From contig OX485805.1 in NCBI GenBank assembly GCA_950295325.1, positions 50,742,758 to 50,806,757 of the forward strand: DNA of 64,000 nt. The letters are read 5' to 3'. Positions 1 to 64,000 of this stretch are shown one piece after another (the first letter of the stretch is position 1; the number at the start of each line of letters is the position of its first letter). A program made the position numbers and the translations under genes. This stretch comes from Polytrichum commune (lineage: Eukaryota; Streptophyta; Polytrichopsida; Polytrichales; Polytrichaceae). The notes under the pieces are model-generated. The model made no database searches and had not been told where the DNA came from. It saw nothing but the letters and a program-made list of their open reading frames with translations.

Positions 1-594
1 CAATTAGCAAAATAAAATAGCAAACTAAAATGCTAAACAACCACCTCTTCAAGATGAGGGTTTCTCTCTCCAAGCTTAAGAAACTAAAATGTCTCCTTAC
101 AAAGCTTAAGAAACTCTAAAATTCACACACAAGAGTCAAGCTATCTCTCACTCCATGAAGGGAGAATCCAAGAGTGCAAGTGGTGGAGAAAGAATGCAAA
201 AGCTTTACTCATAATCTACTACACCATAGCCATGAGAAAGCAACAACAAGCTCTCTCTCTCTCAAAACACACTCACAAGACTTGACTTGATAACAATGGC
301 AAGTAAAGAGGCCTTCCTCTCCATACAACCCCAATCCTATGTGGAGTTCATCTATGGAGTGGATGAACAACTAACTAGGACTCCCAATGGAGTCCGTTAT
401 TCATCCCAACACACATGGACTCCTAATGGAGTTCATTTACTCCTAAATTGACGTAACTTAGCCCCCGATGTCACCTCACATGACAGCTGTCGTGTAAACT
501 AAGATCGTTAAACACAACAGATCGAGTGTCGTTGTCAACATCAATTAGCAAAATAAAATAGCAAACTAAAATGCTAAACAACCACCTCTTCAAG
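1..594 (-). repeat. 3' LTR region of element A with bracketing direct repeats
   Basis: Positions 49-485 match the 5' LTR at 9425-9859 closely (short SNPs and indels). The core is bracketed by a second repeat: 1-52 is repeated at 542-593, so a ~108-bp sequence (486-594) also lies on the outer side of the core and continues beyond the window. A purine-rich tract on the minus strand (+ coordinates about 595-607) directly precedes position 594, as a polypurine tract would. Whether the 108-bp repeat belongs to the LTR proper is unclear. Confidence 0.7.
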
Positions 595-918
595 TGCCCC
601 CACTAGCAGATAAGGAGCCCCTCCAATCGGCTAGGAACAAACACACTCATCGGTAGAGTTGTTGAACCTGATGAAGTTGTTGCTACATCTTTACATATTT
701 AATTGGGTAGTAGTAATCGAAGGAATTAAACTCGTGATTGACAAAGTAATCCAAGAACTGTAGGCTGGGTGCAATGTGAGCCCCATCCTTAATCGCCTTC
801 AACAATTAATGTTGAATTCTTGGATAACTCTTTCAATGTGGTCTTAATTCCATAAAATTTCCAACCAACTAAATAACAACTTCACCACTAAAACATGTGG
901 TAAACATCCACAAAATTC

Positions 919-1875
919 TCAATCGTGACCATTAACGGCCACGGAATGAGAGGCTTTCCGACAACGAGGACAAACCCAATTGCCAGAAGGAAGAGTCAAA
1001 AGGGGAGGTGTCAAACATGCCATGTGCCATCCACGTTGACATTGGTCGCACAATAACATTGTTGCAGCTCCTTTCTTCTCTCCACAAACATAACAAGGCA
1101 GACCCTGTGGTACAACCGCCAACTCGGGATGCACAGAGCCGTCGATGGGAAGGTGACATGGAGCACAATTCTTTGAATACTCACGACATTCCCGTCCATC
1201 CTTGCCTTCAAGCAATAATATACCACTTGGCAAGACATCTTTTACCCGCAAAATCGTGCGCCCAGCCTTGACATCCAATGTCGTAGGCACCTCCCGTTGC
1301 AAGTAAACATAATCCCCCTTGGAAAATCTACGAACCTGAGGTCGATAAGCTCCACTGCGGATCCGGGCATACTGTAATGTATCACGATGTTGAGCAATAT
1401 TTAAGTTCTCCATAGCCATATGCATGGCCTTTTGGAAGAACGTTGCTCGGTCATGAAGACATTGAGCCCAAACATCTGGATCATCCAAGTTTACCACGGG
1501 AGCCAATTTCTCTCGCACCGAGTTAGGTAAAATTGGTTCCCGTCCATACAAGAGTTGGTAAGGACTATAGGATGCCAAAGATGTTTGCCTGCTAAAACGA
1601 TAACCCATTGCTATCCATGGTAACATCAAGTCCCAATCGCGATGGTTGCCATGAAGCAATCCATACTTCCGCAAACCGCGCTTAACCGTCTGAACAACTC
1701 GTTCAGCTAAGCCATCTGCCTCAGGGTGATCTCTGGAAGTTGTCCGATGATCAATCAAAGCCTTGGTACACAAAGCCTCGAAAGATCCAAGGAATTCTCT
1801 CCCTTGATCCGTCAACACCTCTGCAGGTGCTTCAAACCGTGCCAAAACTCGATCAAGAAATGCCATAGCCGCCAA
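919..1875 (-). CDS. Integrase C-terminal half with PHD finger (element A)
   Basis: Continues the integrase of the upstream frame after an in-frame TAA at 1876. It contains the second catalytic Asp (LTDQGREFLG) and the Glu region (DHPEADGLAERVVQ), a typical Ty3/gypsy integrase core, followed by a basic/beta-rich C-terminal domain. The last ~60 residues form a C4HC3 PHD finger: CYVC, then CDQC, then WH and a Cys, then CPRC. Chromoviruses carry a chromodomain at this position; here a histone-reader type finger is present instead, which suggests chromatin-directed integration (inference). Element B carries the same finger. Confidence 0.85.
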   Translation of the reverse strand: MAAMAFLDRVLARFEAPAEVLTDQGREFLGSFEALCTKALIDHRTTSRDHPEADGLAERVVQTVKRGLRKYGLLHGNHRDWDLMLPWIAMGYRFSRQTSLASYSPYQLLYGREPILPNSVREKLAPVVNLDDPDVWAQCLHDRATFFQKAMHMAMENLNIAQHRDTLQYARIRSGAYRPQVRRFSKGDYVYLQREVPTTLDVKAGRTILRVKDVLPSGILLLEGKDGRECREYSKNCAPCHLPIDGSVHPELAVVPQGLPCYVCGEKKGAATMLLCDQCQRGWHMACLTPPLLTLPSGNWVCPRCRKASHSVAVNGHD

Positions 1876-2889
1876 TTATGAGGAATTTTGGGGAAGAGCC
1901 ACGAGTTCAATCCACTTACTAAAATGCTCCACCATCACAAGCATATACTTGGAACCACGTGGAGTGATAGTAAGCGGTCCGGCAAAATCCAAAGACCAAC
2001 GATATCCCAAGCCCATAATAGGTAAAGGCTGAAGTTGAGGTGACAAAGTATTAAAACTTGATCTGACCCGGTCACATACTTCACACCGAGAAACATAAGT
2101 GGCAACCTGTTGATACATACCAGTCCACCAATATTGGTTGCGCAACATAGAGTGCGTCCTTCGCACTCCAAAATGTCCAAGCTCCTCGTGCACTTGCCAC
2201 ACCAAAGAAGCTCTTTGATCTGGCCTTGGAACGATGCGTCTCGTTCCGTTCGGCCACACACGAAATAACAAGTTGTTTGCCCAACGAAACCTTGTTATCC
2301 GGTGACTAACTCTATCTCGCTCCATAGCAGATAGTCCAAGAGGAAATATCCCGTGTTGAAGTTTGTGCAAGACCGCCTGGTCTTCCCACACATCACTAAC
2401 AACGAGAGATTTATCAACCTCCTCATCCTGTTCTTCTACAAGGATCTCAGCAGCCAATCCCGACATCATTGTGAGATATGTGGCAGCATGCCAACCCGGC
2501 ACTGCCTCACGATCACAATCTCCATGCCACGTGGCTCCAGTTAAATCCTCATATGAAGGACTTGAATTGCGAGACAATCCGTCTGCATCCAAGTTGGCAA
2601 TTCCTGCTCGGTGAACAACTTCAAAATCATATTCCTGAAGTAACAATGCCCACCTAGCAAGTTTCCCGGTGAGCTTATCTGATTCCATAAGCCATTTTAA
2701 AGGCTGATGATCAGTCACCAAAGTAAACTTTTGCCCATACAAATAAGGTCGAAAATGTGCAATGGCCCAAACGGCCGCCAAGGCCTCGCCTTCATAAGAA
2801 GAATAATTAGATTCAACACTATTATTGCTTCTAGATGCATAAGCCACCACATATTCCTTTCCCTCTTCATCTTTCTGTGTCAATACCGC
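1876..2889 (-). pseudogene. RNase H and integrase N-terminal half (element A pol, broken)
   Basis: Open between a TGA at about 2887 and a TAA at 1876. It encodes RNase H (YSSYEGEALAAVWAI, TDHQPLKWLM, DADGLSRN), the H2C2 zinc region of integrase (HEELGHFG ... RCEVC) and the first integrase catalytic Asp (WSLDFAGPL). Homologous positions in element B read straight through the place of the TGA (Gly in GLGAVLTQ) and through the TAA (Glu), so both stops are lesions of this copy, not recoding sites. Confidence 0.85.
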
Positions 2890-4062
2890 TCACAATCCCA
2901 CTGCACTCCAATCCGTGTGCAATTGAAAAGCTCTAGACACATCCGGGCGTCGAAGCACTGGCGCTGAACCGAGCCTCTGCTTCAATGTATCAAATGCATG
3001 TTGTTGTTCCCGACTCCAAATCCATCGTTGGTCTTTCCCCGTGAGAATGGTAAGAGGTTTGGCAATCAAACTAAAGTTTTTGACAAACCTCCTATAATAA
3101 TTTGCCAATCCTAGAAATGCACGAAGCCGTGGTACATCACTAGGTGCGGGAATTTTGTGCAAAGCATCCACCTTCGGCTGTTGCACACCAAGACCGCCAG
3201 GAACAATCATGTGGCCTAAATAGGGCAATTGATCATGGAAAAACTTACATTTTCCATGATTTAAACGGAGTCCCCACTGTTGAAGTCGTTCAAATACTGC
3301 TTGCAAATGTCTCACATGATCCTGTGGACTATTACTAAAGATGATAACATCATCAATGTAACATCTAGCAAACGGCAAACCAGCCAATAATTGGTCCATC
3401 ACCCGCTGAAATTCAGCTGGTGCATTCTTGAGACCAAATGGCAGAAATTTCCAATAATAAAGTTGATCCTTGCCATCTTTATCAATTCCCCAAAATGCGG
3501 TTTTCACCCGATCACCCAACAACAAAGGTAATTGATGATAACCAGACCTCAAATCCAGAGTGCTGAAGATTCTAGAAAATCCCAGTGCATCAAACAACTC
3601 CTCCGGCATCGGCATTGGATATCGATCCGACTTGGTCTTGCGGTTGACTGGACGATAATCACCACACATCCGTTTTTCCGTCCAGTTGCCAAAGATATCC
3701 TTCTTTGACGGCATAACCGTGGCACAAACATACTCTCCATTGGAGAGTTCAATCAATTCCGCTGCCAATAACTCTTGACATCGAATTTGAACACCCAACC
3801 TTTCAGAGGTACTAAGTCTGTACGACCGTCTGAAAATAGGGTGGTCGTCCTCGAGTTGAATACGAACAGGTTTACCTTTATATCCTTCCAGATCATGAAG
3901 ACTAAAGGCAAAACAATTACGGTAAGAGTGAATAAATGCCCGTACCTTTCGTGCTTCGGCACCAGTAAGCTTTGGCCCCACTTCAATTGGCCAATCGTCA
4001 AACTCCGTGGTTTCCTTCTTCATAGAAGGATTGCCAATTGGTGCCAGCACAGCCTGTGATTG
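2890..4062 (-). CDS. Reverse transcriptase (element A pol)
   Basis: Begins directly after the TAG at 4063-4065 and has no convincing ATG of its own at the junction, which fits readthrough expression. Visible RT features: the KKDIFGNWTEKRMCGDYRPVN region, LDLRSGYHQLPL, the FGLKNAPAEFQ motif, the catalytic box CYIDDVIIFS, the thumb region YLGHMIVPGG and the connection FLGLANYYRRFVKNFSLIAKPL. YIDD replaces the commoner YVDD/YLDD, and B has the same. The reading frame stops at a TGA where RNase H begins. Confidence 0.9.
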   Translation of the reverse strand, partial: QSQAVLAPIGNPSMKKETTEFDDWPIEVGPKLTGAEARKVRAFIHSYRNCFAFSLHDLEGYKGKPVRIQLEDDHPIFRRSYRLSTSERLGVQIRCQELLAAELIELSNGEYVCATVMPSKKDIFGNWTEKRMCGDYRPVNRKTKSDRYPMPMPEELFDALGFSRIFSTLDLRSGYHQLPLLLGDRVKTAFWGIDKDGKDQLYYWKFLPFGLKNAPAEFQRVMDQLLAGLPFARCYIDDVIIFSNSPQDHVRHLQAVFERLQQWGLRLNHGKCKFFHDQLPYLGHMIVPGGLGVQQPKVDALHKIPAPSDVPRLRAFLGLANYYRRFVKNFSLIAKPLTILTGKDQRWIWSREQQHAFDTLKQRLGSAPVLRRPDVSRAFQLHTDWSAVGL

Positions 4063-4065
4063 CTA
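4057..4065 (-). promoter_or_regulatory. Stop-codon readthrough context TAG CAA TCA between gag-DNMT and pol
   Basis: On the minus strand the gag-side frame ends at TAG (+ 4063-4065), followed at once by CAATCA, which fits the CARYYA rule for type I readthrough. The RT frame continues in the same phase. Element B has TAG CAATTA at the equivalent site (57900-57908). Conservation of an in-frame TAG at the same gag/pol boundary in two diverged copies supports programmed readthrough. Confidence 0.7.
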
Positions 4066-4584
4066 GTCCGTGGAGAGGGCAACACCTTTGCCCCCATCAT
4101 CTGCACTTGAATCCAAATGCGTATCATCTCCACTACAATCAGTTTGTGTAGCTAAATAGCTACCCACATATGAAGTATCACCAAGAAATAAAAGTGGAAA
4201 CATTTTATGGGCCTCCAACTTCCCAAACTCTTGGGCCAAAGCCGAAAAAATACGTTGGGCTCGAAGCTCTTCCGCAACATGAAGTTTCAAAGGAAATAAT
4301 CCCTCGGTGTCATTGACCTCAATGTGATCCTTGGATTGCGGCTCCATTGCCCCCTGACCATTGTTTTCTGCCCTCAGAGTAAGCAATTGGTCATCCATAC
4401 GTTGTTGAGCAGCAAGACAAATTCCAATTATCCACACAATGCTATTAAGATCCATAGCTTGCCCCAATAGGAAACGTCTCTGACCTTCCTGAAGCCCGTG
4501 AGCAGCCGTGGTACCTGTAAGAAAACCCATGGCGCGTTCCCGCTCATCTGCCGTAGGCTCCTCATAAGTTTGGGATTTTGAATC
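4063..4584 (-). pseudogene. DNMT motif X and linker downstream of a nonsense codon (element A)
   Basis: Same phase as the large ORF upstream, separated from it by a TAG at about 4585 (Trp in element B). Encodes the C-terminal DNMT signature: ERERAMGF followed by QRRFLLGQAMDL, equivalent to motif X of C5-methyltransferases. A ~100-residue acidic linker follows and ends at the TAG CAATCA site. The nonsense codon removes this part from the methyltransferase of this copy unless read through. Confidence 0.8.
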
Positions 4585-7500
4585 CTAAACCATGCCAGGT
4601 CCACGAGATCGAAATGCAAAAGACTGTGGATATGTCACAAAAGTAGGTAGTGCACCTCTCGGAATTCCCACCTTGTTAATTAATGCAAATGGCAAGGTGT
4701 CATCTTTGGTAACTGTCAAGGAAACACGATGATCATCTAAAATGTCATCCACCTTGCGATCCATAAGGCGGGGAATGCGGGCAATCGCCACTGAAAGCAC
4801 CCGAGGTGATACCAAGTTGGTCCAAAACCAACGAGGCCGATGAGCAAAGGATCCCAAAGATGCAGCATCCAGAAATGTTGGAGTACCCATAATTTGGTTA
4901 ATGTACTCACTATCCTTCACCACTTTGTGCCGGGTATCACCCAATAATGATACATTTTCGAAAATATACCCTGGCGGAGTTGATTGGTGGGTAAACCACC
5001 ATTGCGTCAATCGCATCAAATCCGAAAACAAACTAGACCTAGGATCATCCAATCCCTGGCCAGTTCCTGCCCGCGAATGGCCTTGACAAGGCCATCCTGC
5101 AATAATCAAATCCACGTGGCCCAACCTTCTCAAATCCTCATCACTAATCATAGTGACATCTTGAGGAAGTTGACCACAACATCCATGAATGGCAGAGGCT
5201 GACAATTGTGCGGGGTATCTCAACAACAATTGTTGGATGTGATGTCGGACGACTCTGTTGGCTGCATACCCATTGTCCACATGAATATATCGCCAAACTG
5301 TAATTCCAGCTTCCAACACTGCCGCCAAACCTGTGCCAATGCCTCCAAAGATCTCCACAAGGACAATACCTTCAGGTGATGGTTGCCAACGAATGAGTTG
5401 AGCAAAAGAAAATGAGGATGAAGTTGGGGGTGCCTCTCCAAGCTCCAAATCCGCTACAATGTGTCGACAATGGTCGGATAACTCCTTAGGAGTTCGCCAT
5501 GGTGGAGGTGGATCCTTGAAATGTCGAGCAGGAATTTCAAAAGATTGTAAAAATTGTTGTTCTGCCGCATTACAAGTGTAGTCCATTGTTTCCTCCAATA
5601 AAAGTGGAGCACAAGGCAAATCTGCAACTGAACCGCTGCAACCAAACATTGCCTCCGCAACCATAGTCATAGCAGTGGCTGCAAATGTGACGGGAATAAA
5701 TACCTTCCTGCCATCTCCAGTGGACCATCCCGGTCTAATCCATGCCTCTTCCGTCCAATTATCCAAACCAAAGCCAAGTGGGTAAAGAGCTTGCTGACCA
5801 ACAAGTATATCATAGTTGGTAGCATTAGTAACAACACACTTCATTGACAAATGAGTGTAAGTAGGCCCTGCCCCCACATGAAAAATCAAACGTAGAGGTG
5901 CCTTGGTGTAACCTGTTGCACGTTCAGTGCCCCCTACTGAAGTCACAATAGTGAATGGACAAGGATCCAAGCTTGCTGGCGTCAATCCAAGACTGTCAGC
6001 AAGTCCTTTGCCAATCATAACCGGTTGAGCACCGGAATCCATCATAACTCTCAGTGGTGTAGCACGGATAGTGGGCATATCCGTGCGTGAAACGACAAAC
6101 AAAGATTTGTCGTTCATCAGCCGTACAACTCCAGGTTGCAAATTATGCCGTTCGCGAGCAGGCCTTGCAGAAATGTCTGCAAGATATGCCGCTCCCGACG
6201 CATAATTCGAAAATGACGTATCCACTGCTGAAATTGATGCTGGAGGAATATTAGTTTGCTTACCAAAAGCAATGATCGCCGCATCCGCAAGACTCGCTCG
6301 CAAATTGGCTAAGTCCTCCACCTCCTCAGCCACAGGTACGTCAACCACAGCTTGGGATACTTGAAGGGATGGCAAATCCACCTTACCTTCTAACATTCTC
6401 CCAGCTAAATGAAAAACTGCAGCAGGCTTGAAATCCGAAGCCATAAACTCCGAACCCGAGAAAATTGGCATATGGAGAATTTTATATGCCAATGCCTGCG
6501 TAACATCCTTCGAGATGGAATCCCCATCTCTCAAAGGTACAGGGTTTTTAGCCCCAACAACAGTGGTGTCTACCAATCCAAATGAAAGAGGTAAACGTGC
6601 TTGACCAATTTGATCAGCTGGTCCGGCATGGCGAGGATGTAACACCTCGTTGCTACCACCACTCGTGGAAGCCACCGCATCTGCCAATGTTTGTGAGCGA
6701 GTAGAAGCCGCCGCCACCACCTCTCCAGATGCCCCAAACATATACATGTCCGACCCCGAGGTGCCATCACCCGCATGCGGCTCAGAAATTTGAGCAAAAG
6801 ATGCAGAAGATTTGAGCTTTTGCTCAAGCTCTGCCACCTTAGCCTCAAGACTCTGCTTCCTTGGAGACTTTCCAGTGACATAACTGGCAGGCCGCATCTC
6901 AGGATGAAGTTGGAAACAATGATCCACATCGTGATTAGTGCCACCACAATGGTTACATTTCAATTGTCTCTTCTTAGAATTGTCCCCTACCTTTACTGGT
7001 TCCATCTTTTGTTTTAATTTTCCCAAAGGCTGAGTTTTCTTCTTCCTAGGACAATTGGGATCGTTCTTCGAATGACCAGCTTCTCCACAACCCCAACAAT
7101 GCAAAATCTTTTGCTCCTTGACGGGTTGAGTCTCAGCTAAACTACTAGTAGCTGTGACAATTCTTCTTGGTTTCGGACTCTCTGTCATCCAAGATACCAT
7201 ATCCGTGGCATCATGTTGGCAAAGAGCCCGATCACATCTCTCAACCACGGCAAACGCTTGTGCAAGCGTAGCTCGGCCCTCGTAGTCGAGGATAATCCGA
7301 GGTGATGCCAACTCAAGTAGCCGCTTGTCAATCTTAGACAAAAAGATTTTAACAAGCTGACTCTCAGCAAAAACACCTCCCGACTCCACAACAAATCGCG
7401 CGAGTCGCGTATACATGGTCCGTGGAGTATCATCCTTCTCTTGGCGGAAATCCTGGATGCGCTGCATTTGGTCTCGCCGAAACCCACCATACTCCACTTC

Positions 7501-8160
7501 CAAATGTGCGACAAATTCAGTAAGGGGATTAAACGGAGGTGGTGGACCAACAGCCGTCAATGCTGCCTGTGTAGCACGTGCCATCCGTGAAAGGGTAGCC
7601 GTGCTACTGCCAGCCACCATTGGCCCAAATGCCAGTTCTTGGTCATTAGACTCCTCCAGTGGATCCTCCTCCTTTAAGGTAGGTGGAGCTAAGGTGGCAA
7701 TCACCCCATCTTTAAGGGCTGAAATAAGTTCAACCCGGGCCTCCCAATACTGCTCCACCTCCCGAAGTTGTCGCTGATGACCCTCTGTCCAGCGTTCGTA
7801 AGTTTGGAGTGCCTCATACTCCAAATGCTGAGGCAGAAGTTCAAAGGCATACCAATCATTGAAATTGGAAGACCTTTGGCGTTTCTCCTTAATCCAGGTA
7901 CGAAACCGGAGTTTCCAATCGAGCAAGGAAATTCCCCCAGCTCGACCTGAGAACCGATCACGCACTGAATTGTGGCGATCGTCCTCCATTTCGTCGAACG
8001 TGCCGACACTCCAAATCCGAAGCCTACTAGTAGTGTCCAACGCCGAAATAGGCTCAAAAGCCTCGTTGGTATCTACCTTTGGCTCAAGATTTGTGGTATG
8101 CACGTTTTCCAAATAATCTGGTGATGGAGATCGATAATATCGGCTCCTAGTTTGCACCAT
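4585..8160 (-). CDS. Gag - aspartic protease - C5-cytosine DNA methyltransferase polyprotein (element A)
   Basis: A 1,191-residue open frame starting with ATG at 8160. Gag-like helices lie around residues 200-340. Two CCHC knuckles follow near residues 353 (CWGCGEAGHSKNDPNC) and 400 (CNHCGGTNHDVDHC). A retropepsin-like domain has MMDSGAQPVMIG near 707 and NYDILVGQQALYPLGF. From about 930 comes a cytosine-5 methyltransferase: motif I EIFGGIGTGLAA, motif II around HVDN, motif IV with the catalytic Cys in AGWPCQGHSRAG, motif VI IFENVSLLGD, motif VIII-like HRPRWFW. PCQ resembles Dnmt1/Dcm-type enzymes more than the PCN of DRM/DNMT3. The TAG at its end is a nonsense mutation, not the natural terminus. 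Confidence 0.92.
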   Translation of the reverse strand: MVQTRSRYYRSPSPDYLENVHTTNLEPKVDTNEAFEPISALDTTSRLRIWSVGTFDEMEDDRHNSVRDRFSGRAGGISLLDWKLRFRTWIKEKRQRSSNFNDWYAFELLPQHLEYEALQTYERWTEGHQRQLREVEQYWEARVELISALKDGVIATLAPPTLKEEDPLEESNDQELAFGPMVAGSSTATLSRMARATQAALTAVGPPPPFNPLTEFVAHLEVEYGGFRRDQMQRIQDFRQEKDDTPRTMYTRLARFVVESGGVFAESQLVKIFLSKIDKRLLELASPRIILDYEGRATLAQAFAVVERCDRALCQHDATDMVSWMTESPKPRRIVTATSSLAETQPVKEQKILHCWGCGEAGHSKNDPNCPRKKKTQPLGKLKQKMEPVKVGDNSKKRQLKCNHCGGTNHDVDHCFQLHPEMRPASYVTGKSPRKQSLEAKVAELEQKLKSSASFAQISEPHAGDGTSGSDMYMFGASGEVVAAASTRSQTLADAVASTSGGSNEVLHPRHAGPADQIGQARLPLSFGLVDTTVVGAKNPVPLRDGDSISKDVTQALAYKILHMPIFSGSEFMASDFKPAAVFHLAGRMLEGKVDLPSLQVSQAVVDVPVAEEVEDLANLRASLADAAIIAFGKQTNIPPASISAVDTSFSNYASGAAYLADISARPARERHNLQPGVVRLMNDKSLFVVSRTDMPTIRATPLRVMMDSGAQPVMIGKGLADSLGLTPASLDPCPFTIVTSVGGTERATGYTKAPLRLIFHVGAGPTYTHLSMKCVVTNATNYDILVGQQALYPLGFGLDNWTEEAWIRPGWSTGDGRKVFIPVTFAATAMTMVAEAMFGCSGSVADLPCAPLLLEETMDYTCNAAEQQFLQSFEIPARHFKDPPPPWRTPKELSDHCRHIVADLELGEAPPTSSSFSFAQLIRWQPSPEGIVLVEIFGGIGTGLAAVLEAGITVWRYIHVDNGYAANRVVRHHIQQLLLRYPAQLSASAIHGCCGQLPQDVTMISDEDLRRLGHVDLIIAGWPCQGHSRAGTGQGLDDPRSSLFSDLMRLTQWWFTHQSTPPGYIFENVSLLGDTRHKVVKDSEYINQIMGTPTFLDAASLGSFAHRPRWFWTNLVSPRVLSVAIARIPRLMDRKVDDILDDHRVSLTVTKDDTLPFALINKVGIPRGALPTFVTYPQSFAFRSRGPGMV

Positions 8161-9424
8161 AAAATAATCACTTGAGTACCTGCAACTATCTACAAGGTAA
8201 TGGCAACCTGCACCTGTTGCGGGCTATCTAAATGGCAATCCCTTGCCAAATGCCAAGTGTTTATGCCCCCAGAATTCCAAAATTGTGCAAAGGTTTGAGA
8301 TTGGTAATTAAAATGAAAAATCAGCGTTGAAAAGGCTCATTTCCAAGGTGATTATGAACTCCAATCAACAAACTAAGTGCACCAATGGACTCCTAGGAAG
8401 ATTTCACACAAATTAGGCTCAAATTTCACTCCAATCGGAGTTAATTTGCTCCCAAAAACAAAAAATCAGCGTTGAAATTAGCAATTTCAGCAATGATTTT
8501 GACTTCCAATCAAAAATCCAATTACACCATTGGATTCCTTGGCAAATTTCACTCAAAATAGGCTCAAATTTCACTTCAATCGGAGCTAGTATGCCCCCAA
8601 ATTTGAGCCTCAAAGTTTGTGACAATGAAATGCCAAATTTGAAAGTGAAAGTAAAAATTAAAAATTAAAAAAAAATCCGGTTTATTTAAAAATTTAAAAT
8701 TTAAAACAATAAAACAATAAAAACAAAATTAACTTAATGAACTTAATCTAAGTAACTTAATTAGCCTAAATTAATTAAATTAACTTAACTTAATTAACTT
8801 AATCGAATTAACTTAAGTAACTTAATCTAATTAAATTAACTTAACTTAACCTAATTATGTAATTAATTAACTAAAAAAAATAAAAAGGGATGTCAACCCC
8901 CCTTACCTGTCAACCCCCCTTTAAGGGGAAGCCAGCTGGGCCTGGCCGGAGCCCGCCCGCCTAGCTGGCCTGGGGGTCGGTGTCTGGGGGCCCGGCCTGC
9001 GCACGCCCGCCCCGGCCCCAGGATCTGCCGCCACCCGGTGCAGAATGGGAGCTCCAGGAGCTCCAAGAGTGTCCGTGGAGCTCCGGAGCTCAAAAAAAAA
9101 ATATAAAAAATTCGGATTTTAAGTTTGGTTTGTGTTTGTTTGTAAATTTTAAGAAAATTAAACTTTGCTTTTACAAATTGCAAGCAAGAATGATGTGACT
9201 TGAGAATCTTGAGACCAAATGGAATCTCAAGATTCAACCATCAACACTTGAAGAAATACAAGAGACAACAAAAGAAAAATGGGAAGATTTCTCTCAAAAT
9301 CTTCTTGAGGATTGCAAGAAATGACGAACTAAGCTTTCAAACACTTGTATCACTCATTTGCTCTCAGTACTGGGCCATTCTAGCTCATAAATACAACCAA
9401 AAATGAAAAATTTGAGCCAATTGT
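8161..9424 (-). other. 5' leader of element A with short tandem repeats
   Basis: No coding frame is supported. Contents: a ~145-bp direct duplication (about 8318-8455 and 8464-8600, sharing AATCAGCGTTGAAA and GGCTCAAATTTCAC blocks), an AACTTAATT-rich simple repeat at 8715-8870, a GC-rich block 8885-9090 with repeated GGAGCTCC, then AT-rich DNA up to the LTR. I did not find a standard plant tRNA primer site next to the LTR. Confidence 0.6.
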
Positions 9425-9859
9425 TGTCAAGTATGAGGGTTTCTCTCTCCAAGCTTAAGAAACTAAAATGTCTCCTTACAAAGCTTAAGAAACTCTAAAA
9501 TTCACACACAAGAGTCAAGCTATCTCTCACTCCACGAAGGGAGAATCCAAGAGTGCAAGTGGTGGAGAAAGAATGCAAAAGCTTTACTCATAATCTACTA
9601 CACCATAGCCATGAGAAAGCAACAACAAACTCTCTCTCTCTCAAAACACACTCACAAGACTTGACAACAATGGCAAGTCAAGAGGCCTTCCTCTCCATAC
9701 AACCCCAATCCTATGTGGAGTTCATCTATGGAGTGGATGAACAACTAACTAGGACTCCCAATGGAGTCCGTTACTCATCCCAACACACATGGACTCCTAA
9801 TGGAGTTCATTTACTCCTAAATTGACGTAACTTAGCCCCCGATGTCACCTCACGTGACA
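9425..9859 (-). repeat. 5' LTR of element A
   Basis: 435-bp direct repeat of 49-485. It starts TGTCA and ends TGACA on the plus strand, so it has TG..CA termini with a 5-bp inverted match. Its outer edge at 9859 abuts the exon of locus 1 (KLHKMVSERN frame). It lacks the ~108-bp repeat that flanks the 3' copy. Confidence 0.75.
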
Positions 9860-10746
9860 AGCTGCATAAAATGGTGTCAGAGAGAAATATTGTCGTGGAC
9901 GGCGAGGTTCATGAGGCTAACTGGAGAGCATTCAAAGCTGAATATAAGTTCACCAGTGCCTCCATGGCGGCTCTCATAAGGGAAGCGGGGGACGACTTCT
10001 TGCGGGCCAAGATGGTGAAGAGTGGGAAGAACCGGGCGCTTCCAGATCACACATTCTCCAACTTCATCAAGGAGAAGAAGATTGTCTAGTTTGAAGGGGA
10101 AGCGTACTTCAACCTTGTCACCTTGGAGCCTTTGAAAATTCAGGGCTAGGCAGGTCAAGACACCAGAATGGCGATAAGGACGAAAGCAGGGGACCGCTTT
10201 CCTTTTGGAATGATTGATTTCAGGAACATTCCTGGAAGCTCATTTGAGGGCACAATGAGCACCCTTTTTTACGACCCCTTCCTATCTAAATTCGTCGACT
10301 ATGCGAGCCCTAAGTTCAGGGAGGTAGATATTTGGCTTTGGATAGTCGAGGATAAGAGGGCGGAGCAGGTGTACGAGCTTGTCCGGAAACTGCAGCCGGA
10401 GTATGCAGTCTCCAAGTCTCACTACATCGCCGCACCGGCGGAGGGGGCTTACACAACGTTGAGGGACAAGAAGACCAAGTTCGTCAATGTCTTGTGTTTG
10501 TACTTCGTGTACAAAGCGGAGTTGCTGAAGGTGCCGAACCACCCTATATCCCGGATGGACAAACTCTTCCAAGTTCTAGAAGGGTTGGGTGCCAACAAGT
10601 GCCTCTACGACGAGGCGAAATACGCGAACTATCCTTCAGATGAGCTGCGGATGGAGTTTTACATGAGAATGATGAGGACACTGACGAGGAGAGGGGACTG
10701 CATCTTCAACGTCTTTGGAGGCTCGAAACCCGTCTATGTTGCCATG
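9860..10746 (+). pseudogene. Locus 1 exon 3 (partial): permuted methyltransferase-like domain
   Basis: Homologous to locus 2 exon 3 and truncated upstream by element A. One phase throughout, with two in-frame TAGs (near 10087 and 10147). The C-terminal 200 residues carry a motif IV-like site, FGMIDFRNIPG, then IWLWIVEDK and YDPF, and end in a motif I-like stretch, CIFNVFGGSKPVYVAM, at the exon end. Order IV before I is that of beta-class N4/N6 amino-methyltransferases. DPPY is replaced and the third Gly of the FxGxG loop is Lys, so catalytic activity is doubtful. The exon ends at ATG|GTAAGT. Confidence 0.6.
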
Positions 10747-10907
10747 GTAAGTGACTTTTTATAGCTCGTAAGCAGTTTGGGTCGATCGACCCAAAGTGGG
10801 CTATTTTTTTGGTTTGGGTTGACCGACCCAAACTACACATTGTCATTGGTCTTGTTTATGTGACTGCCTCAATAAATTCTAATTTCCCTATAACTTGGAT
10901 TGTGTAG
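10747..10907 (+). other. Locus 1 intron 3 with two palindromes
   Basis: 161-bp GT..AG intron, phase 0, at the same place as locus 2 intron 29452-29592. It contains two copies of the locus 1 palindrome (10776-10795 and 10813-10832). Confidence 0.8.
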
Positions 10908-12434
10908 ATGTCGGGGCTGAGTATATACTTGTACATAGAGGATGGCGATCTGCAATTTTACAGGACGCAGAAATCGCTGGCGAAGAAGATGGACATCCTC
11001 GATTGGATCCCGGGTAGCTACGTCGACGAGGTTGTTCGGGGGGGTGAAAACCCTCTTGATAGGGTGAGGCGGATCAACCCTAAAGAAATGGCCATGAGGG
11101 CCACAACCCAAGTACCCGAACCTCTGGTCGGGTTGCATCCGGGCAATCCGTCCCGCACAGAAGGTGGCGAGGTCAAGGAGGAGGAAGAAGAGGAACACGA
11201 GGAGGCGGAGAAGGAAGGCGATGTGGAGGAAGGGGCAACGGGCTTCACACAAGAATCCGAAGCCCCTCAACGGAAGAAGGCGATGCGGGCGGCAACCTTG
11301 CAGAGTAAGCTGGTGCCCGTCCTGACGGTGGCCGATACACGGGACATGTACTCCAGGGACGTGACTGCCACGTTCAGGGAGAGGAGGATGTTGAAGGGGA
11401 AGAAGTTGTATGGCGACTACTCCGTGGAGGAGACCATTGCCATAAGCACCGAGGATGAGGATGACATTGAGCTCGCCAAACGGCTCAAATCGGATCCCCC
11501 CTCCCCGACAGCGTTCGCTGGCATGGTTAGGGTGAAACCCGAAGTCCTCACTGTGGATGAGGCAAACGAGAAGATGCGGAGGGACGAGGAGCAACGCGTC
11601 CGTCTCCAGAAGGCTGCCGCGGAAGAGCCATCGGTGCGGAACGAGGTAGCAGAGCTGAGGGCTCTCTTGTTGGAGCAGGAGCGACAGAGGGCGATGGCCC
11701 AGCCTCCGTCCCACGCCGACTTGATATCACAAGTGATACAAGGAATGTGGGCGCAAGGTTTGGTGGTGGCTCCCTCCAGCTCCTTCCCGCACTTGCCCCC
11801 CGACTTCCCTGCGCAGAGCATCCTTCAACAGCCTATGCCGCAATCGTCTTTCAGCTTCCAGCACTTGATGCGGCCCCACCAAGTTCCGTACGCGCCAGTC
11901 CAGCAAATGGATGACCCCAACATCTGGCGCGTCTCTGGAGCCTCCTCCCCTTTGGGCCCTTCTCCACTTTGGCCTCCCATAGTCATGGCGCCCCCTCACC
12001 AATCGGACGACCCCAGGATGTTTGGGTCGACCGACCCAAACCCACCATCCACTGTAGTGTCCGAGGGCACCTCTCCAGATGCAGGAGAGTTTGGGTCGGG
12101 CGACCCAAACCCCGTTGCAGCTCAGTCCTCCCTTGACCAACATGGGTGTCAACTAGATACGGCCATGCTAGATGTTGAAGGCCTGCAAGGGCCTCGTGAC
12201 ACCTCTACTCCTAGGAACCAAATCGATGAACCCATGCATGATGCACATGCGGAGATTGGTTTAGGACAAGGGCCTGATGCCGATCGTTTGCAAGAGAAGG
12301 TTCCTGACGTGGTCGGAGAAGGCGGTGGCGAGAGAGGCGGGGCAGCGGGGACGGTGGAGGCTTCCACATCGTCGAGACATGATGAGGGCGAGGTAATACA
12401 CTGAGCCCTCCCAGTTTGGGTCGACCGACCCAAA
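10776..12434. repeat. Dispersed palindrome of locus 1 (five copies)
   Basis: Nine-bp arms TTTGGGTCG and CGACCCAAA around a variable dinucleotide: 10776-10795 (AT), 10813-10832 (AC, one arm change), 12021-12040 (AC), 12090-12109 (GG), 12415-12434 (AC). Two lie in intron 3, two in coding exon 4 and one at the start of intron 4. I saw no copies outside this gene in the window. Confidence 0.95.
10908..12392 (+). CDS. Locus 1 exon 4: end of MTase-like fold, disordered and coiled-coil region
   Basis: Phase-0 exon between AG|ATG and GAG|GTAATA. Its first residues, MSGLSIYLYIEDGDLQFYR, continue the motif I region of exon 3: beta strand, then acidic residue, as in the motif I/II part of amino-methyltransferases. 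Then follow Lys/Glu-rich low-complexity sequence, a coiled-coil-like segment around 11560-11700 (LRALLLEQERQR), and a Pro/Ser-rich tail. Two palindromes inside the exon (12021-12040, 12090-12109) are translated as GSTDPNP and GSGDPNP. The equivalent part of locus 2 shares layout more than sequence. Confidence 0.65.
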
Positions 12435-12932
12435 CTTCCTGGGTCACTGTCTTGTTGGCGTGGTCGTGTCCCCCTTGCTAGGAGGAAATGCACACCCCCT
12501 GCCCCCCCATGGTCTACACTTGCCCCCCCTCCCCCGACGTGGCCCCCGCGATCCCCATCGTCTCACCTGCACTCAACTACGCTCGACCTTGGTGGCGCGC
12601 AACCAATTTTGTAGATGTAGAATTAGGATAGTGTGAATACCCTCGTTCACCGCGGTCCCCCCCCCCATCAGATTGTACATAGAGATTTGTAAAAATAAAA
12701 TTATTATTTTTGGCGCCCATATGTTTGCATCTGTGTCCCAATGTATGTTGTTCTCCTTGTATGTTTTTGTTGCCACCAATGGTCCAATTGTTCTTGTGCT
12801 TGCACAAAATTTACGTTCTGCTTGAGATGGACATAACATAACATAGTCCTCGCCGCCTTCTCTCGCTCGTCGCCGCATGGATCGGAGCATAGCGTCGCGG
12901 CTCCCCACCGGTCCTCTCCGAGGAGTGTGGAG
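12393..12932 (+). other. Locus 1 intron 4
   Basis: 540-bp intron inferred from GAG|GTAATA and GTGGAG|GACAGC, phase 0, matching locus 2 intron 31027-31644 in position and in the first residue of the next exon (Asp in both). A palindrome lies 22 bp inside the donor end (12415-12434). The frame runs only four codons into the intron before a TGA. Confidence 0.65.
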
Positions 12933-13691
12933 GACAGCGTGGTGGTCCCCCGGATTTTGCCCTTGCCACCTTCGCCTCCCAAGACCCGGTTCTTGGTGCT
13001 AGACCTCAACGGGGTCCTTGTCCAGTGCGTGCATTGTCCGAGGGTCCCCACGGTGCCTTTCTGCAAGCCTGAGGACGCCAACTACGATGGACCCCCCGCG
13101 TACATCAAAAGCAAGCTAGTGTACATCCGCCTGTGGTTTCGGCGCTTCCTACAGGTCGCCCTATCCAAATGGTGGGTGATCGTGTGGAGCTCCATGAAGT
13201 CCGAGAACACCCAGGCGGTCGTGGAGTTCATCTTCAAGGGACTCCAACCCCCGTGCTTGGTCCTAGGACATGATTCTTATAGAACGTTATACACCCCCGA
13301 GGGCAAGGTTGTGAAGAAACCCAACAACCCCGCCGTAAACCAATTTCTTAAGGTCTTGAAGCCAGTCGTATGGGACTAGTGTCCCAACATGGTTGGTTGT
13401 CGCTACGACGTTCGCCCCACCCATGACAACACGTTGATGGTGGACGACAGCGCTTCCAAAAACATTTTGAACCCGACCCCGAACTTCATAGTTTGCCCTA
13501 CGTGGACGGTCGAGAAGGTCCGAGACCGCTTTTTGTTAGACCTACTTAAGTACATTCAAACGCTCGTGGGGAGCGGACTACCCGTGCCCGGGTTCCTTAG
13601 TTGTAATCCGATAGGCGAAAGATACATGGATCCGAAGGACTATATGTACAGAGAGTTGTACGCTCACGCGAAATATAATAAATTCATTTGA
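12933..13691 (+). pseudogene. Locus 1 exon 5: FCP1-like HAD phosphatase domain, one in-frame TAG
   Basis: FCP1/NIF-type HAD fold. Motif I is FLVLDLNGVL (nucleophile Asp; the second acidic residue is Asn, as in plant FCP1-like DLNG proteins). Motif II is VWSSM, then a Lys in FLKVLKP, and motif IV is MVDDSASKNILNP. It aligns along its whole length with locus 2 exon 5. A TAG at 13377-13379 interrupts the frame (VVWD-stop-CPNM), whereas locus 2 is open there. The natural stop is preceded by NKFI, and locus 2 has NKLI. Role by family: protein phosphatase of the CTD-phosphatase type; substrate unknown. Confidence 0.75.
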
Positions 13692-13805
13692 GATACTACA
13701 TGGTGTGCCATTGTGTGTGATATATTATGCCTCAAATGTATATCGATTTTCACATGCTCCCCCCCCCCTCCCCTTGCATTTTGTCTGTTTTTATTTTGCC
13801 ATCAG

Positions 13806-14027
13806 CATTTGGAGCCGTCGATTGAGATCGTCAGCGAATCAAACTTGGGGAGCTTCTTCTACGAGACCGTCTACGATGCCGCGTCCACCATCGACTACTC
13901 CAAGGAGCCTATTGATGCCAACGTCGTCGATAGCCCCCCACCCAAGCAAATCTTCCAGCGATCTCCGTCCCCGTCGCCGCTCAAGGGGGGAAAATGTATT
14001 TTGCGAGCGGTGAGCGGTGAGCGGTAA
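13806..14027 (+). CDS. Locus 1 exon 6 / downstream ORF
   Basis: Starts after a pyrimidine-rich tract and CATCAG acceptor. Encodes ~70 residues with FFYETVYDAASTIDYSKEP, DSPPP and SPSPSPL blocks. The counterpart in locus 2 (32524 onward) has LYQFSAVDAASAVNYSRDI, NSPPP and SPSPSPL, so this is a conserved unit of the family. How it joins exon 5 is unclear, because exon 5 ends at a conserved stop with no donor before it; a separate transcript or alternative splicing is possible. Confidence 0.5.
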   Translation, partial: HLEPSIEIVSESNLGSFFYETVYDAASTIDYSKEPIDANVVDSPPPKQIFQRSPSPSPLKGGKCILRAVSGER

Positions 14028-15110
14028 GTTTTCTAGAATATTGAAATTTTGTGTGGTGAAACATGCCCTATGACCGCGGTGTAGAGCTAACTTTTGAAAT
14101 ATTTAGTGACAAATTTATTGACAAAAAGAACCTATAACCGTGGTTGACGAACCTATACTGTATTTGCTTGCACCTTCTCTTATAAGGTTTGTAGGTTGGG
14201 AATGGGTCTAGGATGGTTACAGGTTGTCATTTGAGGTGGACTAAGTCCCACTTGGAGAAGGCCTCGGATCCGAGGCCTCATGGCTGCGGTATCATTTCAT
14301 ATTGGGTATAAGGTTTGTAGATTGGGAATGGATCTAGGATGGTTACAGGTTGTCATTTCAGGTGGACTAAGTCCCACTTGGAGAAGGCCTCGGATCCGAG
14401 GCCTCATGGCTGCGTGTGAGCCCAAAATCGTGCCCACATGTGGTGATTAACTCTTCGAACCCAATTTTTGTTTCACTTCGAGGTGTTATGTTTATTCACA
14501 AAACATAAAAAGAGTGAAGTGTGGTGTGGATTTAAGTTTAGGCATTAGAATGTGTTGTGTGATTATTTCAAGGTTGAATTCAATAAGAGTATGCCTTGAT
14601 AATGTGAGTAGGGGGTAAGGTGAAGCAAGGTGAGCTCCGCGGGTTAAATGCCCACTTTTGGATCCACCTTGGTAGTTTAGGAAGAAGGAAGCTTGGTGGA
14701 AGGGGATTAGTCCCTACTTTAGAGGTGAAGGTTAAGGGATTGTGATTGGAGATGCTAATCCTCTCACCCTATCCTCACCTCTCTCTCCCTCTCTCCCTCT
14801 TTGCTACTTAAGGTGTTTTCTCTCTCATTTTTCCTCTCTCTCCATCAAGCGCTCTCAAGGGAGCAAGCTCTTAAGAGCTTGAGCCACGTGTGTGGGTTAG
14901 TAGTTTTAGTAAGGTTAATTAGTTAAGTTCTCTCTCTCTCAAGGCCTCCCAAGTGAATGAGCTCTTAGAGCTTGAGATTGCCTAGGAGGATTAGGGGTTA
15001 GTTTAGTGAAATTAGTAGGATATGTTCATTCATTGGTCAAGGGACTAGAGGAATATTCGATTAATCATTAGGGGTTGAGAATAGTTGTTAGGACTTATTA
15101 GACATCTGCC
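14028..15110. other. Non-coding interval after locus 1
   Basis: No gene recognised. Contains a 126-bp tandem duplication (see next entry), a CT-rich stretch (14760-14850) and two similar blocks with GAGCTCTTAAGAGCTTGAG-like sequence (about 14865-14885 and 14960-14980). Confidence 0.5.
14166..14420. repeat. 126-bp tandem duplication carrying a fourth palindrome
   Basis: Two units sharing the TTTGTAG-TTGGGAATGG and GTTACAGGTTGTCATTT blocks. Each has a perfect palindrome with arms AGGCCTCGG and CCGAGGCCT around AT (14259-14278 and 14385-14404). The same unit occurs twice at 43893-44140. Confidence 0.85.
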
Positions 15111-15124
15111 TAAACGCTGCTTGG

Positions 15125-16126
15125 AACCAAGCTTAGTTGCTGCTGGGAGCTGAAATTACACCAGCTTAGTTGCTGCTGGGCAGCTGAACTTAGCTTAGTA
15201 GCTACTGGAGCTGAAACTACCCAGCTTAGTTGCTGCTGGGCAATTGAACTTAGCTTAGTAGCTGCTGGAGCTGAAACTACACAAGCTTAGTTGCTGCTGG
15301 GAGCTGAAACTACACAAGCTTAGTTGCTGCTGGGAGCTGAAACTACACCAGCTTAGCTGCTGCTGGGCAGCTGAACTCAGCTTAGTAGCTGCTGGAGCTG
15401 AAACTACACCAGCTTAGTTGCTGCTGGGAGCTGAAACTACACCAGCTTAGTTGCTGCTGGCAGCTGAACTTACACCCAACTTAGTTGCTGCTGGGAGCTG
15501 AAACTACACCAGCTTAGTTGCTGCTGGGCAGCTGAACTCAACTTAGTAGCTGCTGGAGCTGAAACTACACCAGCTTAGTTGCTGCCGGGAGCTGAAACTA
15601 CACTAGCTTAGTAGCTGCTGGCAGCTGAAACTACACCAGCTTAATTGCTGCTGGGCAGCTGAGCTTAGCTTAGTAGCTGCTGGCAGCTGAAACTACACTA
15701 GCTTAATTGCTGCTGGGAGGCGAAACTAGCTTAGTAGCTACTGGAGCTGAAACTACACCAGCTTAGTTGCCGTTGGGCAGCTGAACTTAGCTTAGTAGCT
15801 GCTGGAGCTGAAACTACACAAGCTTAGTTGCTGCTGGGAGCTGAAACTACACCAGCTTAGTTGCTGCTGGGCAGCTGAACTCAGCTTAGTAGCTGCTGGA
15901 GCTGAAACTACACCAGCTTAGTTGCTGCTGGGAGCTGAAACTACACTAGCTTAGTAGCTGCTGGCAGCTGAAACTACACTAGCTTAATTGCTGCTGGGAG
16001 CCGAAACTAGCTTAGTAGCTGCTGGCAGCTGAAACTACACCAGCTTAGTTGTTGCTGGCAGCTGAACTTACACCCAGCTTAGTGGTTGCTGGACAGCTGA
16101 AACTACACAAGCTTAGTAGCTGATTC
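15125..16126. repeat. Minisatellite, ~30-33 bp units
   Basis: About 1 kb of imperfect units built on AGCTTAGTTGCTGCTGGGAG and CTGAAACTACACC, with variants containing GCAGCTGAACTTAGC. No open frame of interest runs through it. The unit contains repeated GCTGCT/CAGC and could fold back on itself. Confidence 0.9.
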
Positions 16127-16640
16127 CCGGTTAACCAACGGACTGCCGGTAAATAGGCCGGATTGGACCGATAGGTTAATTAGCCGGGTGGTTGGTTTAG
16201 CGAGCTAAGGTTAAGATTAAGAAGGGGGTGCCGCAACTAGCCATGAGGGTGTTAGGCCATTTGTAGATTAAAATAGTTCCTAGACAATTGTTAAGCTCAA
16301 TAGGATAGGCGATGTGTGTGTGGAAGTCACATGTGATTGCATTTAACATTGACTATGGAGTAAAGTGTTTCTTAACACTTGTACACTCTCAAGTCACCAT
16401 AATTCACGTGCACAATCTATGGAGAATGTGGAGGATTCTTGCAATGGCAAGAACAAGGAAGTGAAGATTAAAAGAGTGAGGGGAATGTCCTTAAGGGCAT
16501 GTGTGGCTAAAGCCGCGGGTTGGACTCTTGAGGAAGCTAACTCTACCACAAGCCAAAAGGCTAACACTAATAAAGCACAATGAGTGAGACAATATGTGTT
16601 CATTGGAACATGAAAATTACTTTGCACACGGTTCAAACAC
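16127..16640. other. Interval between minisatellite and CACTA element; short ORF of unknown status
   Basis: A short frame ending at 16583 could encode ~54 residues from an ATG near 16420 (MENVEDSCNG...), Lys-rich and without recognisable domain. There is no second copy or splice support. I list it only as a possibility. Confidence 0.2.
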
Positions 16641-16643
16641 TAT

Positions 16644-17706
16644 CACTACAAGGAAATGGGTGTATAATTGACTAAAATGTCCGAAGTGACAAAATCAGCT
16701 CAAAGCTATGAGTTTTTGTCAATTCGGACATTATTCAAAATTTGTGTCAATTTTCTGTCATCATATTTATATATTTCACGTTTAACTTATTCCCTTCACC
16801 TGAGCATGTGTCTCATATTTATTAACAACAAAAGGTGTTACAAAAGGTGTTACAAAAGGTTTTTAATTATTATAATTACTAGTATAAGTAATTAATATAA
16901 TTAATGTATTTACTATAATTAATGTAATAACTAATTTAATTAATTAATGTAAATACTGAAATTACCAATTTAAGTAAATGGGGAAATTACCAATTTAAGT
17001 AAATACTGATATTTGCTAATTTAAGTAAATATTGAAATTTTCTATTTTCCGTAAAATACTGAAATTATTGTAATTAATGTAGTTAAAATAATTACAATAA
17101 TTACTGTAATAATGTTTAGGAGTATTTTTGTAAATTTTTTTAATACAAATACAATACGTACTAATTAAAAATAGTAAATACATTAATTCTATGCTTGTTT
17201 TTACTTTCACTAATTAAAAAATATATATACATAAGTTTATAAGTCTTATGGCTTCTTCATACAAAACTCTTACATACTTGGCCTATATCATGTAATGAGC
17301 GGTGGCTTAGTGGCTAAGGCCTTCACACTATAGCCAAGAGGTTCAAGGTTCGATCCCCTTGACCCCTCACCCTTGGCTTCGCTTAGGGTAGGTAGGTGGC
17401 TTTGTCCATTAGCCTTAGGTTAGGTGATGTGGCCCTTCGCCCTTAGACCTATGTGAGTAGGCACCGAATGCGAGGGTGGATTACTAATTTAGGATTTTTT
17501 TACTAGTATAACTTGGACATTAAACCACATCACCATGGGTAAATGACGAGGTAAAGAGAATCCTACGTGTATAATTGTCCCAGATGACAAAGAAATTGAC
17601 AGAACTCTGTTAATTGTATGACCGAATCAAGGTGCCCTATATGACACCCAAATTAACAGAATTTCGTCACATTTTTGTCAAATAGGTCATATAAAGTCTT
17701 GTAGTG
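16644..17706. mobile_element. Non-autonomous CACTA (En/Spm-type) DNA transposon, 1,063 bp
   Basis: Starts CACTACAAG and ends CTTGTAGTG, the classic CACTA terminus, with a 3-bp target duplication TAT (16641-16643 and 17707-17709). Subterminal regions repeat short motifs such as TTTTGTCAA and GTGTCA/TGACA in both orientations. It has no transposase ORF; the interior is AT-rich and holds a tRNA-like/SINE sequence at 17297-17500. Confidence 0.85.
17297..17370 (+). repeat. tRNA-derived SINE head inside the CACTA element
   Basis: A box TGGCTTAGTGG at 17303-17313 and B box GGTTCGATCCC at 17347-17357, with pol III spacing, followed by a T-rich region. The tRNA fold is incomplete, so a SINE-type relic is more likely than a working tRNA gene. 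Confidence 0.55.
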
Positions 17707-17709
17707 TAT

Positions 17710-18106
17710 ATTCGTTAATCGGAGACTTTTGAAAGTCTCAAAATAAAATATGCCCATAGTTTGGGATGCCAATATTGTGGGCATATGGAATGTTGGGAAC
17801 ATCAAGAACATGACAATTTAAAAATCCGCACGTAAAGAATATTCCTAATACTAAAAATAGAAAATTGCAATTATAATAAAAACGTGAACTCCATGTGGAA
17901 AATAACAAGCGAATCTAAAAAACAAATGGTTTATGTCATTATAGAGTTTGGGGTGCGCATCCCATAAGTAAGGTTCTTATGATTTTGGATGGCACATCCC
18001 AAACGTATACCACAATTGAGTGTGACAAGTCTACTAAGTCTATTAAAAACCAAGACTACTAAGCACTAATGTTTTTTCCCGCCGTTAACTTTCACCTATG
18101 TTATGT
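17710..18106. other. Interval between CACTA element and DUF7869-like gene
   Basis: AT-rich, no ORF of interest. It includes several TTTGGGATG/CATCCCAAA-type inverted fragments (about 17755-17770, 17945-18005), which could be a remnant terminal repeat of the neighbouring transposon-like gene. Confidence 0.3.
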
Positions 18107-21100
18107 TTACCCATCTCCATCTTCCGCTTCATATCCATTCTCGGCGTCATTTTCCGCAGCTGCAATACGTGCCAAGTTGTCTTTGGCAAAATCTATATGT
18201 TTTTGGGGGATGGTCATTGCTTCTATGTTGGAACCTTTGCGCGGCTTCCAAGCACAAAATATAGTATCCGTGTTTATCCAAACCGGTGTGTACGCTGAGT
18301 CCACTGTCCACTTAAAATTCTTTTTGGTGTCCCAACCTAAATAAGTGCGGAGCACATTGTGGTCTTTAGTGCTTGGACGACAATATTCCACCTCAATTTG
18401 ACGAAAGTTGGGGCTAGTTCGAACAAAATTGGGTGAAGACAATGCTTTTACCAACCAAATTGGCTTGGGATGCTCCTCATCCCCTGCTCGTACGAGGACC
18501 AAATACCCTTCATGGCAATCAACACCTACACGAAACGACGGTGCCGGTCGATTACGGGCAGGGCCAACGTAATGCTCGTCCATTGCGAACTCTTCACGAA
18601 CGTCTCCATTGCTGAAAAACATAGTATCGGACTCGACAACCGTCAAACGACTTTGTGGCCAAAATCCTTGTGTCAAAGTCGTACGGGTGTCGCCACCAAG
18701 TGTCATCAAGGCTGAGCGAATGCGATCCCAATACGCGATCAACGGTTCATGGGTATCTCTAACACGTCTTGTGATGTCCTCCTCGCACAACTCTTTCCAA
18801 TATTCAATGAATCCGGATATGCCTTTGATGATTTCCGGCCCATTCCTCATGGGTTCGGGTTTGCAAGGCTTTGGTTCCCCATCCGGGACCAAACATTTCC
18901 CATCATTGTCTTGACGCCATACGAGTATACCATCATCCGGGCCCCAATTAGGAGATGTGCACAAAAGCTTGAATTGCATGGCCGGGAGACCATCGTCCCT
19001 CATATAAAATCGGAATTGCTGTGCTTTGGTATGCCCCACCAAACGGTCCCCTCCCTTCAACATGTATGGCTTGATGAAGGCCTTGAAATCTGGTACTTCC
19101 TCAATCAAGTGCGGAATTACTGGCATATGGTCCAAATCCATATACGATTTCATAAGAAGAGGTATGGTTGGAAAATCTTCTTCATGCAACTTCATGCTCC
19201 ACCGTCCGAATGATGCATCAATGTCGTCGTATGTATGTCCCACCATCAAGAAAGACACAAACACCTCCTTGAAGATTCCTTTCGCCACGAGCAATGACCA
19301 AAAACAAAATACGTATCGACATTTGTTGTCCTTCGTACAATTATCAAGTTGAACGTGGAGAGTTGGAGGCAATGGTTTTGCACAAATGGGCTCTCCGGGT
19401 GGTTCTGGCAATGACGACATACAAACCTCCTTCCCCGCAAGCACTGCCTCATAAAGGGATGTGGTTCCACAACCATCAAAAAGTGCACGGGAAGAATGTA
19501 CCGGTGGCTTCTCAAGATCGCGCAACAGTTTTGCAAATGAACCCACCGTGTGGTTAGCATCCCCAGGGTAAAAATCCAAACCATAATGGGCATACTTTAC
19601 GTCCCTATGGCCGTGGGCAATCATACCTGGAAAAAACAAACGATGCGTGACCAAAATAATCAAATAACCACTAAACGGATGTATGGAGTTGGACATTTGC
19701 CAAACACACCCAAGAAAATTGGATAGACTTTAAACACGTAGTTGTGATTTCATACAAACCTGTGACAGCTACGGGCAACTTGAAGAGACCATCCGTGGCC
19801 TTTATTTTGCGTGCATAACAAGGGCATGCGGTTTTGGCGTGGTCCATTTTATCATGGATAACTGTTAGAACCTCTGTGGGCCTCATTATGGATAGAGCAC
19901 GATTCTTATAGTAATCTTGACGGTGTGCCTCTTGATTGTTGACATGTTCAATATATTTTTTATGGTGTCTGGAATGAGATTCAGTGCCTATGGGGTGGGC
20001 GTCTCGAAGACCTTTGTATTTTTCACACGTCGTACATCTAGCGAACTTGTCCCCGGATCTTTTCAGAATGTATTCCGCAAACTGCTGGTTTTTAATCACA
20101 CTCAACTTGGACAAAGAAATGGGCCCACATCCCGCTATGCGACCCACTTCATTGATGTCCGTTAAGATGTTCTTCCATTTTGTGCCCGTGGGCAACACCA
20201 TTTGAACAACCTTCTCCCCTGACGACAATGTCCTCGTCTTGTGGGGCATTGCATCGGCCAATGGCACTATGATGGTGGATAGTGTCGCGGACGCTTGCAA
20301 TGTAGCCTCCCTAGGTTTCTTTGTGCCCGAGTTGCCATGAAATCGAGAGCGGCGACCCAACGATGAATACTTTCGAAACCTATAAAAGTCAGCCTTGGAG
20401 ACGGCATGGATGGTATACCACGCTGTACAACACACATCAACATTCTCAAGTGTCACCACCTTATGCCCATGGGTATCAAGGTGCAAATTTCTGTGGACCT
20501 CGAGTTTCTTAGCCGACCTCATACGAAAATCCGCAAGCCACATCTCTTGACGTAGAGATCTAATTTTCTCCCGCGGGAAAAATTGGCAACATTTCCTCGC
20601 GCAACAATCCTTGCCGGACACTAGACGGATAGATTCGTCCCCCAAAAGCCGATCCCGTCGACGCTCCTTATCTCCGCGAGGCACACGGTTTGAATCATAT
20701 CTACGGAGGCCTTTGCGAGGACGTGTTGTGGCCAACAAAGCTAATTGTGTTTGCTTATGCCGCCGCTCATGATCCCACAAACTCACTTCCTCATGTAGAA
20801 CTTGACGAAGCGGCCATCGACGCAAGGAAAATCTCCATGTCACCGGGACCTCTACCGGAAGCAAAGAGTTCAAGATGCACACGCCAACATCATCGAGACC
20901 TAGGGCGTTGGCATCGACACAATCACGGGGATTGGAGTTTCTACATATGCCATCTGCCACCGGGACACCAACCTCGTTGAGTAGAACGACATCAAGGCCA
21001 ACCCATTGCTCCCTCCTGAAACCGGCACACAACGGAATGTCATCGTGGTCATCTCCGGAATGCAGAGATTGTTCGTGGACTTCCAAAGATTCATGGGAGG

Positions 21101-21236
21101 ATGTATCCACAAACACCCCCCTCACGTTTGGCACACCATTACTATCTGCCGACGGGGAAGACAGTTCACATTCAGCATCGGATGACGATGCATACGTCGA
21201 CAACTCCAATGAACTATCACCCACATGCAACGCCAT
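18107..21236 (-). CDS. DUF7869-like (DDE-type, transposon-derived) protein, two exons
   Basis: Exon 1 runs from the preferred ATG at 21236 to 19760 and exon 2 from 19626 to 18107, with a 133-bp GT..AG intron (19627-19759, phase 1). A further in-frame start codon at 21413 is possible but adds an unlikely hydrophobic leader. Exon 1 has an Arg-rich region, paired Cys motifs (CTTCEKYKG) and VIHDKMDHAKT. Exon 2 has HVQLDNCTKDNK and FLMVGHTYDDIDASFGRW, the signature I associate with DUF7869 domains of transposon-derived proteins. The C-terminal region resembles no domain I know. The ORF is intact over ~1,000 codons. Active transposase versus domesticated gene cannot be decided here. Confidence 0.7.
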
Positions 21237-21459
21237 ACAGCCTAGACCAACCACCAGGAAATGATCAACCCAACCACCACCGCAATGCATACAAGAGAGG
21301 ATAGAATATATGTGGAGATAAATGGTCCAAAATTGACAAACAAATTTTGGTGCACCATTGGAGAACCTCACGCACAAAGACGAACGCGCGTCCCAAAAAA
21401 ACATTTTAAGCATACGTCTAGGTTGTTCACTAATGTAAACAATACATGGACAAAGAGGA
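21237..21459. other. 5' flank of the DUF7869-like gene
   Basis: Probable upstream region of the minus-strand gene. No promoter motif that I can defend. Confidence 0.3.
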
Positions 21460-21960
21460 GAACACTCGTTAGTCGTCCAGGAGGGCCTTGCTGTTCGGAC
21501 CAGCGCCTGTCCCCATACAACCGACGACGAAATCAGAAATCCGAGAACGCCACATGCATTTACGAACGCGCGTTCGTGACCTCAGTAACTTCTCCATGTA
21601 CATCCGGCGGCCTTCGAGATCCCTCAAATGAGAGCACCCTGAGGAATATCGGTTTTGTAGGTCAAAGTACCATGTTGACTTAGGAACCTGCGCGATATAC
21701 TATCACAAGAGAACACTTGTCCATACGCACAAAATTAGCAAATCTGCAGATGATGCCTGAATCAACTCCAACAATATTTTGAACACTGAGCACCTTCATA
21801 TTGTGAATTTGATTATGTTGACTTTTGCGTACCTACCCATTTACGAACGGACGTTCGTAAATGGGTGCGACCCCGTGTTCACATCCTTCACGGACGAGCG
21901 ATGAGCATATTTTTCTTGCTATTCTGTGTTCGTAAATTACTGCCATACTGATGTGCATGA
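21460..21960 (+). pseudogene. Relic of the locus 2 exon 4 end / intron 4 region
   Basis: Non-coding but alignable with 30970-31560: it shares GGAGGGCCTTGCTGTTCGG (locus 2 GGAGGGACCTGCTGCTCGG), GCGGCCTTCGAGA, GGTTTTGTAGG, ACTATCAC and TTGATTATGTTGA blocks in the same order. It carries palindromes of the locus 2 type at 21559-21580 and 21840-21861. Interpreted as a decayed third copy or duplication fragment of the family. Confidence 0.6.
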
Positions 21961-22002
21961 ATGAAGATGTATTGCTGGATGCGTAGACAATAATAATATG
22001 TA

Positions 22003-22812
22003 TTTACAAACGAACGTTCGTAAATTCCCGACCATCAGGTACCAATAGATATGGGTCAAATAAGTATGTATGATCCTCGAAGGCATATTTACGAACGCAC
22101 GTTCGTAAATGACTGTCATGGATTAAGTGCATGTGACTAACCATATGAGTACCTCAATCCAGAACATGCTCTCATGTGGGATTTACGAACACACGTTCGT
22201 AAATTACCGACCATCAGGTACCAATAGACAAGGGTCAAATATGTATGTATGAACCTCGAAGGCATATTTACGAACGCACGTTCGTAAATAAATGCCATGG
22301 ATGATGTGCATGTGACTATCCATAAGTAGCTCGATCCAAAACATGATCTCCATTGGGATTTACGAACGCACGTTCGTAAAATTACCGACCATCAGGTACC
22401 AATAGATACGGGTCAAATATGTATGTATGATCCTCGAAGGCATATTTACGAACGCACGTTCGTAAATAATTGCCATGGATTATGTGCATGTGACTATCCA
22501 TGAGTAGCTCAATCCAAAGCATGCTCTCAAGTGGGATTTACGAACGCACGTTCGTAAATTACCGACCATCAGGTACAAAAAAGATAAGGGTCAAATATGT
22601 CTGCATGGTCCTCGAAGGCATATTTACGAACGCACGTTCGTAAATAACTGAGATGGATTACGTGCATGTGACTATCCATATGAGTAGCTCAATCCAGAAC
22701 ATGCTCTCATGTGGAATTTACGAACGCGCGTTCGTAAATCCTTGCCATGTCCAGGTCCGAATCGTTTGTCTAAACCTGAAGCTCTTCATCTTTACGAACG
22801 TGCGTTCGTAAA
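22003..22812. repeat. Array of locus 2-type palindromes in ~178-bp repeats
   Basis: Arms TTTACGAACG and CGTTCGTAAA around a dinucleotide start at 22003, 22088, 22182, 22267, 22359, 22445, 22537, 22623, 22717 and 22791. From 22088 to 22717 the spacing alternates about 92 and 86 bp, so the unit is ~178 bp with two palindromes. Spacer blocks such as ACCGACCATCAGGTACCAAT and GACTATCCAT recur. Arms are almost free of change while spacers drift. Confidence 0.95.
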
Positions 22813-23347
22813 GTTCCGGTATTTACGGCGGTATATGCGGTAGGTATAGCCTGTACTGTACCTGGGTGGTGTAGGGTTGGCGCACACGAAATGGCTTGAG
22901 CGCGTTCGGTGAGGTCTGTAGAGCGCACACTTGCATGTGCCGCTGAAAAGAACTTTGTTGTGGGGGGAAGAGCTTTAAGTACTTCACCCCGCTGGTTCAA
23001 AATCCCTTAGATGCTCTTTAAAAAGCGGATTCCCGCCGCCTTCTTTGACCTAACAATCTCCCATTCCATCCATGCGGAATTATATAAATAGCACTGTCAT
23101 GTATGGAACATGCCTTGCATGCACGCCAACATATTGAAAATATATAAATCGGTTGCACACCTTAATTGTGACCAAGGTCTCATCGAAATATATGTATATA
23201 CAAATATATATATATATATATATATACACATAATGTCTAAATATGGAGATGGTTAACATTGAATATTTAATGATTTGCGACTAAGGTATGAAGTCCAAGT
23301 TAATTGACAATTGATGCCTAATAAAGTTATGAATGTCGAAGTCATAG

Positions 23348-23400
<53 letters not shown>

Positions 23401-25240
23401 ATGAGGTCAGAGTGGCTAAGAAACATGTTGCGGACGCCCCTAAAATTATAGGTATCATATGTTTCACATCAAAAAATGACCGTAATATGGTCACCAAGTG
23501 CATGAATATAACTAAAAAATCGGGTTAATCCATAATGAGTTGCACTATGGTAGATTGAGGACACTATGAACTAATTATACCTAATAATATATGTAAGTTA
23601 GGTCTTCTTTCAAATGGTATCTAGGTGTGAAAATAAGGAATTAAAATGACATGAGTAGGAAGGATTAATCAATTTGTAATGCTGCATAGTATGATAGCGT
23701 AATGATCATTGAGACTTGAAACCATACTAGCTACCGTAACGTTGAATCATAGTTACAATTATTATGTGTTTGACGTCCTATTGGAAATTGAATTTTCGTC
23801 CACTTGTTGTAAGGGTACGGATACACATTGGTTAAATGTTTATTAGATCATTGGTGATATTTATAGTTGAATGCATTGTTCGATTGTTAGTTTAAGTTGA
23901 CACATGATTAAATGAGTTGAGGTCCTATTGGAAATAGACTTTTAGGGTTTGGGGAAATGCACTATTAATTTGGAATGGTGCATACAATAGTATGTACTTA
24001 CAATTAATATATGTTTTGCATCCTATGAGAAGGATGTGCATCATCATAGCTTAAAATGTTGATATACATTGAAGTCTTAAGACATGCATGTTATTATAAT
24101 AAGATCGTGGATTGTGTGATGAAATTTCACTCATAACTATTAAGGTGAAAGTGAGAATATTTGAAATTTCACTTATCACCTAAACCAAAGTTTTATCTCA
24201 AATCTATTAATTTGGAATGTGAAAATGACAATTGGCATCATTATCAATTATTATAGTTGTTATGAACGGAATTAAGCATTCTCCATCCAACCAACATTGG
24301 TAGACCAATTTGACCTGCCCTCAGAAAACAACATGGCCACATATAAGAAAGGTTGGTAAGATAAAAAGATGCAGGGATGTAGGGTTTAGGGTTTGCGGTT
24401 AGGGTTTAGGGTTAGGGTTTCGGGGTAGGGTTTAGGGGTTTAGGGTTTGTGAAAGTTGTGTATGTGGTATTTGGGTTTAGGTTTTAGATTGTTACTAGGA
24501 TACATTACACACACAAACAATATTGACTCCTGAAAAACCCTTGTAATTGCACTAACTTCATTCATCGCAAGCTCGTAGTTGATGCTAGGAAAATAGTTGA
24601 CTACTCCATAAATGCATTAGTTCAAGCTAACACCTAATATTGGAACTTGAATTGACATCCTATCGTATAGCAACTCTGCGCAATCTCATATTATTATGAA
24701 TTCCTTTTTGCATGTAATATTTATTTGAGGAACCATCCAATTAATTGAAAGATATCTAGCTCTTACATAAACTATATTTTAAAACACCATATACATATCT
24801 TTGGGGGTGGATTCTACATTGACAACCTAGGAAATGACATGCATTGTTTATTACGAATTAACTGAGCATATTTTCCTAAAATATGTTTACAAGGAATCCA
24901 AATGTAGAGGTACTAAGGAAATAAAACGAGTAAAATTCATGTATTTGAACTAAGCTTTTCAAGTTAATGCCCTAAACGCGTCCATTACATATAAATATGT
25001 CAAAGCATGAGAATAACATGAAGGGTTCCAATATACAACCATCTCCCATCTCCCATCGCATCCCATCCCATCCCATCCCATCCCTTCCCATCACCTCCCA
25101 TACCATCCTATCCCATCTCCCTCCCAGCCCTAGCCAGTGGAGTTGTGCCACGTGGCAGGTGTTGGGAAACCCTAGCGGCGCACCTACCTCCCCGCGCCCC
25201 TTCCTCTTCTCCTCATTTGTCATTTCGAGGAGAGGAGGAG
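22813..25240. other. Intergenic, AT-rich, with microsatellites
   Basis: No gene recognised. Contains (TA)n at about 23196-23228, (TA)n then (CA)n at 23347-23401, TTTAGGG-like repeats at 24381-24452, and a CATCC-rich simple repeat at 25046-25110. The short ORFs over these are composition artefacts. Confidence 0.6.
24381..24452 (+). repeat. Interstitial telomere-like repeat
   Basis: Degenerate run of TTTAGGG, TTAGGG and TTTCGGGG-like units, the plant-type telomere heptamer. Short and imperfect, and internal to the window. Confidence 0.6.
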
Positions 25241-25319
25241 CGGAGCGCTTAGAGAGCGAAGCTCTTGCTTTTTTTAGTCTTGAAGTTTTAAATTAGTTTT
25301 GTTGCAAGTTTTGAGAGAT

Positions 25320-25620
25320 TTCATATTGAGAGCTTGTGTGAAAGCTTTTGAGTTTGTGAAAGCTTTCATTGTGAAAGCTTTCAGTGTGAGAGTTTGTGAG
25401 TTTCAAAAGCTTGAGAGCTTGAGTAGGAAAGCTTCAGAGTTTCGGATTGAGAGCTTGAGGGTGATCTTTAGAAGCTTCAGAGTTTAAGGAAGCTTCAGAG
25501 TTGAAGCTTGAGAGTTTAGGGAAGCTTCAGAAGTGAAGCTTGAGAGTTTAGGGAAGCTTGAGAGTTTAGGAAAGCTTGAGAGTTAAGGGTTTGCTTAAGA
25601 GTTCAGAAGCTTGAGAGCTA
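25320..25620 (+). repeat. AAGCTT-rich degenerate repeat
   Basis: Repeated GAAGCTTGAGAGTTTAGG and GAAGCTTCAGAGTT units, probably in the 5' untranslated or promoter region of locus 2. No convincing ORF. Confidence 0.6.
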
Positions 25621-25987
25621 CAAGGTTGTGAGTTTTGTGTACATAGGAGTATACTAGGGTTTGTATATAAGTTGTGAAGGCTTGAGGTCTGCATTAGAGA
25701 GTTATCTGAGTGTGCATTTGAAAGGCAATTGAGTGTGCAGTTGTGAGGATTTCTGGGATTTTCAGAAAGAGAAGAAGCAGGGTTTGAAGTGTGCAGCATT
25801 TCAATGTAATTTGTTATCCTTTCCAACTCCTCTCACATTCTGAAAATGTTGCTTCTTGAATTCAATTTCTTTTGTTACATGCAATGTGAATTATCACTCT
25901 CTTCTTCATGTTTCATTCTGCATCTCATTCTGCATCTCAATTGCTTTATGATTGAAGATTTGCATCATTCTGACCAAAATTTTGCAG

Positions 25988-26015
25988 GCACGGCTGCAAG
26001 CAGAGTAGCTAATAA
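25988..26015 (+). other. Candidate 5' untranslated exon of locus 2
   Basis: 28-nt segment between a strong acceptor (TTTTGCAG) and a strong donor (GTGAGT), followed by a 692-bp putative intron ending CTGTTGCAG|ATGGC at 26708. That intron holds eight palindromes. No transcript evidence. Confidence 0.35.
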
Positions 26016-26707
26016 GTGAGTTATATACATATACATACGTATTCGTATATATACGAATACATATATGTACGGACAGGGGATCCCAAAACCATCACATTTA
26101 CGAACGCTCGTTCGTAAATGGACATACACTGCATACCGAACCTCCATTTACGAACGTGCGTTCGTAAATACGCACTCCACGTTCTTTGAAATGATCTATA
26201 TTTACGAACGCACATTCGTAAATATACTCAAAATATCACTCAGAAGGAACCTTAACTTTAATATGAACCTCTATGAATATCTAAAGAACAAATATAATTT
26301 TGCGAACACCAATAAGACAAATCACATGTACTTACGAAAGATAAATCAACCAAATGTCCGAAAAGATAGACCAAATGGACATATTTACGAACGCACGTTC
26401 GTAAATGAATCCAAATCTATAAAACCAATATCTTTTACAAACGATCGTTCGTAAAAATAACCAAATATATTACAAACACAATCATGACGACTAGTCTCTT
26501 TGATCTTCATATCTTTTACGAACGCTCGTTCGTAAACTCAATACTAAAAAATTATATGTTCTTGCAACCCCTCATTTACGAACGAACGTTCGTAAATATA
26601 ATTACATCAATTGCAAAGACGCATTAACACTGCGTTGTCTGTGGGATATGTATGTCACTTACGAACGTTCGTTCGTAAAGTCACTAATTGTTTATATTCT
26701 GTTGCAG

Positions 26708-28004
26708 ATGGCAAGATCAAGCAGAAGCGCCATTGAGATGTTCGCGGTGAAGGTCGATGGCCTCCCAGAGTCGGTGTTAGACGATAACGGCAACGACAAC
26801 TATGTTCCCAAGGAAGACTTCATGGGGGAGTGGACGGCACTGCCAGAGAAGATCGGGGACGGCCTCTTCTGCATGCGCTTCACATACGAGCTGGAGACAA
26901 GACCGGACCAGCCCGAACAGTGGGTTCAAATGAAGACGTGGGAGATAGAGTCCATAGAGGCCCAGGGGGAGTATGTAATTCTGGACATGAAGAACAAGAA
27001 GGATCATATCAACCTCTTGTTGCATTTTCTAGAAAAATACCTTCTCCTACCAATACGCCACCAATAACGTAGCGGAAGATGCCAAGCACTTCGACCTGGA
27101 CGGCCTCTTCTCCAAATATGCGTTAAGCCCATACTGGACGGCAAGGAAATTGACCGCCCTTGCATTGAACATCTCCAAATACAACAGTGTGGTCACTGAG
27201 GCAAACAAGAAGAAGAAGAGCCCCAGGAAACCATCCACATCAGGGGCAGGAGGATCTAGAAGTGCACCCAGGCCTGTGCCTTCCGCTAGCAGGGCGACGG
27301 AGGGCCCCAGTAGACACTCCACGCCATCGAAGAGGACAAGGGAGGAGATGGAGAAATCGGGAGTAACGGAGACCGCAGAGGTGACCTCGCCTGTCGTAAT
27401 GCCCACCCCCTTGAAAAAGGGTGAGAACCCTGACGCTGTGAAGGCCACGAGGATCCTTCGAGACTTCAACAACTACTCGAAGGATTGCTGGCCCATGGGA
27501 CGCCACTTCACATTCAACGTGGACTGCTTCAAGTGCGAGATGTCCCCAAACAAATGGGTGGTTCGCTCTCGCGAAAGCGGTGGTGTGAAGTGGCAGATAA
27601 ATAATCTAATGAACAACGTCAAGTGGGACAGGCAGACCGTCTGCGTCATGCCAAAAGGGCTGACATCCCGTCCGACGGAGAAGGACTGGCCACAGATCCA
27701 GAATGGAGAGTTCTGGATCATAGACGGCCAACACAGCTTGGAGGCGTCCCAGATAATTCTCAAGGACGACAACTTCCAGCATGAGCTGAAGGAGGACTTG
27801 CGCTACTGGAAGGCGTTCTTGGTGTGGTCGGATGATTGGGACAAGCTGCGGAAGATATCCACCTTTCTCAACTCCGGCAACAAGATCAAGGCCTTCGAGG
27901 CGTCGTGGGCAGCCAACATAGTGGCTGCAAGGGACGTCTGGGTCGCCCACGGGTGCCTTCCTAAAGAAAGGGAGAACGCGAAGACGCCGTCTCCACAATG
28001 GAAG
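26708..28004 (+). CDS. Locus 2 exons 1-2: unknown N-terminal region and ParB/DGQHR-like domain
   Basis: Starts at ATG 26708 after CTGTTGCAG. The first ~110 residues match nothing I know. The frame then changes near 27040: either one extra base in TACCTTCTCC, or a 59-nt GT..AG intron ending TTTTCTAG at 27032. After a Lys/Ser/Pro-rich linker (27190-27440), a globular part (27450-28000) contains FWIIDGQHSLEAS, similar to the DGQHR/ParB-Srx signature (here Ser replaces Arg), then ISTFLNSGNKIKAFEASWAANIVAA. ParB-like domains fused to N4/N6 methyltransferases are common in phage and prophage proteins, and the same order is seen here. The exon ends AAG|GTGAGT. Confidence 0.5.
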
Positions 28005-28125
28005 GTGAGTTTACGAACGAACGTTCGTAAATATCTTTGACATTCAAAATTTCAAGTTCTTTGACATTCAAACTTACGAACGTGCGTTCGTATTTTGTGC
28101 GTTACTGATGTCTTTCTTGCTGCAG
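28005..28125 (+). other. Locus 2 intron 2 with two palindromes
   Basis: 121-bp GT..AG intron, phase 0. The first palindrome (28010-28031) starts on the sixth intron base, fusing with the donor GTGAGT; the second is at 28073-28094. Confidence 0.8.
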
Positions 28126-29451
28126 GCATTCTGCGACGCGATGGTGGACAAGTTCTCCTCCATCGATATGAAGTCTACAACAACCAAGTCTGTCCTCGAG
28201 CTCAAGGGTGAGCTCCGCCTCATCTGTTGCAACAGGGACACTTGGGAGTTGTGGACACAATTTTTTGATGCGCACAGCTCGGGCGATCTGGTCAACCCCG
28301 ACACCGAGGAGAAGTACAGCGCGGAGAAGACCGGGGAGGCCCCTCCACTACTGAGGGAGTTCTTCAGGTCCCTTCAAGGGTTAATAGAGTCCGAGTTGCA
28401 GAGGTGCGCGGTGCATCTTCTTGGGAACACAGTGGGAAGAACCATCCCATACCCGAAGATATTTTTGAAGAGGCCAAGACACAAGCCCGGCACGTATTCC
28501 ATCAAAGAATGGTGCGAACACCACAAGCTGAAGACTGCTGCAATGAGGGAGTTGAGCGCCCTAATACCAGAGTACGCACTCATCCTAGCCGACGGGGACA
28601 TTAATTGGGCCAGCTGGAAGATGTTCAAGGTCGACTACAACATCTCCGGACCCTCAATGCGTTGTCTTGTCAAGGAGCACGCCTCCATTTTGAAGCAGAA
28701 GGGGAACAAGAGGACAAAGAAAACCGAGACGGATCCCCAGGAGGTGGAGCAATACAGAAGCTTTTTGGCGCAGAAGAGGTTGGCCACATTCGAAGGAGTG
28801 GCCAGATTTTGTCTGGTGACAACCGGAGTGGAGAGGGTGACATTCTCCAAGTGGGACCGGACCATGAGCAGGGCCGAGGTGAGGGAGGATCGACGGGGGT
28901 GCCCATTTGCCCTTATCGATTTCAGGGGGATCCCCGGTGCGTCGAGGCAGGGGGGGAAGGACATACCTTTCTACGACCCCTTCATGGCCAAGTTCAAGGA
29001 GCACAAGTCTCCGGACATGAGGGAGCCTCACGTTTGGCTGTGGATAGTGGAGCAGGAAAAGCTCTCTGCTGTAGTCGACCTGTACGAGAAGATGATCAAA
29101 TTCGAGTACAACATCTTCCACAGCACTTACGTGCCCGCCAAGACGGAAGGGATCGTGGCCATCAACGAGGCCAGGGGAAACAAACAGGTGGGGGCGGTCA
29201 GCCTCGTCTTCTTGACGTACAACGCGCTTCGGAATGGGCGAGCCCCTGTCAAGGCGAACACTACGTTCAAGAAGATCTACAGCATCCCCCATCCCCCTCC
29301 CAAGGATCTGCTGCAGGAGACCTTGTACACTGTCTTCCCGGCGATGGAACTCAGGTTGGAGTTCTACGTCTCCGTTTTGCAGAGCGTGGCAATAAGCGGA
29401 GAGACCGTGTACAACGTTTGTGGCGGCAGCAAGTTCATGTACGCTGCGATG
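28126..29451 (+). CDS. Locus 2 exon 3: permuted amino-methyltransferase-like domain
   Basis: 442 codons, phase 0 at both ends. The N-terminal half is Lys/Glu-rich and helical. The C-terminal half holds FALIDFRGIPG at 28909-28941 in the place of motif IV (DPPY), FYDPFMAKF, VWLWIVEQEKL, a segment reminiscent of motifs V-VIII (FEYNIFHSTYV, VSLVFLTYN), and motif I-like GETVYNVCGGSKFMYAAM at the exon end. The domain continues in exon 4. Order IV-then-I indicates the beta class of N4/N6 methyltransferases. The DPPY box is lost and GxG is GSK, so it may bind DNA or cofactor without methylating (inference). Confidence 0.6.
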
Positions 29452-29592
29452 GTAAGCTCTCCAACTAATATTTACGAACGCTCGTTCGTAAAGTTCACCT
29501 CAACTTGTCTTGGGTTTTGATGACATTGTTTCTCGTCGTTGATGTTTACGAACGCACGTTCATATATTCTAACGTATTTGCTTGAATCTCAG
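29452..29592 (+). other. Locus 2 intron 3 with two palindromes
   Basis: 141-bp GT..AG intron, phase 0, splitting the motif I region at the same codon as in locus 1. Palindromes at 29471-29492 and 29545-29566 (right arm decayed). Confidence 0.85.
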
Positions 29593-31026
29593 ATGCTGGG
29601 GCTGGTCGTCAACAGCTTCATTGAAGCCATCGACGAGGAGGACTTCCACGTGCACAGGGCGAAGGCCTCCACGATGGACCTGGAGGACATGTCCCTCCCG
29701 AGGACGGACATCAACATGCCCGTCGACGAAGGCATGCCCGCCATGGAGACGGACGACGACGAGCCCGCACCCTCCTACAACGTCGAGGCGATCCTCCGAT
29801 CCTTGGACGTCACTCCTCTCCGCATTTTGGCGCCGTCGGGAAATCCATCCAACGTGCAAGGGACTCCGGGTGGATACACGGGGTCGTCGGCGGGGACAAC
29901 CCAAGATGTCCTCCCCGCGAGAACGTCTGGAGCGGAGGCATTCGGCACTCCCGGGGGATGCTCGACATCTGTGTCGCCCAGGCCGATCGTGGTTCCCAAG
30001 ATGGAGAACCTCGACCTTCTGGACCAACGGTCCCGACCGACGTTGGACCAGTACCGCAACACGAGGCGGAGGATGAAGAAGACCCCCTACGTGGAGCTGC
30101 CTCCGGGGGCAATCATCGAGGTCTCCGATGAGGACGAGGGCGACATGGAGATCATGGTCGAGCTGGGGGTAGACTTCGACAAGAACAAGCGGGTCAAGGA
30201 GGAGGCGTTGTCCGTCGCCGAGCTTAACGCCAAGCTCGAGCAAAAGATGAAGGAGGACATGGCGAAGGCGGCAGAGGAGAATGCCAAGAAAATGTTCGCA
30301 ATTCAGGAGGAGCTGAGGCAGTCGAACGAGAAGACGGACGCCATCCTCGCCATGCTCCAGCGTATGCAGAGCTTCTCGGCGCCCCCCCAGCCGACCTACC
30401 CCTTCACTGGAGGATACCCCTCCCAATCCCCTCCACCGGGCATGTTCACCGGAGGGCCTTCCCGCCAGCAGGCGCCCCACCCCACGCCTGTTGGCACTCC
30501 TCTGCCACCAGAGGTTCCCTCGACCACCTCCCACGATGCTGTGGCGGCGGCCATCCAGGAGGACGAGGATTTACGAACGCGCGTTCGTGAATCTTCAGGT
30601 CCTCCAGTCCTCACCCCTCCCCCTTCAAGGGTAGGACTGCCCTCATACACCGATGCATCATCTTTCACCGTCGTCCCCAGGGTAGTAGACAGACATGGCG
30701 ATGACTCTGCGCGACACACTGACATGGTCATTGTGGAGGACACGCAGGGGAGCCCCAATGACGCACCAGGGGTGCATGGGATGGACGTGGAAGAAACCCA
30801 TGCGGCGTGGATGGAGGATGTCAGGATGGACGCGCTCGACCTGGGCGCCGAGGAAGAAGACGCGCTGCGCATCCAGGCGACACAGGCCTCTCAACCGGAG
30901 CGTGAGGCAGAGGCCATGGAGACAGAGGCGGCTGCAGCTGTGGAGGTTACGAACGCGCGTTCGTTAATCGTTGAGGAGGGACCTGCTGCTCGGTCCAGCG
31001 CCGCTACCCCTCCCCCCGATGACGAG
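29593..31026 (+). CDS. Locus 2 exon 4: MTase-like end, acidic linker, coiled coil, Pro-rich tail
   Basis: Begins MLGLVVNSFIEAIDEEDFHVHRAK, the natural continuation of motif I (LGR..I.IE.DEEY in bacterial enzymes). Then comes a disordered acidic region, a coiled coil around 30190-30370 (ELNAKLEQKMKEDMAK, EELRQSNEKT), and a Pro-rich tail. Palindromes within the coding sequence at 30570-30591 and 30946-30967 are translated as LRTRVRES and TNARSLIV. The exon ends GAG|GTAACT, phase 0, matching locus 1. Confidence 0.65.
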
Positions 31027-31644
31027 GTAACTATCCTCTGAGAATACCATTTTTTAACGAACGCGCGTTCGTAACCTCTCTAACATCGCGATGTTTTTCT
31101 CTTCATCGACATCCAGTGGCCTTGCGAGAGCCCTCTTCAGCGGTCCCCCTTAGGGCCGAACAGTTTTGTAGGACACGGCATCATTTTGCCTTAGGAAAAT
31201 GTGATAGACTATCACGTGAGAAATGTAAATATTCAACGGATTAATATATGAGCCTATGTTATCTGCATCGCGTTGCTTCAAATTCTCTGCCCTCGACCCC
31301 TTCTCGTATGTTGTATATGTTGATGAGATTATGTTGATTCTTGCATACCCACCTCATTCGCGAACGCTCGTTCGTGAAAGGCTGCGACCCACTGTCCACC
31401 TCATTCGCGAACGACCGCTCGTAAATGTACGTGTAGCCGCGCTCACGAACGAGCGCTCGTAAATGATGCGCACCGCCCCCGCAGCCTTCATTCACGAACG
31501 CTCGTTCGCAAGTGTGAACTTGAGCACATTTTCCTTGCACTCTCCTCACTTCCTCGTCTTTCCCCATAATGCACCGTCTTCATTTTCTACGCAAAGTTTC
31601 ATTATTGGATCATAGAATTAAACTAGTCGAGTTGTTCATCACAG
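31027..31644 (+). other. Locus 2 intron 4 with five palindromes
   Basis: 618-bp intron. Palindromes at 31054-31075, 31357-31378, 31404-31425, 31442-31463 and 31491-31512, the last four with arm changes. The acceptor is TTCATCACAG|GACCCC. The region is homologous to the relic at 21460-21960. Confidence 0.75.
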
Positions 31645-32412
31645 GACCCCCCGGAGATAGGTCGCAACCCCTCGACCAGTGGACCTCCCACCCGGCACAA
31701 ACCTTTCATCGTTTTTGACCTCAACGGGGTGTTGTGTCACACCCAACACATCCCAAGGGTCCCCACGCGTCCCTTCCGTCACCCGGACGAAAGGGACTAC
31801 GACGGCGAGCTCAACGCCCTCATTAACCGCAAGGCTGTCCGCGCCCGTCCCGGCTTGCGTGACTTCCTTTGCGAGGTGGTCGAGTTCGCTCACGTCATTG
31901 TGTGGAGCTCCATGGTCATGGAGAACACCGAGCCCATCGTGCACTTCTTGTTCCGCGATCTCCCGAGCCCTTGCCTCGTCCTCGGCCAAGAGGACTGCGA
32001 CGAGCTGCTCGACGAGAAAGGTCAACCGGTGCCCAAGTTTGGCGGTCGGGGCGGAGGACAACAGTTCCTCAAGGTCCTCCGCTCGAGACTTTGGCGAGGC
32101 GTCCCCCGTCTGCAAGGGAGGCCGCACGGGTGGTGGCCGACTCCAGAGAACACCGTCCTCATCGACGACAGCCCCACCAAGAGCATCTTGAACCCCCCGG
32201 GCAACGTCATCTTCCCGAACACTTGGACCGGCGATAGGCAAGACACATTTTTGGTCGATAGGCTAGCCCCCTACCTTAGAAGGCTCGTGCTCCACGCCGG
32301 TAGCATACCATTTTTTGTTAGGTCCAACCCCTTCGGCAATGCGGCGCTAAGCCCCCGCGATAATGTATTCAAGAGCATCATGAGGCTCGCCAAACTCAAT
32401 AAATTGATTTGA
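31645..32412 (+). CDS. Locus 2 exon 5: FCP1-like HAD phosphatase domain
   Basis: Intact, phase 0 from the acceptor at 31644 to TGA at 32410-32412. Motif I is FIVFDLNGVL, motif II IVWSSM, a Lys in FLKVL, and motif IV LIDDSPTKSILNP. This is the FCP1/NIF branch of the HAD superfamily, whose members dephosphorylate Ser in proteins such as the RNA polymerase II C-terminal domain. The second acidic residue of motif I is Asn, as in plant DLNG-type FCP1-like proteins, so activity needs testing. Fusion of this domain to a methyltransferase-like protein is new to me. Confidence 0.8.
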   Translation, partial: DPPEIGRNPSTSGPPTRHKPFIVFDLNGVLCHTQHIPRVPTRPFRHPDERDYDGELNALINRKAVRARPGLRDFLCEVVEFAHVIVWSSMVMENTEPIVHFLFRDLPSPCLVLGQEDCDELLDEKGQPVPKFGGRGGGQQFLKVLRSRLWRGVPRLQGRPHGWWPTPENTVLIDDSPTKSILNPPGNVIFPNTWTGDRQDTFLVDRLAPYLRRLVLHAGSIPFFVRSNPFGNAALSPRDNVFKSIMRLAKLNKLI

Positions 32413-32523
32413 AATGCCTCCATGTCTTTGCTTGTATCATGTGGTTCACATTTACTAATGCTTGCTTCGTTTTTGGATGTCTTTTGTTGTTGTGATTGTT
32501 GTTGTTGTTGTTCTTGCCCATAG

Positions 32524-32984
32524 TCTGCCCCCATATGCGACGCCCCTGTGGTCGATGGCCCTTCCCGTCCCCTCTCGCCCCCTGCCTCCCCTTCCCGCGA
32601 CGTCATGGACTTCCAAATGCCATCCCTCTACCAGTTCTCGGCGGTGGATGCGGCCTCGGCCGTGAATTACTCCCGCGACATCGGCATCGACGACGGCGTC
32701 GTCAACAGCCCGCCCCCCGCACTTGTCGCCCGCGCCTACGCCCCGTCGCCCTCCCCCCTCTCCAAGGAGAAACGGACGCTCGTTCGTTTGGGGCACCTCT
32801 CGCCCTCTAAGGACGATGCCGTCGCTCGTCGCGGGCCGAGCCGGCGTCTCCGCATGGAAGGCCCCCGTTGCCACACCTCCCCCGCCGACTCCGTTCCTCC
32901 CCGCGCAACGTCCTCCGCCATCGTGAGCCCCCCACGCCTCGACTCCCCCCCGCCACTCACCAATACAATAGTTCCATCGGCTCC
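32524..32984 (+). pseudogene. Locus 2 exon 6 / downstream ORF, cut by element X
   Basis: Starts after a T/G-rich tract and CCCATAG acceptor. Pro/Ser-rich frame with LYQFSAVDAASAVNYSRDI, conserved in locus 1. A palindrome relic at 32770-32789 lies in the frame (KRTLVR). Element X inserted after 32984 and duplicated GCTCC; the frame resumes at 42873. Confidence 0.6.
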
Positions 32985-35206
32985 TGTGAACCCTTTGAAT
33001 GGTCCACCACTCCGCGGGATCACTTTTAGTTAGAATGTTAGCATTAAAAGTTAGAATTGATAGGGAATTTAGGAAAAATTAGTTCATTTAGCATTTAGCC
33101 TAGAAGAAAGAAGGTCAAAATGAAACTAAGTAGTGCTAGAAGATAACAAAGTAGAAAAAATATGCTAGCTAGTAAAAACAACTAGCTAAGCAAATATTAG
33201 TAGATGTTAGCTATTAAGCAAATATTAGTAGATGCTAGCTATTAAGCAAATGTTAGTAAATGCTAGCTAAGCAAGTATTAGTTTATTAGTTAGTGTGAGG
33301 CACACAAGACTATTAGAGGTGGTTTAGGTAAGAAGATAAAATCGGCTTGAAGACTTTTGAAGACAAAAAAGAAAGAGAGCAAGGGGGATACTTGCCCACT
33401 TGCCCCCTTGCCAACTCGATGGCGGAAAAATTAGAAAGATTTCTAAAGGTTTTTTGTCGGAGCCACCTCGGCGAGAGGGTGGCAACCTCAACCGGGAAAA
33501 CCCCCGAGCCAAAATTTCGGGAAAGGGTTTGAAAAATTGATCCGGTGGAGGAGGGGTCCAACCCTTTTGTGAGAGGGTTTAAAAACCCCTCCTTCCACCT
33601 TGTAGCTCTCTCTTTTTCTCTAGTTTTTGGGCGAAGCCCTGCTTCAATGTAGTTAGGAAAAAATCCTTTAGCATGTATTCTCAATGGTCTAAAAGAAAGG
33701 CTTGAGAACCTCCTCTACTCTCTCTCTCCTAGTTAGGTTGTGTGTTTATTAACACACCAACAAAATTATTCCTTCTTTTGTAGAGGTAGGTTGGATGGTA
33801 GAATTTTGAGTAGAGGCATTATAGACCTCATCTGCCAATGCCCTGAAGGCTTAGTTCAAAAGCTAGAACAAGATACTTATCATTTTTCTCTTAGAGAGAT
33901 TTCATATAGCCATCCATAGCCGTTTCCCATTTGTGATTTGGTTGAGATGACAATTAGTTATGGATTTTCAAAGATGGAGTAGAAAAACTGGGTGGTCTTG
34001 TGGGTAGCGGCTGCTGGATCAGACCTGCGAGCCCAATAGGAATTTTAATTCCAAGAAATTATATTTTTCCCAAGTAGAACTTTTGTGTAGCTTTCCAAAA
34101 TGGCTTAGAACATTTTATTTGAGCATGATTTGAATTAGATATGAATTGTGCAAGATGGGACACATAGTTTGAGAACTTTTGGTTGACTGCTGCATTACAG
34201 AGGACCTGCTGGGTTCACTTCGGCTTACCTTTCTAATCACATATTTTTATCAAATACATCTTTTTAATATCTCTCCAGGGTCATATAGAACGTTTGATTT
34301 TACTAAGATTTGAATTAGATATGAATTGTTGAAGGCGAGATACATAGTTTAAGCCTTCTTGATTGACTGCTGTGTTACAAGGAGTCCGCTGAATTTCTAT
34401 TAGCTTAACCTGCTGATGTCATAATTTTTCTAGTTAGAGCTTGTTCATAGCTTTCCAATGGTATAAGGAAAGCCTAGATCCAAGTAGTAAGGAATGTGCT
34501 ATGAATTTTTGAAGTTAGAAGGTAGATAGGTGGGTTGGAAGGGTCGGTTGAATCGACCTCACACTTCCAACCCTCATAACTTTTGCATTTCTTATCCGAT
34601 TAGAGTGATTTTTAGATCATTGGAAAGATAATTTGGTGCACTAAGTATAAATATTATGCTTAGGATTAAATTACAGGGCAGAATAACACTTTATATTTTA
34701 ATTGTTAACTAAGGTACGCTTACTACCAAACTAGTTACAAAGAAGGAGGCAAGGTCGACGCTCGGAAAGTGGAGCAAGGAAGGAGGTAGCGGCTCGGCCT
34801 TCATCAAGCCCAAATCAACCGAGGAAAATTGAGGTAAATTAACTAACCTTAAGCCTTCCATTTAGGATTGGAGGGAGCACGGCTAAGGTACGCATCTCTA
34901 AACCCACTCACCTATCTCGTAAGGTCAAGTGGCTTGACCACTTGACCGCCAAGGGAGTACCCAATTCCATTGTTTTCGGGGCCCTTGATATGTTTTGTGG
35001 TAGTAGCTTCATTTATTAGCAAGTTTCGTGTGTGGTAAGTCGGATTAATCACCGACACGACCACTCTGAATGTTGTTGGTGGAAAGGTGGGGTTAATGAC
35101 CCGCGAATCCACTATTATGTTGTTGGCCCATAGATTGGGAGTAATGGCCCCAATTTATGAAGATTGCGCAACAGGTTGAACCTACAGGTCGCCCGTCACC
35201 CTGGTC

Positions 35207-36179
35207 TGTCGCAACCCTTGCTAACCCCCTTAGCAATCTTGCCAATTTTCAATTCTAGCAAAGGTTACGAGCGCTAACCATTCGCATTCCGCCATGCTAA
35301 TGGTTAGCTCCTCCTACCCCGGACCTTATAGTTCATAGGAGGGAACCAACCCTCCTACTTTGCTTTAGGGACTCACCCCTTAATCGGTAACCCATTCCTA
35401 GATGTGGACTTCCATCCATGGAAGTCCAATCCCATGTTGATCATCGCGTTGCCGGAGCAACACTACAACAACCCGAACCATACTAGGCAACTATGGCCTC
35501 ACATTGGGCCAATGCCCATGGAGGCCGTGCCGTTCGGCCTCGGGTGGGTGAGGCCACACCACCTCACCCATATAAGCCTCTAGGACTTCACGCGGGGCCC
35601 CTACCCCACCGTCAACCAACCTCTTGTCTCTCTACCAAGAGTTGGGGCCAAGTGGACATTTTCCTTTAGCTGCTGGGCCTAGAACCCCCCCAGCAGCTTC
35701 AGACCATCATAACTTCCTTGTATGATGTCTGATCAGAACAACCAACCACTCTATCCTCATCTACGCTTCACGTAGATGCCGATGGACTCCTCACTTGCTC
35801 CATTTGAGCAAGTCTTGAGGAAGTTATGCCTGTTTGAACCTTGGCAGTCCCGGGAATCACTCCCAGGCACTGCTGTACCAGGGCGCTGTCCTGGGACAGC
35901 GCCCCACTCAAATGGCCATAACTCCTAGCTCACACCTCCGATTGAGGTGTTCTTGAGCTTTCTAGAATCACCACGCCATGAGCTACGCATAACTCATGGC
36001 CTTACCCTTGTGCCTCCTAATCTTCGTGGGTGGGAGGCGTTCCCAACGCCCGGGGCCCTCACCCACACTAGGATCACTTGGGCCCTCTCACCAACGGCGC
36101 CACAAGTCCCGGGTGTCACTCCGGGGTCCCCCTTGTGCCCATGGTGTTTCGGGCACTCCTCATGGACAGGTGCGCGACA
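35207..36179 (-). repeat. 3' LTR of element C
   Basis: 973 bp, starts TGTCGCAACC and ends GCGCGACA on the plus strand. By eye identical or nearly so to 41251-42223. Confidence 0.95.
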
Positions 36180-36194
36180 CTCACCCCCACCAAA
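36180..36194 (-). promoter_or_regulatory. Polypurine tract of element C
   Basis: Minus-strand TTTGGTGGGGGTGAG directly before the 3' LTR: the plus-strand DNA synthesis primer of LTR elements. Confidence 0.8.
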
Positions 36195-37019
36195 CGGAGT
36201 CGATGCCCTCATCGACTATACTCGTAGTCGGCACACCAATTTTCAAGTTGCCATCCTCTATGGTGCGGCATTGTGTTTACCTTAGGGCGCGACCCCCACA
36301 ATGCATCTTCAAATTTGGCATAGTCCCAAAGGTGTCGTTCCTAGGTGGTCCGTTAGCGACCTTGGATCTCTCCTCCAAGGACCTAACCTACACTAGACCC
36401 ACCTACTTTGGGACTCACTTGGGTTGCCCCTCCTTTGGGGCCTCCCCCGTTAGGCTCCACTAGCCTAACGTGACACATCTAGGCGAGACCTCAACGCTTC
36501 CACTAAGTTGTCTCGGTTGCAACTCCGAGATGGCTTTCCATTGTTAAGCCACGCCTCGATCGCACGGGGGTGATGCCAAGTCCCGCCCGACTCGGTTCCC
36601 ACTTTGCTCTTTCGAGACATGGGTTCATGACTCCCATGCGCCAACTCTCGTTAGCTCGCGGGTAGCACTTTTATGAGCACGCGCCATCACCTTGTCCCCG
36701 CCCGGACAAGCCCACGGCTAAGAAGTTTTTTGGTTTTATCCAAGGCCCCTCCTAGCCATGGCCCCAATTACTCGGCTTACCCAACCTAGTTTGGCATATC
36801 TATTCTCCCTCTTCCACTAACCAAGCACAAGTACAAGACTAGGACCTCATCTCGTACTTTTCTCTTTGCACCACTAAAGTTTGGACTTTATTCCCTCAAG
36901 CCAAAGAACAAGTTCATGTTGTGGAGCAATTAGCCTCGAAGCTAAGTGTGCTACTAGCGTCTCTCCCCCACTAAAGGAGATTGATGTCCTCATCAATGCC
37001 TACGCTTCATTTTATTGGA

Positions 37020-38510
37020 ATGTCTAGCCTTAGTTTCTTCAAAGTGCTTTACCAATTCCTTGGCGTTCATCATGTCTCTTGCCACTACCCAAACGGCTTC
37101 TTTCTCATGGTATCCTCACCATTTCACCAAGTACTCCTTTGTACATTTTCTTTCATTTTCACTTGGGCTTCCTACACTTGAGGATGCCCTCTTACCTCAT
37201 GTTCCAAATGACCTCCACAAGGTCGGGACGTGGCCTAATCACTTGCTTGTGATCGGGCCACAAGGTGTCGTCCTAAAATGACTTTCGTAATGAGACATGA
37301 AATGTCGGATGCACTTTGATCTTGGGCGGTAATTCCAACTTATACATGTCCTTGAACACTTGTTCCACAATGGAAAACGAAGCTCCAATTTTGGACATGA
37401 ACTTTTGGAGCGAGGCCTTCCGGCTAAGTGAAGTTGTTCACATTCAACAACACCTTTTGGCCCACCTCATTCTCCACTTCGCGTCTTCCGGCATTTACTA
37501 GCACTCCGTAGCACCTTCGGGCTTTCTCCACCAACAACTTGGTCATCTCCAAGACTTGTTTACCATCCTTGGCCAAGTCCTCACCATCTTGGTTAAACTC
37601 TAGTGTTGAATGTGCCCCCTCGAGAGCTAGGTTAATAGGTTGGAGCGCATCCACTCCATAAGCCACCACCAAAGACCACCCCTTGGTAGCCAAGTGCGTG
37701 GCTACATTGCAATTACACTCCGCTCGACCCACATAGTCCGCCCAATCTCCTTGGTCCGCCCCCACCAAGTTCCTCAAGTATTGCTTCAAGTCTCCATTCA
37801 CACGCTTTGTTTTCCCATCCATTTGGGAATACACGGCCGTGCTAAACCTTAGTTTCAATACAACCTCTTTAGAGAAATGCATTGAAAATGCACTTGTGAA
37901 CTTTGGATCTTGATCCCACACAATCACTCTTGGCAACCCGTGGTGCCTCAACCATCCTTTGAGAAAAGGCTATGCGGTCTCCAACGCGGTGGCGGTTCCC
38001 ACAATCGGCACCATGTGTGCCAACTTGGCAAACCACTCTACCATCAACAAGATGGCATCATACCCATGTGACTCCGGCAAACTTGTGATCAAGTCCATGC
38101 ACATACCATGCCATGGCGCCGACGGGATAGGCAACGGTTGTAAGAAACCGCCTTGCTTTTGATAAGAGGCTCGGTTCACTTTGCACTTTGATTCAAGCCT
38201 TCACAAAGTGGGCTATATCTTCCTTTATGCACCGCCAATGGTACCTCCATGACACCATTCTATGGCGGTTTTTTCTTTCTCCTCTAAGGCCGGCAATAGG
38301 ACTATCAAATTCCTCCTTCAAAACCGATAGCCTCAACTTGCCTTGTGGCACATACACCCAACTTTGCTTGCACTTGAACAATCCGTCCACCAACTTAACC
38401 TCTTTGAGCACCTTGCTCTTGCGAAGTTCACCTAAAAGTTTTTGTGCTTTTGGGGTAGTTAATTTACCCCTCCCGTATCTTGCATCACAAGTTTCCTTCG
38501 CCGGCACACA
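37020..38510 (-). pseudogene. Integrase and chromodomain relic of element C
   Basis: Broken frames in order: H2C2-proximal region (38193-38507), catalytic core start SAPWHGMCMDLITSLPESHGY (37970-38179), DDE segment with WDQDPKFTSAF and the YSQMDGKTKRVN box (37424-37951), then, at about 37022-37140, EYLVKW, GYHEKEAVW and LVKHFEETKA, recognisable as a chromodomain with a TGA inside. Typical of chromoviruses. Several frameshifts and stops. Confidence 0.8.
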
Positions 38511-38789
38511 TTAGCCACAAGGTTTGGATGGTTCTCATTGCTTGGAACTCATCCGGTCTACTTCGCGCATCCGGCACCACATTTCCACGGTCCGGTTTGT
38601 GGATCAAATCCACCTTCATAAGCGCCAAACTATCATGCCAACGCAATGACTTGGCGCTTACTTGCGCTTGAATGTCAAAATTCTTTTAGGACACATTGTC
38701 CATGTAGACCTTTGCTTTGTGCGACCCCAAATAGTGTCGCCACATCTTCAAGCAATGCACTACGACAAAGAAGTTCTTTGTCATGAGTT

Positions 38790-39720
38790 GGTTGTCTTCT
38801 TTGACAACCATCGAGCTTCATGCTCCCATATGCAATGGCCATCCATCTTACATCAACAATCCGCCATTGGCAAAGTTAATCAACCCCGTATGCACCTCAA
38901 AAGGTTTGTCAAGCTCCGCGAACTTGAGCACGGGCGTCTAAGAACACTTGCTCTCAAGCTCCCTAAAGACTTGGTGGCAAGGCTCATCCCACTCTTGGGA
39001 TAGCCATTTCTTTCACAAGTCGGATAAGGTCGGATAACCATCAAGCTTAACGCTCTCATATGCAATGGCCATCCATCTTACATTAACCATCCGCCAATGG
39101 CAAAGTCACTCGCCACCCCGTATTCACCTCAAAAGGTTTGTCAAACTCCGCGAACTTGAACACGGGTGGCAAAGACAACTTTGTATTAAGCTCCCCAAAG
39201 ACTTTGGGGGCAAGGCTCATCCCACTCTTAAGATAGCCATTTCTTTCACAAGTCGCACAAGGTTTGACAACCTTTAAGCTTAATGCTCCCATATGCAATG
39301 GGCATCCATCTTGGATCAACATCCGCCAATGGTAAAGTCACTCGCCCCCGTATGCATCTCAAAAGGTTTGTCAAATTTCGCAAACTTGAGCACGGGCGGC
39401 GAAGAGAGCTTGCTCTTAAGCTCCTTAAAGACTTGGTAACAAGGCTCATCCCACTCTTGGGATAGCCATTTCTTGCACAAGTTGGACAAGGTCGGACAAC
39501 CATCGAGCTTCATGCTCGCATATGCAAAGGGCATCCATTTTGCCTCAACATCCGCCAATGCTAAAGTCACTTGCCCCTGTATGCACCTCAAAGGTTTGTC
39601 AAACTCCACGAACTTGAGCACGGGTGGCGAAGAGAACTTGGTCTTAAGCTCCCCAAAAGGCTTGGTGGCAAGGCTCATCCCACTCTTGGGATAGCCATTT
39701 GTCCAACAAGTTGACTAAGG
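38790..39720 (-). repeat. Four ~230-bp tandem copies of an RT-connection/RNase H segment
   Basis: The block with CACGGGCGG, CTCATCCCACTCTTGGGATAGCC and CAACCATCGAGCTTCATGCTC-like sequence occurs four times with ~230-bp period (CACGGG near 38929, 39161, 39391 and 39621). On the minus strand each repeat encodes PPVLKFAEFDKPFEVHT-type sequence from the start of RNase H. An internal amplification of a pol segment within the element. Confidence 0.85.
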
Positions 39721-40440
39721 TCCTAGCAACCTTAGAAACACCTCGAATGAAGTGGTGGTAGTAGTTGGCTAGGCCAACAAATGACCTTAGCCCTTCTCTT
39801 GAGTCAAGGGCCAATTCTCCTCTTGGATTGCCTTGACATTTGTCATGTTCATCCACCAACTTCCTTTGTCATCACATACCTCAAGAATTCAATCTCTCGT
39901 TGAGCAAGTTTTTTTTTTTTTTTTTTTTTTTTTTTTCCACTCGTTGGCGGTAACATTTTGGACAACACATTGGTGAATACATCCTTGTACCTCACCAACA
40001 TCCCACCAATGTGGTTTTGGGGAGGCCTATCTTTCCTAGCCTCCCCATGAGTTCCTTGGAGTTGCTCCAATTGAACCACGACCATTATAATTATGTTTTT
40101 CCGTTTATTCATTTGGTCCATTAAGACCAAATTCAAGTTGGTTCCTCCTACCATAGGAGTCATTGTCAATTTGTAGTGCAATTCTTTGCCATCAAGACAT
40201 CACAAATGCACCGCAAGCTCACCGGCTTGCACCTCACATCTATCATGTGAGTTCCAAAGAAGGCAGCCTTCACAATGACATGCATTTCATCTATTTCACA
40301 TGGTGTGAAATTTTGACAAAAATCCAATGTCCCACATTGAAAAGTTACATGCATCGCGGCCTCCTTTGTTTCATGCGGTTCGCCCTTTCCAAACCGCACC
40401 TTGGTGGGCTTGCCCGCTCTATCAATCGGCAAGCCCCAAC
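39640..40440 (-). pseudogene. Protease remnant and RT-deleted pol of element C
   Basis: 39644-39859 encodes the RT-end/connection region (FVGLANYYHHFIRG). 39849-40181 begins with a pre-RT segment (MLVRYKDVFTNVLSKMLPP), then runs through a 28-T tract (39909-39936, poly-Lys on the minus strand) directly into EIEFLRYVMTKEVG. The fingers/palm region with the YxDD box is absent. 40166-40432 resembles the protease/linker region (FCQNFTPCEIDEMHVI). Confidence 0.65.
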
Positions 40441-41236
40441 TCCCTTGCGAGTTTTGGGCTTAAGAAGGAATGGTAGCCTCTTTATCAACCCATGAGACAT
40501 TTGTCCCATTCATTTGAGCCTCAAAGTACAAAAGACTTGGCCTCGGCTTGAGGCTACTAGCCTTGGCCACAATGCCATCGTCTTACATTCGGTCCGCGGC
40601 ATAAGTATTATTTGGCGTGGTACCTATCTCCCCTCAACGTCCATTGTTGTAAGGCACCACCAAATTTCTTATTGGGGTCATCGGCCTTAATGCTCGTTGC
40701 AATTTTGATGATCCCCGCCACAACCTCAATAAACTTTTGGAAATTTGAACTTGGTATTCACCACCCGCTTTTGAAACCCCACCTAAAAGGATGCATTTCT
40801 TAGAAAGCTCGTCCGTTTTAGGTGTATCCTTCATTTGTGCGTTTGAATAGCGCACATAGGCCTTAAGAGGCCTGCACGCCTCATTTCCACCAAATTCATT
40901 CCAACATCATCAATATCTTCCAAGCATTTCGAATTGGAATTTCAATCCAACATTAATGCCCTCCAAGGTTTTGGGTGCATTCGGTATTCTAGGCCCCAAA
41001 TGCTTTTTTGAGGTGTGCGGGAGCCCTTTCAAAGGACTCCACCAATTTCCTTATCGAATCCACCATCATGCCCACCATTGTCATTAGAACCAATGGTATG
41101 GTCAAATTCCCTTTACACATGATCTTTGTTCCAATTTGAGCCTCACAACCTTTTGGAAACCCCGGGCTAACCATAATAACCCTCACGTTTGATAGCCATG
41201 TCTCCCTCAAAGTGCTAGCTCAAATATTGGAACCCT
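40440..41236 (-). other. Gag-side remnant of element C
   Basis: Only short open stretches, none recognisable with confidence. Presumed decayed gag between the primer site and the protease remnant. Confidence 0.4.
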
Positions 41237-41248
41237 GCTCTGATACCA
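41237..41248 (-). promoter_or_regulatory. Primer-binding site (initiator Met tRNA) of element C
   Basis: Minus-strand TGGTATCAGAGC, the standard plant iMet primer site, two bases inside the 5' LTR end. Confidence 0.92.
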
Positions 41249-41250
41249 AG

Positions 41251-42223
41251 TGTCGCAACCCTTGCTAACCCCCTTAGCAATCTTGCCAATTTTCAATTCT
41301 AGCAAAGGTTACGAGCGCTAACCATTCGCATTCCGCCATGCTAATGGTTAGCTCCTCCTACCCCGGACCTTATAGTTCATAGGAGGGAACCAACCCTCCT
41401 ACTTTGCTTTAGGGACTCACCCCTTAATCGGTAACCCATTCCTAGATGTGGACTTCCATCCATGGAAGTCCAATCCCATGTTGATCATCGCGTTGCCGGA
41501 GCAACACTACAACAACCCGAACCATACTAGGCAACTATGGCCTCACATTGGGCCAATGCCCATGGAGGCCGTGCCGTTCGGCCTCGGGTGGGTGAGGCCA
41601 CACCACCTCACCCATATAAGCCTCTAGGACTTCACGCGGGGCCCCTACCCCACCGTCAACCAACCTCTTGTCTCTCTACCAAGAGTTGGGGCCAAGTGGA
41701 CATTTTCCTTTAGCTGCTGGGCCTAGAACCCCCCCAGCAGCTTCAGACCATCATAACTTCCTTGTATGATGTCTGATCAGAACAACCAACCACTCTATCC
41801 TCATCTACGCTTCACGTAGATGCCGATGGACTCCTCACTTGCTCCATTTGAGCAAGTCTTGAGGAAGTTATGCCTGTTTGAACCTTGGCAGTCCCGGGAA
41901 TCACTCCCAGGCACTGCTGTACCAGGGCGCTGTCCTGGGACAGCGCCCCACTCAAATGGCCATAACTCCTAGCTCACACCTCCGATTGAGGTGTTCTTGA
42001 GCTTTCTAGAATCACCACGCCATGAGCTACGCATAACTCATGGCCTTACCCTTGTGCCTCCTAATCTTCGTGGGTGGGAGGCGTTCCCAACGCCCGGGGC
42101 CCTCACCCACACTAGGATCACTTGGGCCCTCTCACCAACGGCGCCACAAGTCCCGGGTGTCACTCCGGGGTCCCCCTTGTGCCCATGGTGTTTCGGGCAC
42201 TCCTCATGGACAGGTGCGCGACA
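41251..42223 (-). repeat. 5' LTR of element C
   Basis: 973-bp partner of 35207-36179, with no difference that I could find by eye. Confidence 0.95.
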
Positions 42224-42872
42224 TGGTCCCATTGAGTTGCATTTCGTGGTCTATCCAGTGTAAACACATTTAACAATCAAAACATACAAAATAAATCGTA
42301 AACCCTTGTTGGCAAGAGACCCGAGGTAAGGGGTGATGCCTAATATGTTAATGTAGTAAGTTAGGACGTGCAAACAAAAGTAAGTAATTAAGAAGGAATT
42401 TGTGTGAAGGGTGGGACTTAGGCCAAGTTCCCCCGCTTAGAAAACTAAATAGAACTAAATAAAGAAATAGGAAGAATTGAATGGTCCATCAAATTGTCGT
42501 TATTCCGTTCGTTGAGTTAGGGTGGTATGAGTCACACCCGGTTGGATGTATCAGAGCCATCCCAATTCACAAATTAGGATTGCCTTGGTTTCAAGGCTGG
42601 TGCGTCTGCGCGTAGAATAGGTTGTAGGTTAAGGTTAGAACTAGATATGAAATTGGTTAGTGGAGTTTAAAGCCACACTAGTAAAAAACTAAGGCCTAAC
42701 CTCCGGAGGTACTACGACGCATATTTAATCTCCCTTAAAAATCTAACTACTCACGTTATACACCTATCATCCGGGTTCGGCTTGGGCGCCTGCAAATGCA
42801 GGCCACCTTCACCGAAGGGCTTGTGTGATACTTTTAGGCTCCCTCGAAAGGGGGTGGCCCAAAAGTACCACA

Positions 42873-43414
42873 GCTCCGGATGCTCCCGTCGACGCCCCCC
42901 TCGTTCCCACCGTTCCCCGCATGGACGTCCCCAAAGCCAAGGTGCCCTCCTCAACCCTAAACCCCTTTCCCGCTTTTGCTTCCCTTGTCTTCCGTTTGCG
43001 TGCCGTTCTCTTTCTGAGCGCCCATCCCAAACCGCCCTCATTATTTTCCCCACTCCATTCCTATTCTTATCTTCCTATGACGTTGTTTCGCAGGTGGTTA
43101 CCCGCTCGCTTGGTGCCCGGCCCTCCTCCACGTCCTCCTTGGATAGGCACGCCCTCAAGGCCGCATCTTCCGAGTCCGATCGTTGTCTGGCCCTCCGGAG
43201 AAACGCAAGACGTTCCCTTTCGCAAACACCCTCGCATTCTACTTATAATACCACCTCTTACAATTCGGGAGCGCGTCCTGAAACATGCAAGAACGACACA
43301 TATTCCTGTCCAGGCAACACGCAAGGATACAGTCATGGGCCTGAGATTTTTAGAGCCATGGAGGCCGCCAAAAAAAAGGGCTTAGCCGCAAAAAAAAATA
43401 GTGGGTCGGACTAG
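42873..43414 (+). pseudogene. Continuation of the locus 2 downstream ORF after element X
   Basis: After removing X and one copy of GCTCC, the frame continues as APDAPVDAPLVPTVPRMDVP. A pyrimidine-rich tract and GTTTCGCAG at 43085-43093 looks like an acceptor for a last exon of ~100 codons. Two of the three frames stay open there (stops near 43385 and 43414), so the reading frame is uncertain. It is Pro/Arg/Lys-rich at the end. Confidence 0.4.
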
Positions 43415-43845
43415 TGTGACGTCTAGAAGCGTACTAGTGGGACGGACTCCCTAAATGGGCTTAGGTGTAGAACATATTTAAGTGCTTACTTTCTATGCTA
43501 TTCCAAGTTACTCAAGACATTGATGGTATTTCCATTATAATTGTATTTCAATCCCAATTAATTCATTCAACTTCCATTCATTCTTCGCACCTTCCCTTCC
43601 ATTCATAACGAGTTGTGATTTCATACGCAACTATTTTCATGTATGCCTCACATTTTTGTTCACTTCCATGCCTTTATGTATAATAATAGTAGCATACCAT
43701 TATACATATGGGATTTTTAGTCGTCATTACTGGTCCAATTTTGAAAGGTGCATCCTTATATAGTCTCATAATCAACAAAAAGTCTCCAAATACCGAATAT
43801 AGTGTTTTCAATGTTGTAATAGACACATGTGATTCTCAAAGTCAT
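43415..43845. other. Interval after locus 2
   Basis: AT-rich, no ORF of interest and no repeat recognised. Confidence 0.4.
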
Positions 43846-44360
43846 CACCCGGACTAGGACGCTAAAGGGGGGTGGATTTGGCCTCACACTGCGGTATCAT
43901 TTCAGATTGGGTATAAGGTTTGTAGGTTGGGAATGGGTCTAGGATGGTTACAGGTTGTCATTTGAGGTGGACTACGTCCCACTTGGAGAAGGCCTCGGAT
44001 CCGAGGCCTCATGGCTGCGGTATCATTTCAGATTGGGTATAAAGTTTGTAGGTTGGGAATGGGTCTAGGATGGTTACAGGTTATCATTTGAGGTGGATTA
44101 AGTCCCACTGGGAGAAGGCCTCGGACCCGAGGCCTCATGGCTTGAGCCCTTAAATTCTTATTGTGTTTAAAGTTGGTGATTTCTAGGTGGGTCTCGGCAT
44201 TTCAAGTGGAGGGGCTACTTTGCAGAAGGCCTCCGATCCGAGGTATGTTGGCCTTGGGGTTTGCTATTTGATTTGAGGTCAAGTTTATGGTTTCAGGTTG
44301 AATGTAGGCATGTGTAAGCCCAAATCCCCCTCACCCTTCGATTGCGTCCTAGTCCGGGTG
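43846..44360. mobile_element. 515-bp element with inverted ends, carrying the 126-bp palindromic units
   Basis: Ends CACCCGGACTAGGACGC and its inverse GCGTCCTAGTCCGGGTG. Two 126-bp units with the AGGCCTCGG / CCGAGGCCT palindrome lie inside (43990-44009, 44116-44135 with one centre change, and a decayed one at 44227-44246). No clear target duplication, so the element type is open (MITE-like). Confidence 0.6.
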
Positions 44361-46620
44361 AGGGTTCATGGACTACAATTAAAATTGCAAGTAACACGGC
44401 GAGCAAGGAAAGAGGGTTGGGAGAAGTGGTGTGTATAACACCTTTGTTTTCTTTATTTACTCATCCAAGCATTAACAAATGCTTGAGTTATACATACTAA
44501 TTACTTAGGTTGCAAGCAATGTCACTGAATCTCTAAACCTACTTGCTCCTTAATGTATCTCACACGTATGATTGATTCGCCTCTACCTTGCTACCTAGCA
44601 TCCTATCCTTGCGTGCTGCACTGCGGTTACCTATGAGAATTCCGAAGTCCACCTTGCAGCCACCGGCTCCCTCTCATCCAGGCGCTCCCAGTGCACACGG
44701 AATGACGCGGAGTACTGCAGCACCACATCAGCCAGGTTCAACCGGAACAAAGAACCTCTTCACCTCCGTTGCACCCTCGCTCACCCATGGGCATCCCCGC
44801 AACAGAACCCCGGGGCTGAAGTGCCTTGGACACACACCTTCTCTCGATTCCACTGAGTGCCTGCTCATTCGACTCCCCCGCATCCCATCAATGCCTTGTA
44901 TTCTCCTGCAACACCATGACCACCCGCAGCTCCTCTCCGATCTCTTCCCACTCCCTCAGACTTACAACCCCACATCCATTCAATTACAACCCACCCACAA
45001 GATTAATGGTGATCAGGTGACCGACAACGTACTAGTCATGGCTGCTCCGAATCCTAACTCATTGGTACCATGACTCTATCTCCAGGTTGACTCCCCCTTC
45101 GGAACCAGGTTGCCGACCCAATATACCAAGAGTCAACATGTTGTCCACTACCTAGTATACTCACATTGGAACTTGACTTCGAGGAGAAAGTTGTGAGCCT
45201 TGATCGCACCAGTAACCCTCTTTCACTTAGGACCAAGACAATCCCTTCCCACTAGCTCATGGGCATCGGAGGGTTGTCTGCCATAATCAAGTTCTCATAC
45301 CGCCGACCTTGATTCATGCAGGGACCTGCACTGTGTACGAATCCGACACAAACGGTCCAGACCAGGCGGACCCCCCTTCTCCCTTCTCACACCTTCTTCT
45401 CAACCGGATCCCCCTCGTTATCACGGTCTGGGGGTGAGGGACCACGATCAATGAGGTGTTGTAGCTAATTCAATCAATAGTGACCCTGTCGACTGGTCGT
45501 AACGAACTAGCATTCCTTCCTGGTGTTCACTATCCTCACTCCCGGATTCATTATCTTCCCTCTCCCCTGATATCCCGTTCCTTCATATTTCCCGCACCCT
45601 TCTTTACCTCTCATGCAGTTGAATCCCCTATAACTACCGACTTGCCGGATTCCCTCGAAATACTTCCTCTCGTCGGCCTCTTATCGCAATCCCCACACTA
45701 ATGACGAACTCACCACATCTCCCCTTCTATAGCTACGCCGTGCGGAGAGATGGATCGGACTCACACATGGATGGACAATCCAGCTTACACATAATAGAAG
45801 TAAGGTAGCAGGGAGACAAGGTTCGGAGGAGCTCCCCGGTTAACTGCGTTGGTGTCTGCTCCAACCGTCGCAGCCATCCTTATATCACCTAGCGTCGTCC
45901 TTGCGAGTAGTGGATGCCTCATCGGTGAGGCAATCGTGACATCCCCTGGTGCATCACGAGCTCGTCGGCACGATCCGCCATTGTCATGTGAGTTGTTCCG
46001 TTGCTCTCCCCGCCACTCCAAGCCTCCTTCACAGGTGTTGGCCCACTGCTACCTTGCTGCCGGAAGATTGCTGGGGAACAAGCCTCCCTTACTCATCCCT
46101 CTCTCTCCGTCCCTCACCGCCACTCTCTACCATCAAGGGGGTGCAGCCTCCGCACTGTCACATCCCAACCCCCAACAGTGCCGTCGCGTTTTCCTCCTTA
46201 GGTTCTTCTCTCGCCCATCGTTGTGTACCCCTTTCTTCCTTCATGCAACAAGGCTTCTGCCTCACAGACAGCATCTCCCTCCTCTATCTATCTCTTCTTG
46301 CACCTCGTTAGTAGGGCTTCGCCCTCCCGCACTCTCTATCTCCTCCTCTACCCTTCTACACATGCATTTTTGGCAGGGCTTCGCCCTCTTGCTCCTCTCT
46401 CCCACCTCCACTTCTAAGCATGCATCATGAGCTCTTTCCTCCCTACCTCCCGAGACCCCTCCAACCTCTACCTTTTTTCCCGGGTTGCCCGGCATCTTTC
46501 GGGCCGCCCGAGAGAAAAAACGGGTTGAGACCTTTTCCCTTGGCCTCTCCCCCTTTCAAACCCACTTTCTCTTTTCTTCGCTTGACTTCTTCTCCCCCTA
46601 GCCTCATACATAAATAAAAC
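44361..46620. other. CT-rich interval without a defensible gene
   Basis: Several frames of 60-190 codons (for example 45849-46430) are rich in Ser, Pro and Leu because the DNA is pyrimidine-rich. No domain, start context or homologous copy supports them. Repeated GGGCTTCGCCCTC occurs near 46310-46390. Possibly remnants of an old mobile element. Confidence 0.4.
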
Positions 46621-46749
46621 TCATAGATAGATAGATAAGAAGCAAAGTTAATTAAGAATAACCCCCCGGAATCGTTAGCAACTCCTTACGCTCGGTTAAT
46701 GGTATAAATTGCGGTTTGTTGCCTTAGAGATCGCCAAGTCATGTCTCCT

Positions 46750-46810
46750 TGGTTGGTTGAGGGAGGGAATTTGTACAACACTTAAGCGGTCCGGGTTCGA
46801 TCCCCATAGA
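46750..46810 (+). repeat. tRNA-like (SINE-type) pol III boxes
   Basis: B box GGTTCGATCC at 46794-46803 with an A-box-like TGGTTGGTTGAGG near 46750. The cloverleaf is not convincing. Confidence 0.35.
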
Positions 46811-46859
46811 CTCCGTTTGACCGTTTAAGGTGTTATACGTACATGACTTGGTGCTGCTA

Positions 46860-47755
46860 GTGATTTCTAGGCAGGAAATTAGTACCCAACCAACCGGCGC
46901 TTACCCATCCTCCTGAGCTATTCATGTAACTATCGTTCAATAAATAACGGTCATCATTATGACCCCTCCTTTATTCTATTGGCTTTTCTTGGTCTTTCTA
47001 AGTACGTTTTTACTAGACTCTTCATTAAACGCTTATGTCTTCACATTCCCTTTCTCCCCTAAGGTTAATTTCACTTTTAGCTCCTAATTACCTCTTAGCC
47101 TAAGTTTACCGAGATATTCAACGCCTCACCTTTCTCCTCACTTGATAATTCTATTAAACGTGAAATCAACGTATTAGCCATGTTGTTGCAATTAAGGATT
47201 AATGTGAGTACGATTTCGGGCTCACATCATGCCATGTTTGGGTTTCATGTTTAGCTACATTCAACCTAACTCCATAAATTTGAAATCGAATCATTGGTTT
47301 CAATTTGGGTCTCGACATGCCCAATGGCTTAGATTTCATGTTTGGTCTCGGCATGGCCACTTTGGACAAGGCCTAGGGATTTTATGTTTAGGGTTTAGTG
47401 TCGTTGGTGTACACTTTAGTCAACTTGTATACCATTGTGTAATATAGGTGTGCACCTCATATCATTGTTGAACATACTCATGCAGAGATATTAATTAGTA
47501 AACACACTTGAATGCCAAGTATCATGAGGTGACACTAATGGTTTAGGGCCATCTATTCAACCCAACAATCGCCTAAAATCGCAAGCAATCATTGAAAAAG
47601 TATATGAAAACGATAATAGAAGAATAGTGGAAACCCTTAAATTTAAAAGAGAAGGGTATGAACTAATAGGCCGATTATGGAATTCAGTGATGAACAATCA
47701 AATTAATCGTAAACTCAAACGTTAACAAGTAGCCAAGTGGTGTTCGAAAATATTA
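46860..47755. other. Interval before the satellite array
   Basis: AT-rich, no gene seen. 47229-47390 has GGTCTCGGCATG-like blocks also found near 44190. Confidence 0.35.
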
Positions 47756-48990
47756 TAAACAATATCAGAACTGACATCTGAACTGACATCTGCATTTGAC
47801 ATCCTTACATACTAGTATCGAACCTGGAACTAGGCCAACACAAATTCCATTTTGAAAAACCAGAAAATGAAAACAACTAAATACACTATATCCTACCTGA
47901 ACTTATATATGAATGTGACATACTTACAGACTAGTTTCGGTCCCGGAACTAGGCCAACACAAATTCCATTTTAAAAAACTAGAAAATGAAAACAACTAAA
48001 TACACTAAATCCTACCTAAACTGACATCTGAATTTCAAAACCTTACAGACTATATTCAAGACCGAACTAGCCAAAACAAATTCCATTTTAAAAAACCTGA
48101 AAATGAAAACCTTAAATACACTATATCCTACCTGAACTAACATCTGAATTTCACATCCTTACAGACTACTTTTGGTCCCGGAACTAGGTCAACACAAATT
48201 CCATTTTGAAAAACCAGAAAATGAAAGAACCTTAATACACTAAATCCTACCTGAACTGACATCTGAATGTGACATCCTTACAAACTAGATTCAAGACCGA
48301 ACTAGCCAAAACAAATTCCATTTTGGAAAACCAGAAAATGAAAACCTTAAATACACTATATCCTACCTGAACTAACATCTGAATTTCACATCCTTACAGA
48401 CTACTTTTGGTCCCGGAACTAGGCCAACACAAATTCCATTTTGAAAAACCAAAAAATGAAAGAACCTTAATACACTAAATCCTACCTGAACTGACATCTG
48501 AATGTGACATCCTTACAGACTAGATTCAAGACTGAACTAGCCAAAACAAATTCCATTTTGAAAAACCAGAAAATGAAAACCTTAAATACACTATATCCTA
48601 CCTGAACTAACATATGAATTTCACATCCTTACAGACTAGTTTTGGTCCCGGAACTAGGCCAACACAAATTCCATTTTGAAAAACCAAAAAATGAAAGAAC
48701 CTTAATACACTAAATCCTACCTGAACTGACATCTGAATGTGACATCCCTACAGACTAGATTCAAGACCGAACTAGCCAAAACAAATTCCATTTTGAGAAA
48801 CTAGAAAATGAAAACCTTAAATACACTATATCCTACCTGAACTAACATCTGAATTTCAAAACCTTACAGACAAGATTCAAGACCGAACTAGCCAAAACAA
48901 ATTCTATTTTGAGAAACTAGAAAATGAAAACCTTAAATACACTATATCCTACCTGAACTAACATCTAAATTTCAAAACCTTACATAGTAC
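47755..48990. repeat. Satellite-like tandem array (~106-bp units, ~212-bp higher order)
   Basis: Repeated CACAAATTCCATTTTGAAAA, ACACTATATCCTACCTGAAC and CTTACAGACTA blocks. Two unit types alternate: one with GTCCCGGAACTAGGCCAAC and one with CAAGACCGAACTAGCCAAAA. Confidence 0.9.
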
Positions 48991-50045
48991 AACATAAATC
49001 CCATTTTAACACCGGTTTCGTTAAAAGTGCACATAACCATGTGCACTTTTTGGGGGATTATTTTTTAATATTTTATTCTCAACTTTTAGAATGATTGCGC
49101 AATAAATTCGTACTTTGACACAAATACTTTCAAATATTATTAGTTTCAAATAATTCCAAGACAAGGCTTATACACTATATGACCATCATATTTATATTGT
49201 GTTTCATTTTTTTAGTAAAAAAATTTAGGTTATGAAATAAATCAAAGGAATAAAACACATCCGTTTGTGCATAGCTTAAAATATATTATTTATAAACTTA
49301 ATGAAAAATGTGATACATAAAAATACACCTCACCCTTGGACCAAACACATGAAAATAAATTGAAACTAAGTGACACAACACTTGTTTCACCATAGAAGTA
49401 ATAATATTGAAGTTGGTGGTTCCAAAAAAAAAAAGACATACTTGTGTCATCTTATATTAAAATATCAATATATAATATAACAAACATTTTTTTCTTCTAA
49501 ACTATATATATTTATATAATAAAATACAAATATGAACTAAAATAGTTTTAACCATCCAAAGAGTCTAAACCTAAACCTAGAGAAAACATATTTTTTCATA
49601 CATTTGGATGTACCAATGCATATTCTTCAAACTTTGTTGCTCCAAATATACTAGCATTTCCTTCAAGTTCTTCATCATGATTGAGTCCAAAACTTTGTAT
49701 TTAACATGATCTTGTTTATAGGCATGAATAACAATTTTTGAACAATTTCTTCTTTGGACCGTGCTTTAGAACACCATACTTTGTTCTCCATCCACAGATA
49801 AGTAGAAATCTTTAGGAACACATGCTTGTCATCGCGTGTGAGAAACCATCCATAATCCTTGAAAACATTCGAAGGATTCAAATGTTTATTCGGGGGGGCC
49901 CTGGAAGGCCCACCCCCCTTGTCCCGCATGATATCACCTCGAACCTCACTTCATTCAAGCACACATAAATCATTTTAAAGATATAAAAATATCCTCTAAA
50001 CACATTACGTTTTAAGCAATCACAACAAAAATCGATTTTCTCACT

Positions 50046-50866
50046 AAGGATGAAGCATGTGTCTCACCTCTAACCACGAGCTTAAGGAGAAATTTAGATT
50101 TCTTAAAGACGGTGAGACATGTACCTTACCTCAAAAAAAAAATTCAAAACATAGAATTTTGTTTCATAAGGGTGAGGAATATGCCTCACCTCTCAGCACG
50201 AGCTTAAGGAGAAATTCAGATTTCTTAGGGAGGGTGAGGCATGTGCCTCACCTCTAAGCACAAGCTTAAGGAGAAATTCAGATTTTTCAAGGAGGGTGAG
50301 GCATATGCCTCACCTCTAAGCACAACCTTAGGGAGAAATTCAGATTTCTCAAGGAAGGTGAGGCATGTGCCACCCGAAAAGAACAAATTCAAAACATAAA
50401 ATTTTGTTTCATAAGTGTGAGGCATGTGTCTCACCTCTAAGTACAACCTTAAGGAGAAATTCATATTTCTCAAGAAGGTGAGGTATGTGCCCCACCCGAA
50501 AAAAACAAATTTAAAACATAGAATTTTGTTTCATAAGGGTGTGGCATGTGTCTTACTTCTAAGCACAAGCTAAATGAGAAATTCAGATTTCTCAAGGACA
50601 GTGAGGCATGTGCCCCACCCCAAAAAAAGAAATTTAAAATTTAGAATTTTGTTTCATAAGGGTGAGGCATGTGCGTCACTTCTAAGCACAAGCTTAAGGA
50701 GAAATTCAAATTTCTCAAAGAGGGTAAGGGATGTGTTTCACCCCAAAAAAAGAAATTCAAAACTTAGAATTTTGTTTCATAAGGGTGAGGCATGTGCCTC
50801 ACCTCTAAGCACAAGCTTAAAGATAAATTCAGATATGTCAAGGTGGGTGAGGCATGTGCCTCATCC
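50046..50866. repeat. Array 1 of the GGTGAGGCA palindrome
   Basis: About 14 units of ~61 bp, each with arms GGTGAGGCA and TGCCTCACC around TA or TG (perfect at 50295-50314; near-perfect at 50171, 50233 and 50784). Spacers share TAAGCACAAGCTTAAGGAGA and TTCAGATTTCTCAAGG. Confidence 0.93.
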
Positions 50867-51909
50867 CAAAAAAACAAATTCAAAACATGTGCCTCAACTT
50901 GAAAGAAAGAGAAGTGATACAATATTTTGTAATCAATAATGGAGAAAACAAAATTCAGCAATACGAATGAGTAATACTGATTTTGAAGGGTTATATAATG
51001 GTAAGGATCATATATTCCAGAGTTTGAAAAATGAGGATGAGGCATTTATTACGAAAATCTCATAGTATGAACTACATGTACTAAGTATACTGTAATGTTT
51101 TGTAATAATTAACAAATTGTATTGTTTTGAAAAACGAAATCAGATTTAGATCTGAATCCCAAAAAATTGAAGAATTAAACAATTACATGAATGGAGTGTG
51201 AATTGAAGTACATTCTGAATAAAGTTGAAAATAAGCGTAAAATATGTAAAATACGACGGTATTTGAATATTGAATAAGAGTTGGTGTTGAAGTGCCTATA
51301 TAAGTTGAAAGTAGAGTCGAAGATCAGTTGAGCTGCAAATGAAGACATTAAAGTTATTAGAGAGTGGATTGAACGCAATAAGATGATAGAGAGTTGAAGG
51401 ATAAAAAAATTGCAGCAATAGGTTAGATGATGTAGTATTAGAAAAACTTCTGAACTTTTGAGTAATAATAATTAGAAGAAGGAGTGAAGAAGTACCATCG
51501 GAGAGAAACAAGAAGGTGTTGGAGTAAGAGTTGTAGGAGTAAGAGGCGCCGAAGTAGATCGGTGTTGGAGAAGAGCGGCGGTGGAGAAGAGTGGCGTTGG
51601 AAAAGAGCGGCGGCTAAAAAACTTGACCTAACCCTAAGCGGCGTTTTAGGGTTTAGGGTAAACGTTTGTTTTTTGAATTTTATATGTGTGAACAAACTTT
51701 GTATTGGTCTATCATGCACAGATTTAAGAAGTTACACTTGAATTTTTTTAGGTGGGCCGGTGACATTATTCTACTCATACCTAACATTTTAGTTTTTTGG
51801 AAATAAAATAGAATTTCTATAAATATTTAGTATAATGTATAAATATTATAAATATAACTTCAAAATATAATTTATTATAAAATATATTATAAAAAACAAG
51901 ATTTAAAAG

Positions 51910-52341
51910 GGTGAGGCATATGCCACACCTTGTGGAGCCGTAATTAGTTTTTGTTCAAGTTTTAAGGGGGTGGGGCATATGCCTCTCCTTGTGAAGCTGT
52001 AATTAGTTTTTGTTCAAGTTTTAAGGGCGTGGGGCATATGCCTTACCTTGTAAAGCAATAATTAGTTTTTGTTCAAGTTTTAAGGGGGTGGGGCATATGC
52101 CTCACCTTGTAAAACAGTAATTAGTTTTTGTTCAAGTTTTAAGGGGGTGGGGCATATGCCTTACCTTGTGAAGCAATAATTAGTTTTTTTTAAAGTTTTA
52201 AGGGGGTGGGGCATATGCCTCACCTTGTGAAGCAGTAATTAGTTTTTTTTTCAAGTTTTAAGGGGGTGGGGCATATGCCTCACCTTGTGAAGCCGTAATT
52301 GGCTTTTTCAAGATTTATAGAGGTGAGGCATATGCCACACC
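51910..52341. repeat. Array 2 of the GGTGAGGCA palindrome
   Basis: Eight units of ~60 bp with palindromes starting at 51910, 51969, 52028, 52087, 52146, 52205, 52265 and 52322. The spacer has GTAATTAGTTTTTGTTCAAG. Most left arms are GGTGGGGCA here. Confidence 0.93.
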
Positions 52342-52674
52342 TTGTGGAGCCGTAATTGGTTTTTATTTTATAATTATACAGAACTCCCATAAAATGAATT
52401 CCTCATCTTATTGTAGGATGAAGTCTTTTTACAAAAATCATCAAATTATAATTTGATTAATGACCAAGAACATTGATCTAAATGTACCATATTTATAAAA
52501 AAAAAAAAATTATAGCCAATACAATTGTAATATGGTCATATTTTCATTGAAATCTATGTGTTTGCAATAATTTGTTCATGTGCACTTTTACATATTGAAT
52601 TGCACTTTTAACGAAACCTGTGTTTTTTGAAAAACCGGTATATTAGATAGAACACAGGCATTCACATGATGCTA

Positions 52675-53923
52675 TTACATGAGATCCGAATCACTGTGTT
52701 CACCTGATGATGAAGACATTCTAGAATCACTAATATCTGCATCAGAGGAGGCCTGACCATCAGATTCTAAAGCTTCTATATCCAAAAAATCTAAAACTCT
52801 TCCCGGATGATATTTAGATGTAAAAGTCTGATAAGAACCTCCAGCTAGTTGATTAGCAATATCATTTGCATATGTAGGTAGTTGCCAAGACTTTGGAGGG
52901 CTGGGATAGAATTCAGGGTCACAAAAAAAAAGCCGGTGAATAGGATAGCCCAATTTATCGCATCTGTAAATGCCAATAGTACCATGTTTAAAACTCAACT
53001 TTAGAAGAAATGACAACAAAAAAATAACACTGGTATGAGAATTTGTGGACCATACTCACTTAGTAAAGCGAGATCTCTTCACAATCCTCTCAACGGGGAT
53101 ATCTTCACCCTCAGGATCCTCTAAACTGGTGACACGGTCTTCAAGAGTGACTTCAAAGGCTGCTCTAGAGATAATCAATGGAGCAAGTAAGGCCTCAAAA
53201 ATATCAACATCAGCCTCTAATGCCGCAATGTGACGGTGCACATTGCGGCATGCATGAATGGAAGATCCTGCAAATAAAGAAGTTGGAAAACCTTAGTACA
53301 AAAACCACTATGAATTTTGTAGAAAAAAACAATATTAACAAATAACCAACTGAAATGAAAGATTACAAAGACATACCGGTCGCTGCCATGCAGTCTAGAA
53401 TAATATCCCATGGGGAGCAACATGCTTCAATTAGCATTTGCATGAGAAACACGGACTTTTCACGAGGCCCTCGCCATGGTGTGGATCCATTAGTCAGTTG
53501 GTCCTCACGAGAGACCAAGTTCTGGAGAATATCATCCCGTGCAACATCCACCCCATAAGGATCCAATTTAGGGACATGGCGAAATGAAAACTTCGATGGA
53601 GGTGACCCAGGCATGCTCATGACCGCCAATGAAATACCAAACCTCATGGTCTACAATGAACAAGACATAAAGACCAATATTAGTTTACAAAGTAAACAAC
53701 ACAACTACCTCAAGGATGAAATTGAAACTGAATGCGGTGATGAGAAAGAAGGCTTAAGCTTTATCTTACAGTTGATGCTGGATTTATTGGGGATGTGAGA
53801 CAAAGGCGGTTCATTTCCCACCACTCTTTCCGAATTGCAAAACCATACGATTTGCAATATCCAAGAATATTGGACTTCGTACTCATGCGAAAAAGGTGAA
53901 ACAAAATAATTGCCCCATCATCG
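52675..53923 (-). pseudogene. Locus 3: 3' part of a spliced methyltransferase-like gene, cut by element B
   Basis: Four exons: 53923-53770, 53650-53377, 53277-53060, 52963-52675, with GT..AG introns of 119, 99 and 96 bp. All phases fit and no stop occurs inside. The first visible exon has GAIILFHLF and SYGFAIRKEWWEMNR, like the motif VI-VIII region of beta-class methyltransferases. The next ends SPWDIILDCMAATG, and the third continues SSIHACRNVHRHIAALEADVD: a clear motif I/II (D..xAATG ... ALEAD). The last exon is acidic and Ser-rich. The part with motif IV lies on the other side of element B, outside the window. Confidence 0.65.
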
Positions 53924-54474
53924 TGCTGTCGTGTAAATAACGATCGTGTGTCACTGCAGCTCGAGTACCAACCACCACTAACAAACAACACTAAAACATA
54001 GCAAAATCACACATAAACAACACACCTCGACAGAGAAGGAAGAGAGTAGAACACTCATAAGAGCTCTAATTTCTCTCCAAATGCACACAACTAGTCAAGC
54101 TATCTCTCACTCCACCAAGGGAGAATCCAAGAGTGTAAGTAGGAGAAGAATAACTCAAGATTTATTTGCAAAATCATGCAATCTACACCTCAAACAAGCT
54201 CTCTCCACACACTAATTCACAAGACTTGACTTGGCAAGAATGCCAAGCCAAGGAGGAGGCTCCTCACTTAGGAGCCTTCCTCTCCACATCTAGATTCATC
54301 CATCCAAATCTAGATGGATGAAACCCAACGGATAAGGTGCGGCCGTCGACGCCGCATACCGTGACAGCTGTCGTGTAAATAACGATCGTGTGTCACTGCA
54401 GCTCGAGTACCAACCACCACTAACAAACAACACTAAAACATAGCAAAGTCACACATAAACAACACACCTCGACA
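53924..54474 (-). repeat. 3' LTR region of element B with 108-bp direct repeats
   Basis: 108-bp repeats 53925-54032 and 54367-54474 (sharing GCTGTCGTGTAAATAACGAT) flank a ~334-bp core that is partly similar to the LTR of A (CAAGCTATCTCTCACTCCA). On the minus strand the region begins TGTCGAGG next to a polypurine tract and ends CAGCA. Confidence 0.7.
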
Positions 54475-54486
54475 TGCCCCCCCTCA
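54475..54486 (-). promoter_or_regulatory. Polypurine tract of element B
   Basis: Minus-strand CTGAGGGGGGGCA immediately before TGTCGAGG. Confidence 0.75.
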
Positions 54487-54758
54487 GCTGACTATGGAGT
54501 CCCGCCAAGCTGCTAGGACCAATGCCAATCTAAAGGGCATGGATAATGAAAGATTGCTCCGCAACTAACTAGTGTGGTAAACGTTATTCCAAGGAACTGT
54601 AGGCTGGGTGCAATGTGAGCCCCATCCTTAATCGCCTCTGAAGTTTGGCCATCAGATCCCAAAGAATTAAATCCACTGCCTCATGTTGATTGCGTCTTTA
54701 AGCCATAACTCCTCATTTTCCATTTGGGCAGGCACAAGATGATTGAAACCACACAGGA

Positions 54759-55949
54759 TCATTGAGTACGATTGGTGGCAGCACCAAGTACCGAAGATCC
54801 TCGACAACGAGGACAACTCCACTGTCCAGATGGTAGAGAAGTTAAGGGTGGCCTCAAGCATGCCATGTGCCAACCGCGTTGACATTGATCACACAAGAGC
54901 ATAGTAGTCGCTCATTTCTTCTCTCCACACACAAAACATGGAAGACCCTCTGGCACGACGGCCAGTTCAGGATGAACTGTACCCTCAATAGGTAGATGAC
55001 ATGGGGCACAGTTTTTGGAATGCTCGCGACATTGCCTGCCATCCTTGCCTTCCAACAACAACAAACCACTCGGCAACACCTCATTCACCCGAAGGATAGT
55101 GCGCCCCGCCCTGACATCCAATGTCGTAGGCGCCTCACGTTGGAGATAGACATAATCCCCTTGCCGAAATCTCCGCAACTGAGGTCGGTAAGCACCACTA
55201 CGAATGCGTGCATAACGCAATGTGTCACGGTGCTGAGCAATGGACAAATTCTCCATGGCCATAGGCATGGCCCTCTGGAAAAATTGAGCCCGCTCCTGCA
55301 AACACTCTGCGCAAAGATCTGGGTCATCCAAGTTCACAACAGGAGCTACTTTTTCCCGAATAGAACTCGGGAATATAGGCTCACGTCCATACAATAATTG
55401 ATACGGGCTGTAGGATGCCAAAGAGGCCTGCCTACTAAATCGATAGCCCATAGCAATCCAAGGCAACATAAGGTCCCAATCCCGGTGGTTTCCTCGAAGT
55501 AATCCATACTTCCTTAAGCCACGCTTGGTTGTCTGAACAACCCGTTCAGCCAAGCCATCTGCCTCCGGATGATCCCGAGAGGTGGTGCGGTGATCTATGA
55601 GCGCCTTAGTGCACAACTCCTCAAAAACACCAAGGAACTCCCTCCCTTGGTCCGTCAACACCTTAGCCGGTGCTCCAAAACGTGCCAACACACAATCCAA
55701 AAAGGCGGCCGCGGCCAACTCTGCAGAGTTTTGGGGTAAAGCAACAAGCTCAATCCACTTGCTAAAATGCTCCACCATCACCAACACGTACTTTGCTCCA
55801 CGTGGCGTGACAACCAACGGTCCCGCAAAGTCTAGCGACCAACGGTAGCCCAATCCCATAATAGGTAAGGGCTTTAACTGAGGTGATAAGGTGTTAAAGC
55901 TAGACCTGACCCGGTCACAAACTTCACACCTCCCGACATAAGCAGCCAC
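54759..55949 (-). pseudogene. Integrase with PHD finger (element B, nonsense codon before the finger)
   Basis: Contains WSLDFAGPL, LTDQGREFLG and DHPEADGLAERVVQ (DDE core), the C-terminal domain and then CFVCGEKK followed by TGA at 54912-54914 (Gly in A). The frame continues in phase with CDQC, WH, a Cys and CPRC, so all eight zinc ligands are preserved up to a final TGA at 54759-54761. Upstream, a TAG near 55950 replaces a Gln of A. Confidence 0.85.
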
Positions 55950-57905
55950 CTACTGATACATGCCAGTCCACCAATATTGGCCACGCAACATCGAATGTGT
56001 CCTGCGTATGCCAAAATGGCCAAGTTCCTCGTGCACTTGTCGCACCAAGGAGGCCCTCTGATCCGGCCTAGGAACAATACGCCTTGTCCCATCCGGCCAC
56101 AATCGAAATAACAAACCGTTCTCCCAACGGAACCTTGTTATTCAATGTCCAATCCTATCCCTTTCCATTGCCGAAATAGACAAAGGAAAGGTACCCTGTT
56201 GAAGCTTATGCAATACGGGAAGATCCTCCCATATATCCACAATAGCTTGAGGCCGATCAGTCTCATCATCCAAACCCTGTGTCAGAATCTCAACAGATGC
56301 ACCAGAAAATAAAGTAAGGTAGGTAGCCGCGTGCCAACCTGGAACCGCCTCTCGATCACAATCTCCATGCCATCTGGCCCCGGTCAAGTCCTCATATGAA
56401 GGACTTGGATTGCGTGAGAGTCCATCTGCATCCATGTTAGTAATCCCAGCACGGTGTACCACCTCAAAGTCATACTCCTGGAGCAATACAGCCCACCTGG
56501 CAAGCTTGCCAGTAAGCTTATCCGACTCCATGAGCCATCGTAACGGCTGATGGTCAGTCACTAAAGTAAAGTGCTGACCATAAAGATACGGCCGAAAATG
56601 GACAATAGCCCATACCGCCGCCAATGCTTCTCCCTCGTAGGATGAATAATTAGCCTCCGCCGTGTTATTGCTTCGCGAAGCGTAAGCAACAACATACTCC
56701 CGACTAAAATCATCCTTCTGAGTAAGAACTGCTCCCAAACCCAATGAACTCCAATCTGTATGCAACTGGAAATATTTGGAGACATCTGGACGTCGAAGCA
56801 CTGGAGCCGTACCCAGTTTCTGCTTCAATGTCTCAAACGCCTGTTGTTGCTCACGACCCCAAGTCCACGATTGGTCCTTGCTCGTGAGAATGGTAAGAGG
56901 CTTGGCGATCAAGCTAAAGTTCTTGACGAATCGCTGATAGTAATTCGCCAAGCCCAAGAAAGCACGAAGTCTCGGCACATCAACCGGTGCCGGAATCTTC
57001 TGCAAGGCGTCCACCTTAGCTTGTTGTACCCCAAGACCTCCTGGAACAATCATATGCCCCAGATATGCCAGCCGATCATGGAAAAACTTGCACTTGCCGT
57101 GGTGCAAGCGCAATCCCCACCGCTGCAACCGCTCAAAAACAACTTGAAGATGCCTTACATGCTCATGTGGTGTTATACTGAAAATGATAACGTCATCAAT
57201 GTAACACCGAGCAAAGGGTAAGCCAGAGAGAACTTGGTCCATCACTCTCTGAAACTCCGCAGGTGCATTCTTCAGGCCAAACGGAAGAAACTTCCAATGG
57301 TAAAGTTGATCCTTCCCATCTTGATCAACTCCCCAGAATGCGGTTTTCACTCGGTCTCCCACAAGTAATGGGAGTTGGTGATAGCCGGATCTCAAGTCCA
57401 ACGTGCTAAAGACTCGAGCAAATCCAAGGGCATCGAACAACTCCTCCGGGATTGGCATGGGATATCGATCCGACTTGGTCTTCCGATTAACTGGACGGTA
57501 ATCCCCGCACATCCGCTTCTCCGTCCAATTGCCAAAGATATCCTTTTTCGATGGCATAACCATAGCACAAGCATACTCTCCGTTGGAAAGTTCGATTAGC
57601 CTTGCTGCCAAAAGCTCTCCGCAACGAGCCTGAACGCCGCTCCGCTCGGAAACACTGAGCCTATAAGGTCTCCGAAAAATGGGATGGTCGTCCTCCAACT
57701 GAATGTGGATGGGCTTTCCTTTATAACCTTCAAGATCTTGAAGGCTAAAAGCAAAACATCTACGGTACGAGCGAATAAATGCTCGTACTTTCCGTGCCTC
57801 AGCACCAGTGAGATGAGGGCCCAATTCCAATGGCCAATCATCAAACTCTGTAGTCTCCCTCTCCACCAAAGGAGAACCACCTGATGTTGGCACAGACTCT
57901 AATTG
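55950..57905 (-). pseudogene. RT, RNase H and integrase zinc region (element B pol)
   Basis: Open from the TAG at 57906 to a TGA at 56142 (Arg codon in A). Encodes GDYRPVN, LDLRSGYHQLPL, FGLKNAPAEFQ, CYIDDVIIFS, then RNase H (HTDWSSLGLGAVLTQ, YSSYEGEALAAVWAI, TDHQPLRWLM, DADGLSRN). It then continues into the integrase N-terminal region. RT and RNase H look complete in this copy. Confidence 0.88.
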
Positions 57906-57908
57906 CTA
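57900..57908 (-). promoter_or_regulatory. Stop-codon readthrough context TAG CAA TTA (element B)
   Basis: TAG at 57906-57908 followed by CAATTA, the exact hexamer of the best-studied CARYYA readthrough context. Equivalent site in A: 4057-4065. Confidence 0.72.
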
Positions 57909-58170
57909 ATGAGAGAAGGGGGCATTAACCATGCCCCCAGTCTCGGTGCTAGTACTAGAGTCTGACATTTCTTCATCACCACCAATATGTGATGATGAAG
58001 CCACCACCGGAGGCGAAGAAACCGAAGTAGTGTAAAAATGTTGAGCTCGAAGCTCCATCACATGCTGCTCGAATTGAAAAATTCGTTCGGCTTCTCCAAC
58101 CATGGCGTAAATTTCCTCCTCCATGGGTGTGGACCGCTGTGTCCCCTAACCAGAGTCCTCTGCCCCCAGA
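57906..58170 (-). pseudogene. Linker after DNMT, before the pol TAG (element B)
   Basis: Frame of MEEEIYAMVGEAERIFQFEQ and an acidic Ser-rich tail, similar in place to 4063-4400 of A (both have ELRAQ). A TAG lies upstream, close to the insertion point of X. Confidence 0.6.
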
Positions 58171-58175
58171 GACAA

Positions 58176-61150
58176 TGTGGTACTTTTGGGCCACCCCCTT
58201 TCGAGGGAGCCTAAAAGTATTACACAAGCCCTTCGGTGAAGGTGGCCTACATTTGCAGGCGCCCAAGCCGAACCCGGATAATAGGTGTATAACGTGAGTA
58301 GTTAGATTTTTAAGGGAGATTAAATATGCGTCGTAGTACCTCCGGAGGTTGGGCCTTAGTTTTTTACCAGTGTGGCTTTAAACTCCACTAACCAATTTCA
58401 TATCTAGTTCTAACCTTAACCTACAACCTATTCTACGCGCAGACGCACCAGCCTTGAAACCAAGGCAATCATAATTTGTGAATTGGGATGATTCTGATAC
58501 ACCCAACCGGGTGTGACTCATACCACCCTAACTCAACGAACGGAATAACGACAATTTGATGGACCATTCAATTCTTCCTATTTCTTTATTTAGTTCTATT
58601 TAGTTTTCTAAGCGGGGGAACTTGGCCTAAGTCCCACCCTTCACACAAATTCCTTCTTAATTACTTACTTTTGTTTGCATGTCCTAACTCACTACATTAA
58701 CATATTAGGCATCACTCCTTACCTGGTTGGTGCACCCCTTACCTCGGAACCTTCTAAGGCCTTGTGCAGGTCCTTTGAAGGTCGAGGAACATCTCAAACC
58801 CTTCGGACATCAATGGTTCCGAGTTAAGTTTCCGATTCGGGTCTCTTGCCAACAAGGATTTATGATTTATTTTGTATGTTTTGATTGTTAAATGTGTTTA
58901 CACTGGATAGACCACGAAATGCAACTCAATGGGACCAGGGTGACGGGCAACCTGTAGGTTCAACCTGTTGCGCAATCTTCATAAATTGGGGCCATTACTC
59001 CCAATCTATGGGGTCAACAACATAATATTGGATTCGCGGGTCATTAACCCCACCTTTCCACCAACAACATTCAGTGTGGTTGTGTCGGTGATTAATCCGA
59101 CTTACCACATACGAAATTTGCTAATAAATGAAACTACTACCACAAAACATACCAAGGGCCCCGAAAACAATGGAGTTGGGTATTCCCTTGGCGGTCAAGT
59201 GGTCAAACCACTTGACCTTACGAGATAGGTGAGTGGGTTTAGAGATGCGTACCTTAGCCGCGCTCCCTCCAACCCTAAATGGAAGGCTAGCGTTAGTAAA
59301 TTTACCTCAATTCTCCTCGGTTGATTTGGGCTCGATGTAGGCTGAGCCGCTACCTCCTTCCTTGCTCCACTTCCCTAGCGTCGACCTTGCCTCCTTCTTT
59401 GTAACTAGTTTGGTAGTAAGCGTACCTTAGTTAACAATTAAAATATAAAGTATTTATTCTGCACTGTAATTTAATCCTAAGAATAATATTTATGTTTAGT
59501 GCACCTAATTATTTTTCCAATGATGTAAAAATCACTTGAATCGGATAAGAAATGCAAAAGTTATGAAGGTTGGAAATGTGAGGTCGATTCAACCGACCCT
59601 TCCAACCCATCTATCTAACTTCTAACTTCAAAAATTCATAGCACATTCCTTATTACTTGGGTCTAGGCTTTCCTTTTACCATTGGAAAGCTATGAATATG
59701 TTCTAACTAGGAAAATTATGACATCAGCAGGTTAAGCTAATAGAAATTCAGCAGACTCCTTGTAACACAGCAGTCAATCAAGAAGGCTTAAACTATGTAT
59801 CTCGCCTTCAACAATTCATATCTAATTCAAATCTTATTCAAATCAAACGTTCTATATGACCCTGGAGAAATATTAAAAAGATGTATTTGATAAAAATATG
59901 TGATTAGAAAGGTAAGCCGAAGTGAACCCAGCAGATCCTCTGTAATGCAGCAGTCAACCAAAAGTTCTCAAACTATGTGTCCCATCTTGCACAATTCATA
60001 TCTAATTCAAATCATGCTCAAATAAAATGTTCTAAGCCATTTTGGAAAGCTACACAAAAGTTCTACTTGGGAAAAATATAACTTCTTGGAATTAAAATTC
60101 CTATTTGGCTTGCAGGTCTGATCCAGCAGCCGCTACCTACAAGACCACCTAGTTTTTTCTACTCCATCTTTGAAAATCCATAACTAATTGTCATCTTAAC
60201 CAAATCACAAATGGGAAACGGCTATGGATAGCTATAGGAAATCTCTCTAAGAGAAAAATGATAAGTATCTTTTTCTAGCTTTTGAACTAAGCCTTCAGAG
60301 CATTGGCAGATGAGGTCTACAATGCCTCCACTCAAAATTCTACCATCCAACCTACCTCTACAAAAGAAGGAATAATTTTGTTGGTGTGTTAATAAATACA
60401 CATTCTAACTAGGAGAGAGAGTAGAGGAGGTTTTCAAGCCTTTCTTTTAGGCCATTGAGAATGCATGCAAAAGGATTTTTTCTTAACTACATTGAAGCAG
60501 GGCTTCGCCCAAGCATTAGAGGAAGAGCGAGAGCTATAAGGTGGAAGGAGGGGATTTTAAACCCTCTCAGAAAAGGGTTGGACCCCTCCTCCACCGGATC
60601 AATTTTTCAAACTCTTTCTCGAAATTTTGGCTCGGGGGTTTTCCCGGTTGAGGTTGCCACCCTCTCGCCGAGGTGGCTCCGACAAAAAACCTTTAGAAAT
60701 CTTTCTAATATTTCCGCCATCGAGTTGGCAAGGGGGCAAGTGGGCAAGTAGCCCCCTTGCTCTCTTTTTAATTTTCTTCAAAAGTCTTCAAGCCGGTTTT
60801 GTCTTCTTACGCAAAACACCTCCAATAGTCTTGTGTGCCTCACACTAACTAATAAACTAACACTTGCTTAGCTAGTATTTACTAACATTTGCTTAATAGC
60901 TAGCATCTACTAATATTTGCTTAGCTAGCATCTACTAACATTTGCTTAGCTAGTTGCTTTTACTAGCTAGCATATTTTTTCTACTTTGCTATCTTCTAGC
61001 ACTACTTAGTTTCATTTTGACCTTCATTCTTCTAGGCTAAATGCTAAATGAACTAATTTTTTCTAAATTCCCTATCAATTCTAACTTTTAATGCTAACAT
61101 TCTAACTAAAAGTGATCCCGCGGAGTGGTGGACCACTCAAAGGGTTCACA
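58176..61150 (-). mobile_element. Element X copy 2 (2,975 bp)
   Basis: Minus-strand TGTGAACCC ... GTACCACA, flanked by 5-bp target duplication (GACAA on the plus strand at 58171-58175 and 61151-61155). Aligns throughout with copy 1; it has a ~109-bp stretch (about 58720-58850) that copy 1 lacks, and it lacks nested element C. No ORF. Confidence 0.9.
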
Positions 61151-63720
61151 GACAACCACTGGTCACCACGATGCCTTTGCAATGAAAGGCATAAAGCAAC
61201 AGTCCACACCATAGTATGAAGATCCATAGCTTGGCCCAACACGAAGCGTCGTTGGCCTTCAGAAAGGCCGGGAGCTGCGGTGGTGCCAGTGCGGAATCCC
61301 ATGGCACGTTCCCGTTCGTCAGCCAATGGTTCGGTGTGGATTTTGGTGTGAACATCCCACACCATACCCGGCCCCCTATCGCGGAAAGCGAATGACTGGG
61401 GAAACGTCATAAATGTGGGAAAGACCCACCGTGGTGCCCCCATTTTGTTGACCAATGCCAACGGGGGTAAATCATCTCGAATAACCGGCAAAGAAGTCCG
61501 GTTTGGATCCAAGATGTCATCCACCTTTTGATCAAAAGGTGGAGGCACTGCAGAAAATGCTGCAGCTAAAGTAGATGACGGTGCGAGGTTGGTCCAAATC
61601 CACCGAGGTCGGTGGGCATAAGAACCAATGCTCGCGGCATCCACAAAAATGGGATCTCCAAGGTGTTGACGAACATAATAATCGCCTTCCAACACCTTGT
61701 CCCGAGAGTCTCCCAACAAAGGTACATTCTCGAAGATATACCCTGAAGGGGAAGGTTGGTGGGTAAACCACCACTGCATAAGCCGGATGAGGTCCCAGAA
61801 AAGGCTAGACCTGGGATCCTCTAAACCTCGGCCTGCTCCAGCACGTGAGTGGCCTTGGCATGGCCATCCCGCAATCACCATATCCACCGGGCCCAAGTGT
61901 CGTAAGTCGGCCTCACTGATGAGTGTAACATCACGAGGGAGACGTGAAAAACACCCATGAATGGCAGTTGGGTGTAACTGCTGGGGGTACAATACCATCA
62001 ACTGGTGAAGATGGTGACGAGCCACACGGGTGGACACTGGAGAGTTGTCCACATAGACATACCGTCTGACCGTGAGGCCAACCTCCAATACGGCCGCTAA
62101 GCCTGTGCCGATGCCCCCAAACAGTTCCACCAAAGTAATCCCCGCGTCTGGCGGCTGCCATAAAATGGGATGTGCCAATGCTGAGAGGACACCCGGTATG
62201 ACCGGTGTCCTAGGAGTGAGAGAGTGAACAATATCCTCGCACCTCCGAAATAGCTCGGCGGAATCACGCCAAGGAGGAAGGGGATCCTTGGGATGGCGCA
62301 CCAATGCACCCTTAGGTGCCATATTCCGTTGATCGTCTGTACTCCCCATGAATGCCAATGACTCCTCCAACAATGCGGAACCATAAGGCAATGTGTCCAC
62401 CATAGCACCACATCCAAAAACCATAGATAATGCTGCTATGGTCGCGGCCGCCGCGAAAGCCACGGGAATAAGTTCTCTGCGGCCATCCCCAGCCGACCAA
62501 CCTGGTCGAATCCACGCCTCCTCAGTCCAGTTGTCCAAACCAAAACCAAGAGGGTAAAGTGCTTGCTGACCAACTAAAATGTCATAGTTGGTCGCATCCG
62601 TCACCGCACACCTAAGAAGAAGAGGTGCGGATGAATCTCCAGGCTTCACTCGGAAGCTAAGCTGTAATGGCTCTCGAGTATAACCCATGGCCCGCTCCAC
62701 GTGACCAATGGATGTGACAATGGTGAATGGACAGGGAGCCAAATCCTCGGCTGTCAACCTCAACTCTTGGGCAAGCCTCTTGCCGATCATAACTGGCTGT
62801 GCCCCTGAATCCATCATCACACAACGGGGAGCAACCCAAGTAGCATTGCTCCCAGTGTGACTGACCACCAAAATTCCGGTATCATTCACCATACGCACAA
62901 CGCCGGGTCGAATACCGCGGCGCTCGCGGACAGGTCTAGCAGCGACATCAGACAGATAGGCTGCACCCGCGGATACTGGTGAGTCATAAGACGTGGTCAG
63001 TGTCTTTTCATCTGAGGCGTGTACGTCAAAAAACGCAATGGTCTCTGCTGCAAGTCTCGCTCGCCGTTGGGCCACATCCTCAGGATCTTCAGAAGCAGGG
63101 ATGTCCATAGTGGCTTGAGCCACGGTCAGAGAAGGTAAGGATGCCTTCCCTTCCAAAATCCTACTTGCTAAGTGAAAAACCTTAGCAGGGTGGAACTCTG
63201 GCGATGACCACTCCATGGCCGTGAACAAAGGTGTGTACAACACCTTGGATGCCAACGTGTGCGCCACATCAGTCGCTGAATGTGAAACCTTATCGTTCGG
63301 ATGACGACCACTGACAGATTGGACGGCATCGGCCAATCCAAAAGATAATGGTAGTCGTGCCTGACCAATTTGGTCCGCGGGCGCATTGTCCCGAGCTCGC
63401 GAGCTTGCCACATATTCATTTGTAGTCAAAGGTATGGATTGTGACACGGCTTGAGCACGTGTCACGGCCGCGGAACTCACCACCTCGCCCGAGGCTCCGA
63501 ACATATAGTAATCCGGAGTGGAAGAACTAGCCTGAGCTCCGGAGGAAGACGGTGAGGCCAAGATTTGGCCGGATGACGCCAAGCTTTTGAACCTCTCCTC
63601 CATGGCTCCAATCTTCGCCTCCAACGTCTTCTCCCGGTCGGAAGAAGGACGTTTCTCAGGATGGAGAGCAAAGTAGTTCTCTACCGCGTGATTGTTCCGC
63701 CCACAATGGGAACACTTCAA
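61151..63720 (-). CDS. Protease and C5-cytosine DNA methyltransferase (element B)
   Basis: Uninterrupted frame; its natural continuation is cut by X at 61150. It begins after a TAA at 63721 with the second CCHC knuckle (CSHCGRNNHAVENYF, last ligand changed to Tyr). The protease has MMDSGAQPVMIG and NYDILVGQQALYPLGF. The DNMT has motif I ELFGGIGTGLAA, motif IV AGWPCQGHSRAG, motif VI IFENVPLLGD, HRPRWIW and, unlike A, an unbroken motif X (ERERAMGF, QRRFVLGQAMDL). All canonical motifs are therefore present in one frame. Confidence 0.9.
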
Positions 63721-64000
63721 TTACTTGGGTAACTGATTACCCGTCGTCCCCTTCGCCGAGCCCTTAGCGGGAACAAATGGTTTCCGCTTCGGAGTAGTGA
63801 CGGTCTGGGCTTGCCTTTGCTTCGAAGGACAGTCCTTCTTAGCGTGGCCGGCCTGCCCACAAGACCAACAATACATGGTCTTGTCTACCTCGGCCTCCGC
63901 CAATCCCGCAGCCGCAACCGGAATTCTTCGGGGTTTGCTAGAATCCACTAGCAAGGACACCAAATCAGTGGCATCGTGCTAACATAATGCACGATCACAC
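63721..64000 (-). pseudogene. Gag C-terminal part with CCHC knuckle (element B, partial)
   Basis: Contains CWSCGQAGHAKKDC and a basic linker, and ends in a TAA where A has Gln. Gag continues beyond the window; a further stop is seen near 63980. Confidence 0.8.

What the first reader, a model, noticed from the sequence alone, without database searches (positions are those of the whole stretch)
10776..31075. Two homologous genes carry different palindromes at matching positions
Seen directly: locus 1 has TTTGGGTCG-NN-CGACCCAAA and locus 2 TTTACGAACG-NN-CGTTCGTAAA. Intron 3 has two in each (10776, 10813 / 29471, 29545), the 3' half of exon 4 two in each (12021, 12090 / 30570, 30946), and the first 30 bp of intron 4 one in each (12415 / 31054). 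Host sequence between them is diverged, so placement is kept while the motif was swapped everywhere. This suggests each protein variant has a cognate recognition motif and that sites and protein change together, as in specificity switching. The ParB-like and methyltransferase-like domains make DNA-site recognition a natural role (inference).
Basis: partly seen in the sequence, partly recalled or inferred. Interest (0 to 1): 0.95.

Follow-up and report, generated by a model that had tools for sequence, protein, structure and literature searches.

The report
Transposons with clade-specific self-recognition palindromes
A family of jumping genes in a plant-like genome carries, all through its own DNA, copies of a short mirror-image sequence that differs from one branch of the family to the next, in step with a protein the elements encode, which suggests that each branch uses a private address tag to recognise itself.

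Summary
Locus 1 carries only TTTGGGTCG-NN-CGACCCAAA. Locus 2 carries only TTTACGAACG-NN-CGTTCGTAAA (31 sites in 10 kb; chance mean 0.00). The loci are copies of two clades of a high-copy DNA transposon family. The clade-A element has 24-bp inverted termini, spans about 16 kb, and encodes a DUF7869 ORF plus a divergent gene with ParB-fold, amino-methyltransferase-fold and HAD-phosphatase-like domains.
A third clade in the same genome has ACGGACG-NN-CGTCCGT in the same introns. In metagenome relatives motif and protein clade agree in 32 of 32 scored proteins (3 ambiguous between A and B; 22 more not scorable). In nine clade-A and clade-C elements, 169 of 169 exact sites of six motifs tested carry their own clade's motif. 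Arms are conserved (98.8%) where flanks are not (68.5%). Clade A's motif occurs 4,680 times genome-wide; the reversed control 0.
Most likely the palindromes are dimer sites for the element-encoded ParB-like protein, which changes specificity together with its sites and marks or desilences its own element: like Arabidopsis VANC, with a different protein. Binding and anti-silencing are inferred. The window copies are damaged; an open copy exists elsewhere.

The parts
9889..10746 (+). Locus 1 (clade C): 3' part of exon 3, two in-frame stops, cut on the left by an LTR retroelement
   Evidence: tblastn 32% id to locus 2 exon 3; sequence read
10776..10832 (.). Locus 1 intron 3: two TTTGGGTCG-NN-CGACCCAAA sites (10776 exact, 10813 one mismatch)
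10908..12392 (+). Locus 1 exon 4 (low-complexity region)
   Evidence: ORF 10908-12404, splice signals read
12021..12109 (.). Locus 1 exon 4: two exact sites (12021, 12090)
12415..12434 (.). Locus 1 intron 4 site, base 23 of the intron
12972..13688 (+). Locus 1 exon 5: NIF/HAD phosphatase-like domain (DLNGVL), interrupted
   Evidence: PF03031 25.4 bits on ORF 12837-13379; 42% id to locus 2; 72.5% id to clade-C copy L016
17704..17739 (.). Left terminus of the locus 2 element, with inverted repeat; sharp end shared by five copies
18107..21581 (-). Two ORFs, 18107-19729 (DUF7869) and 19671-21581, presumptive transposase gene (inference), divergent to the gene
   Evidence: PF25273 3.3e-39; about 90-97% id copies beside the gene in L019/L010, L024/L015, L025/L011 (a 197-residue piece in L010 74%)
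21559..22812 (.). Palindrome array, 12 sites with up to 3 mismatches, nine of them on 178-bp tandem repeats (22002-22739)
26097..26679 (.). Eight sites immediately upstream of the start codon
26709..28004 (+). Exon 1-2: PH-like domain and ParB/sulfiredoxin-fold domain with DGQHS; frameshift (or assembly error) near 27033 in this copy
   Evidence: fold from homologue P0074
28010..28094 (.). Intron 2 (28005-28125): two sites
28126..29451 (+). Exon 3: helical part, then amino-methyltransferase fold (residues 222-442)
29471..29566 (.). Intron 3 (29452-29592): two sites
29593..31026 (+). Exon 4, low complexity, no Pfam family above its cut-off
30570..30967 (.). Exon 4: two sites, read in two different codon frames
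31054..31512 (.). Intron 4: one site at base 28 of the intron, and four degenerate sites
31645..32412 (+). Exon 5: NIF/HAD phosphatase-like domain (DLNGVL instead of DxDx)
   Evidence: PF03031 5.2e-16

Best explanation
The two genes are the accessory genes of two clades of one large DNA-transposon family. The arm-NN-arm palindromes are the clade's private recognition sites. A homodimer of the element's own ParB-like/methyltransferase-fold protein most likely binds them, loading on the many sites in the array, promoter, introns and exon 4 and coating or marking the element body, so that the element is recognised as self and kept expressible against host silencing. When a lineage's protein changes specificity, all its sites are converted to the new palindrome while their places are kept. 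Shown: elements, copy number, co-segregation of motif and protein clade, conservation of arms over flanks and spacer, purifying selection on the protein, predicted folds. Inferred: binding by this protein, spreading, the anti-silencing role.
Against: No binding or methylation data. The DUF7869 protein could be the binder; its co-variation with the motif was not tested. Clade C's motif does not fit TACGN10CGTA, so that match may be chance. DGQHS lacks the arginine of DGQHR/GERR motifs, DPPY is replaced by DFRxxP and the HAD motif by DLNGVL, so CTP switching, methylation and phosphatase activity are all uncertain. Within clade B two motif variants occur together in one element (L036), and TCGGTCG occurs in two places of clade C, so the rule is one motif family per clade rather than strictly one motif. 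Taken alone, the label C is not more clustered on the tree than shuffled labels (5 changes, shuffled mean 4.9), because unscored, C2 and C3 rows lie among the C rows.
Confidence: 0.6

Rival explanations
1. The palindromes are sites for the element's DUF7869 transposase or a transposition co-factor, like the subterminal motifs of CACTA elements, and the ParB-like gene is a passenger.
For: The element has 24-bp inverted termini beginning CACTATA in several copies and a DUF7869 gene. The array lies next to that gene.
Against: The nearest site lies 3.9 kb from the left end; sites continue through introns 2-4 and exon 4 of the other gene and are not subterminal. Motif family tracks the ParB-like protein's clade, though the DUF7869 protein may do so too.
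Confidence: 0.2
2. The sites are autoregulatory operators only: the protein represses or activates its own element's promoters, as DndB does, with no spreading or anti-silencing.
For: Sites cluster just upstream of the gene's start codon and beside the divergent DUF7869 gene; DndB regulates its own operon through TACGN10CGTA.
Against: Up to 33 exact sites in 10 kb (L009), and sites in introns and exons, are far more than an operator needs.
Confidence: 0.2
3. The palindromes are tiny self-multiplying insertions or by-products of tandem repeat growth and gene conversion, without a binder.
For: Arrays sit on tandem repeats (178 bp in locus 2; sites 63-64 bp apart in L032), which can homogenise.
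Against: Single sites in introns and exons sit outside the arrays at matching places in three clades with different letters; arms resist change more than spacer and flanks; variants are symmetric on both arms (L036; translated tails).
Confidence: 0.08
4. The palindromes act as RNA hairpins in introns (splicing or small-RNA precursors).
For: The intron sites are near 5' splice sites.
Against: 20 of the 31 locus 2 sites lie upstream of the start codon and two in exon 4; the 2-nt spacer is too short for a hairpin loop. No RNA test was run.
Confidence: 0.03

Closest known systems
VANC proteins of Arabidopsis VANDAL transposons (Hosaka 2017, PMC5735166)
   Same: Element-encoded protein; short motifs often in tandem repeats in non-coding parts of the element; related elements have different proteins and different motifs; copies of one class share the motif.
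   Different: Protein is a ParB-fold/amino-methyltransferase-fold/HAD protein, VANC is a different family (recalled, not compared); motif here is a long two-fold palindrome, also in introns and exons; other element type; demethylation not shown.
ParB-parS and Noc-NBS (bacterial)
   Same: ParB N-domain fold; two-fold palindromic 16-bp sites; related proteins with different cognate sites (16-bp NBS sites in the start of the abstract of PMC8429893, listing; palindromes and specificity switching recalled).
   Different: Eukaryotic transposon; DGQHS instead of GERR/GEHR-type motif; HTH domain of ParB not identified; tens of sites per element.
DndB of the phosphorothioation operon (PMC4507180)
   Same: ParB-superfamily protein binding TACGN10CGTA in its own promoter; clade A and B palindromes fit this string.
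   Different: Sequence homology to DndB not tested; clade C motif does not fit; no Dnd genes were seen.
VirB (PMC10676424)
   Same: ParB-like, CTP-using protein that counteracts silencing by H-NS (title and start of the abstract in the listing; ParB family recalled).
   Different: Bacterial H-NS silencing; no methyltransferase fold (recalled).
CACTA/Spm TnpA
   Same: Element-encoded protein linked with demethylation and activation of its element (PMC10398659 passage).
   Different: Binds subterminal motifs (recalled), unrelated protein (recalled); here sites are internal.

Membership tests
ParB/sulfiredoxin-fold superfamily | ParB N-domain fold | tested here: met
ParB/sulfiredoxin-fold superfamily | sequence match to a ParB-type profile | tested here: inconclusive
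   GmrSD_N 0.11; DUF6551 in 11 of 51 members, best 0.012, no better than unrelated families in the same table (GHBP 0.0013)
ParB (CTP clamp) | GERR/GEHR-type CTP motif with arginine | tested here: not met
   DGQHS: G and Q invariant, D, H and S in 90% or more of 51; DGQHN in L032; motif definition recalled
Amino-methyltransferases (N6A/N4C) | fold | tested here: met
Amino-methyltransferases (N6A/N4C) | catalytic (D/N/S)PP(Y/F/W) | tested here: not met
   DFRxxP after the corresponding strand: D265, F266, P270 invariant in 37 sequences, R267 in at least 90%; placement by eye, motif recalled
NIF/FCP1 HAD phosphatases | Pfam PF03031 above cut-off | tested here: met
   59.2 bits (locus 2) and 25.4 (locus 1) against 21.8
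NIF/FCP1 HAD phosphatases | DxDx(T/V) catalytic motif | tested here: not met
   DLNGVL in both loci; motif recalled
CACTA/EnSpm transposons | termini beginning CACTA | tested here: inconclusive
   CACTATATTCG inverted repeat in several copies; first bases differ in others, target duplication not determined
CACTA/EnSpm transposons | Transposase_21 protein | tested here: inconclusive
   Only DUF7869 was significant in the two ORFs scanned
VANC/VANDAL | VANC protein homology | not tested
   VANC was not compared
[quoted passage not shown]
   needs transgenics and bisulfite sequencing

The most novel reading that the evidence does not exclude
A eukaryotic transposon family has recruited a ParB-type fold joined to an amino-methyltransferase fold and built a parS-like address system. 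Each clade has rewritten dozens of palindromes per element into a private code (arms ACGAACG, ACGGACG/ACGGCCG and TGGGTCG read in DNA; TCGGTCG and TCGGGCG read from translated tails only; all around a shared CG-NN-CG centre), so that many mutually blind self-recognition systems co-exist in one genome and compete against host silencing.
Probability: 0.4. Interest if true: 0.95.

Novelty: new variant of a known kind. Interest (0 to 1): 0.87.

Why it matters
How a DNA-binding protein and all its genomic sites change specificity together is an open question. Here a single genome holds at least three clades, two of them with at least 95 and 97 scored matches, and motif variants that change symmetrically on both arms, so intermediate states may be read off. 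It would also be an independent origin of VANC-like coevolving self-tags in transposons, built on bacterial-type ParB and methyltransferase folds.

Tried and rejected
Pfam and PDB sequence searches of the exon 1-2 and exon 3 profiles gave nothing convincing; the folds came only from models, compared by VIA-align alone (the plain Foldseek 'pdb' search never ran). Paper searches: DGQHR, transposon and plant (2 papers, both on bacteria); ParB-like, transposon, eukaryote, CACTA (703 papers hold 3 of 4 terms, 10 listed, none with ParB-like); transposable element, ParB, palindromic, moss, liverwort, adenine methyltransferase (15 papers, 8 listed). No listed paper is about this family by title or start of abstract; these lists are capped, so this is not proof of absence. 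DUF7869 was not resolved in the papers (the 5 listed papers do not hold it). Clade C's transposase was not found: locus 2's two ORFs had no hit in L032 or L033, and the ORFs of L033 were only listed. A genome-wide count of the C and B motifs did not complete. A control of 20 evenly spaced stretches was not obtained, so the far controls are the rest of the window and ten fetched loci. The intron-tail regexes were written after looking at the tails; the parser was imperfect (P0053 entered twice, one tail of P0073 is exon 3) and missed several clade-C motifs visible; those rows stand as 'none'. Other palindrome types of the window (such as AGGCCTCGGATCCGAGGCCT) lie in other repeats and were set aside.
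Full report
Observation. Scanning the window for arm-spacer-arm palindromes finds the two motifs described, each confined to its own locus. TTTGGGTCG-NN-CGACCCAAA occurs five times (10776-12434) and TTTACGAACG-NN-CGTTCGTAAA 31 times (21559-31512) with up to 3 mismatches, against chance means of 0.01 and 0.00 in 100 dinucleotide shuffles each. The two proteins are 32% identical in exon 3 and 42% in exon 5.

The full layout. Locus 2 has an array (21559-22812, 12 sites), a cluster directly upstream of the ATG (26097-26679, 8 sites), two sites each in intron 2, intron 3 and exon 4, and one plus four degenerate sites in intron 4. Locus 1 enters the window broken: an LTR retroelement sits in its exon 3. 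Its 5' part lies just left of the window (L032, fetched) and has the same layout in the other motif: an array at 1691-2346, a cluster at 7437-7661 upstream of the exon 1 match at 7978, and intron 2 sites at 9312, 9358 and 9405. Across L033, L032 and window 1-20000, 29 C-type sites (up to 3 mismatches) and no A-type site (up to 4) were found; in the locus 2 element the only C-type match within 4 mismatches has 4. Sites stand close to the 5' splice sites in all three clades: intron 2 at base 6 (A, 28010), about 11 (C, L032:9312) and 22 (B, core); intron 3 at base 20 (A), 30 (C) and 51 (B, core, L035 and L037).

What the loci are. Copies of the locus 2 element share a sharp left end at window ~17704 (five copies) and, where the right end is kept, an inverted repeat of it (24 bp, 92% in L027, 88% in L014). 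Collinear homology runs from the DUF7869 ORFs through the non-coding middle to the gene. This gives an element of about 16 kb; the window copy's right end is missing after 32984. The termini start CACTATA in several copies; superfamily membership is unsettled, and calling the DUF7869 gene a transposase is inference. In the own genome (407.8 Mb, 64 contigs) exon 3 of locus 2 has 95 scored matches of 1,164 first-look candidates at 84-100% identity, and clade B protein P0074 has 97 scored of 1,060 at 74-90%; the tool calls such counts lower bounds, and some matches hold stops. L014 is 98% identical to the window over 6.9 kb and open through all exons. The window copy has a frameshift (or assembly error) near 27033; copy L010 has three stops in exon 3.

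Motif and protein change together. Metagenome relatives were found by exon 3, exon 1-2 and clade C queries (53, 58 and 47 proteins listed, overlapping; 132 in all). Their ORFs run on into the introns, so the palindromes can be read in translation: YERxFV / LRTxVR / FTNxRS for ACGAACG, YGRxSV / TDxRP for ACGGACG, WVxRP / GSxDP / GRxTQ for TGGGTCG. 66 of 110 parsed tails held a motif of the tested set. In a tree of 54 exon 1-2 proteins, clades A (14 rows), B (14) and C (25) are separated by starred branches; P0085 stands alone on a long branch, and the program warns that the joining of the long branches may be false. 32 of 54 rows could be scored and all 32 carry a motif of their own clade, three of them fitting A or B; 22 were not scored. 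All labels together need 18 changes against a shuffled mean of 29.6 (as low in 0 of 200); label A needs 2 (shuffled 10.2), B1 4 (5.8), but C alone 5 (4.9), since unscored, C2 and C3 rows lie among the C rows. Within B a sub-branch shows ACGGCCG. Within C, TCGGGCG and TCGGTCG were read from three and two proteins, TCGGTCG in two places of the tree. The regexes were drawn up after seeing the tails.

At the DNA level, six motifs were counted in nine elements or fragments. Seven clade-A ones hold 143 exact ACGAACG sites and none of the others (with one mismatch allowed, four of the seven also give one ACGGACG match); the E13/14 stretch was cut at the element's right end, beyond which a clade-C copy starts, and E09 is placed in clade A by a 71.6% exon 5 piece and a DUF7869-gene fragment. 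Two clade-C ones hold 26 exact TGGGTCG sites and none of the others. Five clade-B slices of 2 kb hold 7 exact ACGGACG and 1 exact ACGGCCG site and no exact A or C site; two of the five have only near-matches. Locus 1's link to clade C rests on its exon 1-2 (80% to P0095 over the larger part, 69% over the rest) and its exon 5 (72.5% to the clade-C copy L016, against 42% to locus 2).

Selection. Between the window and L010 (dS 1.3 and 5.0 in exons 3 and 2), arms are 98.8% identical (n=168), spacers 79.2% (n=24) and flanks 68.5% (n=355); 10 of 12 aligned sites are intact in L010. Against the close copy L015 the order is the same (98.2, 96.9, 94.1%), although 4 of 16 sites had changed by one base. 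Only one site could be aligned to L009 and none between L010 and L009. dN/dS of exons 2 and 3 is 0.014-0.27. The two exon 4 sites of locus 2 are read in different frames (LRTRVR, TNARS), so the DNA is what is kept.

Genome-wide. TACGAACGNNCGTTCGTA occurs 4,680 times; the reversed pattern 0. The first 100 listed sites form eight clusters on contig 1, each in loci with clade A exons or element sequence; the one cluster without such exons, a lone site in L017, lies in a 680-bp fragment 68% identical to the element's non-coding part. Of the fetched flanking loci, ten without a hit to element genes (L021-L023, L026, L028-L031, L033, L034), and also L019 and L025, which hold DUF7869 ORFs, have no exact site of the six motifs.

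How it most likely works. A long two-fold palindrome with a free 2-bp spacer is what a dimeric DNA-binding protein leaves. ParB-fold proteins are such binders (recalled), and DndB, placed in that superfamily (PMC10853773 passage), binds TACGN10CGTA in its own promoter (PMC4507180 passages), which the A and B palindromes satisfy and C does not. I infer that the encoded protein loads on its clade's palindromes and marks or desilences its element. The logic is that of VANC (PMC5735166 part 1 of 6 read; PMC10398659 passages) and of VirB (title and start of abstract in the listing), with a different protein. All motifs share CG-NN-CG at the centre, so one part of the contact may be fixed and the outer bases variable (inference). 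The many CpGs suggest that binding could depend on methylation (speculation). The main rival is that the DUF7869 protein is the binder.

Limits. Binding, methylation, expression and the host's name are unknown. Clade A is the best sampled; clade C rests on two element copies here plus metagenome proteins, clade B on five short slices plus metagenome proteins. Structure models are of single exons.

Noticed in passing
4585-8223 (-) and 61102-63720 (-): Retroelement ORFs carry a cytosine-methyltransferase-like stretch (EIFGGIGTGLAAVLEAG...GWPCQGHSRAG) after a gag/protease-like part; read by eye from the ORFs. DNMT capture by retrotransposons is known in dinoflagellates and charophytes (PMC5890265, start of abstract in the listing).
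   Followed up: no
21466-21900: A stretch beside the DUF7869 gene is 66% identical over 465 columns to the exon 4 end/intron 4 of the gene in the same element (30961-31417), apparently an internal duplication that carries palindromes with it.
   Followed up: partly
35207-36180: A ~975-bp repeat is found inserted in other copies of the element (L011, L012, L013), perhaps a solo LTR.
   Followed up: no
50047-50863 and 51897-52364: Two tandem arrays carry other palindromes (GGTGAGGCATGTGCCTCACC and a GGCATATGCCTCACC type), perhaps another repeat family with its own palindrome.
   Followed up: no
15130-16122: A ~1-kb array of 33-bp AGCTTAGTTGCTGCTGGGAGCTGAAACTACACC units next to locus 1.
   Followed up: no
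L032:1691-9405, window 10813: Apart from an A-to-T change at the last base shared by five sites of the upstream cluster, most mismatches in locus 1 sites look like C-to-T or G-to-A, some at CpG, as decay of methylated DNA would give; judged by eye.
   Followed up: partly
L025:2491-4004: A second DUF7869 gene, 45-64% identical to locus 2's, lies near a clade A copy in a stretch without any of the six palindromes.
   Followed up: no
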